Shown: piece by piece, positions 1 to 64,000 of the stretch
How the letters are laid out: each line of letters opens with the position of its first letter
Position numbering within the stretch: position 1 is the first letter of the stretch
The notes under the pieces: model-generated
What the model saw: only the letters and a program-made list of their open reading frames with translations
Database searches by the model: none
What the model was told of the DNA's origin: nothing
Origin: a virus
Length of the DNA stretch: 64,000 bases
Virus record (IMG/VR): IMGVR_UViG_3300042473_001265
Span: 248,001 to 312,000 of that record
Reading direction: 5' to 3' (one strand)
Program-made: the position numbers and the translations under genes

Positions 1-1
1 G

Positions 2-601
2 GAAAATTTAGAATTACTTCAAGAATTGAATCCCGATGTCAATCTTAGGATAAACACTAATCTTAGCAAGGTAGATACTGGAGTGTTTGATGCTGTTTGT
101 AGATTTAAAAATGTCCATTGGACCGTAAGTGTAGAAACTACTGAAGATGAATTTGAATACATACGATTTGGTGGCCGATGGCAGGATTTTTTAGATAATC
201 TAAACACAATTAGAAAACTAGATCATAAGATAAGTTTTAATATGTTATGGTTTTTGCTAAATCATGACAGTGTTTTTGATTGTGTAGATTATTTAAAAGG
301 ATTGGGATTTCATAACAATAGCTTTGTGATTGGAGCACTGCTAGGCCCTGATTACCTAAACATTAGACATTTACCGGAAAATGTGTTAAACTCATTGAAG
401 TTAAAATTAGAATCACGAATCAATGAGAATCCTGGATATCTACTTGAAGACAGTTATCAGAACATGCTACACTATATAACGCAACCAATTGAAAAGAATT
501 TAACAAATTCGTTTGATCAATTAGCAATAATGGATCAGCGGCGTGAAGTAGACAGCAGTAAAATTTTTACAGAATTATATACACTCAAAGAAGGAAAGTA
601 A
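2..601 (+). CDS. Radical SAM protein, C-terminal part (5' end outside window)
   Basis: The frame is open to the left edge, so only about the last 199 residues are visible. They read like the second half of a twitch/SPASM-type radical SAM enzyme: an 'RINTNLS' strand, then a 'TVSVETTEDEFEYIRFGGRW' region matching the usual 'SiDa...eYiRyG.W' strand and loop after the barrel midpoint, then a helical C-terminal part. The same layout occurs in the complete protein at 26410-27438, which has the CX3CX2C cluster. The iron-sulfur motif of this copy lies upstream of the window. Substrate is unknown. uvsX follows after 2 bp, so the two are probably cotranscribed. Confidence 0.65.
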   Translation, partial: ENLELLQELNPDVNLRINTNLSKVDTGVFDAVCRFKNVHWTVSVETTEDEFEYIRFGGRWQDFLDNLNTIRKLDHKISFNMLWFLLNHDSVFDCVDYLKGLGFHNNSFVIGALLGPDYLNIRHLPENVLNSLKLKLESRINENPGYLLEDSYQNMLHYITQPIEKNLTNSFDQLAIMDQRREVDSSKIFTELYTLKEGK

Positions 602-603
602 TC

Positions 604-1662
604 ATGGCAAAACCATTTGACATCTCAAAGTTCCGCAAGGACATCACAAAAAGCATCCAAGGACTCAGCATTGGATTCAATGATCCCACAGACTGGATTA
701 GCACAGGCAACTATGCACTCAACTATCTAATCTCAGGAGACTTCAACAAAGGCATTCCACTGGGTAAAGTTACTGTATTTGCTGGTGAATCCGGCGCAGG
801 CAAGAGTTATATTTGCAGTGGCAACATTGTAAAGAACGCACAGGATCAAGGCATCTTTGTTATTCTTGTTGACACAGAAAACGCACTTGACGAATCTTGG
901 TTACACGCACTTGGTGTCAACACGGGTCCAGACAAGTTGCTCAAACTCAACATGAGCATGATTGATGATGTTGCCAAAGCAATCTCCACATTCATGACAG
1001 ACTACAAAGCACTACCAGAAGAAGAACGCATGAAAGTTCTGTGGGTCATTGACTCATTGGGCATGTTGCTGACTCCTACTGATGTCAATCAGTTCGAAGC
1101 CGGTGACATGAAAGGTGACATGGGTCGTAAGCCCAAAGCACTGACAAGTCTTGTTCGTAACTCTGTCAACATGTTTGGCAGTTACAATGTGGGCTTGGTG
1201 GCCACAAACCATACCTATGCCAGTCAAGACATGTTTGATCCTGATGACAAGATCTCCGGTGGACAAGGCTTTATCTACGCAAGTTCAATCGTGGTTGCCA
1301 TGAAAAAAATGAAACTCAAAGAAGATGAAGATGGCAACAAGATCACTGATGTCATGGGCATCCGTGCCGGTTGCAAAGTGATGAAAACACGCTATGCCAA
1401 ACCGTTTGAAGGCATGCAGGTCAAGATCCCTTACTCCACTGGTATGAGTCCGCATTCGGGACTGGTTGACCTGGCAGAGAAGAAAGAGATTCTCAAGAAA
1501 GAAGGCAACAGTTTGGTACTTGTTACCAGCGACGGCGAAATTATCAAACAGTTCCGCAAAAAGTGGGAAGCCAATGAAGGCGGATGTTTAGATAAACTGA
1601 TGGCGGACTTTGCCAATCAGAAAGAAGAAAAACCGGTACTCGAAACAACAACGGAGGAATAA
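604..1662 (+). CDS. uvsX: UvsX, RecA-like recombinase
   Basis: This 352-residue protein is the phage strand-exchange recombinase. It coats single-stranded DNA and drives recombination-dependent replication and repair. Walker A (GESGAGKS) is at residues 61-68. A hydrophobic Walker B strand (VLWVIDS) lies near residue 147, and a DNA-binding loop region with 'SGGQGF' follows near residue 218. Length is close to T4 UvsX (about 390) and bacterial RecA (about 350). The ATG follows the previous stop by 2 bp with AAGGAAAG upstream. An acidic Glu/Lys-rich tail closes the protein, as in other UvsX proteins. It heads a tight run of genes to 3132. Confidence 0.95.
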   Translation: MAKPFDISKFRKDITKSIQGLSIGFNDPTDWISTGNYALNYLISGDFNKGIPLGKVTVFAGESGAGKSYICSGNIVKNAQDQGIFVILVDTENALDESWLHALGVNTGPDKLLKLNMSMIDDVAKAISTFMTDYKALPEEERMKVLWVIDSLGMLLTPTDVNQFEAGDMKGDMGRKPKALTSLVRNSVNMFGSYNVGLVATNHTYASQDMFDPDDKISGGQGFIYASSIVVAMKKMKLKEDEDGNKITDVMGIRAGCKVMKTRYAKPFEGMQVKIPYSTGMSPHSGLVDLAEKKEILKKEGNSLVLVTSDGEIIKQFRKKWEANEGGCLDKLMADFANQKEEKPVLETTTEE

Positions 1663-1664
1663 CC

Positions 1665-1922
1665 ATGTCAGTAGACCTATCAAGTGAAATCTGGAATGAA
1701 CTAAAACGATACATCAACACAGTTGATCGTACAGAAGCAGCAGAAGTGTTGGTTTCTGTACTGGTTGACAATGACGTTGCCCCGGACGAAATTCGTGCCA
1801 CATTCAAAGGCGACACGGATGTCAAAGCAGCATTGGCCGCGTATATCAAGGATCTCGACGACGAGCCCGAAGAAGAAGACTTTGATCAAGACGATGATAT
1901 TGAGTCCGAGTACGAAGATTAA
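1665..1922 (+). CDS. Small acidic protein downstream of uvsX
   Basis: An 85-residue protein of unknown function with an ATG 2 bp after uvsX and an AGGAATAA ribosome-binding site. The first 60 residues look like a compact helical domain. The last 25 are almost entirely Asp/Glu, ending DDDIESEYED. Acidic tails of this kind are common on phage replication accessory proteins that contact ssDNA-binding or recombination proteins, but nothing here proves that role. Confidence 0.65.
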   Translation: MSVDLSSEIWNELKRYINTVDRTEAAEVLVSVLVDNDVAPDEIRATFKGDTDVKAALAAYIKDLDDEPEEEDFDQDDDIESEYED

Positions 1923-1924
1923 TC

Positions 1925-2377
1925 ATGTGGCTCAGCCGTGTCACTAGTGATCTGGGAGCAATCCCAGATTTCATTGCTCACTTTGAGCAAGAACTCACTG
2001 CTGCACGCCGTGATTGCGCCATTGGCGGCATGGTTGAACGAAATATCTCAGCACTGCCGGGCATTACAGAACATAGATTTAATCAGCTTCAAGAAATTGA
2101 AGCAGTATTAAATCATCTCAACATACAGCTACGCAAGATTCGTCGAAAACATTTTCAAAAATATCTCGAAGCATATGCTAGAGCATTGACCAGCAGAGAT
2201 GCTGAAAAATATGTGGATGGCGAAGACGAAGTGATTGACTTTGAAACTATCATCAACGAAGTGGCCTACTTGAGAAATCGTTACTTGGGCATTATGAAAG
2301 CCATGGAAAGTAAAAACTTCATGCTGGGACATGTGGTAAGATTACGAGCTGCTGGGATGGAAGACATACAACTATGA
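1925..2377 (+). CDS. Conserved phage protein in the uvsX cluster (UvsY-like position)
   Basis: A 150-residue, mostly helical, highly charged protein with no recognisable enzyme motif. The basic stretch 'LRKIRRKHFQKYLEAYARAL' and the conserved-looking end 'MLGHVVRLRAAGMEDIQL' suggest a small oligomeric DNA-associated factor. Size and location match a UvsY-type recombination mediator (T4 UvsY is 137 residues), but I cannot align it with UvsY by eye, so this is a contextual hypothesis. The stop overlaps the next start as ATGA. Confidence 0.7.
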   Translation: MWLSRVTSDLGAIPDFIAHFEQELTAARRDCAIGGMVERNISALPGITEHRFNQLQEIEAVLNHLNIQLRKIRRKHFQKYLEAYARALTSRDAEKYVDGEDEVIDFETIINEVAYLRNRYLGIMKAMESKNFMLGHVVRLRAAGMEDIQL

Positions 2378-3132
2378 CATTTAGAAACGACCAAGAACGG
2401 CACGAACACAGTTTACAAACTCTCAACACATTGGCCGAGTATGATGACTTCATGGAAAGCATTGGTACACTGGTTGATCTTGGTTGTGGCAGCGGTATGG
2501 ATCTAGAATGGTGGGCAACTAGAACCACCAGAGAGGATGCGCCGCAACCGTTGAACATTCGTTGCACCGGAGTTGACATTGCCAACGCACCATCGATGTT
2601 TAAAAAATATCCAAATATCACGCATCAACTGATTGACTTTGAACAAGTCAACCGGCTACCAAAAAAGACAAAGTTTGATGTGCTGTGGTGTCACGATGCT
2701 TTTCAGTATTGCGTAAATCCACTAGAAACTCTAGGTAAATGGAACAGCATTGCCGAAGATGGCGCCATGTTGGTAATGGCAATTCCGCAGACCACCAACA
2801 TGGACATTCGCCAACTGTCGTTTGTGCAGCCCGCTGGATGCTATTATCATCACACAGTGGTCAGTTTGATTCACATGCTGGCAGTGAATGGGTGGGATTG
2901 CAATTCGGGCTTTTTTCTAAAGCGGCCAGACGATGATTTTATACATGTGATTGCCTACAAGAGTGCCCATGCTCCTATGCCATACAGCACTACCACATGG
3001 TATGAATTGGCAGAAAAGGATCTACTGCCAGAAACAGCAATGACCAGTATACAGCGCCACGGTATGATACGGCAACAAGACCTTGTGCTACAGTGGATTG
3101 ATAAAAGTTTATCCCGGATGGGGCAACAATAA
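2374..3132 (+). CDS. Class I SAM-dependent methyltransferase
   Basis: A 252-residue Rossmann-fold methyltransferase. Motif I (LVDLGCGSG) is at residues 33-41. An acidic end of strand beta2 ('CTGVDIA') and a motif IV-like strand ('FDVLWCHDAFQY') follow. The substrate cannot be read from sequence; the fold fits small-molecule, lipid or glycan methylation. The start overlaps the upstream stop (ATGA). It converges with the minus-strand gene ending at 3109, and the two 3' ends overlap by 24 bp. It lies at the edge of the glycan cassette and may belong to it functionally. Confidence 0.8.
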   Translation: MTFRNDQERHEHSLQTLNTLAEYDDFMESIGTLVDLGCGSGMDLEWWATRTTREDAPQPLNIRCTGVDIANAPSMFKKYPNITHQLIDFEQVNRLPKKTKFDVLWCHDAFQYCVNPLETLGKWNSIAEDGAMLVMAIPQTTNMDIRQLSFVQPAGCYYHHTVVSLIHMLAVNGWDCNSGFFLKRPDDDFIHVIAYKSAHAPMPYSTTTWYELAEKDLLPETAMTSIQRHGMIRQQDLVLQWIDKSLSRMGQQ

Positions 3133-3951
3133 ACGGCCAAGCGGTAAACCAGAGGCAATTTCTTCTGTATACCATTCGGTATGTGCCAGCTGTTCCAGCC
3201 ATGCTGTACGATCTGGTCTGGCAGGATCGTTGATACGGGACAGATCTAAATTGCCCACTGGTGCAGCCAAACTGGTTGAATTGACAAACGCCGGAACACC
3301 AGCCAACACTGCTTGTGAGCCAGGTCCGCTGTTGTGATTGATCACAGCCCACGCAGTGGCCAAACACCGATCATAGTCAAAGTTATCATAGGTTCCCTGA
3401 ACCGGCGTGGGCATTTGTATAACACAACCTGGCACTGCACCTATACGCTGTCTTGGGTGTGGCCGTATAACAATGGGTCGATCTGTATATTCTCTAATCT
3501 TGCCAGCAGTTTCTGTCAGCCAGGCCACAGTGGGCGGTTGTCCAGCCCATTGTTCACTTTCTGAACGCTGTGCTGCAATGACAATATTGTATCCAGTGTT
3601 GGTCCAGGGCTTGGCTGTCAGTCGTAGGTTGGCTGCACGACCTGGTATCAACTCAGTGCCATAATAAGCAGTGCTGCCGGTTCCGTTCAATCCCAATTTC
3701 CATGTGCTGCCGCGCCGCAGCATGCCCACCTCGGCCACTATCACAGGCCTTCCGCTGTTTCTAAATGTTTGCCATATTTCACGATTGTGCTTCATGCGGC
3801 CGTGCCACAACTGACTCCAGATAACAGCAACATCTGCCGAACTGTCCATGTTGTTATGCTTGATACCCAGTTGGTCAAGACCTGTTCTAATGGCGTCAAA
3901 CACAGGCCCGCTGTTGAGTGCGCCATATTGGTCAAAAATACTTACTCTCAT
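3109..3951 (-). CDS. Capsule/teichoic-type glycan transferase-like protein, copy 1
   Basis: 280 residues. The C-terminal half has 'RPIVIRPHPRQR' followed by 'VINHNSGPGSQAVLAGVPAFV', the pattern of GT-B-like capsular polysaccharide (KpsS/KpsC) and CDP-glycerol transferase families: an RPHP strand, then a nucleotide-sugar site with Asn/Ser before a hydrophobic strand. The protein at 7192-8100 shares the same two motifs and the ending 'NPA.PDR.AW.E..A...W..EE', so the two are paralogs. A role in extending or modifying a surface glycan is inferred. Confidence 0.65.
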   Translation of the reverse strand: MRVSIFDQYGALNSGPVFDAIRTGLDQLGIKHNNMDSSADVAVIWSQLWHGRMKHNREIWQTFRNSGRPVIVAEVGMLRRGSTWKLGLNGTGSTAYYGTELIPGRAANLRLTAKPWTNTGYNIVIAAQRSESEQWAGQPPTVAWLTETAGKIREYTDRPIVIRPHPRQRIGAVPGCVIQMPTPVQGTYDNFDYDRCLATAWAVINHNSGPGSQAVLAGVPAFVNSTSLAAPVGNLDLSRINDPARPDRTAWLEQLAHTEWYTEEIASGLPLGRLLLPHPG

Positions 3952-3962
3952 AATATACCCGG

Positions 3963-3969
3963 TTAAATA
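3963..3969 (+). promoter_or_regulatory. Late-type promoter box TTAAATA
   Basis: TTAAATA lies 23 bp before the ATG at 3993, leaving a short leader that includes AAGGAAAA as ribosome-binding site. It matches the T4 late -10 consensus TATAAATA at six of the last seven positions. Confidence 0.5.
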
Positions 3970-3992
3970 TACACTTAGTTATAAGGAAAACA

Positions 3993-4799
3993 ATGAGTCG
4001 TAAATTCTCTGTGGTCACCACATTCAACGCATCTGGCTACAAAAAATACGGCAAAAGAATGATCGAAACATTCCTGAACACATGGCCTGCAGAAGTTGAC
4101 TTGATAGTGTATGCTGAAGATTGCACTGTCGTTGAATCTGCACCCAACTTGCGTGTGTTAGATCTGCATCGGGACAGTCCAGAACTAGTGGCATTCAAAA
4201 CAAAATGGCGCGGTGTTCCCAAGGCCAATGGTGATGTGTCTGCTGACCCCACAAGAAACAACCGCAAAGACGCTGCCAAAGGATTCAAATGGAATGCTGT
4301 ACGCTTTGCTCACAAAGTATATGCTATATTTGCTGCTGCCCATGCTGCAACTGATTGGCTGATATGGATGGATGCTGACACTGTGTGTCATAGTCCTATC
4401 TCGATGGCGCAATTACACAATTTGTGTCCCGCCGCAGCTGACATTTGTTTCTTGGGTCGCAAAGGCAAATACACCGAATGCGGGTTGTATGCTATGAATC
4501 TGCGTTCTCCGGCCACATCAAAATTTCTCAAAGAGTTTCAGCGTGTGTACGACGATGCAGACAACGGAATATTCACCATGAAAGAATGGCACGACAGTTT
4601 TGTGTTTGATGTTGTGCGTAAATCAATGACGTTGGAACAACACGATTGGAGTAGCCATTTGATTTCGGGCGAAGGCCATCCGTTGATCAACAGTGAATGG
4701 GGTGCCTATCTAGATCACTTGAAAGGTGATCGCAAGTCATTGGGTCGTAGTAAATTAAGCGATTTAAAAATTAAAAGAACAGAGGCGTATTGGCAATGA
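3993..4799 (+). CDS. Glycosyltransferase (GT-A type, DXD motif)
   Basis: A 268-residue protein with an N-terminal 'SVVTTFNASGY' strand and a central 'WLIWMDADTVCHSPI' segment, the DXD metal-nucleotide site of GT-A fold glycosyltransferases. A C-terminal 'EWHDSFVFDVV' region resembles acceptor-site segments of GT8-like phage enzymes. It is preceded by a late-type box and a good ribosome-binding site, so expression late in infection is likely. Its stop overlaps the next start (ATGA). Confidence 0.75.
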   Translation: MSRKFSVVTTFNASGYKKYGKRMIETFLNTWPAEVDLIVYAEDCTVVESAPNLRVLDLHRDSPELVAFKTKWRGVPKANGDVSADPTRNNRKDAAKGFKWNAVRFAHKVYAIFAAAHAATDWLIWMDADTVCHSPISMAQLHNLCPAAADICFLGRKGKYTECGLYAMNLRSPATSKFLKEFQRVYDDADNGIFTMKEWHDSFVFDVVRKSMTLEQHDWSSHLISGEGHPLINSEWGAYLDHLKGDRKSLGRSKLSDLKIKRTEAYWQ

Positions 4800-5476
4800 A
4801 AAGCTACATCATTTGTTTAAGTAATATTCCTGCAAGTTTGAATAGTGGCCTTCGTTTACAAAAAGAACTGTCTAATTTTAAAATAGAAGCCGAATTGTTT
4901 GAAGGCTCTTACGGAGATCAAGCACTGATACAATATCAAAAAAATAATCGACAGTGCCATCCTTGGGGGTTTAAAGGACCCGATGTACCGTTTTTGGATC
5001 AGTGCAAGCAAGACCGCACAACTCCGGGCATAGTCGGATGTTTTGATAGTCATTACAGACTATGGAAACTTTGTGCAAACTCTGATCAACCCATTGTAAT
5101 ATGGGAAGACGATGCTCATGTAATTCGCCCGTACTACCCGGTTGAATGGACTGATGTTTTGATTCTGGCTAGTAGTCATACTAAGAAAATGGAAAAATAC
5201 AAGCATTATTTAGAATCTCCTACAGGTGATCCCACAGCTGAATACTATCAACGCAGCAGCCTTCCCGGCGCCGCCGGCTATGCAATAAAACCACATGCTG
5301 CACAGAAACTTGTAGATTTTTATCATCAATCATTCCTGCCGGCAGACAACGCAATAAATCAATACATAGTAAAAATTCAAATACATAATTACATGATGGG
5401 ACAGGCACAGGATAGAGAAAGAACACACGGTAGATCCAGCCTCATTAAAACTAAAATTTGGGATAAGGAAAATTAA
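4796..5476 (+). CDS. Glycosyltransferase family 25-like protein
   Basis: 226 residues from the ATG at 4796, which overlaps the upstream TGA; an in-frame TTG six bases earlier is less likely. The N-terminus 'YIICLSNIPAS' and the block 'GIVGCFDSHYRLWKLCANSD...IVIWEDDAHV' match the GT25 (LPS biosynthesis, LgtB/LpsA) signature 'GElGC..SH...w......piliLEDDv'. The EDD is the metal site. A 'SSLPGAAGYAIKPHAA' segment fits the family's GTxGYxIs region. It probably adds a hexose to a lipopolysaccharide-like or virion-bound glycan. Confidence 0.8.
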   Translation: MKSYIICLSNIPASLNSGLRLQKELSNFKIEAELFEGSYGDQALIQYQKNNRQCHPWGFKGPDVPFLDQCKQDRTTPGIVGCFDSHYRLWKLCANSDQPIVIWEDDAHVIRPYYPVEWTDVLILASSHTKKMEKYKHYLESPTGDPTAEYYQRSSLPGAAGYAIKPHAAQKLVDFYHQSFLPADNAINQYIVKIQIHNYMMGQAQDRERTHGRSSLIKTKIWDKEN

Positions 5477-5479
5477 TCA

Positions 5480-6025
5480 ATGTCATACAGTTTAAAAACA
5501 GGTAAATCAGAAACGCTTGCGTGGTTTCAAGAACACCATGAAAAAATTACAAAAATTGTTGACATTGGACCCGGGTCTGGTACCTACGTCAATCTCATTA
5601 AAGAACAACACAACTGCTGCAACTCTGCTTATTGGATTGGTATAGAAGTATGGGAGCCATACATAAAAAAATACAATCTAGAACAGCGATACGATCAAAT
5701 TATTAATCAAGATGTGCGTGAAGTAAATTGGGAAGCTCTGGGACCTGTTAGTGTTGTAATTGCCGGAGATGTACTGGAACATATCACAAAAGAACAGGCA
5801 ATGACATTGGTAGATAAAATTTTGTCAGTTTCGGATGTGTTGATTGCGAGCATTCCAATTGTACACATGCCGCAAGACGAACATGCATACGACAACCCTT
5901 ACGAGGCGCATGTAAAGGATGACTGGAGCCATGCAGAAGTGATGGACACCTGGTCCCATTATATAAAACATCATTACCTTAAAAGTAGAAAAAGTAAATT
6001 AGGTGTATACTGGATGAAAAAATGA
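5480..6025 (+). CDS. SAM-dependent methyltransferase-like protein
   Basis: 181 residues. Motif I 'IVDIGPGSGTYVNLI' at about residues 26-40, an acidic beta2 end ('WIGIEVWEPYI') and 'VVIAGDVLEHITKEQA' as motif IV/V indicate a class I methyltransferase of small size. It sits between glycosyltransferase and methyltransferase-fold genes with 3 bp and 4 bp junctions, so glycan methylation is a reasonable guess. The stop overlaps the next start (ATGA). Confidence 0.75.
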   Translation: MSYSLKTGKSETLAWFQEHHEKITKIVDIGPGSGTYVNLIKEQHNCCNSAYWIGIEVWEPYIKKYNLEQRYDQIINQDVREVNWEALGPVSVVIAGDVLEHITKEQAMTLVDKILSVSDVLIASIPIVHMPQDEHAYDNPYEAHVKDDWSHAEVMDTWSHYIKHHYLKSRKSKLGVYWMKK

Positions 6026-6564
6026 AAACTATAACACAACTACGAGATGATTTTTTATCTTTAAAAATAACTCCAACTGATTGGTTAGGCGACAGTCCTA
6101 GCCGATTTGACACATACACAAAATACGCGGCCAAAGTTGACAGCATTGTAGAGTTTGGAGTGTACACTGGATTGAGTACTGCTGCATTCTTGGCTGGCAA
6201 TCCAAAAAAATTGCGTAGCTATGACATCACTGATGAAAATCTCACAGTGTTGGACAGACTTAACCAACATGCAACACAACATCAAATTGATTTTGAATTC
6301 ATCATAGGTGATAGTCTAGCCGTAGACATAGAACCAACTGACCTGTTGTTTATTGATACTGTGCATAAAAAAAAGCACACTGCTGCTGAACTGGCCCGAC
6401 ACAGTAACAAAGTTAAACGATATATTATTTTTCATGATACCACTGATTGGCCTGGTGTGTTTCAGGCGGCCTGTGATTTTTTGTCGGAAAATCACCAATG
6501 GCACATAGTTGAACATTGCAATCGTGGATCTGGATTACTGGTGCTTGAGAAATATTGTGATTAA
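6022..6564 (+). CDS. Methyltransferase_24-like Rossmann protein
   Basis: 180 residues. 'IVEFGVYTGLSTAAFLAG' is a glycine-rich SAM loop, 'RSYDITDENL' the acidic strand, and 'PTDLLFIDTVHKKKHTAAEL' a motif typical of the cephalosporin-hydroxylase/Methyltransf_24 group, where a His after IDxxH binds metal or substrate. A later 'YIIFHDTTDWPGVF' repeats the usual 'iifhDt' strand. Substrate unknown; the cassette context suggests a sugar. Confidence 0.75.
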   Translation: MKTITQLRDDFLSLKITPTDWLGDSPSRFDTYTKYAAKVDSIVEFGVYTGLSTAAFLAGNPKKLRSYDITDENLTVLDRLNQHATQHQIDFEFIIGDSLAVDIEPTDLLFIDTVHKKKHTAAELARHSNKVKRYIIFHDTTDWPGVFQAACDFLSENHQWHIVEHCNRGSGLLVLEKYCD

Positions 6565-7195
6565 TGTTGTATGCGTACTGCGACACGGCGGCAAAGTAAA
6601 TTATGATGCAGAATGGGTTGCCAAACTGCAGAGAGCAGTGGCAAGAAACTTAACAGTGCCCCACCGCTTTGTGTGTCTGAGTGACTGTGAAGTTGCAGTT
6701 GACCGAATCCCGTTGGATGCAACTGGTACAGGATTTTGGGCAAAACTACAGTTGTTCAAGCCTGGGGTGTTTTCTGAACCTGTGCTGTATCTGGATCTTG
6801 ACACTGTAATTTGTTCAAACATAGATGAAATTGTTTCAGCTTGCCAATCCAAAACTTTTGTAATGTGGTATGAAGCAGACAAACACATTCACTCAAGTGC
6901 CATGATGTGGTGGCAAGGTGACCACAGTCACTTATGGGAAATATATCAATCTCGTCCATTGGACCACTGGAAATCTTTGTATGGCCAGGTGCCGCTGTAC
7001 GGTGATCAAGCACTGATAAGCCAGCATGTTGACCATGAATTATTCACTGATTTCTTACCTACTGAGTGGATGCAGATTGCACATAAACGACAGTTAGACA
7101 ATCTTGAATTGGTTAAAATATTACATTTTAGAAAAAATAATCAAAAACCCAGCACTATGCTGCATCATCCATTGGTGGCGCAACACTGGATTTAG
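6557..7195 (+). CDS. Glycosyltransferase-like protein (GT-A, DLD motif)
   Basis: 212 residues from the GTG at 6557, which overlaps the previous stop. The protein then begins INVVCVLRHGG; an upstream in-frame TTG would force a 56-bp overlap and is rejected. 'HRFVCLSD', 'FWAKLQLFKP' and 'PVLYLDLDTVICSNIDEI' are hallmarks of a phage GT family with a DLD metal site. It is paralogous in layout to the protein at 11285-12016. The gene converges on the minus-strand gene at 7192 with a 4-bp overlap. Confidence 0.75.
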   Translation: MINVVCVLRHGGKVNYDAEWVAKLQRAVARNLTVPHRFVCLSDCEVAVDRIPLDATGTGFWAKLQLFKPGVFSEPVLYLDLDTVICSNIDEIVSACQSKTFVMWYEADKHIHSSAMMWWQGDHSHLWEIYQSRPLDHWKSLYGQVPLYGDQALISQHVDHELFTDFLPTEWMQIAHKRQLDNLELVKILHFRKNNQKPSTMLHHPLVAQHWI

Positions 7196-8100
7196 ATATA
7201 TTTTTTAATGTGTTGCCAGGCTGCGCCTGACACGACTTCTGTGTGATTCCAATGGCACATGGCAATGCGTTCTATCCATGCTTGTCTATCTGGCATAGCG
7301 GGATTTTCTATCAATCTTAGATCTGTGTTGGCCACAGCAGCAGCTTGACTACGATCTGGATCAGTGACAAAAATTGGATATCCTTCTATTACAGATCCTA
7401 CAGTGGGACTGGAATTGTGATTTACCACAGCCCAACAGTTTCGGAGATCGTCTATTAGTGTAGAATCAGGCCGAGACAATGATACATTACGAAAATGATC
7501 AACGCTACCGATGTGTTGTCTTGCGGCTTTGTCTCCTGGATGCGGTCGCAGTACAATAGGGCGATCTGTTGCTTGTTGCAGTTTGGCAATGGTTTTTGTA
7601 GCCCAATCAACTATGTCGTATGTGCCCATGCTCCAACCGCCGTTGCGCTGCAAGCACACCAATATATGTTTGCCATTTTGTCGCCAATCCTTCAACCCAA
7701 TGCCAGTGTTGCGACTTATAGACTGCCAGCGAGCAGGATCTGGATTATCCCAGAAATATGTCCCTGTGTTCGGGAAAACTCCGTCGAAACTGTATCTAGA
7801 ATACTCATTTTTGCCACGATAGTTAAACAAGTTGCTATCTACTACAAGTAATCTATTGTTATTTTTTTTCTGATATTCGTGTACTGCTGATCTAAATAGA
7901 TTGTGGGTACCTTGTTTTCCGGTGGCATGCGGCCATCCTTGTATAAATGCTACTTCGCAGTTGCTCAGAACTGGGGATGAACTAACTACGCCAGTGTCTC
8001 CGTATGCGTTTACTCCACTGACAAATCTTGTTAACAATTCAAATTTATGCTGACTTTTTTTACTCGGCGGAATAGTTGATAGATATGCTATTAATTTCAT
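7192..8100 (-). CDS. Capsule/teichoic-type glycan transferase-like protein, copy 2
   Basis: 302 residues. It carries the same 'RPIVLRPHPG' strand and 'VVNHNSSPTVGSVIEGYPIFVTDPDRSQ' region as the protein at 3109-3951, then 'NPAMPDRQAWIERIA..HW...EV'. These match the donor-binding C-terminal half of KpsS/CDP-glycerol-transferase-like enzymes. The N-terminal half differs from copy 1 and probably sets acceptor specificity. The ATG overlaps the TGA of the upstream gene (8097-9008) by 4 bp, which puts it in a minus-strand operon running from 11247. Confidence 0.65.
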   Translation of the reverse strand: MKLIAYLSTIPPSKKSQHKFELLTRFVSGVNAYGDTGVVSSSPVLSNCEVAFIQGWPHATGKQGTHNLFRSAVHEYQKKNNNRLLVVDSNLFNYRGKNEYSRYSFDGVFPNTGTYFWDNPDPARWQSISRNTGIGLKDWRQNGKHILVCLQRNGGWSMGTYDIVDWATKTIAKLQQATDRPIVLRPHPGDKAARQHIGSVDHFRNVSLSRPDSTLIDDLRNCWAVVNHNSSPTVGSVIEGYPIFVTDPDRSQAAAVANTDLRLIENPAMPDRQAWIERIAMCHWNHTEVVSGAAWQHIKKYI

Positions 8101-9008
8101 TTAATCTTTTCCCAAAATTCCGTAGTAGCAAGCCGACATTCTTCTAGAGCATGGTCACTTATTATAACATCATCAACTACATCTTTCCAGTCACCATCGC
8201 GCTTTAACATATACGGAACATGTTTCATATTTAAAAATTTACTACTCCATGCGTCGACTACAATAACTTTCTTACCCAACAGCGCACCCCAATAAGCGCC
8301 ATGATAACTATTGGTTAAAATTATGTTAGCACTGCCCAGGAGTTCAATAGACTGATCTATGTTGCTTCCAGAATTCACAAACCGCGGTATACTGTCATTG
8401 CCGAAGTTTTTAATCAACTGTTTTTTATGTTCAAAAAATATAACATCATTTTTAATTGCATATTTTTCATCAAATGCCGGGTGCATACAACTGGCACACG
8501 GCACCCATGGCTGATTTTGATTCCAGTCGCGGATACCAACTTCGTCAAACTTCATGAGCCAATCTGGATATTCAACTGCCGCATCGCCACGTTTATCCAA
8601 CGGACCGTTATGCCCTGCACCCCATATGTATCGTTTGGCCTGTGCAGGCGCAAGTTGCATCATATATTTTTTAATAAACTCTCTATGGGCAAACATAAAT
8701 TCCTTATGTGATTTTTTATTTGCCGGATCTCTCAGATCCCATTTATGTTTTTGTATTTGAATTAATTGATATAAATCAGCTGACGGCAATACCGATTCAA
8801 TGGCATCATTAAAAAACTCGTTAGCAATCAAGCCACCCCCACCTACAACCATCGGCAGTGTAGGATCGTATGCAGTATTTTTTATATTAGTAATATCAAC
8901 TACTTGATACTCTTCTGGTTCGAGGAAATACTGCAACGGATTACTGGCAAGGTCGCCTACATTGTTGCGGTCGGCACGATGTACTACTGTAAATTTAAGT
9001 TTGGTCAT
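8097..9008 (-). CDS. Polysaccharide pyruvyl transferase-like protein
   Basis: 303 residues from the ATG at 9008, which overlaps the upstream gene's stop by 14 bp; a longer version would run far into that gene. 'FTVVHRADRNNVGDLASNPLQYF' is the N-terminal NxGDxxS-type signature of PS_pyruv_trans, 'LPMVVGGGGLIANEFF' its glycine-rich strand, and 'ILTNSYHGAYWGALLGKKVIVVD' the TxRfHg-like C-terminal nucleotide site. Family members add pyruvate ketals or act as GT-B-like transferases on exopolysaccharides. Sulfur- and acid-rich decoration of a phage-made glycan is possible. Confidence 0.8.
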   Translation of the reverse strand: MTKLKFTVVHRADRNNVGDLASNPLQYFLEPEEYQVVDITNIKNTAYDPTLPMVVGGGGLIANEFFNDAIESVLPSADLYQLIQIQKHKWDLRDPANKKSHKEFMFAHREFIKKYMMQLAPAQAKRYIWGAGHNGPLDKRGDAAVEYPDWLMKFDEVGIRDWNQNQPWVPCASCMHPAFDEKYAIKNDVIFFEHKKQLIKNFGNDSIPRFVNSGSNIDQSIELLGSANIILTNSYHGAYWGALLGKKVIVVDAWSSKFLNMKHVPYMLKRDGDWKDVVDDVIISDHALEECRLATTEFWEKIK

Positions 9009-9693
9009 TTGATAAGTGTTGTTGGCAATATTCTGTATGAATTCTTTCTTGGTGCCATTCATTGGCAAAGCTGCCTTTATCGGCAAACTCGTGAAAACAC
9101 GGCGTGCCCAAGGTATAATGTACCAGTTTTGCATTGGGGTTTGCGTCGTATTCAACGTCTAACCAATTCCATTCTTTGGGCAATTCGCCAATGCGATCAT
9201 CGTCTATCCACGAGAAGCGGTGGAGCTCGCTACCAGTGGCACGCTGGACGAACTTGGGAGTAAGAGCCCGGTTAGGAAAGCTATTACAATTCCACAGTAT
9301 AACACTACTCCAATTTTTACGAGGATAGTCTTCATTCTTTGCTCCTAGATATTTTACAGGCATACGAGTTTTGTAGTCATGCTTGACCACTTGCACATCC
9401 AGGCCAGGATTGCGTAGAGCCCAGAGTTCCGCAATGTCGCTGCGCACAATCATATCACCATCTATAAAGATAGCATGGCCAGTGTACTCCATCAAGTGCG
9501 GCACAAGAAAGCGACTGTAGATAAACTGATTGCTACCATCAGTGTGCGTTTCTGTGTAGTCGGTAAACAAGTTAAGGGCCAGTGGAATAATTGCTACAGG
9601 CTTGCTTGCATGCCTAATGATTGAGTTAACACAGGTGTGGTAAGCTATTGCTTCTCTGGGATCGTATCCGACAAAAATTGGTATTGGTTTCAT
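8995..9693 (-). CDS. Glycosyltransferase (GT8-like)
   Basis: 232 residues. The N-terminus 'IPIFVGYDPREAIAYHTCVNSI' and 'HAIFIDGDMIVRSDIAELW' with a DGD metal site define a glycosyltransferase family widespread in phages. 'WNCNSFPNRALTP' and 'VHYTLGTPCFHEF' match its acceptor-site and C-terminal strands. The ATG (9691-9693) overlaps the stop of the upstream gene. It is transcribed with the rest of the minus-strand block. Confidence 0.8.
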   Translation of the reverse strand: MKPIPIFVGYDPREAIAYHTCVNSIIRHASKPVAIIPLALNLFTDYTETHTDGSNQFIYSRFLVPHLMEYTGHAIFIDGDMIVRSDIAELWALRNPGLDVQVVKHDYKTRMPVKYLGAKNEDYPRKNWSSVILWNCNSFPNRALTPKFVQRATGSELHRFSWIDDDRIGELPKEWNWLDVEYDANPNAKLVHYTLGTPCFHEFADKGSFANEWHQERIHTEYCQQHLSNDQT

Positions 9694-10496
9694 TGTATGT
9701 TTTCAAAGTATTTTTTGTATTTAACTGGTAGATAGTCGTCTGGTAACAATTTTTTAGTTTTACCGACCAATACCCAAATTTTTGCATCAGGGCCTTTGCT
9801 AGAAAATGATTGTAGAGATCCTAAATTTAAAAAATCTTGATTTTGATAAATGCATTCGTTTTCTAAAATTTCAGTTAAGCACACCTGATCAAGTCCTGTA
9901 AAATTAGCTTTTTCTATTTTGTTTTCTATTTTTTCAACTTTTAAAAAATCTATATTTTTTATTTTTTCTTCGTATAGATCAATGACTTTTGGAAGAAAAT
10001 TTTTATATGATGATGTTAAAAATAAAAAATAAGCAGCAGTTCTTTCCCAAGCGGTGTTTTTTTGTTTTTTATAAGTTATTCCTATATTAACTGATTCAGG
10101 AAAGCTAATTAAAGAATTAAAGATAATATCAGCATCGACGATTTTAATGCAAGTTACAGAAGTGTGTTGAAATATATAATTAGAAAGATAAAATCTAGCC
10201 ATGTAATAATAACTTTTTAATAGATAAAAATTTAAATTTGACGTTTCAAAGTACTCAGTAGACCACGATAGCGGAATCTGTAATTTATCTATTATTGCTT
10301 TTAAAGTCAACACTGAATCCAGTGATGGATTAATTAAGTGTACATGCACTGGTTGATTGGTGTCGTTACACGATAAAATATTATATATTCCGTATTTTTT
10401 AAAATAATTATCGTCGCAAGAAAAAACAACTAAATTGTCACTCTTTGGAATTGAATCAAAAAGAACATTTTTAAAAAACAAATTATTTTCTCTCAA
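9690..10496 (-). CDS. AT-rich glycosyltransferase-like protein
   Basis: About 268 residues if it starts at the TTG at 10496, which has GAAGAAGA upstream and overlaps the previous stop by 14 bp. A TTG at 10481 is the alternative; no ATG fits. 'IKIVDADIIFNSLISF' supplies a DAD metal site and 'YYMARFYLSNYIF' the preceding helix, as in GT8-type enzymes. Lys and Asn content and A/T runs are much higher than in the neighbours on either side, suggesting a separate origin. Confidence 0.6.
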   Translation of the reverse strand: MRENNLFFKNVLFDSIPKSDNLVVFSCDDNYFKKYGIYNILSCNDTNQPVHVHLINPSLDSVLTLKAIIDKLQIPLSWSTEYFETSNLNFYLLKSYYYMARFYLSNYIFQHTSVTCIKIVDADIIFNSLISFPESVNIGITYKKQKNTAWERTAAYFLFLTSSYKNFLPKVIDLYEEKIKNIDFLKVEKIENKIEKANFTGLDQVCLTEILENECIYQNQDFLNLGSLQSFSSKGPDAKIWVLVGKTKKLLPDDYLPVKYKKYFENIQ

Positions 10497-11247
10497 TATC
10501 TTCTTCGACACAGTCACTGCCGTACTGGATCTCAATCAGTTTCAGCGGTTTATCAGTTTCGTTACACAGCTGATGCCATTCACGACATTCAATAAAAGTG
10601 TGTTCATGCACATCAAGCTGGCACTTGACGTCACGGTCTGTGCTGGAGTCTTCCAGTGTGTACACTGTGGCTGTGCCTTCGGCCACAAACCAAAACTCCT
10701 GTCGTAGATCATGGCGTTGCATGCTTAAACAGGTCTGAGGCATCACAGTGAGCTCTTTGAGCTTGGTGTTGGCACCCACTTCGTGCAGCACACGATAGTA
10801 TCCCCAGGCTCGTTCGGTCCGGGGTGCTTTCCATTCTTGCAATATCCAACTGCTAGAATTCTTTTTATCTTCACCGCCTATGCCAAACACAAATGATAAA
10901 TTAGCATCTATCACATCCATTTCTGGAATGTTATCTCGGGTTCTGTCCCCGCCATTGGCAAATATCAGTTCGGCATCGGGGTAATGTGCTCTTGCTTGTT
11001 GAATAAAATGTTTTGCTGATCCGTCATTGTCGTCAAAGGTATAAACTTCGTCAACCATTGATAAATTATTAACAATGCAGAGTCGTTCGTTCCAGGGCAT
11101 AAAGGCTGCACCTTTTTTACGAACCAGCCACTCATCGCTATTGAGGCCAACAATCAACATGTCGCCTAGAGTTTTTGCAGCTTTAAAGTAGGCAATATGT
11201 CCCGAATGCACAGGATCAAATCCACCGGTTACTAATACTATTTTCAT
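10483..11247 (-). CDS. Cytidylyltransferase-like domain fused to a cupin
   Basis: 254 residues. Residues 1-130 form a nucleotidyltransferase of the TagD/RfaE-C type: 'KIVLVTGGFDPVHSGH' with HSGH at 14-17, 'LIVGLNSDEWL', and an 'RLCIVNNLSMVDEVYTF' helix in place of the usual ISTTxI region. From about residue 150, 'WGYYRVLHEV...KLKELTVMPQTCLSMQRHDLRQEFWFVAEGTATVYTL' is a cupin like the C-terminal domain of type II mannose-6-phosphate isomerase/GMP. The pair could activate and isomerise a sugar phosphate for the glycosyltransferases around it. It starts at 11247, directly after a late-type box. Confidence 0.75.
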   Translation of the reverse strand: MKIVLVTGGFDPVHSGHIAYFKAAKTLGDMLIVGLNSDEWLVRKKGAAFMPWNERLCIVNNLSMVDEVYTFDDNDGSAKHFIQQARAHYPDAELIFANGGDRTRDNIPEMDVIDANLSFVFGIGGEDKKNSSSWILQEWKAPRTERAWGYYRVLHEVGANTKLKELTVMPQTCLSMQRHDLRQEFWFVAEGTATVYTLEDSSTDRDVKCQLDVHEHTFIECREWHQLCNETDKPLKLIEIQYGSDCVEEDIERK

Positions 11248-11252
11248 AAAGA

Positions 11253-11260
11253 TATTTATC
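11253..11260 (-). promoter_or_regulatory. Late-type promoter box GATAAATA, leaderless placement
   Basis: On the minus strand GATAAATA is followed by five bases and then the ATG at 11247. No Shine-Dalgarno sequence can fit. It should drive the minus-strand glycan operon. Confidence 0.6.
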
Positions 11261-11272
11261 GTTATATACGCA

Positions 11273-11280
11273 CATAAATA
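11273..11280 (+). promoter_or_regulatory. Late-type promoter box CATAAATA, leaderless placement
   Basis: CATAAATA ends four bases before the ATG at 11285. It is divergent from the box at 11253-11260, with only 12 bp between the two boxes. Confidence 0.6.
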
Positions 11281-11284
11281 TAGA

Positions 11285-12016
11285 ATGACCTCACTGATCG
11301 CCAACACACAGCCACTGGACTGTGCTTGTGTTATACACAGCAACGGATACGACTGGACCTATGTGGATCGACTGTACAGCATGTTATGCAGACATTTGAC
11401 CCGCCCAGTCCGACTACATGTTTATACCGAAGCAACAAGACCAGTTCCGGATCACATGGTCAAGCACTGTTTAGAAGATTGGGGATTTGCTGGGCCCAAA
11501 AAAAGTTGGTGGTATAAACTACAGTTGTTCAACACCCAGCATCATTCAGGCCCCATGTTGTATTTTGATTTAGATGTGGTCATTGCCAACAACATAGACT
11601 GGATCTGGCAATTGAATTTGCGACATTTTTGGTCAATACGGGACTTCAAATATCTGTGGAAGCACAACTGGACCGGATCAAATACCAGTGTGATGTGGTG
11701 GGACACTGCACAATACCAGCATGTGTGGAACACAGTGGTAGATCAGGACATAGACTTCTTTGTTCGTAAATACCGCGGAGATCAGGATTTTGTGTCAGAT
11801 GTAATACCCACGGCACATCGTCGATTTTTTCATTCTGAATGGGTAAAAAGCTGGAAATGGGAATGTGTCGACGGTGGATTTGACTTTGCTCGTAAAAAGC
11901 ACCGCACACCTGGTACAGGAACAACCTTAACCACTGATACCAGTATATTGGTATTTCATGGCCAACCTAAACCGCATGAAATAACAGATGCCACAGTGAT
12001 ATCACACTGGCAGTGA
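11285..12016 (+). CDS. Glycosyltransferase-like protein (GT-A, DLD motif)
   Basis: 243 residues. 'WWYKLQLFN' and 'GPMLYFDLDVVIANNIDWIW' repeat the KLQLF...lYlDLDtvi pattern of the protein at 6557-7195, so the two are paralogs or members of one family. 'TSVMWWDTAQYQHVW' and 'FVSDVIPTAHR' fit the downstream acceptor region. It has a late-type box placed for a leaderless mRNA and is followed after 26 bp by a virion gene with its own late box. Confidence 0.75.
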   Translation: MTSLIANTQPLDCACVIHSNGYDWTYVDRLYSMLCRHLTRPVRLHVYTEATRPVPDHMVKHCLEDWGFAGPKKSWWYKLQLFNTQHHSGPMLYFDLDVVIANNIDWIWQLNLRHFWSIRDFKYLWKHNWTGSNTSVMWWDTAQYQHVWNTVVDQDIDFFVRKYRGDQDFVSDVIPTAHRRFFHSEWVKSWKWECVDGGFDFARKKHRTPGTGTTLTTDTSILVFHGQPKPHEITDATVISHWQ

Positions 12017-12022
12017 TAAATA
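12015..12022 (+). promoter_or_regulatory. Late-type promoter box GATAAATA
   Basis: GATAAATA lies 20 bp before the ATG at 12043. The intervening leader contains a strong AGGAGA ribosome-binding site. Confidence 0.6.
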
Positions 12023-12042
12023 AACATAACAGGAGACCTTAG

Positions 12043-12738
12043 ATGGCCAATAGAACAATACAATTTTGCGGATACGCATACGGTGCAGTGCCGTTACAAT
12101 TAAACGCACACATCAATGGACAAACAGTTTTTAGCGGGGCAGTCGATACATTAACTGAAGATATTCCTGCGTTGCCAATTGATATGACCAATGCACCGGT
12201 ATTGTTTTCAGTGACCGAGTCAGCACTGTTTCCAACCAGTTTCAGCGGTTCGTATCCAATGACAATTTCTGTTGCAACTGGATCCGGCATAATACTTGGC
12301 TTTGTAAAAAGCAACTACATGTCAACAGCAACAAATATGGTAGAATTCAGTGGTTCCATTAGCGACACAACATTGAATGTAAGTAGCGTGACGTCTGGAG
12401 AAATTGTACCCGGCCAGATCATACATAACACTATTATAACCAAAGGAACAACAATTGTATCGGGCAGCGGGTCAACTTGGCAAGTCTCTGAGAGTCAGTT
12501 AGCAGGTGAAGCAACTATAAATGGTGAAATTCTTTTCCCAGGCACCGTGGACACATTTAAAATGTGTTACACTGGAGTTCCTACAAATTCAGACGGCACA
12601 CAAGATTCCCGCAGTAGTGTACAAATTAACGGCGTACCTCAGAGTCGAGAAATACCGCCATCCGGTCAGTGGACATGGTCAGTCGAGGCCGGCAGCACAA
12701 TTGAATACAATTTCAACATTAGTGCGGGCAGTGAGTAA
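12043..12738 (+). CDS. Putative virion structural protein
   Basis: 231 residues, beta-rich, Ser/Thr/Gly-rich, with almost no Lys/Arg. Residues 100-165 contain 'GSISDTTLNVSSV.SGEIVPGQII.N..I..GTTIVSGSGSTWQVS', a repeat-like module seen in many tail-fibre and capsid-decoration proteins. It has a late box, a strong ribosome-binding site and a downstream terminator, so it forms a one-gene late unit and is probably abundant. A decoration or fibre-associated protein is the best guess. Confidence 0.65.
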   Translation: MANRTIQFCGYAYGAVPLQLNAHINGQTVFSGAVDTLTEDIPALPIDMTNAPVLFSVTESALFPTSFSGSYPMTISVATGSGIILGFVKSNYMSTATNMVEFSGSISDTTLNVSSVTSGEIVPGQIIHNTIITKGTTIVSGSGSTWQVSESQLAGEATINGEILFPGTVDTFKMCYTGVPTNSDGTQDSRSSVQINGVPQSREIPPSGQWTWSVEAGSTIEYNFNISAGSE

Positions 12739-12760
12739 CCCTTGCACTGTACAACATCAA

Positions 12761-12786
12761 AAACCCTGCTTTTAGCAGGGTTTTTT
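12761..12786 (+). terminator. Rho-independent terminator
   Basis: CCCTGC-loop-GCAGGG stem flanked by A and T runs and followed by six T. It separates the late virion gene from the early promoter at 12791. Confidence 0.85.
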
Positions 12787-12790
12787 GTGG

Positions 12791-12819
12791 TTGACCATTA
12801 ATTGCCCAAATGCTATAAT
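12791..12819 (+). promoter_or_regulatory. Sigma70-type early promoter
   Basis: TTGACC, 17-bp spacer, TATAAT with TGC just before it (extended -10). It shares ATTAATTG after the -35 with the promoter at 12977. It drives the small gene at 12850. Confidence 0.85.
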
Positions 12820-12849
12820 ACACACATAGCAAAGCAAAAAGGAATCACA

Positions 12850-12987
12850 ATGCAGTACACATTGATTGCAGGTAATGGTAAAGTATACATTTTTTTTCTA
12901 AAATCTGTAGCTGACTTGTACCAGCAATGCTATGGTGGTGTTGTAATTACGCCACAAGTGCTTGCAGAACAAACAGTTGACCATTAA
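12850..12987 (+). CDS. Small early protein of unknown function
   Basis: 45 residues, starting MQYTLIAGNGKVYIFF. An AAAAGGAATCAC ribosome-binding site precedes the ATG and a strong early promoter lies upstream. Its stop lies inside the spacer of the next promoter. Small early phage proteins often act on host functions; nothing in this one identifies a target. Confidence 0.6.
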   Translation: MQYTLIAGNGKVYIFFLKSVADLYQQCYGGVVITPQVLAEQTVDH

Positions 12988-13005
12988 TTGCTATTCTGCT
13001 ATAAT
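12977..13005 (+). promoter_or_regulatory. Sigma70-type early promoter
   Basis: TTGACC, 17 bp, TATAAT with TGC before the -10. The spacer contains ATTCTGC, shared with the promoters at 47817, 48082 and 48372. It overlaps the end of the upstream small gene. Confidence 0.9.
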
Positions 13006-13040
13006 TAATACTTAAACAACGCACACCAAAGGAGCCAACC

Positions 13041-14063
13041 ATGAGTGCAATTCGTATCGTTCGCGGAGAGTATCGTAAGCGTCCCGTAGCTGACCAAGTG
13101 TTTAGTCTTGTGTCGGGCTTTCAGACCGGCGCCAAAGGCAACTTTGTGACTGTTAAAAATGACGGCAATTTTCCCAATTGCCCAGATACGATCCGTATCC
13201 GTGTTGACAACATTTCTGATATTGAGTATACTAACGGCATGACAGACACAACCACCAACGCTGCCAAGGCAGTGGCTGCACCAGCAGAAACAGAAGAACA
13301 GGCCATGGATCGTATCCGTGAGCGTTTTGACATCCTGCACGAAATGACCAAAGCCACAGTGACAGGCGACATCCGCGCCATGATTGTATCGGGTCCTCCG
13401 GGTGTGGGCAAGAGCTTTGGTGTGGAGCAAGAGATTGAAAAAGCCACCATGTTTGACAAACTGGCAGGCAAGCGACTGCGAGCAGAAGTTGTGAAAGGTG
13501 CTGCTACACCCATTGGCCTGTACCAGACTCTGTACAAGTATTCAGACGCCAATTGCGTGGTTGTGTTTGACGACTGCGACAGTATCCTGTTGGATGACGT
13601 GAGCTTGAACCTGCTGAAGGGTGCATTAGACTCAGGCAAGAAGCGCAAGATTAGCTGGTTGTCAGAAAGCAGCAGCCTGCGCCGCGAAGGCATCCCAGAC
13701 AGTTTTGAATTCAAAGGCAGTGCCATCTTTATCACCAACTTGAAGTTTGACAAGATGAAATCGCAGAAACTGCGGGATCACTTGGATGCACTGCAAAGTC
13801 GTTGCCACTACCTGGATCTGACTTTGGACACCATGCGTGACAAGATTCTGCGTATCAAACAAATTGCCAAAGATGGCGTGTTGTTTGCAGACTACGATTT
13901 TGAACCCGAAGTTCAAGACGAGATCATTGCGTTCATGGACGCCAATCAGAATCGTCTGCGTGAAATGAGTCTGCGCATGGCAATCAAAATTGCAGACCTG
14001 CGCAAGATGAGCATGCTGAACTGGAAGCGTCTGGCAGAAACAACTTGCATGAAGGCGGCATAA
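13041..14063 (+). CDS. AAA+ ATPase
   Basis: 340 residues. After an N-terminal region of about 110 residues of unknown fold comes an AAA+ core: Walker A 'GPPGVGKS' at about 118-125, Walker B 'CVVVFDDCDSIL' near 175, a 'FKGSAIFITN' sensor-1 strand, and an Arg-rich lid. It has an AAAGGAG ribosome-binding site and a strong early promoter. The N-terminal domain does not match a clamp loader or helicase. It resembles the stand-alone ATPases found in many large phages, with no known partner. Three small genes follow it closely. Confidence 0.8.
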   Translation: MSAIRIVRGEYRKRPVADQVFSLVSGFQTGAKGNFVTVKNDGNFPNCPDTIRIRVDNISDIEYTNGMTDTTTNAAKAVAAPAETEEQAMDRIRERFDILHEMTKATVTGDIRAMIVSGPPGVGKSFGVEQEIEKATMFDKLAGKRLRAEVVKGAATPIGLYQTLYKYSDANCVVVFDDCDSILLDDVSLNLLKGALDSGKKRKISWLSESSSLRREGIPDSFEFKGSAIFITNLKFDKMKSQKLRDHLDALQSRCHYLDLTLDTMRDKILRIKQIAKDGVLFADYDFEPEVQDEIIAFMDANQNRLREMSLRMAIKIADLRKMSMLNWKRLAETTCMKAA

Positions 14064-14064
14064 A

Positions 14065-14289
14065 ATGAACGAACGAATCAAAGCATTATACGATCAAAGT
14101 CTCATCCGTGAGCACGGCACGGATCACGAAGGTAATCCCATGCTAAAAATAACAATAGATCAACAAAAATTCGCTGACTTAATTGTCAAGGAATGTGCTG
14201 AATTTGTTAGCAACGATAGACGAAATGATGATTATGGTGTGTTTGTTGCTAACAGGATTAAAGAACATTTTGGAGTTGAGCATGTTTGA
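14065..14289 (+). CDS. Small conserved phage protein
   Basis: 74 residues, starting MNERIKALYDQ. The segment 'QKFADLIVKECAEFV' and the end 'NRIKEHFGVE' form a pattern seen in short ORFs of many T4- and T7-like phages. No function is known. The ATG overlaps the TAA of the ATPase gene region by close spacing, and the end overlaps the next start. Confidence 0.65.
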   Translation: MNERIKALYDQSLIREHGTDHEGNPMLKITIDQQKFADLIVKECAEFVSNDRRNDDYGVFVANRIKEHFGVEHV

Positions 14290-14398
14290 AATCTGGGATG
14301 GTGACTTGTACTTGTACTCAGTGGACACTGAATACGAAGCAGATGAACAGCGTGAAGCAGGCTTCACAGTTAAATGTTTAGAATACTACGGAGCATAA
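14282..14398 (+). CDS. Very small protein, 38 residues
   Basis: MFEIWDGDLYLYSVD... from the ATG at 14282, overlapping the previous gene by 8 bp, with GGAGTTGAGC as ribosome-binding site. It is acidic and aromatic-rich. An upstream in-frame start would overlap the previous gene by over 100 bp and is rejected. Function unknown. Confidence 0.5.
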   Translation: MFEIWDGDLYLYSVDTEYEADEQREAGFTVKCLEYYGA

Positions 14399-14399
14399 C

Positions 14400-14615
14400 A
14401 TGGAAAAGATTTTGGTTGTTGTTGGTGCAGTTTTTGGTGGCATTGTAGGCATCCTGCTGTTGAGTTTCTTGCTGAGTTGGCCTGTGTACATGTTGTGGAA
14501 CGGTTGCTTGGTAGGTGCTGTAACAGGTGTCAACGAAGTGTCCTGGTTGCAGGCCTGGGGCCTGACTGTGCTGTGCGGATTCTTGTTTAGGACCACAGTC
14601 AACAGAAAAAAATAA
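14400..14615 (+). CDS. Small membrane protein
   Basis: 71 residues with two hydrophobic helices (about residues 4-28 and 50-64) and a basic C-terminus (TTVNRKK), so a hairpin inner-membrane protein is predicted. It closes the early operon from 12977; a terminator follows. Function unknown. Confidence 0.6.
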   Translation: MEKILVVVGAVFGGIVGILLLSFLLSWPVYMLWNGCLVGAVTGVNEVSWLQAWGLTVLCGFLFRTTVNRKK

Positions 14616-14664
14616 CTCATCAGGGTTATTCCCGGGGTTGGTTGGCTCCGCCCCGGACTTTTGG

Positions 14665-14696
14665 CAGGTACCCTTAAAAAAGGTACCTGTTTTTTT
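14665..14696 (+). terminator. Rho-independent terminator
   Basis: Eight-base stem CAGGTACC/GGTACCTG with an A-rich loop, then seven T. A second GC-rich inverted repeat (CCGGGG/CCCCGG, 14632-14656) sits just upstream. The T run merges into the -35 of the next promoter. Confidence 0.85.
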
Positions 14697-14723
14697 GACT
14701 TCTTACTGCAATAAGTATATACT
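14695..14723 (+). promoter_or_regulatory. Sigma70-type promoter, leaderless placement
   Basis: TTGACT, 17 bp, TATACT. Six bases separate the -10 from the ATG at 14730, so the predicted start of transcription is the A of ATG. Confidence 0.7.
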
Positions 14724-14729
14724 ACTGAC

Positions 14730-15530
14730 ATGAAATTGATTTTTTCAAACAATTGCGTTATAGATCTGTCTATAGATGATAGCCCATTGGCCACGACCTA
14801 TCAAAAAATATACAAACATTTGAGTAAGATATCAATACCGTTTAGGCCCTGGGACAATCCTTACTATACAAAAAATTTAACCTATACAGATTTGGTCGAG
14901 CAGTTGATAAAGTATGCACATGGAGTATCGGTTCCTATTGATCGCTCAAAATGTTTGGCTCAGGATCAGATGTATTTTAACAGTATACATAAAATCTATG
15001 AAAAAAATTACAATGGTAATTCTGATTGGTTAGATTTTCACGAACATATTCACATGTGTGAAATGTATTTCAAAAAAACCAATGGTGTATTTTGTATAGA
15101 CTATCGCGAAAAATCTGGGTTACTAGAAAAACCAATTGATCAAAAATGGTTAATCAATACTCAAACAACAATTCAAGCCGGTGATATATATGTGCAGTGG
15201 TCAGAGTTGGGCAAGACACCGTACGCATATTGGATAAACAACGAGCCCAATGACATAAAAAGAATGTGTGAATTGGCCAAGCCCTGGCTGAAACTTAGAC
15301 CAAAGATATATGTGGCACTTGAGGACATGGACCGATTAAAAAACAAACAATGCGATGAATTCTCTTCTTGGTGGAAACATTATCAACATGAGTGGACACA
15401 GCATTGGAATATACCCAGCTGGAACATCGAGAACATATTCGGCGTCAGTGTGTTTGGAAAAACAACTCAACTTGATTTGTTAAAAGAACAATTAAAAAAT
15501 AATGCTGTGCCTGTCAGGGTTACTTTATAA
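14730..15530 (+). CDS. Hypothetical protein
   Basis: 266 residues, soluble, rich in Trp, Tyr and Lys, with no recognisable motif. It contains 'YAYWINNEPNDIKRMCELAKPWLKLRPKIYVALEDMDRL', which suggests an alpha/beta domain. It heads a three-gene unit (to 17354) ending in a hydroxylase-like protein. The TAA overlaps the next ATG. Predicted to be translated from a leaderless message. Confidence 0.6.
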   Translation: MKLIFSNNCVIDLSIDDSPLATTYQKIYKHLSKISIPFRPWDNPYYTKNLTYTDLVEQLIKYAHGVSVPIDRSKCLAQDQMYFNSIHKIYEKNYNGNSDWLDFHEHIHMCEMYFKKTNGVFCIDYREKSGLLEKPIDQKWLINTQTTIQAGDIYVQWSELGKTPYAYWINNEPNDIKRMCELAKPWLKLRPKIYVALEDMDRLKNKQCDEFSSWWKHYQHEWTQHWNIPSWNIENIFGVSVFGKTTQLDLLKEQLKNNAVPVRVTL

Positions 15531-16699
15531 TGGCTTGGCCAGTGATCATTCTAGACGGACCACTTAGAAATCAAACTTTGAGTGGCATACAATTTGGTAA
15601 ACACGGGGAATCCACCCGGCAAGAAGTTTTTATTTGTAACAATTGGGCAGATGGTGTATTGTGGGCCAAGCAGCACGGGCACAAGTCTGCGCTGTTCGTC
15701 AAAAGCGGAACCATGTTCATAGATTGGCAGCAGTGGAAAAAATTAGTTGATACATATCCACATTATGGACTGATTGCACATGTGATTTGGCATCCAGGAC
15801 AGCCGGTATGTTTAGATGATCAATGTTGGTTTATGGATCTGGGTAAATTTGATGCAGAGGATTTTTCAATTAGCACAGTGTCTCATTCAGTGCCTGTGCG
15901 CAGCGATCAAAATTTGCATGACAATTATACACCTTTATGGATTAAACCTGGCGTGGCTGTGGCAGAATACACTGTTACAGCATTTGGACAAGGGCTCATA
16001 GCAAAACAATTACAAAGTAACCGAGCTGTTGTGAACTGGAACAATGCTGCTAGAGATTTAAAATTCTTTTTGTATGACGGCACCATTGATCTGACCCAGT
16101 TCCAGGATTATAAAAACATAGCCGAAAATCAGTTATGGATTTTTAACAACGAACCTATCACCGAAATCAAACAAAAACAATTGGTATCACCTGGATCCGG
16201 CCTATACTGGATCTTAAATATTATCAATGCTGCCACGCAACATATCCAAATAGTTGACATAAGCCGTGTACAAATTGATTTTTGTCAGAAACTTTGGACC
16301 ACTTGGGACGGAACAGACTATGGAAATTTTGTTTGGAACTTTATAACACAAAATAACTTAAAGCACTACGAAGTAGATAATCCAAATCTCACTCCATTGG
16401 AAAGATTGCAGTTAAAAAAGCAATCAATGTTTGTTGAATATGTCAACAGCAGATTTACAAAACAAGTGAAAGAGAATTTTAGCAGTCACTGGCAACATGC
16501 GCAAAAAACAAAAGTTGTTGAGTTTTGCAATGATAATCTAATTGACTGGGTGCTAGAAAACAATATAAGTGACTATGACAATATATGGTGTTCAAATATA
16601 TTAAACTACAAATGGACACTGTTACATACCACAGTTGAGAAATACAATAATTTTCAATTAAAAATCAATGAAATACGAAATAAGCCAGTTGATGTTTAA
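15530..16699 (+). CDS. Hypothetical protein
   Basis: 389 residues, starting MAWPVIILDGPLRN. The N-terminal half has 'HKSALFVKSGTMFIDWQQW' and 'YGLIAHVIWHPGQPVCLDDQCWFMDL', a layout like a GT-A type reader with a His/Asp-rich centre but no clear DXD. The C-terminal half has 'IQIVDISRVQIDFCQKLWTTWDGTDY', reminiscent of a Rossmann strand and helix. Two domains are likely. Function unknown; its neighbours suggest modification chemistry. Confidence 0.6.
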   Translation: MAWPVIILDGPLRNQTLSGIQFGKHGESTRQEVFICNNWADGVLWAKQHGHKSALFVKSGTMFIDWQQWKKLVDTYPHYGLIAHVIWHPGQPVCLDDQCWFMDLGKFDAEDFSISTVSHSVPVRSDQNLHDNYTPLWIKPGVAVAEYTVTAFGQGLIAKQLQSNRAVVNWNNAARDLKFFLYDGTIDLTQFQDYKNIAENQLWIFNNEPITEIKQKQLVSPGSGLYWILNIINAATQHIQIVDISRVQIDFCQKLWTTWDGTDYGNFVWNFITQNNLKHYEVDNPNLTPLERLQLKKQSMFVEYVNSRFTKQVKENFSSHWQHAQKTKVVEFCNDNLIDWVLENNISDYDNIWCSNILNYKWTLLHTTVEKYNNFQLKINEIRNKPVDV

Positions 16700-17354
16700 A
16701 AAATATGCCAACTGCAATTTGCAGTTGCCGGAGTACAATCCCTCTGCTGATTTTGAGTGGATAATGAACGCTTCTGGGTTGCCATGGTTGCAGTTAGACA
16801 TTGCAGTGCCGTATCAGGATATTCTGCACGAAATCAAAAATATTGAATTGTTGTTGGTAGACCATCGGGACAATTATGGAGAACATCGCGGCTGGAAAAG
16901 TTTTTGCATACACGGAAAGAGTTACGATGCTACTCGTGAAGAAAGTTATTACAATGACAATCGACCGTATGTATGGACAAGTGAAGCACAACAATGTATG
17001 CCATTGACTGTGGATTATTTTGCCACTAAGTGGCCCGGAGGTCAATTTAAAAGAATTCGAGTTATGTTGCTTGAACCCGGCGGATATATAAGCATTCATC
17101 AAGATTACGCAATATCCAAATTGACAGCAATCAACATTGCAATTACACAGCCCACCGAGTGCCAGTTTGTAATGGCCAAACACGGAACAGTGCCTTTTTT
17201 TCCCGGGCAAGCGTTATGGTTAGATATTTCAAATCAGCATGCAGTGATAAACAACAGTGACCAGCCGCGCTGGCACATAATTGTACACCAATCCTTTGAT
17301 AACAGTTTTCAAGACATGGTTGTGAATTCCTATAAAAAATTGTATAATAACTAA
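16668..17354 (+). CDS. Aspartyl/asparaginyl beta-hydroxylase-like cupin
   Basis: 228 residues. 'LEPGGYISIHQDYA' supplies the HxD metal ligands and 'LWLDISNQHAVINNSDQPRWHIIVH' the distal His and a 2-oxoglutarate-binding Arg, the signature of the Asp_Arg_Hydrox family (2OG/Fe(II) dioxygenases). The target could be a protein side chain or a small molecule. The ATG at 16668 gives a 32-bp overlap with the previous gene; the ATG at 16692 (8-bp overlap) is an equally good start and loses only eight residues. Confidence 0.75.
   Translation: MKYEISQLMFKKYANCNLQLPEYNPSADFEWIMNASGLPWLQLDIAVPYQDILHEIKNIELLLVDHRDNYGEHRGWKSFCIHGKSYDATREESYYNDNRPYVWTSEAQQCMPLTVDYFATKWPGGQFKRIRVMLLEPGGYISIHQDYAISKLTAINIAITQPTECQFVMAKHGTVPFFPGQALWLDISNQHAVINNSDQPRWHIIVHQSFDNSFQDMVVNSYKKLYNN
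17320..17348 (+). promoter_or_regulatory. Sigma70-type promoter, near-leaderless placement
   Basis: TTGTGA, 17 bp, TATAAT. Seven bases separate the -10 from the uvsW ATG at 17356. It lies within the 3' end of the upstream gene. Confidence 0.6.
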
Positions 17355-17355
17355 C

Positions 17356-18816
17356 ATGAAAACAGCCACAATCATAATTCGAGACGAAGTCAATATCAAG
17401 ATTGAAGGCCTAGACGCCGACGTTCGTCGTGCGTTGGTCACGGCTTTTAAATATGATGTGCCTGGTGCCAGATATTTGCCCGCAGTGCGCCTGGGCAGAT
17501 GGGATGGCAAGGTCAGTTACTTTCAATTGGGCGGTAGTACCTATGTAAATTTATTGCCGGACATTGTGCCCATACTGGAAAAGTTCAACTATGACATTGA
17601 ACTGGACGATCAGCGCACATACTCAACCACATTTGATTTTGATCATATCAAAGAAGATTCGTTTGCTCACAAAACATGGCCTAAAACACATCCGATAGCA
17701 GGACAACCAGTTGTTCTGCGCGACTACCAGGTTGAGATCATCAATGCTTTCTTGGGCAATCCGCAATGCATCCAAGAAGTGGCCACAGGAGCAGGCAAAA
17801 CACTGATGACAGCAGCGCTGAGTTTGAGCATTGAGCCGTATGGTCGTAGCATTGTTATTGTGCCCAACAAAAGTTTGGTCACACAAACTGAAGCAGACTA
17901 TGTGAATTTAGGCCTGGATGTGGGTGTGTACTTTGGCGACCGTAAAGAACATGGTCGCACACACACGATATGCACTTGGCAAAGTTTAAATGTGTTGATG
18001 AAGAATACCAAAGCTGGTGTAGCAGACATTACCATACAGGACTTCATTGAAGATGTGGTGTGTGTCATGGTTGACGAAGTACACATGGCCAAGGCCGACG
18101 CTCTCAAAACTCTGCTGACCGGAGTCATGTCTAGAGTGCCAATTCGATGGGGCTTGACTGGAACTGTGCCCAAAGAACCATTTGAGTTTCAAGCGCTGAA
18201 GTGTAGTCTAGGTCCAGTTATTAATCAACTCAGTGCCAGCGAACTACAGGATCGTGGTGTGTTGGCGCAGTGTCATGTGAACATTGTGCAGCTGGTCGAT
18301 CATGCAGAATTTTCAAACTATCAAAGTGAGTTGAAGTTTTTATTAGAAGATCCTGATAGACTTGCAGCCATTTCTGGATTGGTAACACAAGTAAATGACA
18401 CTGGGAATACTCTGGTGTTGGTGGATCGTGTGGCAGCTGGCCATGCGCTGGTTGAACTACTGGGAGACCGAGCAGTATTTGTGTCGGGTGCCACCAAAGG
18501 AACTAAAAGGCAGGAAGAATATGACGAAATTGCAACAAGCACTGGCAAGATTATTGTGGCGACTTACGGTGTGGCCGCTGTGGGTATTAATATCCCTAGG
18601 ATTTTTAATTTGGTTCTTGTGGAGCCCGGAAAGAGCTTTGTTCGCGTTATACAAAGTATTGGGCGAGGTATTAGAAAAGCAGAAGACAAGGATCACGTCC
18701 AGATCTGGGATGTGACCAGCACTTGTAAATTTGCCAAGCGTCACTTGACCAAACGAAAAGTATTCTACAGAGATGCCAACTATCCCTTCTCACAGGAAAA
18801 GTTAGAGTGGAAATAA
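17356..18816 (+). CDS. uvsW: UvsW-like superfamily 2 DNA helicase
   Basis: 486 residues, close to T4 UvsW (about 500). The N-terminal 100 residues are a UvsW-type accessory domain ('VRLGRWDGKVSYF'). Then come a Q-like 'LRDYQVEIINAFL', Walker A 'TGAGKT' at about 143-148, DEVH at about 240, 'WGLTGTVPKE' (motif III), and motif VI 'QSIGRGIRK' near the C-terminus. It unwinds branched DNA and R-loops, which helps switch from origin- to recombination-dependent replication. Its promoter is placed for a near-leaderless mRNA. Confidence 0.93.
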   Translation: MKTATIIIRDEVNIKIEGLDADVRRALVTAFKYDVPGARYLPAVRLGRWDGKVSYFQLGGSTYVNLLPDIVPILEKFNYDIELDDQRTYSTTFDFDHIKEDSFAHKTWPKTHPIAGQPVVLRDYQVEIINAFLGNPQCIQEVATGAGKTLMTAALSLSIEPYGRSIVIVPNKSLVTQTEADYVNLGLDVGVYFGDRKEHGRTHTICTWQSLNVLMKNTKAGVADITIQDFIEDVVCVMVDEVHMAKADALKTLLTGVMSRVPIRWGLTGTVPKEPFEFQALKCSLGPVINQLSASELQDRGVLAQCHVNIVQLVDHAEFSNYQSELKFLLEDPDRLAAISGLVTQVNDTGNTLVLVDRVAAGHALVELLGDRAVFVSGATKGTKRQEEYDEIATSTGKIIVATYGVAAVGINIPRIFNLVLVEPGKSFVRVIQSIGRGIRKAEDKDHVQIWDVTSTCKFAKRHLTKRKVFYRDANYPFSQEKLEWK

Positions 18817-18819
18817 AGG

Positions 18820-18847
18820 TTGCGATTTCTAACAAACCTGCTATAAT
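18820..18847 (+). promoter_or_regulatory. Sigma70-type promoter, leaderless placement
   Basis: TTGCGA, 16 bp, TATAAT with TGC before it. Six bases separate the -10 from the ATG at 18854. Confidence 0.75.
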
Positions 18848-18853
18848 AACAAC

Positions 18854-19357
18854 ATGCGAATTCTACAATTAGACACAAACACATTCTTTGATCTTGATCA
18901 TCTTCCGGAAGAAGTTGATGACATGAGATTTGCTATATTTGACAACAGTGATCCTAGAGATCCCGACTATCATTATATTCCATTGATTTTTCTCGAAAGT
19001 TTCAACGCTCCTGCACTGGTATTAAAAATTGGCGAGCACAAGATACGCATGCCCATGGACTGGCAAGTGTTGATCGGCGAACCGGACGTGGGTGATCTCG
19101 AAGTGTTGCCTTTGACCAGCATCAATGATCGTGGGTTTAAAGTGTTTGAATTCAACCCGCTTAGTAGTTTCCGCCCAAGTTTTCCCACCATTGAGATTGT
19201 GGATGTGTATCATGAAGTGGCATGGTATGCCCCCAAACTAAAAAACGGACAGATGTTGTGTGTTCCTATTTCAGATGGTCCCAAGCCCGAGTGTGTTTAC
19301 TTTGTCAAAGACATCAGCCGCAATTGTGAAATTGTTGACTATTCGCGAGCTTGGTAA
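18854..19357 (+). CDS. Hypothetical protein at the head of the clamp-loader-like operon
   Basis: 167 residues, acidic, with a regular alternation of hydrophobic strands and no enzyme motif ('MPMDWQVLIGEPDVGDLEVLPL', 'MLCVPISDGPKPECVYFVKDI'). The mRNA should be leaderless. Its stop overlaps the next start (TAATG). The close tie to a replication gene order (UvsW before, primase and helicase after) suggests a DNA-metabolism accessory protein. Confidence 0.65.
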   Translation: MRILQLDTNTFFDLDHLPEEVDDMRFAIFDNSDPRDPDYHYIPLIFLESFNAPALVLKIGEHKIRMPMDWQVLIGEPDVGDLEVLPLTSINDRGFKVFEFNPLSSFRPSFPTIEIVDVYHEVAWYAPKLKNGQMLCVPISDGPKPECVYFVKDISRNCEIVDYSRAW

Positions 19358-19806
19358 TGAGCGATAAACTAAACATTGGCAACGAGATGCGGCAGTTCGA
19401 TCAAAAGAATCGTGGATTCTATGACGAGTTGACCGATGACGAGCGCAAGAAGTTCTCAACATTTTTAATGCTGCGTTGGGGCAGTGCTGTAGAAGGTTCA
19501 CGAGAACTGCAAGAGTTCTATCTCATTGCCACCAATGAACGACTCAACAAAAACTTTTTTGCAATGGGAAAACATCCCAAACTACAATGGCTCTGTGCAA
19601 CAACAGTTAGTCCAGACATGGGCACACCAAGACACAACTGGATCGCTCCCAAAAAGAAAGAGCCAGGCGCCAGCAGCATTCGTCGACAGTTGGCAGAAAT
19701 ATATCCAGAAATGAAAGATGACGACATTGCTGTGCTGGCATCAATTACCAGCAAAAAACAAATTGACGAGCACCTTAAGTTGATGGGTCAAGAAACTAAA
19801 AAATGA
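19357..19806 (+). CDS. Conserved phage protein, possible clamp-loader small subunit
   Basis: 149 residues from the ATG at 19357. The pattern 'ELTDDERKKFSTFLMLRWGSAV', 'ATNERLNKNFF', 'HPKLQWL' and 'RHNWIAPKKK' recalls the small, non-ATPase gp62-type clamp-loader subunits of marine T4-like phages, whose order of an F.PF...R motif, an N..N motif and a conserved R..W..PKK is similar. I rate that match as suggestive only. The end overlaps the next ATG (AAATGA). Confidence 0.6.
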   Translation: MSDKLNIGNEMRQFDQKNRGFYDELTDDERKKFSTFLMLRWGSAVEGSRELQEFYLIATNERLNKNFFAMGKHPKLQWLCATTVSPDMGTPRHNWIAPKKKEPGASSIRRQLAEIYPEMKDDDIAVLASITSKKQIDEHLKLMGQETKK

Positions 19807-20477
19807 AATACACCTGTCAGTTTTGTCGTAAAGACTTTGTCAAAGAAACAAGTCTCACTGTGCATAGCTGTGAGCCACGCAGACGCAGACAAGAACGAGC
19901 CGAGCGCGGTGTGGAATTGGGGTTCCAAGCATATATCAAATTCTTTGAAATGACACAAGGCAGTGCCAAATTAAAAACCTATGATGATTTTTGTGAAAGC
20001 CCGTACTACAAAGCATTTGTGAAGTTCGGTCGTTATTGTGTTGATATCCGTGCTGTCAATCCTGCAAGATTTATGGAATGGGTACTGAAACAAAATAAAA
20101 AAATTGATCACTGGTGTCGTGATGTAGTTTACACCGAGTACTTGACTTTTTATCTGCGTGTGGAAAGTGTGACAGATGCCCTGGCCCGAGCAATGGAGTT
20201 TGGCATTGATTGGTCAGAAAAGACCGGCAATCCACCGCATGATTGTTTGCGTTATGGCGGTACCAACGCAATGATCTATGCAGTCACAGCAGGCAGGATC
20301 AGTCCGTGGATAATCTTCAACAGTGAATCTGGACAGAAGTTTTTGAGTGAACTCAATGCTGAACAGATTGCCATAGTGTATCCGTACATAGACGTGGATC
20401 ATTGGCAGAAACGATTTCAAGACTACCCGTCGGATCAAGAGTATGCCAAAGAAATACTAACACAAGCAGGATGGTAA
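19803..20477 (+). CDS. Zinc-finger-containing phage protein
   Basis: 224 residues. A C2H2-like finger occupies residues 4-24 (YTCQFCRKDF...LTVHSC: two Cys, one His, one Cys), followed by an Arg-rich linker 'RRRRQERAER'. The remaining 180 residues are helical, with 'EYLTFYLRVESVTDALARAMEF'. Such small finger-plus-basic segments bind nucleic acid. Its position between a possible clamp-loader gene and primase fits a replication or transcription cofactor, but no specific family is recognised. Confidence 0.65.
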   Translation: MKYTCQFCRKDFVKETSLTVHSCEPRRRRQERAERGVELGFQAYIKFFEMTQGSAKLKTYDDFCESPYYKAFVKFGRYCVDIRAVNPARFMEWVLKQNKKIDHWCRDVVYTEYLTFYLRVESVTDALARAMEFGIDWSEKTGNPPHDCLRYGGTNAMIYAVTAGRISPWIIFNSESGQKFLSELNAEQIAIVYPYIDVDHWQKRFQDYPSDQEYAKEILTQAGW

Positions 20478-20478
20478 C

Positions 20479-20763
20479 ATGATTCATGGAATAATACCCG
20501 GTCCGGGACTAGTGACCACAGGCGGCAGCTCTATGCAGCCGTATATAAGCCCGGGATCTCAGAGTGCTGGAATATTACGGTACAATACAAATTTAAAAAA
20601 TATAGAAGTGTATGACGGTGTCAGCTGGCTGGCCTTGTCCAGCAGCCATACGCAGATAAGTCTTGACGGTCCAACACAGGAAGCTGTCCAGTGGGCACGT
20701 CGTCGAATGGAACAAGAAAAGCGCCTGGAAGAATTGGCCAGACAACATCCTGCTGTGGCTTAG
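20479..20763 (+). CDS. Small putative virion-associated protein
   Basis: 94 residues, starting MIHGIIPGPGLVTTGG. 'AGILRYNTNLKNIEVYDGVSWLAL' is a classic short beta-motif of tail fibres and virion proteins, where a predicted 'GxxRyNt....ev.dG..W' repeat packs in a trimer. The last 30 residues form a charged helix. It lies oddly within replication genes. The ATG has GGATGGTAAC just upstream. Confidence 0.55.
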   Translation: MIHGIIPGPGLVTTGGSSMQPYISPGSQSAGILRYNTNLKNIEVYDGVSWLALSSSHTQISLDGPTQEAVQWARRRMEQEKRLEELARQHPAVA

Positions 20764-20818
20764 CCACAGTGGCACGGGCACAGGAACAACTGGACATAAT
20801 AACTGCTTTGGTACAACG

Positions 20819-21397
20819 ATGAGCGCAGACATTGACATTGACTTTGCTGATCGTAATCAGCTGTTGGAATTGATTCGGCATACACCGGCACGGCAACTGC
20901 ATCAAGGACAGGTACGTCGACACAATTCTGGTGTTTATGTAACAGACATTCCGCTGGACCCTGTGAATCGTTGTGCAGCCATTGATTACGAAACCGCAGA
21001 ACAGCTGGGCTATTTTAAAATTGACCTATTGAACATGAGTGTTTATCAGCTTATCACCAGTCCTGAACACTATGCCACTGCTGTGGCCACGGAGCCTACA
21101 TGGAGCAGACTGTGGCAAGACTCTGCGTGGGCAAAACAACTAGCGCACGTCGGCAACTACACAGACTTGTTAACGGAAATGCAGCCAGATTCGATTCCAC
21201 GAATGGCAGCATTTATCAGTATCATCCGTCCGGGCAAAGCACACTTGCAACGACAGCCCTGGAGCACTGTGTTTGAAACAGTGTGGGACGGTGACGAAAG
21301 CAGAGGCTACACATTTAAAAAAAGCCACGCTGTTAGTTACGCAGCCTTGGTAGCACTACACATGAATCTGCTTACTCCATCCGCCGCACAAGAGTAA
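20819..21397 (+). CDS. DnaE (Pol III alpha)-like fragment
   Basis: 192 residues from the ATG at 20819. 'MSADIDIDFADRNQLLELI' matches the PDIDIDF block of the bacterial replicative polymerase palm, 'LGYFKIDLLNMSVYQLI' the G.vKfDfLGL block, and 'FKKSHAVSYAALVALHMNLL' the FnKSHAaaYa.isyqtayLK block. The long catalytic regions between these blocks are missing or replaced. It is therefore a condensed remnant or a repurposed module of C-family polymerase. Earlier in-frame starts would overlap the gene at 20479, so 20819 is preferred. No clear ribosome-binding site is seen. Confidence 0.65.
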   Translation: MSADIDIDFADRNQLLELIRHTPARQLHQGQVRRHNSGVYVTDIPLDPVNRCAAIDYETAEQLGYFKIDLLNMSVYQLITSPEHYATAVATEPTWSRLWQDSAWAKQLAHVGNYTDLLTEMQPDSIPRMAAFISIIRPGKAHLQRQPWSTVFETVWDGDESRGYTFKKSHAVSYAALVALHMNLLTPSAAQE

Positions 21398-21749
21398 TAC
21401 TTTTTCTTTTGCCCTTCTTCAGTGCAATGTCTGCAAGACTACACACAGGTCCGTGCAAGATTTCTAGGTCTTTGTTGGCAAATGTGCGCAGGCAAGGCTT
21501 GAACATTTCCCAGTCTTTTTTCAGAAAAATGTTGATGGGAATGCTGCGATTGCTTTCCCACCACCATATATTGGCCAACTCCAAAAACTTCTGTTTCATT
21601 GCAGAATCGTGTATGCTGCCAAAGTCGTATATGGTAGTGATTGCGGCATCTTGATTCTGAACGATCCCCACATATTCCGTAGATGAATACACGCACAGCG
21701 TGATAAACGGATACTGTTCAGTTAGTTTTGTAAAGATATCGTTGCCCAT
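21372..21749 (-). CDS. Hypothetical late phage protein
   Basis: 125 residues, single domain, with 'YDFGSIHDSAMKQKFLELANIWWWESNRSIPINIFLKKDWEMF' at its centre. This arrangement recurs in small proteins of T4-like phages but has no known role. A full TATAAATA late box on the minus strand is positioned five bases before the ATG. The 3' end overlaps that of the DnaE-like gene by 26 bp. Confidence 0.65.
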   Translation of the reverse strand: MGNDIFTKLTEQYPFITLCVYSSTEYVGIVQNQDAAITTIYDFGSIHDSAMKQKFLELANIWWWESNRSIPINIFLKKDWEMFKPCLRTFANKDLEILHGPVCSLADIALKKGKRKSITLVRRME

Positions 21750-21754
21750 CTGGA

Positions 21755-21762
21755 TATTTATA
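21755..21762 (-). promoter_or_regulatory. T4-consensus late promoter TATAAATA, leaderless placement
   Basis: Exact TATAAATA on the minus strand with five bases before the ATG at 21749. No ribosome-binding site is possible in the predicted transcript. Confidence 0.7.
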
Positions 21763-21813
21763 CACTAGCATTTTGGTCGATTCCAAAGAGTCTTCGTTTG
21801 CTATTTGTTGGCG

Positions 21814-21820
21814 CTAAATA
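21814..21820 (+). promoter_or_regulatory. Late-type promoter box CTAAATA, leaderless placement
   Basis: CTAAATA ends six bases before the ATG at 21827. It is divergent from the minus-strand TATAAATA at 21755-21762. Confidence 0.6.
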
Positions 21821-21826
21821 CATCAT

Positions 21827-22939
21827 ATGTATTCAACCACTGTATACCTTTACCAGCAAGTAATTAGAGTTCTAACTCCTGACACCAGTGGTGCTTATTT
21901 CAATCTGAGGTACGATCCTGTGTATGCTAAAAAACTAACAATTAACAAAGGTGTTGACAATGTGGTGTTGTTTGAATTCATCAATCAAGATGAAAAACCT
22001 GTAAACATCACCGGCAGCGCACTGACATTCAGAATTGTCAGTCAAAACGGCGCAGAAGTACTGGCACAAAAAGACATGGTCATTATCAATGCTGCTTATG
22101 GTCGTGCCAAAGTAACACTGACTCCAGCTGATCTGGATGTTGTACAGGCACAGCCAGCAGGCTACAGTATTGTGCGAGCCAGTGGCAATCTAACAGAAGC
22201 AGTGTTTACTGATGCTCAAGCTGGCGCTAGAGCACCAGTTGACATTGTAGACAGCGTATATCCAGAGTTTGTGCCCAGTGTTGAATTAACAATTCCCACT
22301 GTTAATCTGTCAGCGCAGACCAGTTATGGTGGCAGCAGTGGATCACAATATCCAGATTGGGCCCTGCAGGCCGGTCAATTCATCGGATCAACCACACCGT
22401 ATCAGAGCACTGAATATTTCAGCAGTCAGATTGAACCCATGGGCCCAGTGACCAGCATACAGATGGACCTGATTGGCTACACCGGCACTATCAAAGCACA
22501 GGCAGCAGAAACATATCAAAGCATCTGGTACAATGTGACACCGTCTACACAGTACTTGAATGCAACCGAAACTATTCATATGACAGTGATTGGATGGCAT
22601 CCCTTGTTGCGCCTGTGTTTCAACAACAGTGTGACCACCACTGGCATCAACGGAACAAACTTTGGAGTGGCAGCCACAGCCAATGCTGTGGTAACTGACG
22701 GAGTTGTCACCAGTGTATCTATTACCAACCCTGGATTCGGCTACCAAGCTCCACCGCTGATTACATTTGTGGGCAATGGTGCAGGCGCCACTGCAACATC
22801 CACCATCGGAGAAAATGGCATTGTGACTGATATCAATTTGGTGTCAGGCGGCTCAGGATATCGTCCAAATCCCTACACCATGCTGTCAATTGCTGTGATA
22901 GTGTCCACTGGGTATGTGGAAAATATAAAATACCGTTAA
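21827..22939 (+). CDS. Putative virion structural protein (baseplate or fibre-associated)
   Basis: 370 residues. The first 130 look like a BppU/phage fibre N-terminal domain ('DNVVLFEFINQDEKPVNITGSALTFRIVS', 'VTLTPADLDVVQAQPAGYSIV'), which plugs fibres to the baseplate. The C-terminus has two short Gly-rich repeats ('SITNPGFGYQAPPLITFVGNGAGATAT', 'LVSGGSGYRP') of a type common in marine phage structural proteins. The late box is placed for a leaderless message. Confidence 0.75.
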   Translation: MYSTTVYLYQQVIRVLTPDTSGAYFNLRYDPVYAKKLTINKGVDNVVLFEFINQDEKPVNITGSALTFRIVSQNGAEVLAQKDMVIINAAYGRAKVTLTPADLDVVQAQPAGYSIVRASGNLTEAVFTDAQAGARAPVDIVDSVYPEFVPSVELTIPTVNLSAQTSYGGSSGSQYPDWALQAGQFIGSTTPYQSTEYFSSQIEPMGPVTSIQMDLIGYTGTIKAQAAETYQSIWYNVTPSTQYLNATETIHMTVIGWHPLLRLCFNNSVTTTGINGTNFGVAATANAVVTDGVVTSVSITNPGFGYQAPPLITFVGNGAGATATSTIGENGIVTDINLVSGGSGYRPNPYTMLSIAVIVSTGYVENIKYR

Positions 22940-22950
22940 ACCAAAACAAG

Positions 22951-22979
22951 TTGATTGTTGCAGTAAAACATGTTATAAT
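22951..22979 (+). promoter_or_regulatory. Sigma70-type promoter, leaderless placement
   Basis: TTGATT, 17 bp, TATAAT preceded by TGT (extended -10). Six bases separate the -10 from the primase ATG at 22986. Confidence 0.75.
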
Positions 22980-22985
22980 ACTAAC

Positions 22986-23978
22986 ATGATTGATGTGTTG
23001 GCATTTTTACCTGCAAAAAGAAAACAGTCTAGTTCTGGATGGCTCAGTTTCAATGCACCCTGTTGCGTACACAACGGCAACACACCAGATCGCAGAAGCA
23101 GAGGCGGCATTAAACTTTCCGAACAAGGCTGGAGTTATCACTGCTTCAACTGTGGATACACTGCAAGTTTCATACTGGGACGCAATATCAGTTTCAAAGC
23201 ACGTCGACTGCTTGAATGGTTAGGCGTTCCAGAAAACGACATCAATCAAATCAATCTTGAAAGCATGCGCCATCGCAGCATGGAAGGCATGCTGGAGGAT
23301 CGTCAGCGTGTGTGGAACCAGTTGGCACCAATAGAATTCAAAGAAGCAGATCTTCCTGATTTTGTAGATTTTGTAACACCCGATACTCCTAAAGAATGGG
23401 CATACCTACAAAGCAGACATGTGCCAGAAGATTATCCTGTAATGGTAGTACAGCCGGGTTTCAGGGAAGGTGTTGTAGTGCCATTCACATACAACAACCG
23501 AGTTGTAGGCAGTACAATACGATTTTTAGACAATCGTAATCCACGCTACATCAATGACATGCCCCGGGGCTATGTGTTTGGCATGGATCTACAGCAAACA
23601 GGATGGCAACATGTGATTGTGACCGAAGGCATCTTTGATGCGTTATGCATTGGTGGGCTGGCAGTGATGCACAATGAGATAAGTGACGAGCAGGTAAGAT
23701 TGATACGCAGTTTAGGTCGCGATGTCACAGTGGTGCCGGATCAAGATTCAGCAGGACTTGCACTGATAGACCGTGCAGTAGAGTTGGGGTGGGCAGTGAG
23801 TATTCCTGATTGGCCAGACCAAGTAAAAGACGTCAATGACGCTGTGAAACTGTGGGGAAAGCTGCCAACCTTGCTAACTATACTGCAATCAAGAGAGACA
23901 AGTAAGATAAAAATTGAGTTGCGGAAACGACAACTTGAAAAGAAAATCAACAGACCAAGAGAACTACTAGATGCTTAA
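22986..23978 (+). CDS. DNA primase (gp61/DnaG-like)
   Basis: 330 residues. An N-terminal zinc ribbon uses Cys26/Cys27, His29, Cys53 and Cys56. A toprim domain follows with 'HVIVTEGIFDALCI' (the catalytic Glu) and 'DVTVVPDQDSAGLALI' (DxD). T4 gp61 is 342 residues, so size and domain order agree. It makes RNA primers with the adjacent helicase. Its last eight bases overlap the helicase start, as expected of a coupled primosome. Confidence 0.92.
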   Translation: MIDVLAFLPAKRKQSSSGWLSFNAPCCVHNGNTPDRRSRGGIKLSEQGWSYHCFNCGYTASFILGRNISFKARRLLEWLGVPENDINQINLESMRHRSMEGMLEDRQRVWNQLAPIEFKEADLPDFVDFVTPDTPKEWAYLQSRHVPEDYPVMVVQPGFREGVVVPFTYNNRVVGSTIRFLDNRNPRYINDMPRGYVFGMDLQQTGWQHVIVTEGIFDALCIGGLAVMHNEISDEQVRLIRSLGRDVTVVPDQDSAGLALIDRAVELGWAVSIPDWPDQVKDVNDAVKLWGKLPTLLTILQSRETSKIKIELRKRQLEKKINRPRELLDA

Positions 23979-25380
23979 AGAATACGGATTAGATGTACAG
24001 AGATTGTTTCTGGAAATGATGCTGGAAGATGCTGCCAGCTATGTGCGGGTACAGAACATTTATAATCCGGCCAACTTTGATCGCAGTCTAAGACCAGCAG
24101 CAGAGTTCATCAAAGAGCATTCTGAAAAACACAAGACCTTGCCGGATCGCACACAAATCTCGGCCACAACCGGAGTTAAACTGGCCGCAGTGCCAGACCT
24201 GAACGAAGGACACTACGAGTGGTTCATGACTGAGTTTGAAGCGTTTACTAGACGTCAAGAACTTGAGCGGGCCATTTTAAAAAGTGCTGACCTATTGGAA
24301 AAAGGCGAGTATGATCCTGTAGAAAAACTGATCAAAGATGCAGTACAGATCAGTCTAACAAAAGACATGGGCACTGATTACTTTGCTGATCCTGCTGCTC
24401 GAATTAATCGATACTTCAATTCAGGTGGACAAGTAAGCACAGGTTGGCCACAAGTGGACAAGTTGTTGTATGGTGGATTCAGTCGTGGCGAACTGAACAT
24501 TTTTGCCGGTGGCTCAGGATCAGGCAAAAGTTTGGTAATGATGAACATTGCATTGAACTGGTTACAGCAAGGACTTTCGGGTGTGTATATCAGTCTTGAA
24601 TTGAGTGAAGAACTTACCAGTTTGAGAACTGACGCCATGTTGACCAACATGAGTACCAAGGACATTCGCAAGGATATTGATACAGCAACATTAAAAGTCA
24701 AAATGACTGGTAAGAAGTTTGGTCAGTATCGCGTCAAGGCCTTGCCGGCACAGAGCAACATCAACGACATTAGAAGTTACATCAAAGAAGTACAGATACA
24801 AACTGGTATCCGTGTGGATTTTATCATGTGCGACTATCTGGACCTGCTGATGCCGGTCAGTGCCAAAGTCAGTCCCAACGACTTGTTTGTCAAAGACAAG
24901 TATGTGAGTGAAGAACTGCGCAACCTGGCCAAAGAATTGAATGTGTTGTTTGTAACAGCATCGCAGTTGAATCGATCGGCTGTGGAAGAAATTGAATTTG
25001 ATCACAGTCACATATCCGGTGGTATCTCAAAGATCAACACAGCAGACAATGTGTTTGGTATCTTTACCAGTCGTGCCATGAAAGAACGCGGCAAGTATCA
25101 GATACAGTGTATGAAAAGTCGCAGCAGTACCGGTGTTGGACAAAAGGTCGATCTAGAGTACAACATTGACACCATGCGCATCACAGACAACGGCGGTGAT
25201 GATGACAACAGCAGCGGATCCGTTAAAAAGCCCAGCATTTACGACAGCATCAAGCCGCAAAGTCGCATCAACAATCCAACAGAAAAGATTGACAGCGACA
25301 CAGGCGAAATAAGCAAAATCACAGCAGATGTACAAAGTGCTAAACTAAAACAATTACTTGGACAAATCAAGCAGGCATGA
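23971..25380 (+). CDS. Replicative DNA helicase (gp41/DnaB-like)
   Basis: 469 residues, near T4 gp41 (475). Residues 1-150 form an N-terminal helical domain. A RecA-like motor follows: Walker A 'GGSGSGKS' at about 179-186, 'GVYISLELSEE' (motif H1a with catalytic Glu), 'DFIMCDYLDLLMP' (Walker B), 'VTASQLNR' (motif H3) and 'YQIQCMKSRSSTGVG' (H4). It forms the hexameric 5'-3' fork helicase. The gene overlaps primase by 8 bp, and the next ATG overlaps its stop. Confidence 0.93.
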   Translation: MLKEYGLDVQRLFLEMMLEDAASYVRVQNIYNPANFDRSLRPAAEFIKEHSEKHKTLPDRTQISATTGVKLAAVPDLNEGHYEWFMTEFEAFTRRQELERAILKSADLLEKGEYDPVEKLIKDAVQISLTKDMGTDYFADPAARINRYFNSGGQVSTGWPQVDKLLYGGFSRGELNIFAGGSGSGKSLVMMNIALNWLQQGLSGVYISLELSEELTSLRTDAMLTNMSTKDIRKDIDTATLKVKMTGKKFGQYRVKALPAQSNINDIRSYIKEVQIQTGIRVDFIMCDYLDLLMPVSAKVSPNDLFVKDKYVSEELRNLAKELNVLFVTASQLNRSAVEEIEFDHSHISGGISKINTADNVFGIFTSRAMKERGKYQIQCMKSRSSTGVGQKVDLEYNIDTMRITDNGGDDDNSSGSVKKPSIYDSIKPQSRINNPTEKIDSDTGEISKITADVQSAKLKQLLGQIKQA

Positions 25381-25871
25381 CCATTGACCATAATTTCTGG
25401 AGAGATCAGCAATTAAACGGATTTAAAAATCTCACTGGCACATGCACAATATTAGAGCAAGAATCGGTGATGTTAAATTTTGTAAAAACATGCACTGATG
25501 TGGTATGGCGGTGGGCAGCACCAGACACTAAATTTAAAAAAATATGTCAAGAGCATATTACGATCAACAACGACAAGTACAACGGTGTGATAATATTTGG
25601 TCCAGTACTGGAACAACAAACCACACAGTCATTGGTAAATACCATACAACAATTAACAAGTGAATGCGAATATGCTTATGTAGCAATCAATCGTTATGAA
25701 GTTGTACAGCATGATTTAAATATTACATTGTTCAATGAGATTAACGATAGTTTAGACACTATTATGCATCACTGCAATAATAAATTTAAAAGATTGCACA
25801 CTTTTGATCAAGTCGACGGGAATCATATGGTCGCTGCACATCCAATGGACTGTTACGGATTATGCAAATAG
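25377..25871 (+). CDS. Hypothetical protein, radical SAM cassette
   Basis: 164 residues, no recognisable motif. Predicted alpha/beta with 'YNGVIIFGPVLEQQTTQSLVNTI' and 'YAYVAINRYEVVQHDLNITLF'. Overlapping starts and stops (ATGA at 25377, 10 bp at 25862) tie it to the following radical SAM gene, so it may be a substrate-binding or carrier partner. Base composition is more AT-rich than the helicase gene upstream. Confidence 0.6.
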   Translation: MTIDHNFWRDQQLNGFKNLTGTCTILEQESVMLNFVKTCTDVVWRWAAPDTKFKKICQEHITINNDKYNGVIIFGPVLEQQTTQSLVNTIQQLTSECEYAYVAINRYEVVQHDLNITLFNEINDSLDTIMHHCNNKFKRLHTFDQVDGNHMVAAHPMDCYGLCK

Positions 25872-26413
25872 TACCTGGTTATAGCACAGACTTTGGACCA
25901 ATTCGTCTGATTCAGCAATTCAGATTATATCATTTGTCTCGCCCGGCTGTTAAAAAATGGCGTGCGACTCGTTACGGAATTCCGTATAAACTTGATTTTA
26001 CTGATCGATGGATTCTGGACAATTTAAAAAATAATAAACTGGTAGCAGTTGATTGCGCCGGCTGGTATTTTCAAGAGTTTGATATCAACACAACTTGTTT
26101 AGAAAGTGATATGTTATCTAAACAATACTTTCCCGGGTGCTATGTTGAGCCTGATATTCTTACGCATCGCCCAACCTACATTCCAACAGATGAAACGATA
26201 GTTTTTAAATTTCCTTGGTTTTTAAAATATGCAACTTTAACTCAATTTGTAAATTTTTTAAACGTGTGGGTCAAATCTGTTACTGTAATAAATTTTTATC
26301 CTATTTTTATTCAACATAATCATTTGAAATTTACTTTAGACTCATTGGTGAAAGAACAAGTTAGTTTTGACATAAAGATTGTTAATCCAACTCTGTGGGT
26401 GGTCTCGCCATGA
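25862..26413 (+). CDS. Hypothetical protein, radical SAM cassette
   Basis: 183 residues, aromatic-rich (many Tyr, Phe, Trp), with no known motif. Its ATG overlaps the upstream gene by 10 bp and its TGA overlaps the radical SAM ATG (ATGA). AT-rich, with many T runs in 26210-26310. Function unknown. Confidence 0.6.
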   Translation: MQIVPGYSTDFGPIRLIQQFRLYHLSRPAVKKWRATRYGIPYKLDFTDRWILDNLKNNKLVAVDCAGWYFQEFDINTTCLESDMLSKQYFPGCYVEPDILTHRPTYIPTDETIVFKFPWFLKYATLTQFVNFLNVWVKSVTVINFYPIFIQHNHLKFTLDSLVKEQVSFDIKIVNPTLWVVSP

Positions 26414-27438
26414 CTCGGTGTGTGTTAATACAACACGGATTGACGGTTAGTCATGACGGTAGTAGATTTGGAACATGTTGTTACAATCAAACAGACCCCG
26501 CAACATATACATCTGACAGTGTTGACCCAGTTGGTTGCCGTGCTTGTATAGATCAGGAAAATAATAATATATTTTCCTATCGGCAAGGAGCCAATCAGAT
26601 ATACGGGCTAGAACACAATCATTCGTTGCCTATAGTAGTGGATGTATATCCTAATAGAAATTGTGATCTAGCTTGTAAAATCTGTGGATCTCATTCTAGC
26701 TCTACCTGGGCAAAACTTGAAAATGTTAAAATCAATTCAAATTTTAACATGAATTTTTCAGATTTTAAAACTAAATTTAATAAAATTGACCTATCACAGG
26801 TGCAAGAAATTAATTTTTCAGGTGGCGAGCCGTTTTTAAACAATAATGTTAAACAGTACATAGAACAATTGTCGGACCGATGTGATTTTTCTAAAATAAC
26901 TTTACGACTTAGTACAAACGGATCACACAAACTAAATTCAAAACTAATAGATTTTTTCCTACAGTTTGCTTTAGTAAGGGTTCGATTTAGTTTAGATGAT
27001 ATCGGTACAGGACATGAATATCAACGTTGGCCATCGCGGTGGAACCAATGGGAAACCAACTGGAAGATTTTTTTAGAAGATATGCCACATACGGTCATGC
27101 CTGCTATAAATCGTACAATTGGATTACTTAATATTAATCGTTTGCACCTACTAGATAAATGGCACCAGCAACATCTGACTAGTAAATTTGGTGACCCTAT
27201 TGAATTAATAGATCACTACGTATCTGGATCATACAGTCTTGACAACTTGCCAATGGCACTGAAAGAACACATTGGTCAACATCGGGAAGTTTACAGTCGG
27301 GCATGGGCTGCTGTTAAAAATAGGTCAACTATTACGGATCTCACCAATTTAAGACAAACAATTGTAAAACACGATCAGTTGCATAACACCTCGTTAAAAG
27401 AATTCAATCCAGATCTTTATAACATTATATTTTCATGA
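26410..27438 (+). CDS. Radical SAM twitch-domain enzyme
   Basis: 342 residues from the ATG at 26410 (an in-frame GTG 15 bases earlier is less likely). 'NRNCDLACKIC' is the CX3CX2C motif that binds the SAM [4Fe-4S] cluster. 'EINFSGGEPFLN' is the GGEP motif that contacts SAM, and 'LRLSTNGSHKL' and 'VRFSLDDIGTGHEYQRW' follow as in SPASM/twitch enzymes. An N-terminal Cys-containing segment ('GTCCYNQ', 'VGCRAC') suggests extra metal ligands. It is homologous in layout to the truncated protein at 2-601. Peptide or carbohydrate substrates are usual for this group. Confidence 0.88.
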   Translation: MTRCVLIQHGLTVSHDGSRFGTCCYNQTDPATYTSDSVDPVGCRACIDQENNNIFSYRQGANQIYGLEHNHSLPIVVDVYPNRNCDLACKICGSHSSSTWAKLENVKINSNFNMNFSDFKTKFNKIDLSQVQEINFSGGEPFLNNNVKQYIEQLSDRCDFSKITLRLSTNGSHKLNSKLIDFFLQFALVRVRFSLDDIGTGHEYQRWPSRWNQWETNWKIFLEDMPHTVMPAINRTIGLLNINRLHLLDKWHQQHLTSKFGDPIELIDHYVSGSYSLDNLPMALKEHIGQHREVYSRAWAAVKNRSTITDLTNLRQTIVKHDQLHNTSLKEFNPDLYNIIFS

Positions 27439-28154
27439 AAACAGTTATAGTATTTCGAGAAGGCCACAGCGGACACTATTTAAAGTCTATAATTTTAAAT
27501 AGTAGTTTGCATGGTGTTGGATTCAGAATGTCTGAAAATCATAAAGCAAGTGGTATCACGCTGACCCATAACAACAATTATCAAGATCATACATTGGAAT
27601 TTGATTTGGCATTAAGGATCTTGCCTACTAAAAAAATCTATTCAGCAATATATAATAACTTTATGAAAAAGCTAATAGACGAACAGTATTGTTTTACGGT
27701 ATTAGACAATTGGCATGCTGATACAGTGTTTTGGTACGACCGTTGTTACCACAATATAATAGAATACCATGATTTGATCACAAAAGATATACAATCTAAC
27801 TGTTATACAAATATTATTGATTTTGACCAATTGTTAGATAAAAACTATTTAAGTGATATTTTATACAAATATTTTCAAATTGAATTTGATGACAGCCGGG
27901 AAACTATTAGAAAAACATACGAAGGATTGCAGTTACCCGTAGAATTGGATCAAGACAGATCCAGTATGGAAGATATTGTAGATGTAATCGAAGACACACT
28001 ATTACTAAAAAATCCGTGGTTTTTTACCTATTGCATACACAAATATGAATTAGCAAATAATTTTACATCTCAAAATAGACTATGGTCAATTAACAACATT
28101 GACCAACCGCCGACCAAACAATTATTACTGTCGTTAGCCGCGCAATATAGTTAA
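27435..28154 (+). CDS. Hypothetical protein with a sulfotransferase-like N-terminus
   Basis: 239 residues. The N-terminus 'TVIVFREGHSGHYLKSIIL' resembles the PAPS-binding loop of phage and bacterial sulfotransferases, where a strand and Gly/Ser loop precede a helix. The remainder is not diagnostic. I treat it as a weak match. The ATG overlaps the radical SAM stop (ATGA), so it is the last gene of the AT-rich cassette. Confidence 0.55.
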   Translation: MKTVIVFREGHSGHYLKSIILNSSLHGVGFRMSENHKASGITLTHNNNYQDHTLEFDLALRILPTKKIYSAIYNNFMKKLIDEQYCFTVLDNWHADTVFWYDRCYHNIIEYHDLITKDIQSNCYTNIIDFDQLLDKNYLSDILYKYFQIEFDDSRETIRKTYEGLQLPVELDQDRSSMEDIVDVIEDTLLLKNPWFFTYCIHKYELANNFTSQNRLWSINNIDQPPTKQLLLSLAAQYS

Positions 28155-28182
28155 TATTTAGATTTGATCTAATTGCCCATCC

Positions 28183-28190
28183 GATAAATA
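28183..28190 (+). promoter_or_regulatory. Late-type promoter box GATAAATA
   Basis: GATAAATA lies 22 bp before the ATG at 28213, with AAAGGTG in the leader. Confidence 0.6.
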
Positions 28191-28212
28191 ACACAAAGGT
28201 GTCAGGCCCAAA

Positions 28213-28461
28213 ATGCAAAAGAAAACTAGAAGTTTGTTAGAAGAACTCGATTCAATGTACGTTGAGCGTGACAACCGCCATGTGATTGAAAACCGTGCCA
28301 GTAACATCATAGCCAGTGCCATACGCCTGCTAGAGCAGATTGACTCCATTTACGAGCCCGAAACTGCTAAGAATTTACAACGCAAATTGCTCAATGCCAT
28401 CAACCTGCGTGACCCAGGCAAATTTACCAGAACCGTGAGAAAAACTGATGCAAATTCATGA
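28213..28461 (+). CDS. Small helical protein, late structural operon
   Basis: 82 residues, all helix-forming and charged ('[36 protein letters not shown]'). Late promoter box upstream. It overlaps the next gene by 14 bp. It probably acts in assembly or as a minor virion component; no family is recognised. Confidence 0.65.
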
Positions 28462-30001
28462 ACTGAGTCGTAGACGCCGCACAGACGAAGGTGTCTTTGA
28501 CGTCGTTAAAGGTATCGGTAAGGCCGCAGGTTCTGCTCTCGGGGCTGCCACCGGCGTCACCAATCCCAATGCACAAGCAGCCTCTGCAGGAATTCTTGAC
28601 CCTGCAAAAAAATTAGACGCAGTAAGAAAAAACAAGGACATGCAGAGAGTTGCTGCACAACTGGCCGCAGGATGGACTGCAGAAGCAACAAAACTAACTA
28701 AGGCACCAGCAGCTGGTGCAGCACCACTGCCCGAAGCAGTGGGCACATACAATAAAAAAACTGGCGCAGCAAATTTAGATGGTAAAACAATGACTTCATT
28801 GTCAGACTTGCCGCCTGCAATACAGCAACAGATACAAGCAAAACAACAAGCTGCTGTACCAGGCAGCGATGCTACACCAACATCTGCAGAACAAGATGCA
28901 GCCGATGCAAGAGTTGCAGCTTCTGGTGCAAGTCCCGAAGAAGTTGCAAAGCAACGAGCAGCTAGAGAACAAACAATAGCAGCCAGAACTTCGCGTACTG
29001 CACCAACGGTCAAAACAGCTGATCCATCCGTTGATCCAAGATTAAATCCAACTGCTAATCCAAGATTAAATCCAACTGCTAATCCGGCGATAAATCCAAC
29101 TGCTAATCCGGCGATAAATCCAACTGCTAATCCGGCGATAAATCCAACTGCTAATCCGGCTGCCGCAACAACAACACCAACTAAACCTGGCGCACCACCG
29201 GGATTCAATGCTGCCAATGTAATGAAGATGCCAGGCATGCAGCCGGCTGGTAAGAAACCTGCACCTGCCTCTGCTGCAACGACACCCAAGCCCGGTGCCC
29301 CTCCTGGATTCAATGCTGCCAATGTGATGAAGATGCCGGGCATGCCCGGACAACCTGCAACACCCGGGTCAATAACACCCGGAGCAGCAGGAGGTGGTGC
29401 TGGACAGCCCGACGCAGTAACACCGCCTGCTGACCCGGCAGAAAAAGAATATTGGAACAAGTTTTTAGCATATGTAAATAAAAAAACCGCCATTAGAGAT
29501 GCCAGCACTTATCAAATGATCGGGCTAGATCAAATTCAAAAGCAATCTGGATATAAAAATGAACTTGAAGCAGCCAAAGCCAAAATTTTACAAGCATACA
29601 AAGCCGGGCAAGATGTAACACCAGCAGCCACTGAATATATATTGACAGCAATGGCTGGCGCCCAACTGATATCTTCAAAAAATAGGGCCGGCGTGGAACT
29701 AGAACAGCCAGAAGTAGATCCAAACGATCCAGACGCTGCCGCAGGAGCCACAGGAGACAACGGTGCTGCCGCAGGCGGTGCAGCGCCTGGTACTGCGCCC
29801 GGTACTGCGCCCACTGCTGGTGGCAGAATTCTTGATACCGCAGGTGTACAAGGGCTATTCAAGTTGAACGGGGTTGATCCCGCACTGCTACCCAAACTTG
29901 GAACTGAATTAAGACGAGCCAGCGGAACCAACGCTGTGACCACAACTGGCAACGGCACAGTTGATAACATGCTGAAAGCATTGGGATTCAAAGTAACATG
30001 A
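28448..30001 (+). CDS. Repeat-rich putative virion protein
   Basis: 517 residues, extremely Ala/Pro/Gly-rich. Residues about 195-237 are five tandem 8-residue units of the form NPxxNPTA (NPRLNPTA twice, NPAINPTA three times; 24-bp DNA repeats at 29033-29160). A 17-residue block, [17 protein letters not shown], occurs twice further on (near 29189 and 29296). The segment from about residue 335 looks globular ('[15 protein letters not shown]', '[14 protein letters not shown]'). It may be an elongated head or tail spacer. A 350-residue antisense frame here is an artefact of the composition. Confidence 0.7.
29033..29160 (+). repeat. Tandem 24-bp repeats encoding NPxxNPTA
   Basis: Five in-frame 24-bp units within the 28448-30001 gene; the last three are nearly identical at DNA level. 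Confidence 0.85.
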
Positions 30002-31866
30002 TATTAAAAGAAGGCGGCAATGTATTTAAAGATCAGAATGGTCGCATTCTGACTCAACGCATCAATCAAACAGACGTGAATCCCACCTTGGCCTGGTTGG
30101 AAATGCTGCTGCCGGGCCTGGATCTACAAAACAACAAACTGGGCTCAACTGGGCTAAAACCCACATCCGGTGACTTGGATATAGCAGTGGATGCCAATGT
30201 TGTCAGCAAAGACCAATTGGCTGCAAAACTGACTCAGTGGGCTCAGAGCCATGGTCTCAAACCCGAAGACTATGTGAAACGGTCCGGCATCAGTGTGCAT
30301 TTTAAAACGCCCATCAATGGAAGACCCACAATGGGCTATGTGCAAACTGACTTTATGTTTTTGACCAATGTGCCATTCTCCAAGTTTGCGCTGACAGCCG
30401 CTGCTGACAGCAAGTACGGCGGATCTGATCGCAATGTGCTGATCAACAGCATAGCCAAAAGCATGGGTTACAAACTGAATCAAACTTCGGGCATTGCCGA
30501 CCGCGCAACCAACAAAATTATCACAGATGATCCTGACAAGATTGCCAAGCTGTTGCTGAACAATCGTGCAACCAAAGAAGATTTGTACAGTGTAGAAACT
30601 ATTGTGGCTGCATTGGAACAGGATCCCAAGCGTGATGCCAAGTTGGCAGATGCTAGAGATCACTTTGCTAAAAAAGGTGTGCCTTTTATGGAAAGCGATG
30701 AACCAGTGTACAAAGAATACACCGAAGTGGATTTTCTTGCACGCCTGCGTGATCGTATTGTGAATCAAGGCATGCAGGTCATTGTGGAAGGTGCAAAGGA
30801 TGCCAGAATTGAACACTTAGAAGATCTAGTGTTTGAAAAAGGAACCCGGGGCATTCGTGAAGCAGTGGACATCATGCGACATGCTGCTGAAAATACTAGA
30901 GCAACTACCACTGTCAAGTGGGATGGAAAGCCCGCCATTATATTTGGACGCAAGCCTGACGGCACATTTGTGCTCACAGACAAAAGCGGATTCAGTGCCA
31001 AAGGCTACGACGGCTTGGCCACATCACCGGAGCATATTCAACAAATAATGGCCCTGCGCAAAGGTGACAGAACTGAACTGGTAGCTATCTATCAAAAGTT
31101 ATTTCCTCTGTTACGGGCTGCCACTCCGGAAAACATGCGCGGCTATGTGCAAGGCGATCTGTTGTACACCAACACTCCGCCCGAAGTTGCTGGCGCATTT
31201 GTGTTCCAACCAAACTTTGTTGAATACAAGATACCTGCTGGTAGTCAGCTGGGGCAGCGTATTGCTGCCAGCGAAGTGGGTGTTGCAATTCACACCAGAT
31301 ACAAAGATCCTGACAGTTCGCCTACTGCAATTAAAAACATCGCACTGGATCCTGTTCCAGGATTGTTGTTGATTGAACCCAGTGTCAAAGACATTCAAAA
31401 TATCGAACTCAATACTCAGTTGGTCAAGCAACTGAGTCAAATCATTTCTGTTCACGGCAAAGACATTGATGGATTGTTCAATCCTGCGGACCTTCGTTCA
31501 GCTGGTATCACTGACTTACCACAGTTATGCAAACGCTATATCAATTCTAGAATTACCAGCAACTACGACAACCTGCTGAATGGCTTTGGTGACTGGTTGC
31601 AGGCCAATGTGACACCACGCAAATTCAACAACATTGTGGAATATTTACAAAGCCCGCGATCCAACACCGACGGCATTACCGCAGCATTCGCAGCGTTCAT
31701 GTTGTTGCACGATATCAAAACTGACATGTTGACACAGTTGGATCGTCAGCAGCCAGGCCAGGAAGGCTGGGTACTAGCAACACCAGCAGGCCGCGCCAAA
31801 CTGGTGAATAGATTTGGATTCAGTGCAGGAAACCGTGCTCTAAACAACCCAGAACAAGCAGCCTAA
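29998..31866 (+). CDS. Two-domain nucleotidyltransferase / KxDG ligase-like protein
   Basis: 622 residues. N-terminal part: '[18 protein letters not shown]' is the GS...SGDLDI core of the pol-beta nucleotidyltransferase superfamily (metal Asp pair). C-terminal part: '[19 protein letters not shown]' is a K-x-D-G nucleotidyl-lysine motif, with '[10 protein letters not shown]' as a later ligase-type strand. This C-terminal pattern matches a phage family (DUF6267) that I know from marine T4-like phages. A function such as RNA/DNA end joining or nucleotide transfer is inferred. The ATG overlaps the upstream stop (ATGA). Confidence 0.7.
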
Positions 31867-31887
31867 CCGGTAATTTTTCTCCAAATA

Positions 31888-31895
31888 CATAAATA
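31888..31895 (+). promoter_or_regulatory. Late-type promoter box CATAAATA
   Basis: CATAAATA, 42 bp before the ATG at 31938. The leader carries TTTAGGAG as a strong ribosome-binding site. Confidence 0.6.
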
Positions 31896-31937
31896 AAAGT
31901 AGGTCAACCAAGACCACATACTTTAGGAGATTTTAAA

Positions 31938-32315
31938 ATGGCAAATATCACAACAGCAACGAACGGCACATACCAACCAGTATCCAACATGGACTCTGGA
32001 ACAGTAGCATCTTCACCAGGTGCTGGTTATCCAACACCGTTAAACAGCGCAACCAGTGCTGTCACAGTTAACTTGGCTGGTCCAAAGTTAGACTTCTTCA
32101 CAATCACTTTGGCAAGTTTGGCCACTAGTGGCGCAGTTTTGAATGCATGTATGCTTGCCATTCAAACCAAGGCCACTATTGCCATGTACGAAGTCACTGA
32201 CGCTGGTACAGATACACTGGCTATTGCTGTGTATCCCACAGGCGCTTGGACCACTGCTACACTAGACACTGCCACTGGCGGTAGTACAGCAGCCACTGCA
32301 ACATTCACAAACTAA
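31938..32315 (+). CDS. Putative abundant virion protein
   Basis: 125 residues, almost free of charged residues, Ala/Thr/Ser-rich ('VTVNLAGPKLDFFTITLASLATSGAVLN'), typical of small capsid-decoration or tail-tube-associated proteins. It has its own late promoter, a strong ribosome-binding site and a terminator right after the stop, an arrangement expected of a highly expressed virion protein. Codons are GC-richer than average here. Specific role unknown. Confidence 0.7.
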   Translation: MANITTATNGTYQPVSNMDSGTVASSPGAGYPTPLNSATSAVTVNLAGPKLDFFTITLASLATSGAVLNACMLAIQTKATIAMYEVTDAGTDTLAIAVYPTGAWTTATLDTATGGSTAATATFTN

Positions 32316-32336
32316 GCAATTAGTTTTTGATACAAA

Positions 32337-32367
32337 AACCCTGGATTAAAACCCAGGGTTTTCTTTT
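32337..32367 (+). terminator. Rho-independent terminator
   Basis: AACCCTGG-loop-CCAGGGTT stem, then TTTCTTTT. It ends the single-gene late unit at 31938. Confidence 0.85.
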
Positions 32368-32371
32368 GGCG

Positions 32372-32378
32372 TTAAATA
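32372..32378 (+). promoter_or_regulatory. Late-type promoter box TTAAATA, leaderless placement
   Basis: TTAAATA ends seven bases before the ATG at 32386. Confidence 0.55.
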
Positions 32379-32385
32379 CTTCATT

Positions 32386-32640
32386 ATGATGGTGAGCAAG
32401 ATTACCGAAGTGACGATATTTGAAAGTCCAGATGGCGGCCGGACAGTGTATGCACGTCACCCAGGCGCACAGAATCGGTCACTGCATTATCAAGATCCCA
32501 AACTAAAACAAGAACTAGATGAATTAGAACACAAGCGCCGCTGGGCAGAAATATTTGAATCCCGGCACAACAATGTAGCACTCAATGAACTGTGCAGTAA
32601 AGTTGAAGTGCTGTATGAATTGAGTAAAAAGAACAAATGA
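32386..32640 (+). CDS. Hypothetical small protein, late operon
   Basis: 84 residues, starting MMVSKITEVTIFESPDGGRTVYARHPG; the rest is a charged helix ('LKQELDELEHKRRWAEIFES'). Late box in leaderless position; an internal ATG at 32389 is an alternative start. Stop overlaps the next start (ATGA). Function unknown. Confidence 0.6.
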   Translation: MMVSKITEVTIFESPDGGRTVYARHPGAQNRSLHYQDPKLKQELDELEHKRRWAEIFESRHNNVALNELCSKVEVLYELSKKNK

Positions 32641-33077
32641 AATATGCAGTACAAACTTTCTTTGACATAACAGCCACTGGAATTACAGGACATTTTAAAC
32701 CGTCAAGGATTCCGTTTCGCGACAATGCAGGAAATATGATAACCGATGCAGAATCCTGGAATCGTGCTAGAAATCAACAACGCAACTGGGAAACCGTAAC
32801 ACAGATTCTTGGACTAAGAACTCAGCTGTTCCGCCTGCAAGATCCCATAGTAGACACATCACGCAGTGCATGGATGTTTGAATTCGAAACAGAATCTGAC
32901 AACATATACGGCAATGATGTTGATCCCACCAGCATATTGAGAGCCGATGCGGATGGTGTGCCCATGCTGACCGGACTGGATAACAAGCACGAATTGGCAT
33001 CGACCATTGTCACTCAGGGCCCGGCTCAGAATATTTGGTTTGTTCCGGTCTCCATAAATAGATCAACGGAGACTTAA
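32637..33077 (+). CDS. Conserved phage protein, late operon
   Basis: 146 residues, with 'WNRARNQQRNWETVTQILGLRTQ' as a helix and 'SAWMFEFETESDNIYG' as a strand region. The layout recurs in marine T4-like phages without an assigned role. ATGA overlap with the upstream gene suggests translational coupling. Confidence 0.65.
   Translation: MKYAVQTFFDITATGITGHFKPSRIPFRDNAGNMITDAESWNRARNQQRNWETVTQILGLRTQLFRLQDPIVDTSRSAWMFEFETESDNIYGNDVDPTSILRADADGVPMLTGLDNKHELASTIVTQGPAQNIWFVPVSINRSTET
33053..33060 (+). promoter_or_regulatory. Late-type promoter box CATAAATA
   Basis: CATAAATA, 17 bp before the ATG at 33078. The leader has ACGGAG as ribosome-binding site. The box lies within the 3' end of the upstream gene. 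Confidence 0.6.
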
Positions 33078-33341
33078 ATGGTTGATACTACCAATATTGA
33101 AAAGAAAAGTTTAGAAGCACATGTGGAACTGTGTGCTGAACGCTACAGTGCGTTGGAATCAAGATTGGATAATGTAGATTCTAAAATTTCTCAGCTTGAA
33201 AAAATCATTTGTGAAGTGCGCGACATGGTACAGTCCATGGCCGAAAAACGCAATGATCAATTGATCAACTGGGGCATAGGTACCATTGGTACACTAGTTG
33301 CTGTGGTTGGGTACCTTATTACACAATACGTTCTTAAATGA
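33078..33341 (+). CDS. Coiled-coil protein with one C-terminal transmembrane helix (XhlA-like)
   Basis: 87 residues: charged coiled coil (about 8-57), then a transmembrane helix ('LINWGIGTIGTLVAVVGYLITQYVL'). The layout matches XhlA/hemolysin-type phage lysis accessory proteins, which act with holins at the inner membrane. Another holin was not identified in this window. Confidence 0.65.
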   Translation: MVDTTNIEKKSLEAHVELCAERYSALESRLDNVDSKISQLEKIICEVRDMVQSMAEKRNDQLINWGIGTIGTLVAVVGYLITQYVLK

Positions 33342-33835
33342 CCCTAGACACACAATTTGAACGCCTGTTTAAAACTGAGTTTGCGGCGCTACAGTCCAAC
33401 AGTCTTTGGAAAAATGATGCTGGAGAATACCAAGTATTTGGGCGTTATCGCATTGTGAAAGAATCAGCAGGCTACAGAGTATACTGTTCTCTAACTGAAG
33501 TTGGGCTTTTTCACAGCACAAGAGCAGCACTGAGCTGGTGTATTGCCGACAAGTTTGCGCGGTATAACACAGCCAGGGATATACTACAGCTGGACAATAA
33601 TTTACATTTTTTAACAGTGGATATCAACACCAGAGCTGCCCTGGGTGATCGTGCAAAAACTGCTGATCAGCATGAAATTATACTGACCAAGCTGGAAAGT
33701 AAAATTATACAGAAAAAAGAGATAGAAAATAGGTTAGACATTTGTGTCAACTGGGCTAAATATTATCAACAACAAGGATTCGACAATGAAACTGCAAGAC
33801 CTGGCCGTGCTGCCACAAACAAAACAAATCGCTAA
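33338..33835 (+). CDS. Hypothetical late protein
   Basis: 165 residues, ATGA overlap with the previous gene and a 50-bp overlap with the next. 'YRIVKESAGYRVYCSLTEVGLFHSTRAALSWCIADKFARYN' resembles a small sensor or baseplate-type fold; the C-terminal half is a helix ('EIILTKLESKIIQKKEIENRL'). It recurs in large marine phages without known function. Confidence 0.6.
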   Translation: MTLDTQFERLFKTEFAALQSNSLWKNDAGEYQVFGRYRIVKESAGYRVYCSLTEVGLFHSTRAALSWCIADKFARYNTARDILQLDNNLHFLTVDINTRAALGDRAKTADQHEIILTKLESKIIQKKEIENRLDICVNWAKYYQQQGFDNETARPGRAATNKTNR

Positions 33836-34655
33836 AGTATTCGAAAGTTACTTTGGTAATACCATTACCTTTGAATCAATTTCCAAGCGCCATGCACATG
33901 CCATGTTGGGCCGAGTACGCAGCTTGATAAGCGAGCACCGTGCCACCACTTCCTATCATGGCAGTGAAAAAAGCCCAGCCTACTTAAAGTTGGTAATGAT
34001 GGAACAAGTGCTGACCAAGAAACTTCGTGAAGAATTTCCAAGCACTGATGGCACTGCTGCGGTTGATCCAGCCAAGACCAAACAGGCCCTGGCCAAAATT
34101 CAAGATCCCAAACTCAAAGCTGCCATGACCAAAAGCGCAGCCGGACAGACACTTTCACCAGACGAACAAAAACTTGTGCAAGGTGCAGCACTGCAAGCAG
34201 TGGCCGCAGAAAGCCGTCGTAGAACTGGTCGCCGTTTGAGTGAAAGCGAAGTGCAACAAGCTCAGGTTATCCTGGCCAGTCAAGACATGGTTGACCAAGT
34301 ACAGAAGATGATTGAACAGGTCACTTCGTTACAATTTAAAGATTTGCCTGCGTTGGTAGATCAGATTCGCAATGAAATTGGCTACGAGCAAGCAACAAAA
34401 TTCAATGCCGACGCAACTGCTGCACTGGGCGGCATGGTTCAAAACTTGCAGGGCTCCAAAACACAATTGGAAGCTGCAATGGGCACAGTCACTGGTCAAG
34501 CTCCAGTAATACCCGGCGGCGATGTAGCTGCTGAATTACCAGTTGATCCAATGGCTGATCCAATGGCTGCTGCGCCAGCAGATGATTTAGACATCGATGT
34601 TGATGCAGACATTGAAGAACCAGTTTCGGCTGGTCTAGGTCGCGATCGCAGATAA
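33786..34655 (+). CDS. Putative head-assembly or scaffold protein
   Basis: 289 residues from the ATG at 33786 (AAGGATTCGA upstream; an earlier in-frame start would overlap the previous gene further). Helical, with a long charged segment and 'LSPDEQKLVQGAALQAVAAESRRR'. The C-terminus is acidic and Ala/Pro/Asp-rich ('DPMADPMAAAPADDLDIDVDADI'), typical of scaffolds or core proteins. No family confirmed. Confidence 0.6.
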   Translation: MKLQDLAVLPQTKQIAKVFESYFGNTITFESISKRHAHAMLGRVRSLISEHRATTSYHGSEKSPAYLKLVMMEQVLTKKLREEFPSTDGTAAVDPAKTKQALAKIQDPKLKAAMTKSAAGQTLSPDEQKLVQGAALQAVAAESRRRTGRRLSESEVQQAQVILASQDMVDQVQKMIEQVTSLQFKDLPALVDQIRNEIGYEQATKFNADATAALGGMVQNLQGSKTQLEAAMGTVTGQAPVIPGGDVAAELPVDPMADPMAAAPADDLDIDVDADIEEPVSAGLGRDRR

Positions 34656-34996
34656 TGCGTTTACGAGAGTTCGCTGAAGATCAAGCTGATGGTCAAAAAC
34701 TTGCGGCATTGGCCACCTTTCTCAGCGACCGAGCCAATGACGAAGCAGCAGCAAAACAAATTAGCAAAAAAACATTCATCGAACTTGCCCGCTCTGTGGG
34801 TGTCAATGTAAACGACACCAATCTCAATGACATGGTTGCTGCTGAACCACTCAGCAACATCCTCAACCCAATTGATACTGGTTCAGACATAATCAGTTTC
34901 AAAGGCGACACAGAAGCTGCCACCGGCATGAGTGTTGATCAAGCTCAAGAAGTGGTCAACAGCAATGCCAAGTCGGCAATGAAACGCCGTCAGTAA
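34655..34996 (+). CDS. Hypothetical late protein
   Basis: 113 residues, starting MRLREFAEDQADGQKLA. 'FIELARSVGVNVNDTNLNDMVA' suggests a small helical domain. The ATG overlaps the upstream TAA by one base. It resembles short assembly-associated proteins that begin with M.LREF in marine phages. Confidence 0.55.
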   Translation: MRLREFAEDQADGQKLAALATFLSDRANDEAAAKQISKKTFIELARSVGVNVNDTNLNDMVAAEPLSNILNPIDTGSDIISFKGDTEAATGMSVDQAQEVVNSNAKSAMKRRQ

Positions 34997-35030
34997 CACA
35001 CTCAAAATCGCAGTATACTCAAAAGACTAG

Positions 35031-35036
35031 TAAATA
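35031..35036 (+). promoter_or_regulatory. Possible promoter and palindrome in the csp leader
   Basis: TAAATA (late-like) at 35031-35036 is followed by the 10-bp palindrome TAGTATACTA at 35048-35057. Either would leave a leader of 60-80 nt before the csp ATG at 35122. An unambiguous -35/-10 pair is not visible. Confidence 0.35.
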
Positions 35037-35121
35037 CACTGAGAGTGTAGTATACTATACGCATAGCTATTATTACGATAGCTGTAAATTCAACAATTTA
35101 ATACAACAGGAAATTTTTTAA

Positions 35122-35325
35122 ATGGCATCAGGTAAAGTAAAATGGTTTAATGAAACCAAAGGTTTTGGGTTTATTACTCCAGACGCAGGCGGAGAAGAAC
35201 TGTTCGCACACTACACAGCAATTCAAACAGATGGATTCAAGGTCCTCAAAGAAAATCAGCGTGTATCTTACGATGTAGTTCAAGGACAAAAAGGCCTGCA
35301 AGCATCTAACATTGTGCCACAGTAA
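35122..35325 (+). CDS. cspA: Cold-shock domain protein
   Basis: 67 residues, full-length single cold-shock domain. RNP1 'KGFGFI' at residues 13-18 and RNP2 'ELFAHYTAI' are both present (FVH is replaced by FAH, as in beta- and gamma-proteobacterial members). It binds single-stranded RNA and DNA, melting secondary structure. 'CAGGAAATTTTTT' precedes the ATG. A terminator follows. The long, structured leader suggests its expression may be regulated post-transcriptionally as in cellular csp genes. Confidence 0.93.
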
Positions 35326-35335
35326 ATCGCAACAG

Positions 35336-35357
35336 GCCGGGTTACTCCGGCTTTTTT
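35336..35357 (+). terminator. Rho-independent terminator
   Basis: GCCGG-loop-CCGGC stem followed by seven T. It separates csp from iscU. Confidence 0.75.
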
Positions 35358-35381
35358 ATCAAATTATAAAACAATCAACAT

Positions 35382-35765
35382 ATGGCCTATTCAGAAAAAG
35401 TAGTTGATCATTATGAGAACCCAAGAAATGTAGGCAGCTTTGCCAAAGAAGATGGTGATGTCGGCACAGGCATGGTCGGGGCTCCGGCCTGCGGCGATGT
35501 GATGAAGCTGCAAATCAAAGTCACCGACGGAGTAATCACAGATGCAAGATTTAAAACATACGGTTGCGGCAGCGCGATTGCGTCAAGTTCGCTTGTTACT
35601 GAATGGGTCAAAGGACTCACCCTTGAGCAGGCGGAAACGATCAAAAATAGCGAAATTGCTACTGAGCTTGCCCTTCCCCCTGTTAAAATTCATTGTTCAA
35701 TACTTGCAGAAGATGCCATCAAAGCGGCGGTAGCTGACTATAGAATCAAGCATCCAGCGCAATGA
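35382..35765 (+). CDS. iscU: IscU iron-sulfur scaffold
   Basis: 127 residues, close to cellular IscU (128). The three scaffold Cys are present: GAPACGD (about 37), YGCGSA (about 63) and KIHCSIL (about 105). LPPVK, the HscA-binding loop, precedes the third Cys. It should accept sulfide and iron to build [2Fe-2S] clusters and pass them on with host HscA/HscB. No IscS was seen, so the host desulfurase would be needed. The stop overlaps iscA (ATGA). Confidence 0.92.
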   Translation: MAYSEKVVDHYENPRNVGSFAKEDGDVGTGMVGAPACGDVMKLQIKVTDGVITDARFKTYGCGSAIASSSLVTEWVKGLTLEQAETIKNSEIATELALPPVKIHCSILAEDAIKAAVADYRIKHPAQ

Positions 35766-36085
35766 TCGAAGTCACTGACACTGCTGCTAAAAAAATTAAA
35801 AAAAGTTTAGCCGCTCGCGGTCGCGGTGAAGGCATCCAAATTGGTGTACGAACCACTGGTTGTTCGGGACTTGCTTATGTGTTAGAATATGTAGACAATC
35901 CCAATTTGCATTGTGTACGACATTACGATTCAAATGGTGTACGGGTGTTCATTGATCCCAAACACCTGCCGTACTTGGATGGCATGATAGTAGATTTCAA
36001 AAGGAACGGCCTCAACGAAGGTTTTGAGTTTATCAACAAAAACGAGCGCGACCGCTGCGGTTGCGGAGAATCATTCAGAGTTTAG
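35762..36085 (+). CDS. iscA: IscA/ErpA-like A-type iron-sulfur carrier
   Basis: 107 residues. 'VRTTGCSGLAYVLEY' supplies the first Cys, and 'DRCGCGESF' the CGC pair, the invariant three-Cys pattern of A-type carriers. These proteins deliver [4Fe-4S] or [2Fe-2S] clusters to target enzymes. The gene overlaps iscU by 4 bp and its stop meets the radical SAM start, suggesting a direct supply line. Confidence 0.92.
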   Translation: MIEVTDTAAKKIKKSLAARGRGEGIQIGVRTTGCSGLAYVLEYVDNPNLHCVRHYDSNGVRVFIDPKHLPYLDGMIVDFKRNGLNEGFEFINKNERDRCGCGESFRV

Positions 36086-37714
36086 ATGAGAGTAAAATTT
36101 TGTTCGCATAGTCTGACACAACTAATCAAGCATGAAAAAGTCAGTGTAAATCCTGCATGGCTCTACATGCAAAAATGGTACGAACTGCATGGAAAAAATC
36201 CCAATGTAAAATGGTTGCTTCCTGGGATTGTATTATTAGATCCAATGGATGTTGTAATTGATAAAATTGTGCAAGAACAACCTGATATTTTGGGTCTTGG
36301 ATTCTATGTTTGGAACTTTGACTTGCAATATCACATTGCCAGAGAAGTTAAAAAACAATTACCAGATATAATTATAGTCTGCGGCGGTCCGCAACTATCG
36401 GTACACAAAGAAACAGAGACTGACAACCAAGTTGATTTTTTCATCAACCATCCGTATATAGACTATGTAGTGTACGGCGACGGCGAACGACCATTTCAGC
36501 AAATTATTGATTATCATTCCGGGCTCCTGTTCAATAAAGACGAGTTTGTTAACATTATTGAAAATGCCAATGGGGTAAGAAAAATATATCCGCACGAAAC
36601 GTTGACAGATGAACTTTACCTAAGTCAAAGTCCTTATGTGAGTCAAGAAGCTCATATGGCCGAAGTGCGTGATCATCTGGCAGCTTACGGAATTCCAATC
36701 GAAGACCAATACTGGGCTATTGAATTTGCCCGAGGATGTATGTATAGTTGTACATTTTGTGATTGGTCACAAAATTTAACTAAAAAAGTCAAACGTCGTA
36801 CACACAACTGGAAACACGATATTGATTTGTTCCATCGACTAAATGTGGCCATACGAGAAACAGATGCCAACTTTGGACAATGGCCAGATGACATAAAAGC
36901 GTTTGATTATGCAATTTCTTTATATGATCCTGCTCGTAGTTTTTCTTTTATAGTGAACAACACTCCCAAACTCAAGAAAGATGTAACCGAGTATATTATT
37001 ACTCAAAATAGTCTTGTGTATGATGTTCCGCCTGTGATCAATCTTCAAGATGCCGATGAAGATGTATTAAAGGCAATCGATCGTCCAGCAGTTCCGTGGG
37101 AAGCTATTGTTAAAATGACAAACAATCTAAGAAATAACTTACCGCCTGAAAAATTTCGCAAGACAGAACTGCAATGCATACTAGGGTTACCGGGGCAAAC
37201 AGTTGACAGTCTAATTAATTCTTATGTTAAGTTTTTTGAATTGGGCTTGTTAAGAGCTTCATGGGCCAATTGGTCATTTTTACCAAACAGTCCAGCAGCT
37301 GATCCTGCTTATCAAAGATTCTGGGGGCTTGATATCAAGGAAGTGTACTTTGCATTTGAGTCTCATGTGGTGCCAGATCTTGGGGAACTATACAGCGAGT
37401 TAGCGTCTGGCAACAGTTTGTCAGACAAATTTTATAAGCTACCAATGGTGGTTGGTCATAAAACAATGAAAATGTTAGATTTATGGACTGCTCAAATACT
37501 AGCAAAAAAATGGAACGAGTTGACTAGTCGTGTAGATCTAGTAGAAAAATACAATAGTTCTCAGGTAAGAAACATACTGGGTAAATTAAAAACACACGCA
37601 ATAAAAGAAGCAACAACACAATATGACATACATCAACACCATATCAACCAGCATGGTATTGTTGTATGGGGTCATTACCAAACTGAATCAAAACTCATAC
37701 ACAAAAATCTTTAA
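36086..37714 (+). CDS. B12-binding-domain radical SAM enzyme
   Basis: 542 residues. The N-terminal ~150 residues have a cobalamin-binding-like Rossmann domain ('VCGGPQLSV', 'IDYVVYGDGERPFQQII'), where YGDGE is a common mark of B12/radical SAM proteins. 'FARGCMYSCTFCDWS' is the CX3CX2C cluster site. 'INLQDADEDVLKAI' and 'QCILGLPGQTVDSL' follow as in class B/P enzymes. Such enzymes methylate or rearrange unreactive carbons. It starts directly after iscA, which suggests coexpression. The substrate is unknown. Confidence 0.88.
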   Translation: MRVKFCSHSLTQLIKHEKVSVNPAWLYMQKWYELHGKNPNVKWLLPGIVLLDPMDVVIDKIVQEQPDILGLGFYVWNFDLQYHIAREVKKQLPDIIIVCGGPQLSVHKETETDNQVDFFINHPYIDYVVYGDGERPFQQIIDYHSGLLFNKDEFVNIIENANGVRKIYPHETLTDELYLSQSPYVSQEAHMAEVRDHLAAYGIPIEDQYWAIEFARGCMYSCTFCDWSQNLTKKVKRRTHNWKHDIDLFHRLNVAIRETDANFGQWPDDIKAFDYAISLYDPARSFSFIVNNTPKLKKDVTEYIITQNSLVYDVPPVINLQDADEDVLKAIDRPAVPWEAIVKMTNNLRNNLPPEKFRKTELQCILGLPGQTVDSLINSYVKFFELGLLRASWANWSFLPNSPAADPAYQRFWGLDIKEVYFAFESHVVPDLGELYSELASGNSLSDKFYKLPMVVGHKTMKMLDLWTAQILAKKWNELTSRVDLVEKYNSSQVRNILGKLKTHAIKEATTQYDIHQHHINQHGIVVWGHYQTESKLIHKNL

Positions 37715-37717
37715 CCA

Positions 37718-38434
37718 ATGTACAATCCAAAATTCAACTATCACTCACTTGCCCGAGAGCAAGTGGACGGAAAACGTCTATATGCCACTCCTGATGGCAA
37801 CAGGGTTCCTAGTGTAACCACTATTCTTGACAAGACCAAACCTGCAGAAAGTCGCATTGCACTGGCCAACTGGCGTAAAGCAGTGGGCGAAACAAAAGCA
37901 CAGCAAATCACAACAGAAGCGGCCAACCGCGGCACAAGAATGCACACCTATCTTGAAAACTATGTCAAGACAGGCGAAATCAAAGACAAAGGCACCAATC
38001 CGTTTGGATGGGCAAGTCACGCCATGGCCGAAGTTGTGATCGAAAACGGGCTTAAAAATGTAGATGAGTTTTGGGGTGTGGAAGTGCCCTTGTACTTTCC
38101 CGGCATTTACGCAGGTACAACAGACTGCTGTGGCATGCACAACAACCAACAAAGTATTTTGGACTTTAAGCAAACAAACAAGCCCAAAAAAATTGAGTGG
38201 ATTGAAGACTATTTCTTGCAACTGTGTGCCTATGCCGAAGCGCACAACGAAGTGTACGGCACAGACATACGCAAAGGTGTCATTTTAATGTGCGTTAAAC
38301 CCACCACAGATGACATGGGCAATGTGACCAGCGCACCGCAATACCAAGAATTTGTCATTGAAGGTGCGGAATTTGACCACTGGAAATCCCAATGGTGGAA
38401 AAGAGTCGAACAGTATTATCTGCTAAATAGTTGA
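37718..38434 (+). CDS. PD-(D/E)XK exonuclease-like protein
   Basis: 238 residues. Motif I helix 'AANRGTRMHTYLENYV', 'GVEVPLYFPGIYAGTTDCCG' (with Asp), 'SILDFKQTNKPK' (DxK) and 'YFLQLCAYAEAHNEVYG' (QxxxY) reproduce the RecB/Cas4-type nuclease pattern of phage recombination exonucleases. It probably resects DNA ends for UvsX-mediated recombination. Confidence 0.82.
   Translation: MYNPKFNYHSLAREQVDGKRLYATPDGNRVPSVTTILDKTKPAESRIALANWRKAVGETKAQQITTEAANRGTRMHTYLENYVKTGEIKDKGTNPFGWASHAMAEVVIENGLKNVDEFWGVEVPLYFPGIYAGTTDCCGMHNNQQSILDFKQTNKPKKIEWIEDYFLQLCAYAEAHNEVYGTDIRKGVILMCVKPTTDDMGNVTSAPQYQEFVIEGAEFDHWKSQWWKRVEQYYLLNS
38423..38429 (+). promoter_or_regulatory. Late-type promoter box CTAAATA
   Basis: CTAAATA, 23 bp before the TTG start at 38453; the leader has AGAGGACAAC as ribosome-binding site. 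The box overlaps the end of the nuclease gene. Confidence 0.55.
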
Positions 38435-38452
38435 CAACAGAGGACAACTAAA

Positions 38453-40036
38453 TTGGCTATTGTACAAATTTCGCGAATTACCCAGCGTAAAGGGTTACAA
38501 GAAGATCTACCGCAATTGGCAGGCGCTGAATTGGGATGGAGTATCGACGAACGCAGATTGTTCATTGGTAACGGAACATTGGAAGAAGGTGCTCCAGTAA
38601 TTGGTAATACAGAAATTCTCACTGAATTTTCTGACTTATTGTATCTGGTGCAAGATTATGTATATTCGGGCCAAGAAGCCACCGGATACACAGTACAAAC
38701 AGGTGCAACACCCGGAACTCCGGTTCAACTGTCCTTGCAAAACTGGATGGATCAATTTGCCACAGTCAAAGACTTTGGTGCAGTTGGCAACGGTGTTGCT
38801 GACGACACTGCGGCCATTAACCGCGCACTTTATCAATTGTACTGTAGAGAAGTGAATCCTGCAATTCGTAGAAGTTTATTCTTTCCAGCTGGCATTTACA
38901 AAGTTTCAGGCACTATTGTTATTCCACCCTATGCCACACTGATTGGCGAAGGCCCCAAGAACAGTATTATTCAACTGACAGCAACTGCCACAGCAGTTTA
39001 CACAATGCAGACTGGCGACAGCCTACAACAGACCGGTGTCAACATTGGCACCAATGGCGCTCAACCTCCAATAAGTGTCACATGTGAAAATATGGCCTTT
39101 GCCAGTCTCAAAGCAACAGATGTTGCATGTATAGAACAGGCAACTGAATTTGTGTTTAATCAGGTTGAATTCCTTGGACCATTGACCACTGTTGATTTGA
39201 CATCGGCTGTGGCCGATATTTCGTGTGTTAAATTTATCAGTACTGCTGCCAATGACACGCATCAGATCAAGTTTGACAACTGTACATTCTCCGGCTGTAC
39301 CTATGGCATGCGAACAGATCAGCAGGTGCGTGGTATTGACTTTACTGGATCACATTTCTCCACACTGTTCGAAGGCATACTGGTTGAGCCAAACCCCCTG
39401 GGTTCTGCCTATGACCCGCGTGGTATTGGCATACAAAGTTGCGACTTTGATACTATCTATGCTCGCGGCATTGTGTTTGAAGTGGAACGCAATGCCACTG
39501 CACAAAATACATTCGGTGATGTCGGCAACCACTTTGGTGGTGTCACACAGCCCTACACTGCCATTATTGATTTTGTATCGCCCAACAACATCAGCGTTGG
39601 CGATATTTTTGATCGACCAGACCAATATGCCACACTGTATCCCAGAGTTGATTTGAATGGCACTGCCAGCATTGCGTTTACCAATGGTCAACAGTTGGCC
39701 ATGGGTCCGTATGTGCGAGAATCTGGCCTCACAGCAACATTGAACAACAATGTAACTTCGCCCACTGCTGCTTTTTCTTACAGTGAACTTGACACCTGGT
39801 CACTCAACATTGATTACAGCATTTCTAGAAGCACTGCATATAGAACTGGCAGAATTACTGTTGTTTTATTTGACGGCGCCGGTGCGCTAACATACACTGA
39901 TGATTTTTCTGAAAATACTTCTACTGGCATCACGCTGACAGTGTCACAGACCGGTAATGAAATTTTTGTAAACTACGTCAGCACAAATACCGGCACCGGT
40001 GGATCGATAACCTACAGCATAAACCATATACATTGA
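38453..40036 (+). CDS. Tail spike/fibre protein with pectate-lyase-type beta helix
   Basis: 527 residues from a TTG start chosen because the ribosome-binding site and the N-terminus 'AIVQISRITQRKGLQEDLPQLAGAELGWSIDERRLFIGNG' match it. That segment is a known phage fibre-attachment type. 'VKDFGAVGNGVADDTAAINRAL' marks the Pectate_lyase_3/beta-helix domain. 'GIQSCDFDTIYARGIVFEVERN' is helix-coil repeat. It probably binds, and may cleave, a host surface polysaccharide. The C-terminal 120 residues are a beta-sandwich. Confidence 0.85.
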   Translation: MAIVQISRITQRKGLQEDLPQLAGAELGWSIDERRLFIGNGTLEEGAPVIGNTEILTEFSDLLYLVQDYVYSGQEATGYTVQTGATPGTPVQLSLQNWMDQFATVKDFGAVGNGVADDTAAINRALYQLYCREVNPAIRRSLFFPAGIYKVSGTIVIPPYATLIGEGPKNSIIQLTATATAVYTMQTGDSLQQTGVNIGTNGAQPPISVTCENMAFASLKATDVACIEQATEFVFNQVEFLGPLTTVDLTSAVADISCVKFISTAANDTHQIKFDNCTFSGCTYGMRTDQQVRGIDFTGSHFSTLFEGILVEPNPLGSAYDPRGIGIQSCDFDTIYARGIVFEVERNATAQNTFGDVGNHFGGVTQPYTAIIDFVSPNNISVGDIFDRPDQYATLYPRVDLNGTASIAFTNGQQLAMGPYVRESGLTATLNNNVTSPTAAFSYSELDTWSLNIDYSISRSTAYRTGRITVVLFDGAGALTYTDDFSENTSTGITLTVSQTGNEIFVNYVSTNTGTGGSITYSINHIH

Positions 40037-40461
40037 AGTGGCCTGCAACATTTGAAGCAAGACTCGACAGCTGGAATCAACTTCGAACACAAGTTGCTGA
40101 CCAGCCTGTTGAATCGGCACTGGAAACCATTAACTCTTGGTGGTTTCAATCTCCTTGGACTGCTTACCATTTGCACTGGGACGACCAAATCACTTGGCCG
40201 GATCCTTGGCAGTTGTTGAGCGACAACATGTATTGTGAGGTTGCAAGAGGGCTGGGAATCCTGTATACTATAACATGCTTGAATCGTGGCGATATGGACT
40301 CTGCAGAGCTGGTTTTGACCAATGATGGCCGTAATTTAGTCCTCGTGGACAAATCTAAATATATACTGAATTGGGACCGGACAGTTGTATTAAATACCAG
40401 CTCGGAGATAGAAGTCAAGAAGAGCCTGCACCAGTCACAGATAACACAGCAGTACAAGTAA
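40033..40461 (+). CDS. Hypothetical protein downstream of tail spike
   Basis: 142 residues, TTG start overlapping the spike TGA (TTGA). Trp-rich ('INSWWFQSPWTAYHLHWDDQITWPDPW') with 'YCEVARGLGILYTITCLNR' and 'LVLVDKSKYILNW'. No family name is known to me; it is plausibly a fibre-associated or chaperone protein. The N-terminus is uncertain because no ATG is available. Confidence 0.6.
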   Translation: MKWPATFEARLDSWNQLRTQVADQPVESALETINSWWFQSPWTAYHLHWDDQITWPDPWQLLSDNMYCEVARGLGILYTITCLNRGDMDSAELVLTNDGRNLVLVDKSKYILNWDRTVVLNTSSEIEVKKSLHQSQITQQYK

Positions 40462-40478
40462 AATAACAAGAGAAGTAA

Positions 40479-42797
40479 ATGTCAACAATCAATGTAGTAA
40501 AACGAAGCGGTCGGCGCGAGATCATGGCCATCGAAAAATGGCAAACCCAAGTAGCAAAAGTGTGCCAAGGCATAGCAGATGTCAGCCAAAGTATGGTGGA
40601 GATCAAAGCACAATTGCATTTCTACGATGGTATCACCACCAAAGAAATTGACGGTATCACACTTAGAGCTATTGTGGATTTGATCGATGTTGAATCAAAT
40701 CCTGATGTGGGCCATACCAACTATCAATATGTGGCCGGCAAACAAAGACTTAGCATGTTGAGAAAAGATGTGTACGGCAGCTATGATGTGCCATCACTGT
40801 ACACGATTGTAAAAAAGAATGTGGCCACTGGCCTGTACACTCCTGAGCTGCTGGAATGGTACACTGAAGATGATTGGAACCGAATGGATTCTTTCATTGA
40901 CCACAGCAAAGATGAACTGTATGGTTATGCAGCCATTGAACAGCTGATTGAAAAATATCTAGTTAAAAATCGTTCAACAGGACAAATTTATGAAACTCCA
41001 CAAATTAGATACATGGTCGCGGCCGCTACTGTATTTCACTCAGAAGAACCGAACACAGCGAGAATGCGCTTCATCAAAGAATACTACAACGCTGCCAGTG
41101 ATGGGCTATTTACTCTTGCTACTCCTGTTCTTGCTGGGCTTGGTACTCCTACGAAACAATTTTCATCTTGCGTTCTTATTAGATCAGATGATGATTTGGA
41201 TAGTATTTTCGCGTCTGGTGAAATGATGGCCAAGTATGCCAGCAAGCGAGCTGGCATTGGATTAGAGATTGGTAGATTGCGTCCACTAGGTTCGCCCATT
41301 CGTGGTGGTGAGATCATGCACACAGGTATGATACCATTCTTGAAGAAATGGTTTGGAGATTTGCGTAGTTGTAGTCAAGGAGGTATTCGTAATGCTAGTG
41401 CTACTGTGTTTTACCCTATTTGGCATCATCAATTTGATGATCTTATTGTACTCAAGAACAATCAAGGGACTGAAGAGACCCGAGTTCGACACATGGATTA
41501 TGGAGTCGTATTGTCAGCATTCTTCTGGAGACGATTTAAAAACAAAGAAGACATAACATTCTTTGATCCTAACGAAGTGCCCGACTTGTATCAAGCGTTC
41601 TATAGTAATACAGAACTATTCGAAGAACTTTATGTAAAGTATGAAAAGCAATCTGGCCTGCGTAAGAAAACTATGAGTGCTGAAGAAGTATTTAAATCAG
41701 GCATCTTGAAGGAGCGCACAGACACTGGACGCATCTATCTAGTGTTCATTGACAATGTGATGAAGCAAGGACCGTTTGATCCTGAATACCACACCATTTA
41801 CCAAAGTAACCTTTGTTGTGAAATACTTTTACCTACTCGTTCTTTTAAGCGTCTCGATGATGCTGATGGGCGCATCGCTTTATGCACTCTTGGTTCAATT
41901 AATTGGGGTGCCTTCCGTAATCCTGAAGATATGCGCAGGGCTTGTCGCATTCTACATAGAAGCCTCAATAATATACTGGACTATCAAGATTTCCTATCAA
42001 TTCAGTCGAAGTTGAGCAACGATGAAATCAGACCACTGGGAATTGGTATCACCAATCTTGCCTACTGGCATGCCAAGCGTAGTTTGAAATATGGTGAGAA
42101 GGATGCTCTGGCAGAAGTCAAAACTTGGATGGAACATCAGACATATTATCTAACTGAGATGAGTGTTGAACTGGCTGAGGAGCGAGGCCGATGTGAAGGC
42201 AGTGATCACACACGCTATGGCCAAGGACAGTTTCCCTGGGAACTTCGTGCAGTAGGAGTCAATGAACTGACTGATTTTACCCCGGAACTTGAATGGGAAA
42301 CACTTCGTGCTAGAATGAAAGTGAGTGGCGTTCGTAATGCTACTAATGGAGCAATTGCTCCTGTTGAATCCAGTTCGGTGGCCATCAACTCAACCAACGG
42401 CATTGAAATGCCCATGAGCCTGATCACTGTGAAAGAAAGCAAGGCCGGCAGTTTGATTCAAGTGGCGCCCGAATACAACCGGTTGAAAAACAAATATCAA
42501 CTGATGTGGGCACAAAAAGATTGTGATGGCTACTTGAAAACAGCCGCAGTACTAGCTGCCTATGTGGACCAAAGCATCAGTACCAACACATTCTACAATC
42601 CTGCACACTTTGCAGATCGTAAGGTACCAACAACTCTAATTGCTCGGAACTTGATGCAGTCGCACTACTGGGGTCTAAAAACTTTCTACTACAGCCTGAT
42701 CAACAAAGCAGGTAGCAAAGGTCAAGACGAAGTTGTTGCACCATTGGAAGCGATTGAGTTTGATGATCAAGAAGATTGCGAGGCATGCAAGCTCTAG
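40479..42797 (+). CDS. nrdA: Ribonucleoside-diphosphate reductase, alpha subunit
   Basis: 772 residues, full length class Ia (E. coli NrdA 761). An N-terminal ATP-cone ('VVKRSGRREIMAIEKWQTQV') is intact. 'FSSCVLI' and 'NLCCEILLPT' hold active-site Cys, and 'LCTLGSINWG' continues the barrel. The C-terminal 'EDCEACKL' carries the CxxC pair that glutaredoxin reduces. It makes dNDPs for phage DNA, with NrdB and the glutaredoxin gene at 44992. Confidence 0.96.
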   Translation: MSTINVVKRSGRREIMAIEKWQTQVAKVCQGIADVSQSMVEIKAQLHFYDGITTKEIDGITLRAIVDLIDVESNPDVGHTNYQYVAGKQRLSMLRKDVYGSYDVPSLYTIVKKNVATGLYTPELLEWYTEDDWNRMDSFIDHSKDELYGYAAIEQLIEKYLVKNRSTGQIYETPQIRYMVAAATVFHSEEPNTARMRFIKEYYNAASDGLFTLATPVLAGLGTPTKQFSSCVLIRSDDDLDSIFASGEMMAKYASKRAGIGLEIGRLRPLGSPIRGGEIMHTGMIPFLKKWFGDLRSCSQGGIRNASATVFYPIWHHQFDDLIVLKNNQGTEETRVRHMDYGVVLSAFFWRRFKNKEDITFFDPNEVPDLYQAFYSNTELFEELYVKYEKQSGLRKKTMSAEEVFKSGILKERTDTGRIYLVFIDNVMKQGPFDPEYHTIYQSNLCCEILLPTRSFKRLDDADGRIALCTLGSINWGAFRNPEDMRRACRILHRSLNNILDYQDFLSIQSKLSNDEIRPLGIGITNLAYWHAKRSLKYGEKDALAEVKTWMEHQTYYLTEMSVELAEERGRCEGSDHTRYGQGQFPWELRAVGVNELTDFTPELEWETLRARMKVSGVRNATNGAIAPVESSSVAINSTNGIEMPMSLITVKESKAGSLIQVAPEYNRLKNKYQLMWAQKDCDGYLKTAAVLAAYVDQSISTNTFYNPAHFADRKVPTTLIARNLMQSHYWGLKTFYYSLINKAGSKGQDEVVAPLEAIEFDDQEDCEACKL

Positions 42798-42808
42798 CAT
42801 GAAATGGT

Positions 42809-43306
42809 ATGAAAATAAATGAACTGTTAGAAAGTGCAGATGACATAGAGTTCAAGGCAAAAACTCTTGCTGTTGATGCACACAAGAACCAAAAATACGG
42901 TGTACACCCTTATGTCACTCATTTGGCGGATGTTGTTGCCCGTGTTAAAACAATTACACAAGACCCGGAAATAATTGCTGCTGCTTGGTTGCATGATATA
43001 GTGGAAGATACAGATGTTACCTTAGAACAAATCAAACAACAATTTGGTGATAATGTTGCCAATATAGTTTGGGCAGTGACAGGACGCGGAGAGAACCGAA
43101 AAGAAAAAATGGCAAATGCCATTGCCAAGATTGCTCAAACTCCGGGAAGTGAATTGGTAAAGAGTGCAGACCGATTGAGCAATGTTTCTGCCAGTTTAGC
43201 AAACAATCCAAAAAAACTTAAAATGTACCGAGATGAACACAAGGATTTGAGTCCAGTCTTGGGCAATAATGCATTGGCTTTAGAGCTAGTGGATTTATTT
43301 AAATAA
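42809..43306 (+). CDS. HD-domain (p)ppGpp hydrolase-like protein
   Basis: 165 residues. 'AHKNQKYGVHPYVTHLADVVARV' (first His), 'AAWLHDIVEDTDVTLEQIKQQFG' (HD and ED) and 'LVKSADRLSNVSA' (distal Asp) reproduce the SpoT/MESH1-type hydrolase core. Small alarmone hydrolases of this length remove (p)ppGpp. The gene sits between nrdA and nrdB. No synthetase domain is present. Confidence 0.8.
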   Translation: MKINELLESADDIEFKAKTLAVDAHKNQKYGVHPYVTHLADVVARVKTITQDPEIIAAAWLHDIVEDTDVTLEQIKQQFGDNVANIVWAVTGRGENRKEKMANAIAKIAQTPGSELVKSADRLSNVSASLANNPKKLKMYRDEHKDLSPVLGNNALALELVDLFK

Positions 43307-43321
43307 AGAAAATAAATCGTA

Positions 43322-43420
43322 ATGTTAGAAACCATTTGTGATGTGATGTTGGATGCGTACGAGCGCAATTGGTCAGCCGGTGATGATTGGTTTTACTCCA
43401 TTGATGCAAAAAAAGAATAA
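43322..43420 (+). CDS. Small ORF, 32 residues (class II aldolase-like N-terminus)
   Basis: MLETICDVMLDAYERNWSAG... ends in KKE after 32 residues. The first 18 residues resemble the N-terminal helix of class II aldolase-family proteins ('l.e.M.ea..rgW'), so it may be a remnant or a genuine micropeptide. No ribosome-binding site is clear. It fills the gap before nrdB. Confidence 0.4.
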   Translation: MLETICDVMLDAYERNWSAGDDWFYSIDAKKE

Positions 43421-43435
43421 CAGGAAAATATTAAA

Positions 43436-44536
43436 ATGAGCCAAGCGCAATACAACTTAAAAACAAAAACAGATTATCTCAATCGTAAGATGTTTCTGGA
43501 TCCTGCGGGTCCTGTGACCATTCAACGCTTTGAAGAAGTCAAATACAACAAGATTGTAAAATTTGAACAAGAGGCTCGCGGATTCTTCTGGGTGCCCGAG
43601 GAAGTCAGCCTGACCAAGGATGCCAACGACTTCAAGGAAGCCAGCAGCACAGTCAAACATATTTTTACATCAAACCTGCTGCGTCAAACAGCACTGGACA
43701 GTTTACAAGGTCGTGGACCCACACAGGTGTTTACTCCTGTGGTATCAATTCCTGAATTAGAAGCCTTAATGTACAACTGGGGATTCTTTGAAACCAACAT
43801 TCACAGTAGAAGTTACAGTCACATCATCCGTAACATCTACAATGTGCCCAAGGATGTGTTCAGCACAATCCATGACACAAAAGAAATTGTTGAAATGGCC
43901 AGTACAATTGGCCTGTATTATGATCGCCTGCACATGATCAACTGCCGCAAAGAACTACAAGAAGATTTTGACGAATATGAACACATCAAAGCCATCTGGT
44001 TAGCACTGAATGCCAGCTACGGACTAGAAGCGTTCAGATTCATGGTCAGCTTTGCCACCAGCTTGGCCATGGTTGAGAACAGAATCTTCATTGGCAATGG
44101 CAATATCATCAGCTTGATACTGCAAGACGAAATTCTACACAAGGACTGGACAGCCTGGATCATCAATCAGGTGGTCAAAGAAGATCCACGCTTTGCCCGA
44201 GCCAAGCAAGAATGCGAAGCCGAAGTGTATCAAATGTATCTAGATGTGATTCGTGAAGAAAAAGCCTGGGCCGACTATTTGTTCAATCAAGGTCCAGTGA
44301 TTGGACTCAATGCCAACATTCTCAAAGACTTTGTGGACTACACAGCCGTGGGCGCACTGAAAGAAATTGGTATCAAGTATCAAGAACCTGCACCTCGTTC
44401 AACCCCCATTCCGTGGTTCAACAAGCATACAAACACAGCCAACAAGCAGACAGCTTTGCAAGAAAATGAAAGCACAAATTATGTCATTGGCGTGATGTCG
44501 TCTGACCTGGACTACGAACAACTACCGGAGCTATAA
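43436..44536 (+). CDS. nrdB: Ribonucleoside-diphosphate reductase, beta subunit
   Basis: 366 residues (E. coli NrdB 376). Ferritin-like helices hold the iron ligands: 'FETNIHSRSYSHIIR' (ExxH) and 'LQDEILHKDWTAWI' (DExxH). The radical Tyr is expected in 'IGLYYDRLHMI'-type context. The C-terminus 'SSDLDYEQLPEL' is the alpha-subunit docking tail. AACAGGAAAAT precedes the ATG. Confidence 0.95.
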   Translation: MSQAQYNLKTKTDYLNRKMFLDPAGPVTIQRFEEVKYNKIVKFEQEARGFFWVPEEVSLTKDANDFKEASSTVKHIFTSNLLRQTALDSLQGRGPTQVFTPVVSIPELEALMYNWGFFETNIHSRSYSHIIRNIYNVPKDVFSTIHDTKEIVEMASTIGLYYDRLHMINCRKELQEDFDEYEHIKAIWLALNASYGLEAFRFMVSFATSLAMVENRIFIGNGNIISLILQDEILHKDWTAWIINQVVKEDPRFARAKQECEAEVYQMYLDVIREEKAWADYLFNQGPVIGLNANILKDFVDYTAVGALKEIGIKYQEPAPRSTPIPWFNKHTNTANKQTALQENESTNYVIGVMSSDLDYEQLPEL

Positions 44537-44538
44537 AA

Positions 44539-44991
44539 ATGAATGACGATATTCGACAATCTATTGCAGCAACCGCACCCGGAGTAGATGATGCCTGGTT
44601 TGATGCTGGCGGTTTCCAGACCTACAAACACCCAACACCTATCAGTTATGAAACTGCCACAGACAACGGCACAGTAGATACACTAGAAGGACCTGTGGAC
44701 TACACCGTGGGTCACAAGATCATCACTGGTCCCAAAGGTGAGAAGTATCCTGTGAGCCCCATCAAGTTTGCTGCATACTACGACGACAATGGTGATGGCA
44801 CAGCAACACCCAAGAAAATCATGAAGGTGGCAAAGATTGCCGACCATGACGGTGTTGTCCGAGCCAGCTGGGGAGATTTAAATTATACCAAGGGCAATGA
44901 CTACATTGTGAAACATGGTCCTGGTGACTACGGTGTTGTGAAAGCAGACATCTTTGCCAAAACATACAACAAATCAAAAGAAGGAAAATAA
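44539..44991 (+). CDS. PGDYG-type conserved protein
   Basis: 150 residues. 'YPVSPIKFAAYYDDNGDG' and 'GNDYIVKHGPGDYGVVKADIFAKTY' form a short domain with the PGDYxVV..F..TY pattern seen in phage and bacterial proteins of unknown role. Being between nrdB and glutaredoxin suggests a link to nucleotide metabolism. Confidence 0.65.
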   Translation: MNDDIRQSIAATAPGVDDAWFDAGGFQTYKHPTPISYETATDNGTVDTLEGPVDYTVGHKIITGPKGEKYPVSPIKFAAYYDDNGDGTATPKKIMKVAKIADHDGVVRASWGDLNYTKGNDYIVKHGPGDYGVVKADIFAKTYNKSKEGK

Positions 44992-45219
44992 ATGAAAGCA
45001 ATTATATGGTCAAAAGACTCGTGCCCTTACTGTGTTCAAGCCAAGGCGATGTTAGAAAGCCGCGGCATAGATTACGAAGAACGCAATATTACACAAGGCA
45101 CCTGGACCCGAGAACAACTATTAGAAGCTGTACCAACAGCTCGAACACTGCCACAAATCTTCTTGGACCAAGAACTGGTGGGCGGATTTACAGAACTTAG
45201 AAAGAAACTAACAGAATGA
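44992..45219 (+). CDS. nrdC: Glutaredoxin
   Basis: 75 residues, full short glutaredoxin. Active site CPYC at residues 11-14 and the cis-Pro region 'TLPQIFLDQELVGGFTEL' with GGF motif are present. It would reduce the NrdA C-terminal Cys pair. It overlaps the next gene (ATGA). Confidence 0.93.
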   Translation: MKAIIWSKDSCPYCVQAKAMLESRGIDYEERNITQGTWTREQLLEAVPTARTLPQIFLDQELVGGFTELRKKLTE

Positions 45220-45521
45220 ATATTGAAAAAACAATGGGACAGGTTTGCACATTTAAACTCAATTCAGGAGAAGAACTGATTGCAAGAGTAGAACTGATTG
45301 AATACAATTTTATCACAGTGAGCGAGCCAGTCAGTGTGGCACCGGGCCCACAAGGACTTGGTCTTGTACCCAGCGTGTTTACCGCAGAACGAAAGGGTTC
45401 TGTCACACTAAATATTAACAATGTTGCAATCTATGCACTCACTGACGAAGAAGTCAAAATGAAGTACATTGAAGCAACCACTGGCATCCGGGTGCCGGAG
45501 AAAAAACTTATACTAGGATAA
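45216..45521 (+). CDS. LSm/Hfq-like phage protein
   Basis: 101 residues. 'TFKLNSGEELIARVELIEYNFITVSEPVSVAPGPQGLGLVP' has the Sm1-type strand pattern (t.kLnsGeeli.rv.....itv.ePv) and recurs in T4-like phages of cyanobacteria and other hosts. A role in RNA binding or virion assembly is unproven. Confidence 0.7.
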   Translation: MNIEKTMGQVCTFKLNSGEELIARVELIEYNFITVSEPVSVAPGPQGLGLVPSVFTAERKGSVTLNINNVAIYALTDEEVKMKYIEATTGIRVPEKKLILG

Positions 45522-45522
45522 C

Positions 45523-45804
45523 ATGCCAGCAGTACAGCGAGTAGGCGATTCAAATTCAGCAGGCGGTCAAGCCACCGGTGGCGTGGCTTCTGTACGAGTG
45601 AATGGCAGTCCTATTGTTGTCGCGGGCAACGGTGTCACTGGGCATGCTCCGTGGGGAAAACCGCATCCTCCACATGCTTCTGCCACAGTCAAAGGTGGCA
45701 GCGCCACAGTGCGAGCCGGCGGCAAGCCAGTGATCCGAACTGGAGATACCGACACCTGCGGTCATCCACGATCAGGTGGTAGCTCCAATGTAAGGGCTGC
45801 ATAA
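45523..45804 (+). CDS. PAAR-domain tail spike-tip protein
   Basis: 93 residues with repeated small strands ('GVASVRVNGSPIVVAGNGVTGH', 'ATVRAGGKPVIRTGDTDTCGH'), and His/Cys for zinc. PAAR proteins sharpen the tip of the VgrG/gp5 spike and pierce the outer membrane. The stop overlaps the next ATG (TAATG). Confidence 0.88.
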   Translation: MPAVQRVGDSNSAGGQATGGVASVRVNGSPIVVAGNGVTGHAPWGKPHPPHASATVKGGSATVRAGGKPVIRTGDTDTCGHPRSGGSSNVRAA

Positions 45805-47753
45805 TGGCAGCAATACTAACACCATTGCAATTGCAAGCAGGTGCTGCTCTGCTGCAAAATACAGGAATTGACATTCCTTCTACACTGACAACAGCAATCA
45901 CCAATTATACCTCGTTGCCGTTGTTGGCAAATTTGATTGCAACCATTGGTAATTCTGGTTCTTTGCCCGGCAGTACACAAACAGCGCTACAGACATTTGC
46001 AGGCAACATTGGCAATAGTTGTCCTGCATTGGCGGATTCCATAGTGACCGGAACTGTGTCGTCGGTGTCGTCTACCATTGTTGATCCAGGCATGACCGGC
46101 ATCATTACATTGACTGCTGATGAGTATTTGGGCAACAACAATGTCAGCAAGTTTACACAGATATTCAACACCGCAGCAGCGTATGCAGACACTACAAATA
46201 TCTTTATCAACAGTGCTGTAAACGCCAACACTTATCTGGCAGACACATTCACCAACATGAATAGTCTGACCACCGGTGGATTGACAGATGTAAATTTGGC
46301 AACTCAGGCCATGGGCGATGATTTGTTCAATGCCGGCTATTGGATAAATTTAGGTAACTTGGCCAACCTGGGATCACCCTTGGCCTTGATACAACAAATC
46401 TCATTACGATCGGGCACAATAACTCCGCTGATTGGCGCATTGTCTGATGCCGGCATAAATGAAAATATCATATTGAACCTAAGCAACAATGATTTAATTG
46501 TCACTGACGATGTGCAAAAAATCATGTACTTGGCACTGACAGCCATAACAGGCTCTACGCTAGAACAGATACTGCAAACACTTGGCATATGGACACCCAA
46601 CATCAATTCATTGGCAGATTTATTAAACCCAGCCATAATGCTGCCCAACAGTTATGCGTCATTGACAACAGCCACTGCTGATGGTCTTCGTGGCATCTAT
46701 ATAACACCCGAACCTGTGCCACCCTACAGCACTTTAGATCAAGAAGCCGCAGCACGAGTAGTTGAACGCCCATTGGCATGTGCAGTGCGACAAAGTTCCA
46801 CGATTCCCACCACCAACAACACCAGCTCAGGTGTATTTTACACAGTGAATTCTAATTTGGAAACTACACTGCCACCGTTTGGTATAAGTCTTGAGCGCTT
46901 GTCCATCATAACTGAGCCTGGCCTGGCTTTGGCTAACAAAGCGCTTGCCAATGCTCTATTGCAAATTACCAACATCAGCAGAATGACATTGCCACAGTTG
47001 TCAGATGCATTCTTGGCAGTGGAAACAAACACTGACTTGCCAGATATCACTGCACAGACTCAGGCTGTTCCGCAAACAGATTTAGATTACTATGCCAACA
47101 CCTATGCCACGGGTTCTGGCGACAACGGCACAATACTGATAACAGATATTCTTGGCACAGCAGTGGGCACCAACATCATTGACAGTTTAAACAATTCTGT
47201 CACAGTTATCAATTCACTGTATGCTGCTGGTCAGCTGACCAATCTAATTACCATTTACAACAACATGTTGGGGAATGTGGCATCGGACGCCACAATACTG
47301 ACCTTGATTGGGCAAGCACAAACTGAAATTGGAAATATTATCACGGCCAACCCTACACAGACCACAGAACTCAACACATACTTCTCAGCAATCAGTTCAC
47401 AGATAACGTCAGAAGTCTCTTTCCAAACAGCAGCCGCAATAGATGTTGCAAATGTTGTGGCCAGTCAAACCTCCACTCAAAGTTTTATATTCTCTTTGCC
47501 CAGCTACGGCGTTGATACCAAAGTAGGTGGCACTGCGCAATATCTCGAAGATGTTGCCAATGTGGCCACAGCAGGCGGACAAGCAATAGTGGCCACCTTG
47601 AGAGAAGGACGCAGCAAGTTAGGACTAAACAGTTCAGGCGTAGGAACCGCATCCAATGTTGTGCCTGCTGATCCAGATCAAATACCACCACAGGCAAATT
47701 TGATACCGTCCATAGTGAGCGAAAGCGCTGCCCGGGCCAATGTAGTTTACTAA
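45804..47753 (+). CDS. Large putative virion/baseplate protein
   Basis: 649 residues, Ala/Thr/Asn/Leu-rich, low in charge, largely predicted helical ('LQLQAGAALLQNTGIDIPSTLTTAITNY'). Next to PAAR, so a baseplate or spike-associated protein is likely. No domain recognised; an unusually long stretch of helices for a spike. A terminator follows the stop. Confidence 0.7.
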   Translation: MAAILTPLQLQAGAALLQNTGIDIPSTLTTAITNYTSLPLLANLIATIGNSGSLPGSTQTALQTFAGNIGNSCPALADSIVTGTVSSVSSTIVDPGMTGIITLTADEYLGNNNVSKFTQIFNTAAAYADTTNIFINSAVNANTYLADTFTNMNSLTTGGLTDVNLATQAMGDDLFNAGYWINLGNLANLGSPLALIQQISLRSGTITPLIGALSDAGINENIILNLSNNDLIVTDDVQKIMYLALTAITGSTLEQILQTLGIWTPNINSLADLLNPAIMLPNSYASLTTATADGLRGIYITPEPVPPYSTLDQEAAARVVERPLACAVRQSSTIPTTNNTSSGVFYTVNSNLETTLPPFGISLERLSIITEPGLALANKALANALLQITNISRMTLPQLSDAFLAVETNTDLPDITAQTQAVPQTDLDYYANTYATGSGDNGTILITDILGTAVGTNIIDSLNNSVTVINSLYAAGQLTNLITIYNNMLGNVASDATILTLIGQAQTEIGNIITANPTQTTELNTYFSAISSQITSEVSFQTAAAIDVANVVASQTSTQSFIFSLPSYGVDTKVGGTAQYLEDVANVATAGGQAIVATLREGRSKLGLNSSGVGTASNVVPADPDQIPPQANLIPSIVSESAARANVVY

Positions 47754-47779
47754 TCTGTTGCTAAAAAACAACAAAAATT

Positions 47780-47802
47780 ACCCCAAAATCAGGGGTTTTT
47801 TT
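47780..47802 (+). terminator. Rho-independent terminator
   Basis: ACCCC-loop-GGGGT stem followed by seven T. It isolates the late virion operon from the early promoters downstream. Confidence 0.8.
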
Positions 47803-47816
47803 GTGGCATAAAACGG

Positions 47817-47845
47817 TTGACCCAAAATCGCCATTCTGCTATAAT
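47817..47845 (+). promoter_or_regulatory. Sigma70-type early promoter, leaderless placement
   Basis: TTGACC, 17 bp, TATAAT preceded by TGC. Six bases separate the -10 from the ATG at 47852. Its spacer shares CCATTCTGC with the promoters at 48082 and 48372. Confidence 0.85.
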
Positions 47846-47851
47846 ACAGTT

Positions 47852-48085
47852 ATGAAATTAGATGTTAACGAAATTTTGCAGTGGGCCGGCGCTGTATTCA
47901 TAGTGGCCGGGCATAGCCTGAACGCCATGGGCCCGGAGGCTTACCCCTACAATATACTTACATTCTTTGTGGGAACAATACTGTTTCTAGCATGGACTAT
48001 TCGTGTTGCAAATAAACCACAAATGTTTGTGAATCTTGTAAGTGTAGCCATTGGCTTTTCTGGGCTGGTAAAAGCATTTGGTTGA
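47852..48085 (+). CDS. Small membrane protein
   Basis: 77 residues from the ATG at 47852. Three hydrophobic helices are predicted (about 9-26, 34-51 and 57-75). An upstream in-frame start would lie inside the promoter and is rejected. The stop (TGA) overlaps the -35 of the next promoter. Function unknown. Confidence 0.65.
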   Translation: MKLDVNEILQWAGAVFIVAGHSLNAMGPEAYPYNILTFFVGTILFLAWTIRVANKPQMFVNLVSVAIGFSGLVKAFG

Positions 48086-48110
48086 CTCAAAATTGCCATT
48101 CTGCTATAAT
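48082..48110 (+). promoter_or_regulatory. Sigma70-type early promoter
   Basis: TTGACT, 17 bp, TATAAT with TGC before the -10. Confidence 0.9.
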
Positions 48111-48140
48111 TAATGCATAAACAGCAAACAGGAGCCAGAG

Positions 48141-48365
48141 ATGATCAAGCAATTTGTCCAAGTTAGTGCCCACAGAGACAGCAACAATTTTGCTCATTGC
48201 AGTAATCTAAGCCTGATGGCTGATCGCGATATGAGCGCCACACAGGCCCTGCACTACCTGCAGGTCATGGCCGATGACTATGCCCAGCGCGGATATGCCA
48301 TCGAATGGATCCGCGAAGACTTTGATGCAGTGTACGAAGAAATGTACGGAGAATTGTTTGCCTAA
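48141..48365 (+). CDS. Small early protein
   Basis: 74 residues. 'MSATQALHYLQVMADDYAQRGYAIEWIREDFDAVYEEMYGEL' is a charged helical region. AGGAGCCAGAG gives a strong ribosome-binding site under its own promoter. No family recognised; a host-takeover factor is possible. Confidence 0.65.
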   Translation: MIKQFVQVSAHRDSNNFAHCSNLSLMADRDMSATQALHYLQVMADDYAQRGYAIEWIREDFDAVYEEMYGELFA

Positions 48366-48371
48366 TTTTGG

Positions 48372-48400
48372 TTGACCCAAAATTGCCATTCTGCTATAAT
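48372..48400 (+). promoter_or_regulatory. Sigma70-type early promoter
   Basis: TTGACC, 17 bp, TATAAT with TGC before the -10; 26 of 29 bases match the promoter at 48082 by eye. Confidence 0.9.
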
Positions 48401-48430
48401 ATACATACACAGACACAAAAGGAGTTGATT

Positions 48431-48652
48431 ATGGGCTACAAGGTACTGGCAGACAAATTCGAGACAGACCTGATGCGTGTCAAATACGGTCCACGGGCGG
48501 GACTTGAAGGTCCGTTCAACTTCTCGGGTCGTGTGCTCTACTATGATGTCAAACAAGGTCAGTACTATGATCCAACCACAGACTTCTATGTGGAACGCGA
48601 CGAGATGGACATGATCAACAACAGTTTGATGGCGGTACTGGCGGCAGCATGA
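48431..48652 (+). CDS. Small early protein
   Basis: 73 residues from the ATG at 48431 with AAAGGAGTTGATT upstream. 'SGRVLYYDVKQGQYYDPTTDFYVERDEMDMIN' is a short beta/alpha domain found in small phage orphans. Stop overlaps the next ATG. Confidence 0.65.
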   Translation: MGYKVLADKFETDLMRVKYGPRAGLEGPFNFSGRVLYYDVKQGQYYDPTTDFYVERDEMDMINNSLMAVLAAA

Positions 48653-48834
48653 TATCAATCCATCCTGATCTTAATCTGTTTGAAGTCATGCTGGTGCAGG
48701 AGCACTATCGAAAGCGTGGCATCAAGTGTTACACCTTGACCAAAGGCAACGATTGCATCTGGGCTTACCATGGCGCGATCAACGAGTATTTTATTTTTCG
48801 CAACGGCCAAATTGCCGACATTCAAATTGACTAA
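48649..48834 (+). CDS. Small early protein
   Basis: 61 residues, starting MISIHPDLNLFEVMLVQEHY, an alpha/beta pattern with 'IKCYTLTKGNDCIWAYHGAINEYFIF'. ATGA overlap with the previous gene. Function unknown. Confidence 0.55.
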   Translation: MISIHPDLNLFEVMLVQEHYRKRGIKCYTLTKGNDCIWAYHGAINEYFIFRNGQIADIQID

Positions 48835-48844
48835 GGAGTATGTT

Positions 48845-49120
48845 ATGAATATCCAAGAAATCAACACTGCCATCATTCAAGGCCCATTTACCAACGATCA
48901 GCTGACCAGCATTGTAGACGCAGTGCGATTTGCTCGTAGTCAACTCACTCGCCGCAACACTGGATCCTTTGTGATTGGTACTCGCGTCAAGTTTCACAAT
49001 CGTAAAACTGGTGTGACCTATACCGGAACAGTCAACAAGGTCAAGCTGAAGAATATTCTGGTCGACACCGATGTTGGTGTTCGATACAATGTTCCGGCTG
49101 CCATGTTGGAAACAGTATAA
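48845..49120 (+). CDS. Conserved small phage protein
   Basis: 91 residues from the ATG at 48845 (AAGGAGTATGTT). 'NTGSFVIGTRVKFHNRKTGVTYTGTVNKVKLKNILVDTDVGVRYNVPAAMLE' is a beta-barrel KOW-like or SH3-like domain repeatedly found in T4-like phages. It may bind nucleic acid or ribosomes; unproven. Confidence 0.65.
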   Translation: MNIQEINTAIIQGPFTNDQLTSIVDAVRFARSQLTRRNTGSFVIGTRVKFHNRKTGVTYTGTVNKVKLKNILVDTDVGVRYNVPAAMLETV

Positions 49121-49136
49121 TTGACTGTGCTTGCAA

Positions 49137-49301
49137 ATGAAACAATCAACTTTTCGTCTGTGGTTAACACAGATGTGGATGGAAAATCGCGAAGAACATC
49201 AGGCCCATCGAGAGCCTGTTGTCAGCCAACAAGAGTATTTTAACCGATACAAATATTGGCTTAAACGAGAGTATAAACATCAGCAACGCAACAGTAAATA
49301 A
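49137..49301 (+). CDS. Small ORF, 54 residues
   Basis: MKQSTFRLWLTQMWMENREEHQ... ends 'YFNRYKYWLKREYKHQQRNSK'. The second half has an EYF..YKYWLKR.Y pattern that recurs in short phage ORFs. It ends 1 bp before the ligase ATG. No strong ribosome-binding site is seen. Confidence 0.55.
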   Translation: MKQSTFRLWLTQMWMENREEHQAHREPVVSQQEYFNRYKYWLKREYKHQQRNSK

Positions 49302-49302
49302 C

Positions 49303-50679
49303 ATGAACAAAATAGATTTTAGCACAAAAGAATTTGAAGGGATCAAGTTGGCAGCAGACTGGATTCGAGATCTTGAAAGCAGCGACAGTAGATTACACAA
49401 AGAATCTGTGATCGAAAAAGCCTATGTGGCCTCACAACTTGGCAGCGCCAGTGCTCAATGCTTTTTGTTCAACTGCTATCAGGCCTACAACCCTTTCTAT
49501 GTGTTCGGCGTCAAACAAATACCCGAGACTACTGGACTTGAGAACCAACCCAACAACTGGCCTGTGTTCTGGGCCTTGTGTGAAGCACTGCGCACTCGTA
49601 GCTTGACCGGACACGAAGCTCGTGATCGTATTGCGGCCGTGAGCCAAGAGTTTGACAGTGCCGAATGGAACATGTTGTGTCGTCGAGTGCTGATCAAAGA
49701 CCTGCGATGCGGCATCAGTGAAAAGACCATCAACAAAGTTGTGGGCCGAACAGAATGGAAGATCCCTACCTTTACTTGTCAGCTGGCACAGGACTCCACC
49801 GACCACCCCAAGAAGATGAAGGGCATCAAACGCCTGGAAGTCAAATTGGACGGTGTGCGTGTGATTGCAGTGGTGTCGGGCAATAGCTGTGTGTTGTACA
49901 GCCGCAATGGCAAGGAGTTTGAAAACTTTCCGCAGATTGCTGAGGCTATCTTGGACAACCGTCGGGCATTCCAACACGGTCGAGGCACAGGTGGACACTT
50001 TGTGTTGGATGGTGAAATTGTAGGTGAGAATTTCCAAGCCTTGATGAAACAGGCACAACGCAAAAGCAATGCCAAAACAACTGGTATGGTTTATCACATT
50101 TTTGATATCATTCCATTGGATGCACTCAAAGAAGGCCATTGCAACTTGCAACAGCACAAACGTATAGCATGGCTAGAAAGTGCAAAAACGGTGTTGGACG
50201 AAACCGATTGTTTGCGTATCATGCCGGGTATGGATGTGAACCTGGACACTGCGGAAGGACATGATGTTATGCGCAGGTTTGCTGAAGCGTCAGTTGAGCA
50301 AGGATATGAAGGCATCATGATTAAAAATCTCGATGCTCCGTACGAATGCAAACGCAGTGATCACTGGATGAAATGGAAACCCACCATCACAGTGGATTTG
50401 ACCATTGTGGGTTTTGAAGAAGGAACTGGTCGCAATGCAGGCCGGTTGGGTGCTATAATTTACGAAGGAGTTGATAATGAACGAAATATTCGGGTTAATG
50501 TTGGTACTGGCTATAGTGATAATGATCGTGATGAGTTTTGGGCTGCCCGGGATCAGTTACTTGGTGTCATTGGCGAAATCCAAGCTGATGCAGTTACTCA
50601 AAATCAAGACGGATCATACAGTTTGAGATTCCCTAGGCATGTTCGGTTCCGTGGATTTGAAGCCGGGGAGAAACTGTAA
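49303..50679 (+). CDS. ATP-dependent DNA ligase
   Basis: 458 residues from the ATG at 49303, near T4 gp30 (487). The nucleotidyl Lys motif KLDG sits at about residue 180 ('RLEVKLDGVRVIAV'), followed by 'YSRNGKEFENF' (motif III), 'FVLDGEIVG', 'EGIMIKNLDAPY' (motif IV) and 'DHWMKWKP' (motif V). It seals Okazaki nicks. An upstream in-frame start exists but has no ribosome-binding site. Confidence 0.93.
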   Translation: MNKIDFSTKEFEGIKLAADWIRDLESSDSRLHKESVIEKAYVASQLGSASAQCFLFNCYQAYNPFYVFGVKQIPETTGLENQPNNWPVFWALCEALRTRSLTGHEARDRIAAVSQEFDSAEWNMLCRRVLIKDLRCGISEKTINKVVGRTEWKIPTFTCQLAQDSTDHPKKMKGIKRLEVKLDGVRVIAVVSGNSCVLYSRNGKEFENFPQIAEAILDNRRAFQHGRGTGGHFVLDGEIVGENFQALMKQAQRKSNAKTTGMVYHIFDIIPLDALKEGHCNLQQHKRIAWLESAKTVLDETDCLRIMPGMDVNLDTAEGHDVMRRFAEASVEQGYEGIMIKNLDAPYECKRSDHWMKWKPTITVDLTIVGFEEGTGRNAGRLGAIIYEGVDNERNIRVNVGTGYSDNDRDEFWAARDQLLGVIGEIQADAVTQNQDGSYSLRFPRHVRFRGFEAGEKL

Positions 50680-50780
50680 TGCATTGGCTACTGGTATTGA
50701 TCTTGGCATTTGTTAACCTGCCGCTGGCCCTGGGGTTGGCAGCAATTTTTATATTTTTTGGCAAACAAACAAAAAATTAA
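50679..50780 (+). CDS. Single-span membrane micropeptide
   Basis: 33 residues: 'HWLLVLILAFVNLPLALGLA' then a hydrophobic stretch and a basic tail (GKQTKN). TAATG overlap with the ligase gene suggests coupling. Confidence 0.45.
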   Translation: MHWLLVLILAFVNLPLALGLAAIFIFFGKQTKN

Positions 50781-50798
50781 TCTAACAAGGAATTGAAA

Positions 50799-50972
50799 AT
50801 GGAAAAATTTATGGAATGGTTTGGTCGGCACCGTAAGACGATTGGATACACTGTCGGTGGTGTTAACTTAGGAGCTGGCATTGCCGCAATTGCCGGTGGC
50901 AGTGTTTGGCCTGGGATATTATGGTTAGTCTTGGGCGCTGCAATAATTTTAGATGCTAGGATGTTCAAATGA
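50799..50972 (+). CDS. Small membrane protein, 57 residues
   Basis: Starts MEKFMEWFGRHRKTIGYTV. An amphipathic basic N-terminus is followed by two short hydrophobic helices ending in ILDARMFK. AAGGAATTGAAA is the ribosome-binding site. ATGA overlaps the next gene. Topology like a phage holin or a small membrane regulator, but length and context give no proof. Confidence 0.55.
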   Translation: MEKFMEWFGRHRKTIGYTVGGVNLGAGIAAIAGGSVWPGILWLVLGAAIILDARMFK

Positions 50973-51520
50973 TTTCAATGAAAGAATGGATGGAATTGGT
51001 CGACTATAAGATCACCGAAGGCAGTGCATACGGCTGGTCATGCTACGGTCCCGATGCTTATACACTAGATTCGTGGAACGGTGTTCAAGGCGAAGGCGGA
51101 TACAGTTTCAGCATTGTGTTCAGTACTGAATCTGCACAAACAGCGCATCAAGTGTCGGCATACGACTACACCAACAATCGTGCTTACCGAATGATCAATC
51201 CAGACTATGCAGAGCAGTATCATAACGAAGCCAAGTCTAGAAATGTGCCGGCTAATCAAGCCTGGGACAATGTTGACTATGTGGATTTGGAAGTGGCAGA
51301 CGACTTTATTCAAAAGTGCCTGGCCATTCGCGCCGGTGAGGATTATGACACACGAGTACAGATTACAGTTGACTTTTCAGATGAAGATCTGTTGAAGTAC
51401 ATGAAACTGGCACACGAGCGTGATATCACATTCAACGAATTGGTGGTGCAGGCCTTGACCGAGGCCATTCAACTCCGCGACGCGAACCCAGAAAGATTTG
51501 GTCAGTTGTACAACGATTAA
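50969..51520 (+). CDS. Hypothetical protein
   Basis: 183 residues. N-terminal alpha/beta region ('EGSAYGWSCYGPDAYTLDSWNG'), C-terminal segment 'TVDFSDEDLLKYMKLAHERDITFNELVVQALTEAI' resembles the ribbon-helix-helix fold of Arc/CopG-type DNA-binding domains. A small regulator fused to an unknown domain is possible. Confidence 0.6.
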   Translation: MISMKEWMELVDYKITEGSAYGWSCYGPDAYTLDSWNGVQGEGGYSFSIVFSTESAQTAHQVSAYDYTNNRAYRMINPDYAEQYHNEAKSRNVPANQAWDNVDYVDLEVADDFIQKCLAIRAGEDYDTRVQITVDFSDEDLLKYMKLAHERDITFNELVVQALTEAIQLRDANPERFGQLYND

Positions 51521-51536
51521 GCACTTGGAATAACAT

Positions 51537-51731
51537 ATGAACAAGAAACTTGAAATTGATTTTGAAACAGCAGACCGCATCACAGTGCTCACACTGAAAG
51601 AACAGCGCAAGTATCTCAAAAAAGAACTGGCCGACTTCAAAAAAGGCGAATACCTGCATCCTGAAGATGTAAGCGGAAACACAATCATGATCCATCACTT
51701 GGATGCTGTGATCAAACATTTTGGTGGCTAA
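51537..51731 (+). CDS. Small conserved phage protein
   Basis: 64 residues, starting MNKKLEIDFETADRITVLTLKEQRKYLKKELADFKKG. Helical, charged; recurs in T4-like phages without known function. It ends directly at the next start. Confidence 0.55.
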   Translation: MNKKLEIDFETADRITVLTLKEQRKYLKKELADFKKGEYLHPEDVSGNTIMIHHLDAVIKHFGG

Positions 51732-52172
51732 ATGAAAATTGGACTCAGTTACAGCCGATGTGTTCGAGACATTGCGGAAGGTCGTGTGGACATTGACGAT
51801 GTGCTGGTTATCATTGCTCGTACAGATTTTGATCCCAATGACGACGAGCAATGGGCAAACATGTGGTCGGCCTACGGCGGCGGCTCGCCTAGATTTGATT
51901 CTATTACGGGCTTTAGTCGTAGTGCTCCAGAGTGGGCTGGTCAAACTGACGAAGATCTTTTCCGTAGTGTGAGCGTAGGCTTATGGAAGTTGGGCAAGCT
52001 GCACCAGCCACGCAAATTTGGCGCAAATCCGAGTCGGCGTGGTGAATTTTGGTTGGAAGCAGTGCTGCCTGATTCTGAACTGGAATCACGCCCCGCAGTA
52101 AAAGACGCATGGGATCGGTTTCAGATGCTGGCCGGATTAACCAACACAAAGTTGGATCGAGATTATCAATGA
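51732..52172 (+). CDS. Hypothetical protein sharing a C-terminal motif with the next gene
   Basis: 146 residues. N-terminal 'GLSYSRCVRDIAEGRVDIDDVLVIIARTDFDPND' domain, C-terminal 'RPAVKDAWDRFQMLAGLTN', which matches 'HPAVVDAWEKFMLTCELTK' in the downstream protein. The shared end may be a docking tail. ATGA overlap with the next gene. Confidence 0.6.
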   Translation: MKIGLSYSRCVRDIAEGRVDIDDVLVIIARTDFDPNDDEQWANMWSAYGGGSPRFDSITGFSRSAPEWAGQTDEDLFRSVSVGLWKLGKLHQPRKFGANPSRRGEFWLEAVLPDSELESRPAVKDAWDRFQMLAGLTNTKLDRDYQ

Positions 52173-52633
52173 AAAAGGTGTATTATGAAAAAATTGGACG
52201 GCGGTATCGGCCTGTGGCTGAGTATGATAGCAATCTTTTGGATAGTTTCCATCGAGGTAGTCACCTTGTCTGCGTATACCCCGGGGGACAATCCCGTAGG
52301 TTTAATGTGGAACCTAACCATGCGGCCATGATTGCCGCTGGACGGCTGGCTGAAGATGCCATCTGTCAGGCCCTACACAAGGCCAGTGAAATGCGGCCAC
52401 AAAAAACTCCCATCACTCCGGGTCAACTCAAGGCCTGGCAAAAATTAGCCAAGGAGTTTGGTGATGAATTGTGTACATTACAGCATGCCAGTGCCAGAGA
52501 TTTGGCCGAAGCAGGTGTCAAGGCCATGCAGGCCGAAGCTGACAAACTGATGAGTCATCCCGCAGTGGTTGACGCATGGGAGAAATTTATGTTAACATGT
52601 GAACTTACTAAGGAGAGAAAAAATGGCAACTAA
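52169..52633 (+). CDS. Hypothetical protein sharing a C-terminal motif with the previous gene
   Basis: 154 residues from the ATG at 52169 that overlaps the upstream TGA. 'RRYRPVAEYDSNLLDSFHRG' N-terminus, helical centre, and a C-terminal HPAV.DAWEKF motif. It recurs in large phages. No enzyme motif seen. Confidence 0.6.
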   Translation: MKKVYYEKIGRRYRPVAEYDSNLLDSFHRGSHLVCVYPGGQSRRFNVEPNHAAMIAAGRLAEDAICQALHKASEMRPQKTPITPGQLKAWQKLAKEFGDELCTLQHASARDLAEAGVKAMQAEADKLMSHPAVVDAWEKFMLTCELTKERKNGN

Positions 52634-52835
52634 AGCAACAGTATCAAAAATCAGCGACAAGCTGACCAAGATAAATGAATCATACACTGTGTATCGTTAC
52701 GACAACGGCTTCATGATAGAAGCAGGCGGTCGCAACAAAAAAGGCGACTATGTTACTGCCAAGATCCTGTGCAACACACTAGATGAGGTACTGATTCTTG
52801 TGAAAGAAGCCGGCGAAATGGACCTAGACGTTTAA
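52623..52835 (+). CDS. Small conserved phage protein
   Basis: 70 residues from the ATG at 52623 (AAGGAGAGAAAA upstream; a longer start overlaps the previous gene). 'SYTVYRYDNGFMIEAGGRNKKGDYVTAKILCNTLDEV' is a single beta-rich domain found in marine phages. Overlaps the previous gene by 11 bp. Confidence 0.6.
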   Translation: MATKATVSKISDKLTKINESYTVYRYDNGFMIEAGGRNKKGDYVTAKILCNTLDEVLILVKEAGEMDLDV

Positions 52836-52845
52836 GGACAACAAC

Positions 52846-53523
52846 ATGGCCACCTGGAAACTATCACCACAGTACAAAAAATCAGCAGTAGAGACAATGT
52901 TTTTCTACAATGGCAGCAAAACTATTGTTGTTGAACAAGGCTGGCGCTGGGGCACGTTCACAGTAGAATCAGATGAGCGTCCGCTTACAGATTCAGAACT
53001 TGCAAATGAAGACGGCTATGAACTTGGTTGCATTGACAACGACGAGTCATGGGAACTTTATGAAATGACCGACGGTTGCTGGCTAGATATTGACGCAGGC
53101 CGCGACGCCACTGAAGAGGATGTGGCAGCGTTTGAACAAGCCTGGGAAGATGATGGCTACGATGGCGTGGAAGCTCTGGGCTGGAGCAATGACGATACTG
53201 AGTATTGGTACCATGGTCCGTTGGAATTAACCAACGAAGACACTGGTGAAGTATTCCTAGGTAACGCTGCGGGTACTCAAGCTCAAACTGAACAACAGTT
53301 GCTGGCAGAGTTGGACCAGCTGATTGCCGCCATGCCAGATCCAGATGAACCTGCTGTTACCGACTGGTTTACAGCAGATGTCAAGCCTGTACATAAAGGC
53401 AATTATCAAGCAATTACTGAGGCAGCACCTATGTGGCCGTTTCCTACCATGGTAGAGTGGAATGGCAAGCAGTGGGGCGAGCCTGTCAAAGAATGGCGCG
53501 GACTGGCAAATAAACCTGAGTAA
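52846..53523 (+). CDS. Acidic hypothetical protein
   Basis: 225 residues, very acidic, Trp-rich ('GYELGCIDNDESWELYEMTDGCWLDIDAGRDATEEDVAAFEQAWEDDGYDG'). The C-terminal 60 residues end with 'AAPMWPFPTMVEWNGKQWGEPV'. DNA mimicry is conceivable from the charge; no family known. Confidence 0.6.
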   Translation: MATWKLSPQYKKSAVETMFFYNGSKTIVVEQGWRWGTFTVESDERPLTDSELANEDGYELGCIDNDESWELYEMTDGCWLDIDAGRDATEEDVAAFEQAWEDDGYDGVEALGWSNDDTEYWYHGPLELTNEDTGEVFLGNAAGTQAQTEQQLLAELDQLIAAMPDPDEPAVTDWFTADVKPVHKGNYQAITEAAPMWPFPTMVEWNGKQWGEPVKEWRGLANKPE

Positions 53524-53526
53524 AAC

Positions 53527-53555
53527 TTGACAACACTGGTTGCTACTGTTATAAT
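53527..53555 (+). promoter_or_regulatory. Sigma70-type promoter
   Basis: TTGACA, 17 bp, TATAAT preceded by TGT (extended -10). It has a 30-nt leader to the GTG at 53591. Confidence 0.85.
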
Positions 53556-53590
53556 CGCTATGCATAACATACAAATGTCAAGGGTTTATT

Positions 53591-54049
53591 GTGATAAAAA
53601 ATGTAAGGACAGACTATTATTTGAATTTCATTAAAGACGACCCTGTTCGTCCTCATCTGCCGACCTTTTGGCGTGTAGAACCCAATCGCGAAGTCTATGT
53701 GTTGGAAGATGATGAAACCAACGAAGTTACTGCAATGATATGTGTGGCATTCTGCAACGAAATACCCATTGACGAAGGTGAATTAGAAAAATATTCCACG
53801 CCAACAGACGAACACAGCGCCCGAGGCACCAATGCAATATTCTATACTGTGTGGAGTTACCGGCCTGGTTCAGGTAGAACAATTGTGTTGGGTGTGGCTG
53901 AATTGATCAGAAACACAATGCCCGATGTCAAAAGATTTGTCACACTGAGTCCAATGACCGACATGGCACGCCGATTTCATCTCAGCAACGGCGCTGGTGT
54001 ACTACAGGTCAATTCAACATCGGTAAATTACGAATACAAATTTGACTAA
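53591..54049 (+). CDS. GNAT-like acyltransferase
   Basis: 152 residues from a GTG start (AAGGG upstream). 'AIFYTVWSYRPGSGRTIVLGVAELIRNTMPDVKRFVTLSPMTDMARRFHL' resembles the C-terminal half of GNAT-fold malonyl-CoA decarboxylase-type proteins in large phages, with a CoA-binding Gly/Arg loop. The acyl acceptor is unknown. Confidence 0.6.
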   Translation: MIKNVRTDYYLNFIKDDPVRPHLPTFWRVEPNREVYVLEDDETNEVTAMICVAFCNEIPIDEGELEKYSTPTDEHSARGTNAIFYTVWSYRPGSGRTIVLGVAELIRNTMPDVKRFVTLSPMTDMARRFHLSNGAGVLQVNSTSVNYEYKFD

Positions 54050-54447
54050 TGAGCGACGATCAATCCCACGATGATCTGATTCGACATCTCAAAGGCATAC
54101 GAGAAATAGTCATTAACAGATGTCATGGTGGGTTTGGGCTGAGTCATGATGCTGACCTGTTGTATCTTAAACTGGCCATGATTGACTATACCCAACAGGA
54201 TCGAACAAGTCGCGATGAAACCACAAGACTGGGACCGCAACTGATGGTCGACGGAGATGAGTGGTTGTCAACTGACTTGAAAAGAGACGATCCTGTGCTG
54301 GTATCTGTGGTAAAAAGATTGGGGAAAAAAGCCAATGGTCCGTATGCCGACTTAAAAATTGTAAAAATCCCTGCCAGTGTTGAATGGGAAATTATGAATC
54401 GCGGTGGTAAAGAGTGGGTGGCTGAAGCTCATCAGCGCTGGTACTAA
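54049..54447 (+). CDS. Conserved phage protein
   Basis: 132 residues (TAATG overlap with the upstream gene). 'IREIVINRCHGGFGLSHDADLLYL', 'RDDPVLVSVVKRLGKKANGPYADLKIVKIPASVEWEI' is a family widespread in large phages. Function unknown. Confidence 0.65.
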   Translation: MSDDQSHDDLIRHLKGIREIVINRCHGGFGLSHDADLLYLKLAMIDYTQQDRTSRDETTRLGPQLMVDGDEWLSTDLKRDDPVLVSVVKRLGKKANGPYADLKIVKIPASVEWEIMNRGGKEWVAEAHQRWY

Positions 54448-54451
54448 ACCC

Positions 54452-54459
54452 TATAAATA
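54452..54459 (+). promoter_or_regulatory. T4-consensus late promoter TATAAATA, leaderless placement
   Basis: Exact TATAAATA; six bases before the ATG at 54466. Confidence 0.7.
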
Positions 54460-54465
54460 CACATT

Positions 54466-56214
54466 ATGATATTCGGATACTTTACATTATTTGTTGCACT
54501 GGTCATCAGTGCAGTGGCAGAGTTCTATAGCATTATAGGCCTGACTTCTATTTTTTCCGCAGCTTTTTGGCCGGTGGTTATTATGGGTGTTGCACTTGGA
54601 GTAGGCAAAATCACAGCCGCAATTTGGTTGAAATTAAATTGGCACCGTGCCAGTATAACTTATAAACTGTATCTGGTTCCAGCACTGGTATTCCTCATGT
54701 TGTTGACCAGCATGGGCATTTTTGGCTTTTTGAGCAAGGCACACAGCGATCAAAGTCTGGTGTCGGGCGATGTTACCAGTAAGATTGCAATATATGATGA
54801 AAAAATCAAAACCGAAAAAGAGAATATTGAAGCAAACCGTAAGGCACTTAAACAGATGGATGAAGGAGTGGACCAAGTACTGGGCCGCTCAACATCAGAA
54901 ACGGGTGCCGACAAAGCTGTGGCTCTGCGTCGAGCCCAGCAGAAAGAACGTGCTCGCCTTCAAGCTGAAATATCGCAGTCGCAAAAGTCTATTGCGGAAC
55001 TTAACGATGCCCGTGCGCCTATTGCCGCTGAGGTCCGTAAAGTTGAAGCCGAGGTTGGACCAATAAAATACATTGCGGCATTTATCTATGGTGATAATCC
55101 CGACGCCAATTTGTTGGAAAAAGCAGTGACATGGGTGATTATTATTATTGTTGCAGTGTTTGATCCTCTGGCGCTGATGTTAATTCTTGCTGCTCAACAA
55201 AGTATAAAATGGAATCGTGAAGAAACGGATGAAGACGCCCACAAAAGGATTGAGCAAGAGTTAACAGAAACAATGCAGGATCTCGGCAGAGTGGCCGAGC
55301 CCAAGTATGAAGCCGACGACGGCGCGTTGACCGGCCATCAGGTTGAACAGATTAAAAAAACACTAGCACAGCAACACCCTTATCTGGACCAGCCGTTTGT
55401 GCATTTTAAAAATCTTACACCAATGGTGTATAAACCGGGTGAAACAACTACACTGCCAAAACATCCAAGCATCAATGACTTTGTACCGCAGACCACAGAG
55501 TACATCATTGAAGAAGATACTATCCCTTGTCACAAGTGCGGCACTGATTTAGTAAATGCACCGGGCATCGGGCTATTTTGCCCCAACAAGGCGTGTGATG
55601 TACTAGACGGCCCATTGTGGGATGATCAACTAGAACTTGATTTTACCCAGCCATTGCCCTCAGAGTACCGTTCTTACAAATTGTTTGTGCAACCGGAAAC
55701 AGTGGTTGAGCCAGAAGTGCAGCCACCAACAACAATTATCAGCAGCGACGACCCAATGGATGACGATGTCGAACTTAGTTCGATGGATTCTGTTGAAAAG
55801 GACGCGGCCAGACGATGGAAAGCAGCTCACCCCGGCCACACTTTGAAATTTCAACGACGACTAGTTGACATGGGAAAACTGGCACAACTTCCTTGGTTGG
55901 CAGCAGAATACAATTCTAGCTTGGTTCCAGATATTGATTTGGGCAATGAAACACAATCAGGATTTGGCATTGCGTTTCCTACTGCTCCCAACAAAGGCGA
56001 CAGCTATCTGCGTGTAGACCGACTGCCAAGTGTGCTGTACAAGTTCAATGGCCTTGGCTGGATAGAAGTAGACAAAGCTCTCAGTGACCGTTACGCACAC
56101 GACGAAGCATACATTGATTATCTCATCTCCAAGATAGACACTGGTGAGTATGATCCAGACCTGCTGAGTGATGCCGAGAGAGAACAGATTGAACAAAGAT
56201 TAACTGGAAACTAG
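54466..56214 (+). CDS. Membrane protein with coiled coil and zinc-binding motif
   Basis: 582 residues. Predicted membrane segments at about 1-25, 29-51, 66-88 and 222-245; a long charged coiled coil (about 110-205) between the third and fourth. The C-terminal half is soluble and contains 'CHKCGTDL...FCPNKAC', a four-Cys zinc ribbon (about 351-370). The mix suggests a scaffolding or membrane-tethering protein. No known homolog family is recognised. Confidence 0.7.
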   Translation: MIFGYFTLFVALVISAVAEFYSIIGLTSIFSAAFWPVVIMGVALGVGKITAAIWLKLNWHRASITYKLYLVPALVFLMLLTSMGIFGFLSKAHSDQSLVSGDVTSKIAIYDEKIKTEKENIEANRKALKQMDEGVDQVLGRSTSETGADKAVALRRAQQKERARLQAEISQSQKSIAELNDARAPIAAEVRKVEAEVGPIKYIAAFIYGDNPDANLLEKAVTWVIIIIVAVFDPLALMLILAAQQSIKWNREETDEDAHKRIEQELTETMQDLGRVAEPKYEADDGALTGHQVEQIKKTLAQQHPYLDQPFVHFKNLTPMVYKPGETTTLPKHPSINDFVPQTTEYIIEEDTIPCHKCGTDLVNAPGIGLFCPNKACDVLDGPLWDDQLELDFTQPLPSEYRSYKLFVQPETVVEPEVQPPTTIISSDDPMDDDVELSSMDSVEKDAARRWKAAHPGHTLKFQRRLVDMGKLAQLPWLAAEYNSSLVPDIDLGNETQSGFGIAFPTAPNKGDSYLRVDRLPSVLYKFNGLGWIEVDKALSDRYAHDEAYIDYLISKIDTGEYDPDLLSDAEREQIEQRLTGN

Positions 56215-56215
56215 A

Positions 56216-57424
56216 ATGACCATCAGATCAACACCCACGCATTGCAGTTTTTGTGACAAGCACAAGGATCAAGTCGTCAAACTGATTGTGGGGCACAATG
56301 TAGGCATATGCAACGAGTGTGTTGATTTTTGTCACGGGCTACTGATAAAAGAACAGGCCAAAACAAAAAACGTCACAGAAGAATCAATTTTAGATCCACG
56401 AGCAATACACAAATATCTTGATCAGTATGTGATTGGTCAACCAACTGCTAAAATTGTGTTGAGTGTGGCTGTGGCCAATCATTACAAGCGCATCAGTGAT
56501 ACAGGTCTAGAACAAGAAATACAAAAAGCCAATATCTTAATAACAGGACCAACCGGCACAGGCAAAACACTGATGGCCCGTACTGTGGCCAAATATTTAG
56601 ATGTTCCTTTTGTCATTGCAGATGCAACCACATTGACCGAAGCAGGTTATGTGGGTGATGATGTTGACAGTTTGATCACACGGTTATATCATGCCAGTGG
56701 AAATGATGTGGAACGCACACAGCGCGGTATTATATTCCTAGACGAAGTAGACAAAATAGCCCGCAAAAGCGAAAGCGCCACGGTAACACGGGACATATCC
56801 GGCGAGGGTGTGCAGCAAGCACTGCTCAAACTGATCGAAGGTACCAAGTGCAAAGTGGCCCAGCAAAATAGTCGCAAGGTCTCAACAGGTGAAACAGTTG
56901 ACATCGACACTACCAACATCCTGTTTATCTGTGGTGGAGCTTTTGTTGGGCTAGACAAAGTTATCAAAACCCGCACACACGGAACTGCCATTGGATTTGG
57001 TGCAAAGTTAACAGTGCCAAACAACGCCACAACAGAAGCAATCACTCCAGACGATCTAGTACGCTACGGAATGATACCGGAGTTTGTGGGAAGATTTCCC
57101 AGCATTATACAACTGGACGAGCTGACCAAACCACAACTTATTACCATTCTTACCGAAGTAAAAAACAACCTGGTTGGTCAGTACAGATGGTTGTTTAACC
57201 AAGATGGGGTAGCATTGGACTTTGATACCGACAGTTTAGATCTAATTGCTGAACGCACAATGGTCACAAAAACTGGTGCTCGTGGACTGCATACAGAACT
57301 AGAGCGTGTGTTGTTGCCGCATATGTACAACTTGAAAGATTATCAGTCACGCAATGTGCTAAAAATTGCCATTGACAAAACACAAGTCACAACGCCTCTT
57401 AAATTAGAACAACAAAATTCTTAA
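56216..57424 (+). CDS. clpX: ClpX ATP-dependent unfoldase
   Basis: 402 residues, similar to E. coli ClpX (424). The N-terminal zinc domain has Cys10, Cys13, Cys32 and Cys35. 'GPTGTGKT' (Walker A, about 109-116), 'IIFLDEVDKIA' (Walker B), 'AGYVGDDV' (pore-1 loop GYVG) and 'AIGFGAK' (the IGF ClpP-docking loop) are all intact. It should unfold SspB- or ssrA-type substrates and feed host ClpP. No phage ClpP is seen. It follows the membrane protein by 1 bp. Confidence 0.95.
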   Translation: MTIRSTPTHCSFCDKHKDQVVKLIVGHNVGICNECVDFCHGLLIKEQAKTKNVTEESILDPRAIHKYLDQYVIGQPTAKIVLSVAVANHYKRISDTGLEQEIQKANILITGPTGTGKTLMARTVAKYLDVPFVIADATTLTEAGYVGDDVDSLITRLYHASGNDVERTQRGIIFLDEVDKIARKSESATVTRDISGEGVQQALLKLIEGTKCKVAQQNSRKVSTGETVDIDTTNILFICGGAFVGLDKVIKTRTHGTAIGFGAKLTVPNNATTEAITPDDLVRYGMIPEFVGRFPSIIQLDELTKPQLITILTEVKNNLVGQYRWLFNQDGVALDFDTDSLDLIAERTMVTKTGARGLHTELERVLLPHMYNLKDYQSRNVLKIAIDKTQVTTPLKLEQQNS

Positions 57425-57429
57425 ATTTA

Positions 57430-57460
57430 TTGACAGATGTTGAGATATCTGTTATAAATA
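57430..57460 (+). promoter_or_regulatory. Overlapping sigma70-type and late promoter
   Basis: TTGACA, 17 bp, TATAAA at 57453-57458; extending this to TATAAATA (57453-57460) gives the exact T4 late box. One sequence can therefore serve both early and late polymerase. Confidence 0.7.
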
Positions 57461-57525
57461 ATCGTGTAGTGCCCATGGTGGGGCTACATTTTAAAAGTCA
57501 TCTTGCTTAATAAAGGAGAAAACAA

Positions 57526-57984
57526 ATGACAAAAACTCTCACCCTTCGCTCTTTCGACATTCCTGCAATTCACAAATTTGGCATCGGATTCGACAACATG
57601 TTTGATGATCTCATGCGTGTGAGTGCTCAACAATCTACCACAAATTATCCACCTTATGATATTGTACAAATCAACGAAGATGAGTACATGATTGCTGTGG
57701 CTGTGGCCGGATTTGGCGACGACAATCTTTCAGTGATCAAGGACAAAAAAGTTTTGGTCATTGAAGGTAAGCACAGCCGTGAAACTGTGGACAATGAAGA
57801 TTCTACTGCAAAATATCTGCACAAAGGCATCAGTGAAAGACATTTCCGCAGGGAATTTCAGTTGGCTGATCATGTGGAAATTGTCAATGCAAATCTTGAA
57901 CTGGGCATCTTGAGCATACACCTAAAGCGTGATATTCCTGAAGAAGCCAAGCCAAAGACCATTGCAATCAACTACAAAAAGTAA
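57526..57984 (+). CDS. Small heat-shock protein (Hsp20/IbpA-like)
   Basis: 152 residues. Alpha-crystallin domain from about 42-130 ('YDIVQINEDEYMIAVAVAGF', 'LVIEGKHS', 'FRREFQLADHVEIVNANLELGILSIHL'), with the L/G motif G-I-L-S-I. C-terminal 'IAINYKK' supplies the IxI-like oligomer tail. N-terminal 40 residues are the variable arm. It holds unfolded proteins for refolding. AAAGGAGAAAAC is the ribosome-binding site. Confidence 0.92.
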   Translation: MTKTLTLRSFDIPAIHKFGIGFDNMFDDLMRVSAQQSTTNYPPYDIVQINEDEYMIAVAVAGFGDDNLSVIKDKKVLVIEGKHSRETVDNEDSTAKYLHKGISERHFRREFQLADHVEIVNANLELGILSIHLKRDIPEEAKPKTIAINYKK

Positions 57985-57990
57985 TATAAT
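57962..57990 (+). promoter_or_regulatory. Sigma70-type promoter
   Basis: TTGCAA, 17 bp, TATAAT. A transcript starting near 57997 would begin within seven bases of a perfect hairpin (58003-58025). Confidence 0.5.
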
Positions 57991-58002
57991 AATCATAAGT
58001 AC

Positions 58003-58025
58003 AGTGGCAGCACAGTGCTGCCACT
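58003..58025 (+). other. Perfect hairpin in clpS leader
   Basis: Ten-base stem AGTGGCAGCA/TGCTGCCACT with a CAG loop. It lacks a T run, so it is not a normal terminator. It lies 20 bp before the clpS ATG, just ahead of its AAAGGA ribosome-binding site. Confidence 0.7.
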
Positions 58026-58045
58026 ACTACAACAAAGGACACACT

Positions 58046-58360
58046 ATGACATCACCAGATATCAATACATTAATCAAATCAAAAGTAGAACTGCGTGAAC
58101 CACCAATGTTTAAGATCATCTACTTGAACGACACCAAGACATCTGTAGATTTTGTAGTTGAAAGTTTAATCACACACTTTGAATACACAGCAGACACTGC
58201 TGTCGCCATCACTGAAGATATCCATAATTCTGGATCCGCAGTGGTAGCAGTATTGCCCTACGAAATTGCTGAACAAAAAGGCATCGAAGTCACTGTGGAT
58301 GCTCGCAATCATAATTTTCCATTGCAGATCAAGCTGGAACCTGAAACAGTTGTGCATTGA
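58046..58360 (+). CDS. clpS: ClpS-like adaptor
   Basis: 104 residues from the ATG at 58046 with AAAGGAC upstream. 'FKIIYLNDTKTSVDFVVESLITHFEYTADTAVAITEDIHNSGSAVVAVLPYEIAEQK' matches the ClpS core: the ND(D) pair and hydrophobic pocket that binds N-degron residues, and the 'A..I...vH..G.a.v..y..E.AE.k' helix. ClpS normally feeds ClpA; here the neighbouring unfoldase is ClpX. The signature Asp pair is N-D rather than D-D. Confidence 0.88.
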   Translation: MTSPDINTLIKSKVELREPPMFKIIYLNDTKTSVDFVVESLITHFEYTADTAVAITEDIHNSGSAVVAVLPYEIAEQKGIEVTVDARNHNFPLQIKLEPETVVH

Positions 58361-58367
58361 ATAAAAT

Positions 58368-59156
58368 TTAAAAATCTATGCTGATGCGTTTGGGATAATA
58401 AGTTGGTGTCCAGCCACTGTCTTCTTGTCGGCCCTTGCAATTGTTCACATAGCGTACCCCGTTGATGTTGCGATCTACTGAATTGTGATAGTGACCAAAG
58501 CACCATGTGTCTATTTTGTTTTCAGTGTCTTCGTCCAGCACTAGCGACATGTGCGAATTACCCATTTTGTTGAACTCGTAGGTGTCGGTTATGCTGACAT
58601 CGTGACTGATAAGATCCATGGCAGGCACAGTGTGCGTGACCACAACAATGCGTTTGACATCTGAATGTGTTTGTAGTTTTTTAACACTGTTGATTAGATA
58701 AGCAACATCATCAAATGCAAAAGACTCTATTTCTGCGGTGGTATCGTAATTGGTTTTCATCACATCAGTCCACCACAGCTTGCACTGTTGTTCGTCTATG
58801 TTGCGATCAAAGTCCCAGGTCCACCATCCATTGGTGCCAATGATAGCAACACCATTGATGATCACACAGTTGTTTTGTAAAAACACAACATTTGGAATGT
58901 CAGTTATTGCTTCTTCCAGTATGGAATAACTTTGTTCAATCACATCTAAATTGTATCTGTGTTCGTTGTTGCCATCTATATAAAACACTGCTTGATAGCA
59001 TTTGCCCAAGTGCTCAAGAGTTTCTCTTACCACTTCTACATCACGGGAAATGTCTCCGGCAACTATACAAATAGGACTGGTAGCTTGCCCCATCCAGTCC
59101 AGGGTCTCATGCGGATCCAAATGCAGGTCGGAAATTAAATCAAAGGTCATTTGCAT
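58368..59156 (-). CDS. Calcineurin-like metallophosphoesterase
   Basis: 262 residues. Motifs DLHLD (DxH), GDIS, GNNEH, VTHT and GHYHN are the five metal-binding blocks of the family. Close to cellular YfcE/ICC-type enzymes; substrate (cyclic nucleotide, phosphodiester or protein) not predictable. Late-like TTAAATA lies six bases before its ATG. It converges with clpS. Confidence 0.88.
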   Translation of the reverse strand: MQMTFDLISDLHLDPHETLDWMGQATSPICIVAGDISRDVEVVRETLEHLGKCYQAVFYIDGNNEHRYNLDVIEQSYSILEEAITDIPNVVFLQNNCVIINGVAIIGTNGWWTWDFDRNIDEQQCKLWWTDVMKTNYDTTAEIESFAFDDVAYLINSVKKLQTHSDVKRIVVVTHTVPAMDLISHDVSITDTYEFNKMGNSHMSLVLDEDTENKIDTWCFGHYHNSVDRNINGVRYVNNCKGRQEDSGWTPTYYPKRISIDF

Positions 59157-59162
59157 GATACA

Positions 59163-59169
59163 TATTTAA
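59163..59169 (-). promoter_or_regulatory. Late-type promoter box TTAAATA, leaderless placement
   Basis: On the minus strand TTAAATA is followed by six bases and the ATG at 59156. No ribosome-binding site. Confidence 0.55.
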
Positions 59170-59182
59170 AAGGATTTACAAC

Positions 59183-59545
59183 ATGAACATTATTATTGAC
59201 CCAGATCAGCTGAAAACATATCAGGAAAAATACACTGTGTTGGAACTGGACACTATTCGCATGGTGCCAGAAAACAAACAAGTGACGGCCTACTGTGTGG
59301 TTGAATCAATTCCTATTTTGGAATTGCATTTGACAGAAAGCAAGCGAAATCTACACAATGGTCTATTGGAAAACTATCGCAAACGCGACTGGAACTACTG
59401 CCATCAGGCCCTGGACCATTTGATCGGCAGTTGGAATGGCGAATTAGATTCATTCTACGATGATGTACGCAACAGAATCAATGTGTTTATGGAAAATGAT
59501 CCCGGGCCGCAATGGGACGGCATTATAGAAAAACACACAGCATAA
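59183..59545 (+). CDS. Hypothetical protein
   Basis: 120 residues. AAAAGGATTTAC precedes the ATG. 'CVVESIPILELHLTESKRNLHNGLLENYRKRDWNYCHQALDHLIGSWNGELDSFYDDVRNRI' is a helical domain without known function. The gap to the divergent phosphoesterase is 26 bp. Confidence 0.6.
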   Translation: MNIIIDPDQLKTYQEKYTVLELDTIRMVPENKQVTAYCVVESIPILELHLTESKRNLHNGLLENYRKRDWNYCHQALDHLIGSWNGELDSFYDDVRNRINVFMENDPGPQWDGIIEKHTA

Positions 59546-59564
59546 TTGTATTGGACACTGGTGC

Positions 59565-59572
59565 GATAAATA
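59565..59572 (+). promoter_or_regulatory. Late-type promoter box GATAAATA
   Basis: GATAAATA, 45 bp before the ATG at 59618, with AAAGGCC as ribosome-binding site. Confidence 0.6.
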
Positions 59573-59617
59573 TCAACAAGCCAACAAAGATTGGCTGCGA
59601 TTATAAAGGCCAGTGAA

Positions 59618-60193
59618 ATGAAAAAATTAAATTACCTGGCGGCAATTTTGGGGTTTGTTGCCGTTTCTGCGTTTGCACAGTCAGACCCAATTGTGACTGA
59701 CAGTACCAGTCGTAGTACCAGCACCAGCAACAATACCAATACCAACATCAGTGACAGTCGTAGTGTGAGTGACAGCACTCAGACTCTACGGTCGCCACCA
59801 CCCACGGCCGTGGCACCAGCAGTCACAACCATCAACAATGATGTGTGCGCTGTGGTAGCATCAGGTGCTGTGCAAACACAGATTTTTGGATTCAGCATGG
59901 GCGGTACCATGCGGGACATGAACTGCGAACGCATCAAACTCAGCAAGAACTTGTTTGACATGGGCATGAAAGTAGCAGCCGTGGCCACCTTGTGCCAAGA
60001 CGAGCGTGTGTTTGCTGCCATGATTGCAGCAGGAACACCTTGCCCCATAGACGGCAAAATTGGTGTACAGGCCAAGGCTGAATGGGACAGTCGCGGTGTG
60101 CTAGCAAATGACAAAAAGGCCATTGGCTTCTACGGCGTACCGCCCAAAAAAGCACCTGCTGCTGTTGTGTCTGAGACTCCTGAGGTCAAATGA
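59618..60193 (+). CDS. Secreted protein, Ser/Thr-rich
   Basis: 191 residues from the ATG at 59618. A Sec signal peptide (KKLNYLAAILGFVAVSAFA, cleavage near Ala20). Then a Ser/Thr/Asn-rich segment ('STSRSTSTSNNTNTN') and a C-terminal Cys-containing domain ('DVCAVVASG', 'NCERIKLSKNLFDMGMKVAAVATLCQDERVFAAMIAAGTPC'). Periplasmic or surface location expected during lysis. ATGA overlap with the next gene. Confidence 0.65.
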   Translation: MKKLNYLAAILGFVAVSAFAQSDPIVTDSTSRSTSTSNNTNTNISDSRSVSDSTQTLRSPPPTAVAPAVTTINNDVCAVVASGAVQTQIFGFSMGGTMRDMNCERIKLSKNLFDMGMKVAAVATLCQDERVFAAMIAAGTPCPIDGKIGVQAKAEWDSRGVLANDKKAIGFYGVPPKKAPAAVVSETPEVK

Positions 60194-62436
60194 AACTGAT
60201 CAGTCAACTGCTTGTGGCATTGGCTGTGTCAATCTCAGGGTTGACTGTGTCAGCACAGACCACAGGAACCAGTGCTCCACTCACAGGCAGTTGGAACAAT
60301 GTAGTGACCGGCACTCATCCCGGTGCCAATGAGTGTTGCTGGGGCGGTCCACAACCTCTGTATGATCCTGCAACCAACACCATACATTTCTCCTACACTC
60401 TGACCGCAGTGCATAGAGTCATAGCCATCAATCAAGCACTGTCTGGTTCTGGTGTACAAATCAATGGGTACAACTGGGGCTATGATTTGAGAAACATGAA
60501 CGGTGTGCGTGGTGTGCAAACCGGAACTGACTCTATTGTGGCCACCACATTCATGACCAATCGGTTCAATCAGTTTCTAGCGCAAGATGACCGACACTAC
60601 AACACACAGTTTGACTGGACTAGATTTTCTGGCACAGTGGGATTGCCCACTAGTGTGAGCCTGGCAGATAGTGGTTCCCTGGGCATTCAGTTTGTGGCCA
60701 ACGACAGCGGTAACTGGGGTGGATATTACGGCCCTCAGGTGCGCGATGTTGAGATGACTGTGAACTATACCTCGGCACCGCCGGATCCTTGTGTGGCCAA
60801 TCCTCAGAGTTCGCCTTCATGCCCGGGCTACACAATTATTTCAGACAACCTGGTGCCATTTCCCAACCACTGGACCACTGCCGGCCAAGGCATCAATCAG
60901 ACCTATGCCATCAACCAGGCCCTGAGTTCAGTGGGCGCTGGTGTTGTGATCCACGGTTTCAATTATGGCTATCAATACAATCTGGGCAGCTCATACTCTC
61001 AGTGTACAGCGTTCAATCAAGACGGCAGTTGCTCATGGACCATGACATTTAATCCGCGAGTGGATGTGAACTTTAAAATTCGCAGCAACACCAATAGCCT
61101 GTTGTATGATGTTACTCACAGCGAAACTGGCAATAATACCGGCAATCGCAGTAGAGATTATCAATACAGATTTGCCAATCCCCGATCAATCACTGAACTG
61201 GGCAACATTGGATACTCAGCTACGACTGCAGGTAATTCTACAATTTTTGGTATGTATAGCCAGGCTGCTTATACCATAGACGAGTGCGTGGTCAACCCAC
61301 TTAGTTCAACCACCTGCTCGGGCTATGCACAGGCCTACTTTGACCAACAGTGCGGTGCTAATCCCCTATACAACTCACAGTGTGCTGGCTATGCACAGGC
61401 CTATTTTGATCAACAGTGCTCGAACAATGCGTTATACAGCTCACAGTGTCCAGGCTATACTCAGGCCTATTTCAACCAACAATGCACAGCCAATTCCTTG
61501 TACAGCACTGCCTGTCCAGGATATGCCACTGCCTACTACAATTATCAGTGTTCGGCCAACCCATTATACCACACAGGCTGTACAGGATATGCACAGGCCT
61601 ATTTTGACCAACAGTGCAGCTTGAACACACTTTACAATTCGCAGTGTCCTGGGTATGCTGATGCCTATTATGTACAACAATGCACTGGCAGTCCACTGTA
61701 TGATTCAGGATGTACAGGATATGCTCAAGCCTACTTTGATCAACAGTGCGGCCTGGATCCACTCTACAATTCGCAGTGTACAGGCTATCGTGAAGCTTAT
61801 GCTTTGAAATACATTGTGATTGAAAAACCCAAGGCAGAAGAAACAGTGTCAGTCGGAGTCATGGCCATAGCAAACACCGCTCCGGCAGCAGCCGAACCAG
61901 CACCTCCAGCAGCACCTGCACCAATGGCCACAGCATCGCCTGCAGAGTCTGCCACTGCCCCTGTGCAACTTGTGCCACCACCTGCACCCGTGGCCGCAGC
62001 AGCACCTGCAGAAAGCAAAAAAGAAACCAAGGCCACTGCTGATGCAACCAGCAGCACCTCCGGCACCTCCAACAGCAGCGGTTCAAAAGAACAGCCCAAA
62101 ACCAATCGGCAAGCCTTGGCCGAACGCAGAATGGAAGCAGCCCGTGAAAAAGCAACAGCCGCGGCCAAACAAAATCCTGCTGCAATGGCAGCACAAATGG
62201 ACGCAGCAGGCAGCATGGAACAACAGGTTGAACTGCAATCCGTGGTACTAGGTGCAATGGGATTTGTAGCAGGATTTGATACATACAGCCGCAGCACCAT
62301 ACCCGACGCTGTGGGATACAAGCCATTTGATATCTATCCTGGGCAGCGCAACATAGACTCACCTGCAGCAAGATTGCTGCTGGTGCGCAGTGATAGAATC
62401 CACCAAGACATGGTGGACAGTCAATACAAAAAATAA
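60190..62436 (+). CDS. Secreted multi-repeat Cys-rich protein
   Basis: 748 residues. Signal peptide (LISQLLVALAVSISGLTVSA), a 270-residue N-terminal globular region, then eight tandem 22-residue units (about residues 364-538) of the pattern QC..NPLY...C.GYAQAYFDQ, each with two Cys. A Pro/Ala-rich linker and an Ala/Met/Gln-rich helix close the protein. A single related unit (DPCVANPQSSPSC) occurs near residue 200. Two Cys per unit suggests a disulfide-stapled rod. Role likely on the virion or in the periplasm. Confidence 0.75.
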   Translation: MKLISQLLVALAVSISGLTVSAQTTGTSAPLTGSWNNVVTGTHPGANECCWGGPQPLYDPATNTIHFSYTLTAVHRVIAINQALSGSGVQINGYNWGYDLRNMNGVRGVQTGTDSIVATTFMTNRFNQFLAQDDRHYNTQFDWTRFSGTVGLPTSVSLADSGSLGIQFVANDSGNWGGYYGPQVRDVEMTVNYTSAPPDPCVANPQSSPSCPGYTIISDNLVPFPNHWTTAGQGINQTYAINQALSSVGAGVVIHGFNYGYQYNLGSSYSQCTAFNQDGSCSWTMTFNPRVDVNFKIRSNTNSLLYDVTHSETGNNTGNRSRDYQYRFANPRSITELGNIGYSATTAGNSTIFGMYSQAAYTIDECVVNPLSSTTCSGYAQAYFDQQCGANPLYNSQCAGYAQAYFDQQCSNNALYSSQCPGYTQAYFNQQCTANSLYSTACPGYATAYYNYQCSANPLYHTGCTGYAQAYFDQQCSLNTLYNSQCPGYADAYYVQQCTGSPLYDSGCTGYAQAYFDQQCGLDPLYNSQCTGYREAYALKYIVIEKPKAEETVSVGVMAIANTAPAAAEPAPPAAPAPMATASPAESATAPVQLVPPPAPVAAAAPAESKKETKATADATSSTSGTSNSSGSKEQPKTNRQALAERRMEAAREKATAAAKQNPAAMAAQMDAAGSMEQQVELQSVVLGAMGFVAGFDTYSRSTIPDAVGYKPFDIYPGQRNIDSPAARLLLVRSDRIHQDMVDSQYKK
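61279..61806 (+). repeat. Eight tandem 66-bp coding repeats
   Basis: The DNA encoding the Cys-rich units repeats about every 66 bp with sequence divergence between units, so this is an old in-frame amplification, not a recent duplication. Confidence 0.8.
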
Positions 62437-62447
62437 AGGAGACCAAA

Positions 62448-63068
62448 ATGTCAGAAGAAATTAAAGATGTCAATGCCAAAATTGACGAAGCTGAAAAAGC
62501 TGTAAAGAAGTATGCCAGCAAAGACACTGTGATCAGCATTGGCGGGTATGAATTTACTCCAGCCAAGCTCATGGTAGCAGCTACCATTGTGAGTTCAACA
62601 CTAGGCGGCTTATATGGTGCGTTTGAAGTGTACAAGGACTATCAGGGCATGAAGAAAAAGATTGCTGAATATTCAGCACCAGACTTGAGTGGCTTTGACA
62701 AAAGGCTGGCCGTGATTGAAGAAAATTCAGGCAAGACCAGCGACTACACTCGTGACATCAAAAATGATCTAAAGAACGATATTCGCCGCAACGAAACTGT
62801 GACAGAACAAGTGGAGCGCAGTGTAAAAACTGCTCAGCGTGAGACTGAAGCTGAAATGCGAGCAGCCCGCAAAGATGTGCGTGAAGACCTTGACAAGGCT
62901 CGTGCTGAAGTCAATACTATACGCAAAGAAATGGCTGATGCTCGTAGAGAGATCAATTCTGAAACTCAATCACTCAAGAGAGAAGTCAATAGAGAAGTGG
63001 AAGCATTGAAGAAAGAACTTGATCAAAAAATTCAGCGAGCCATTGATAATCCCTTGGCTGGTAAATAA
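62448..63068 (+). CDS. Membrane-anchored coiled-coil protein
   Basis: 206 residues. A hydrophobic helix (about 37-57) near the N-terminus followed by an almost unbroken coiled coil (about 70-200, KR/E-rich). AAAGGAGACC gives a strong ribosome-binding site. Possibly part of a virion or an inner-membrane complex with the next protein. No family name. Confidence 0.65.
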   Translation: MSEEIKDVNAKIDEAEKAVKKYASKDTVISIGGYEFTPAKLMVAATIVSSTLGGLYGAFEVYKDYQGMKKKIAEYSAPDLSGFDKRLAVIEENSGKTSDYTRDIKNDLKNDIRRNETVTEQVERSVKTAQRETEAEMRAARKDVREDLDKARAEVNTIRKEMADARREINSETQSLKREVNREVEALKKELDQKIQRAIDNPLAGK

Positions 63069-63083
63069 TTCAAAGGAGTTAAC

Positions 63084-63632
63084 ATGGCAGAAGAAAAGAA
63101 ACCCCTATCAAGATCAGAACGTGAAGCACAAATCAAGGACAAAGCAGGCTTAGTAATTGTTTTCATGGCCTTGTTCCTAGCAGCAAATACATACATTGCC
63201 AACAACTTCAGCAGTGTAGCACAAACCAATCTGCTGAAGGCCAGCAACACCTACGGATTTTATCAGTCCAAAAGTATCAAGCAAACTCTGGCTGAAGGAC
63301 AACTGGAAGAAGCCCGGATTGTTGGCAACAAAGAACGCATGGAAAAACTGCAGGCCAAAATTGATCGCTACGAGTCAGAACCCGACACAGGCGAAGGCAA
63401 ACGAGAGTTATTGGTCCGAGCACGAGCACAAGAAGCTGCAAGAGATGAAGCTAGACTACACAGTCCGTGGCTGAACTTTTCGGGCATGCTGTTTCAGTTG
63501 GCCATTGTGCTGTTATCTGCCAGTATTTTAGCAGTTAACATGCGTATGTATTGGGGTTCAATAGGAGTAGGAGCACTAGGTCTGGTACTCATGAGTCAAG
63601 GCCTATGGCTGTGGGCTCCGCTAAGTATGTAA
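63084..63632 (+). CDS. DUF4337-like membrane protein
   Basis: 182 residues. First helix about 21-40, a region 'NTYGFYQSKSIKQTLAEGQLEEAR' with the DUF4337 signature 'W.yYQaKsiK', a charged helix, then two C-terminal helices (about 128-148 and 155-177). DUF4337 members are inner-membrane proteins of unknown role. AAAGGAG upstream; the TAA overlaps the next start. Confidence 0.75.
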   Translation: MAEEKKPLSRSEREAQIKDKAGLVIVFMALFLAANTYIANNFSSVAQTNLLKASNTYGFYQSKSIKQTLAEGQLEEARIVGNKERMEKLQAKIDRYESEPDTGEGKRELLVRARAQEAARDEARLHSPWLNFSGMLFQLAIVLLSASILAVNMRMYWGSIGVGALGLVLMSQGLWLWAPLSM

Positions 63633-64000
63633 TGACATATTTAATTTACACCTTGATAGTCACGCACATTACCATAGTGTGCGTGACTTTGTTTTTGCAC
63701 CGTAGCCAAGCACATCGTGGCGTGACTTTTCATCCTGTGATTGCTCATGCCATGAGATTTTGGTTGTGGTTGACCACAGGCATGGTCACCAAACAATGGG
63801 TTGCAATACATCGCAAGCATCATAGATTTAGTGATCAACAAGGTGATCCGCATACACCACATGTGTATGGCATCAGGCGTGTGCTATTTCGAGGAGCAAT
63901 GTTATATCATGCAGCAAGCAAAGATAAAGTCATGGTTGATTCATACGGCGTTGGTACTCCTGCTGATTGGATGGAGCGCAACATATACACTGCTCACAGT
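63632..64000 (+). CDS. Fatty acid desaturase, N-terminal part (runs off window)
   Basis: The first 123 residues, beginning MTYLIYTLIVTHITIV with a membrane helix. 'HRSQAHR' (HxxxxH) and 'HRKHHRFSDQQGDPHTP' (HxxHH) are the first two His boxes of stearoyl-CoA/acyl-lipid desaturases (di-iron). The third box would lie beyond the window. It may alter host membrane lipids during infection. The start overlaps the previous stop (TAATG). Confidence 0.85.
   Translation, partial: MTYLIYTLIVTHITIVCVTLFLHRSQAHRGVTFHPVIAHAMRFWLWLTTGMVTKQWVAIHRKHHRFSDQQGDPHTPHVYGIRRVLFRGAMLYHAASKDKVMVDSYGVGTPADWMERNIYTAHS

Follow-up and report, generated by a model that had tools for sequence, protein, structure and literature searches.

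Predicted leaderless mRNAs behind sigma70-type and T4-type late promoters of related uncultured giant phages

Leaderless mRNAs in described systems

In bacteria that use Shine-Dalgarno (SD) sites, leaderless translation generally counts as a minor mode; initiation of this kind is relatively resistant to kasugamycin. In the Thermus phage phiYS40, most middle and late mRNAs are described as having no leader (PMC3594737), and leaderless mRNAs are described as widely used across the Deinococcus-Thermus phylum, Thermus included, where the "-10 adjacent to ORF" genes likewise carry a -10 box just before the ATG that yields a leaderless mRNA (PMC12340547). As far as these accounts go, the host phylum of phiYS40 is itself prone to leaderless mRNAs, whereas the promoters of the phage studied here have sigma70-type and T4-type late boxes; and the Deinococcus-Thermus arrangement is a cellular trait of one bacterial phylum, whereas here it is a phage trait that extends to the T4-type late box. 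Leaderless mRNAs have also been predicted for the promoters PL1 and PR2 of cluster O mycobacteriophages; the passage concerned deals with those two promoters and, unlike the present case, shows neither a late-sigma class nor systematic use. In Lactococcus cremoris, the relevant part of PMC10986495 describes two classes of mRNA, leaderless and leadered, between which leaders of 4-14 nt are missing. A like gap is seen here, although the Lactococcus data are host mRNAs mapped by RNA sequencing and ours are phage box distances. One paper goes so far as to call phage transcripts "often leaderless".

Late transcription in T4 uses the box TATAAATA with gp55, gp33 and gp45, and our phage has the same box word and a gp55-family sigma. 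In two T4 stretches covering 80 of its 169 kb, the distance from box to gene start is 15-30 bp in 13 cases and, unlike in our phage, 4-7 bp in none; in all, 0 leaderless-distance boxes were found there against 1.59 expected. The sequence-only reading of our DNA had held that systematic leaderless initiation would be new for T4-like phages. The T4 result fits that claim, but phiYS40 is reported to make leaderless mRNAs, mycobacteriophages are predicted to do so, and there are single examples among cultured relatives. What is new, as far as we have searched, is the systematic leaderless use predicted from sigma70-type and T4-type late promoters in one jumbo-phage group.

Promoter boxes next to start codons

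The window is a 64,000-nucleotide stretch of a 340-kb phage (IMG/VR record IMGVR_UViG_3300042473_001265, positions 248,001 to 312,000). Twelve boxes had been claimed to lie immediately before start codons, and all twelve were found at the places and distances given, each upstream of an in-frame ATG. Five are sigma70-type, with TATACT or TATAAT as the -10 box, and all five are on the plus strand. TTGACT-17-TATACT stands 6 bp before the ATG of 14730 (14695..14732), a 266-aa ORF with no PHROG; by eye, the -35 of this promoter adjoins a hairpin with a T-run. TTGTGA-17-TATAAT lies 7 bp before 17356 (17320..17358), a UvsW-like helicase gene (phrog_16, E 3.7e-72), and TTGCGA-16-TATAAT 6 bp before 18854 (18820..18856), a phrog_11279 gene. 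The primase gene 22986 (22951..22988) has TTGATT-17-TATAAT, with TG before the -10, at 6 bp, and 47852 (47817..47854), a weak 77-aa reading, has TTGACC-17-TATAAT at 6 bp.

The seven other genes have the late box TAAATA. Two of these boxes are divergent and lie within 37 bp of each other: one is 5 bp from the ATG of the cytidylyltransferase-like gene 11247 (phrog_7878; 11245..11258, minus strand), the other 4 bp from that of 11285, a weak, glycosyltransferase-like case (phrog_1962; 11275..11287, plus strand). On the minus strand, the box reads TATAAATA at 5 bp before 21749, a phrog_11637 gene (21747..21760), and TTTAAATA at 6 bp before 59156, a metallophosphoesterase gene (phrog_1649; 59154..59168). 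The block that holds the 59156 box also contains the SD-like AAGGA of the divergent gene 59183. On the plus strand, TAAATA is found 6 bp before 21827 (21815..21829), which adjoins primase and has partial virion-protein matches, and 7 bp before the 84-aa gene 32386 (32373..32388), and TATAAATA stands 6 bp before the functionally unassigned 582-aa gene 54466 (54452..54468). Seven of the twelve are strong members, 17356 and 21749 are partly conserved, 14730 is fair, and the weak ones are 11285 and 47852; for 47852 the examined loci contain no relatives, and its reading frame opens at an upstream TTG.

We then considered 164 kb of the phage's own genome, namely the window and five 20-kb stretches. 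Sigma70 boxes were accepted at 9/12 or better here and in the distance counts, and at 8/12 in the orthologue count. Among 259 candidate gene-start ATGs, 10 had a sigma70 box at 5-7 bp and 15 had TAAATA at 4-7 bp; each of these 25 boxes belongs to a separate gene among the 176 called, the expectation from other ATGs being 1.88 (Poisson P 8e-20). We regard two of these cases as doubtful: 27663 in the window sits inside an open frame that starts at 27435, and the box at a terminase start (L166:10208) is kept, among 15 listed upstreams, only in a 100% identical copy and is absent from divergent orthologues. Eight of the twelve window genes are within the 25, and 14730, 11285, 21749 and 32386 are absent because the gene caller missed the genes or their starts. 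For 11285, 22986 and 59156 this crude codon-score caller set the start at the wrong place, and it overlooked 14730 and 21749 altogether, and gene callers that seek SD sites would presumably find none at such genes.

Since the caller misplaces some starts, we added caller-free and family-based counts. In the 164 kb, an ORF of at least 60 aa was opened by 19 of 26 TAAATA-N4-7-ATG and 7 of 12 TATAAT-N5-7-ATG places, against 1347 of 6326 ATGs overall. Over the whole record, TAAATA-N4-7-ATG occurs 40 times against 10 for the reversed pattern, and TATAAT-N5-7-ATG 26 times against 9. The other 7 of 26 and 5 of 12 places open no such ORF, as would be expected if TA-rich boxes arose near ATGs by chance and had simply been picked out. 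Some matches are therefore noise, and 47852 may be one of them. Set against this, the P value obtained with the phage's own ATGs, the conservation in relatives and the zero count in the T4 stretches, which are more AT-rich, leave chance with a negligible probability; it is refuted for the set as a whole, not for single members. Box-to-ATG distances are bimodal, at 4-7 bp or at about 15-45 bp with a gap between, and the distant class often has an SD site.

Conservation among uncultured relatives

Relatives were gathered in five scans (the best 80 of 324, the best 80 of at least 598 and the best 80 of 117, plus 40 and 49 loci). The distance-peak count used loci L004-L163 only, and the orthologue count used L004-L163 and L175-L343, taking a single hit for each query in each locus (E 1e-8). 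Hits were left out of the latter if the alignment started after residue 4, if less than 60 nt lay upstream, if no start codon was nearby, or if the 45-nt upstream duplicated one already counted. Of the twelve comparison genes, three lacked relatives and the other nine were used.

The sequence-only reading had predicted that related genomes would show a peak of boxes close to the ATG together with SD depletion, and both were found. In these relatives, which are non-independent samples, sigma70 boxes peak sharply at 6 bp (125 observed, 3.0 expected), with 14 at 5 bp and 17 at 7 bp, and TAAATA has a broader peak at 4-8 bp (73 observed, 2.5 expected). None of the 142 genes whose sigma70 box stands at 6-7 bp has an SD word, nor has any of the 48 with TAAATA at 4-6 bp. 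The absence is in part unavoidable, since the box itself takes up the place of an SD site; in leadered genes of the relatives an SD word was seen in 83 of 103 late and 81 of 165 sigma70 cases. For the twelve genes together, 440 distinct upstreams of orthologues were compared and 312 had the near-ATG geometry, as opposed to 19 of 261 for the nine comparison genes.

By gene, the geometry was kept in 83/85 orthologue upstreams of 18854, 60/63 of primase, 44/47 of 54466 (down to 43% identity, with widely different flanking DNA), 21/23 of 59156, 6/6 of 32386 and 5/5 of 11247, and in 1/5 of 11285. Three of seven 14730 orthologues have it, and two of these use a TAAATA box instead, so that the promoter class has been replaced and the near-ATG spacing kept. 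For 21827, 37 of 57 orthologues are leaderless by this measure and all 20 others have an SD word; for 20479 the corresponding figures are 6 of 28 and 22 of 22. The geometry is found in 30/85 orthologue upstreams of 17356 and 22/57 of 21749, with an SD word in only 3/55 and 2/35 of the rest, and "either leaderless or SD" is thus not a general rule.

The lack of SD words in those remaining orthologues would also suit an explanation in which the boxes serve translation rather than transcription, as unstructured AT-rich initiation regions or S1 sites, while the transcripts start further upstream and translation is SD-independent. AT-rich initiation regions without SD sites exist in bacteria, and the 5' ends considered here are predicted ones. 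However, the sigma70 cases keep a -35 about 17 bp upstream, and primase orthologues conserve -35, TG and -10 at a fixed distance while other columns vary, elements for which translation would have no use; TAAATA is retained in the late cases, which share this word with 21 leadered genes; and the sigma70 distance is fixed at 6 bp. We consider this explanation very improbable. Even less probable is that the ATGs are not real starts and that ordinary promoters are followed by a short SD leader and a downstream start. The start codons are predicted, and an internal ATG or GTG with a 5-nt SD word does turn up in two families (8 of 86 orthologues for 18854, 1 of 27 for 21749), but in none of the other seven. 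Moreover, a third-position excess begins at codon 2, right after the ATG, clearly so in eight of nine families, and in each of two scans (the best 80 of 324 and the best 80 of at least 598) the alignment starts from residue 1 for 79 of the 80 loci. Wrong start codons and an AT-rich region without a promoter were both rejected, on codon periodicity and on the conserved -35, TG and -10.

Very short leaders of 1-5 nt, with starts scattered around the ATG and mixed initiation, would overlap with leaderless transcription rather than exclude it. TAAATA lies at 3-7 bp in most representative orthologue upstreams, at 9-10 bp in 9 of 31 for 21749, and mostly at 7 bp in relatives of L166:11807; by the usual offset, a distance of 7-8 bp would leave a leader of 1-3 nt. 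Scattered starts sit poorly with the sigma70 peak at exactly 6 bp, and we regard them as the less likely account, if one deserving some weight. We suggest, with a probability of about 0.87 on the sequence evidence, that genes with near-ATG boxes are transcribed as leaderless mRNAs from sigma70-type or T4-type late promoters. The sequence-only reading is to this extent upheld, with transcription starts predicted from box distance.

Two probable modes of initiation and comparison with cultured phages

Other genes of the same genome, including those for tail sheath, tail tube and portal, have ordinary SD leaders. The late box of 28213 (28185..28215, plus strand) is 22 bp before the ATG, and 0 of 31 orthologues are leaderless while 28 have an SD word. 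Gene 13041 (phrog_1250; 12977..13043, plus strand) is preceded by AAAGGAG, its sigma70 promoter standing 35 bp from the ATG; of 45 orthologues none is leaderless and 44 carry an SD word. TAAATA stands 15-26 bp upstream of 21 leadered genes, 15 of which have an SD word. The TAAATA/TATAAATA box is enriched before gene starts at both distances, and some of these are virion genes; outside the window, the PHROG scans covered 10 of 19 leadered late genes and 10 of 15 leaderless genes. The coexistence of two translation modes, proposed earlier, holds as far as leaderless geometry and SD-leadered genes in one genome are concerned, and would extend to initiation itself if the predicted starts are correct.

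In the mechanism we propose, promoters would be either of the host sigma70 type (-35, often TG, TATAAT) or T4-type late TAAATA, the latter presumably read by the gp55-type sigma of the phage; a gp55 relative is encoded at 181179-181520 of the record (phrog_234, E 1.7e-23). Given the known start-site offset of each box type, transcription should start at the A of the ATG or no more than about 2 nt away from it. A ribosome, probably 70S, would begin on the 5'-terminal AUG without an SD site, and leader class would go with output. These uncultured giant phages thus probably run two ways of starting protein synthesis side by side. Leaderless-distance promoters from two unrelated promoter classes are found at about one in seven called genes (25/176, two of them doubtful), which suggests that 5'-AUG initiation works well in the host or is made to do so during infection.

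More tentatively, leader class may be under selection as a dosage switch, in which virion parts made in bulk get SD leaders, and enzymes and low-copy parts get leaderless mRNAs from early and late promoters. Genes such as 21827 and 20479 would then flip mode in evolution, and infection may shift the host ribosome pool toward 5'-AUG initiation. We think this possible but doubtful; if true, the change in the ribosome pool would free phage genes in part from host control that acts through SD sites. The occurrence of two initiation modes in one genome, and even among orthologues of one gene, offers a test of why a leader class is chosen. An IF3_C domain, ribosomal S21 and a PemK/MazF-type RNase were looked for in the phage record because any of them could have hinted at ribosome reprogramming, and none was found there; REGB_T4 had no match in the record but none in the controls either. 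A phiYS40-like leaderless programme is marked by initiation factors that shift during infection, IF2 going up and IF3 down. The window, the five stretches and locus L344 yielded no tRNA, and a scan of genome contigs with the primase, seeking a host, gave 18 pattern matches and no relative.

The primase is 28-32% identical to those of Atu_ph07, Phosso, SCTP-2, PA5oct and Munch, phages that we take to infect proteobacteria. Directly before primase, PA5oct and Munch have a gene weakly like 21827 (E 6e-7 and 8e-4, respectively, each for one pairwise comparison). In PA5oct, EST35_0222 has ATAAATACGTGT-ATG where its start is annotated, and its product is recorded as detected by mass spectrometry; the positional counterpart in Munch has AGAGG and a box further off. 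XacN1 has three late-box cases at leaderless distance.

Promoter boxes at gene starts in the virus's own genome

The record of this uncultured virus runs to 340,172 bases in total, of which positions 248001-312000 form the window. Among the matches listed, its primase shares 28-32% identity with the primases of jumbo phages, for example Agrobacterium Atu_ph07, Sinorhizobium Phosso, Salicola SCTP-2, Pseudomonas PA5oct and Salmonella Munch. All twelve promoter boxes that the sequence-only reading had placed a few base pairs before an ATG are present, with positions and distances as claimed. Because the record encodes a late sigma factor of the gp55 family (phrog_234, E 1.7e-23), it is possible to interpret the TAAATA boxes as T4-type late promoters. 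Relative to the start site, TATAAT ends at about -7, and the final A of TATAAATA is at about -6. With a sigma70 box at 6 bp, or a late box at 5 bp, +1 would therefore coincide with the A of the ATG.

We set candidate gene-start ATGs against every other ATG in 164 kb of the virus's own genome (the window plus five 20-kb stretches), accepting sigma70 boxes that scored at least 9/12. Among 230 gene ATGs, sigma70 boxes stood at 6 bp in five cases, at 7 bp in two and at 8-14 bp in none; farther out they were scattered from 15 bp up, with a maximum at 30 bp. TAAATA occurred at 4, 5 and 6 bp before 3, 8 and 4 of 259 gene ATGs, compared with 4, 2 and 3 of 6053 other ATGs. Beyond 6 bp there was one at 12 bp, before a second ATG of the metallophosphoesterase gene 59156. 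Another 21 stood at 15-26 bp, and a Shine-Dalgarno (SD) word was present in 15 of these genes. With the set of 259 gene ATGs, 10 sigma70 boxes (at 5-7 bp) and 15 late boxes (at 4-7 bp) in leaderless geometry fell on 25 different genes of 176, where 1.88 were expected (P 8e-20). A count that used no gene caller had the same outcome, and pattern counts over the whole genome, set against reversed patterns, also agreed. We conclude that the pattern is real, with leaderless mRNAs as its predicted transcripts.

Conservation of the spacing among relatives

Our distance survey covered 1.62 Mb in relatives' loci retrieved with the primase and the helicase (L004-L163; the best 80 of 324 and the best 80 of at least 598). 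A peak at 4-7 bp with SD depletion had been proposed as the check on leaderless starts. The sigma70 peak was at exactly 6 bp (125 observed, 3.0 expected), and TAAATA at 4, 5, 6, 7 and 8 bp was seen 9, 13, 26, 17 and 8 times against 0.37, 0.46, 0.83, 0.65 and 0.18 expected, counts that are not independent because these loci centre on few genes. The depletion was likewise found: an SD word at -18 to -5 accompanied 0/142 sigma70 boxes at 6-7 bp and 0/48 TAAATA boxes at 4-6 bp, zeros that are partly forced by the box itself. In the same loci the word was present in 83/103 late and 81/165 sigma70 leadered genes, in 200/1398 boxless gene ATGs and in 3076/40203 other ATGs.

Leaderless geometry was kept in 83/85 orthologues of gene 18854, 60/63 of the primase gene 22986, 44/47 of 54466, 21/23 of 59156, 6/6 of 32386 and 5/5 of 11247, and in 17/17 of an additional gene outside the twelve, at 11807 in stretch L166 of the same record. 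The fractions were 37/57 for 21827, 22/57 for 21749, 30/85 for the UvsW-like helicase gene 17356, 3/7 for 14730, 1/5 for 11285 and 0/0 for 47852. Summed over the twelve genes this gives 312/440, against 19/261 for nine comparison genes with relatives; among the latter, 13041 (0/45) and 28213 (0/31) had none, yet 19803 had 9/75 and 20479 had 6/28.

The most telling case is 21827: in 37 orthologues the box has leaderless spacing, and the remaining 20 all have an SD word. For 20479, six are leaderless and 22/22 others carry the word. Such alternation is not general, the word being found in just 3/55 non-leaderless orthologues of 17356 and 2/35 of 21749. In two relatives TAAATA replaces the sigma70 box of 14730, still 4-5 bp from the ATG, and at 54466 it lies 4-7 bp from the ATG in 24/28 representative upstreams whose flanks differ widely. 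Our reading of such patterns is that selection acts on the spacing itself.

Over codons 2-11, mismatches between leaderless orthologues and the window were commonest at third positions in 9/9 families, clearly so in eight and weakly for 18854. Within the first 30 codons, an internal start preceded by a 5-nt SD word was rare (8/86 for 18854, 1/27 for 21749, 0 for the other seven families). GTG takes the leaderless position in a few orthologues, as at the primase start at 9859 in L077 (TATACT-6-GTG) and at that of the 59156 orthologue in L292 (TAAATA-3-GTG). Three orthologues of 14730 (L133, L063, L049) have AATAAGTACAC, which may be a variant box, directly 5' of a GTG start where others have TAAATA or TATACT.

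Named phages, mechanism and precedents

Partial genomes of named phages gave the following observed/expected counts of leaderless geometry: T4 0/1.6 (80 kb), Atu_ph07 0/0.8, Phosso 0/0.3, Munch 0/0.6, PA5oct 3/1.8, RAS14 2/1.4, SCTP-2 3/0.9, Mosig 3/1.8, Cr30 1/0.8, P-SSM2 1/0.2 and XacN1 5/0.27 (P 9e-6). On these counts the systematic form is seen, among the genomes sampled, in the uncultured group only. One of the five cases in XacN1, a cultured relative infecting Xanthomonas, is probably false, its ATG falling a few codons into a gene annotated with an SD-led start; three others are TAAATA boxes, each precisely 5 bp before an annotated start (28151 and 29465 in its locus L347, 39774 in L352), where 0.04 were expected in 91 kb. 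Late cases in named phages were at exactly 5 bp in 8/9 instances, some off the annotated start. In PA5oct, EST35_0222 occupies the same place before the primase, matches 21827 weakly (E 6e-7, one 83-aa stretch) and reads ATAAATACGTGT-ATG where its start is annotated. Munch has a gene at that position too (E 8e-4 to 21827), but with AGAGG and a box farther away.

Most likely, RNA polymerase with host sigma70 or a gp55-type sigma would begin transcripts at the A of the ATG or beside it, with ribosomes then initiating at the 5'-terminal AUG; leaderless mRNAs are known to be translated in this way, through 70S initiation (PMC12340547). A phage-made aid to such starts is not in evidence, since no IF3_C, S21 or PemK-type gene was found in the phage's own record. 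Published work on Thermus phage phiYS40 favours a shift in the host factors IF2 and IF3 (PMC3594737). Cultured relatives have annotated translation genes, initiation factor 3 in Munch and ribosomal protein S21 in PA5oct (L173 38705-39211; L348 955-1161).

Systematic leaderless initiation had been put forward as new for T4-like phages. We found no description of leaderless transcription in the present phage group or from T4-type late promoters in the open literature, with few subscription papers, that we covered (including PMC10986495, PMC9004378, PMC13282480, PMC9693318, PMC3037559 and PMC4351075). The novelty is tempered by a remark in PMC5312081 that phage transcripts "are often leaderless"; the same paper gives leaders of 26-491 nt for phage AR9.

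Gene classes and unusual sites

A scan against PHROGs took in 10 of 19 leadered late genes and 10 (8 late, 2 sigma70) of 15 leaderless genes outside the window. Six of the leadered genes matched virion families (tail sheath, tail tube, portal, head-tail adaptor and two tail or tail-fibre), two matched families of unknown function and two had no match. Six of the leaderless genes had named functions: two endonucleases, a homing endonuclease, a radical SAM protein, a terminase whose start is doubtful and one virion structural protein. Those inside the window include primase, helicase, metallophosphoesterase, cytidylyltransferase-like and glycosyltransferase-like genes and 21827, with partial virion matches. 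This small, unblinded sample suggests the hypothesis that SD leaders accompany high output, to which two virion-like leaderless genes are exceptions.

At 11245-11287, a 37-bp intergenic region is common to two divergent late boxes at leaderless distances of 5 and 4 bp; the plus-strand box is kept in just 1/5 orthologues. At 14660-14732, a hairpin (identified by eye, with a 9-base loop) and its T-run merge into promoter, -10 and leaderless ATG within about 70 bp, the T-run contributing TTTTTTTGACTT as the -35. Similar cassettes recur 5' of helicase orthologues (several of L084-L163) and of distant radical-SAM-like matches. At 59154-59183 the conserved block CATATTTAAAAGGA is used on both strands, holding the leaderless late box of 59156 one way and an SD-like AAGGA of gene 59183 the other, so that its conservation has two possible causes.
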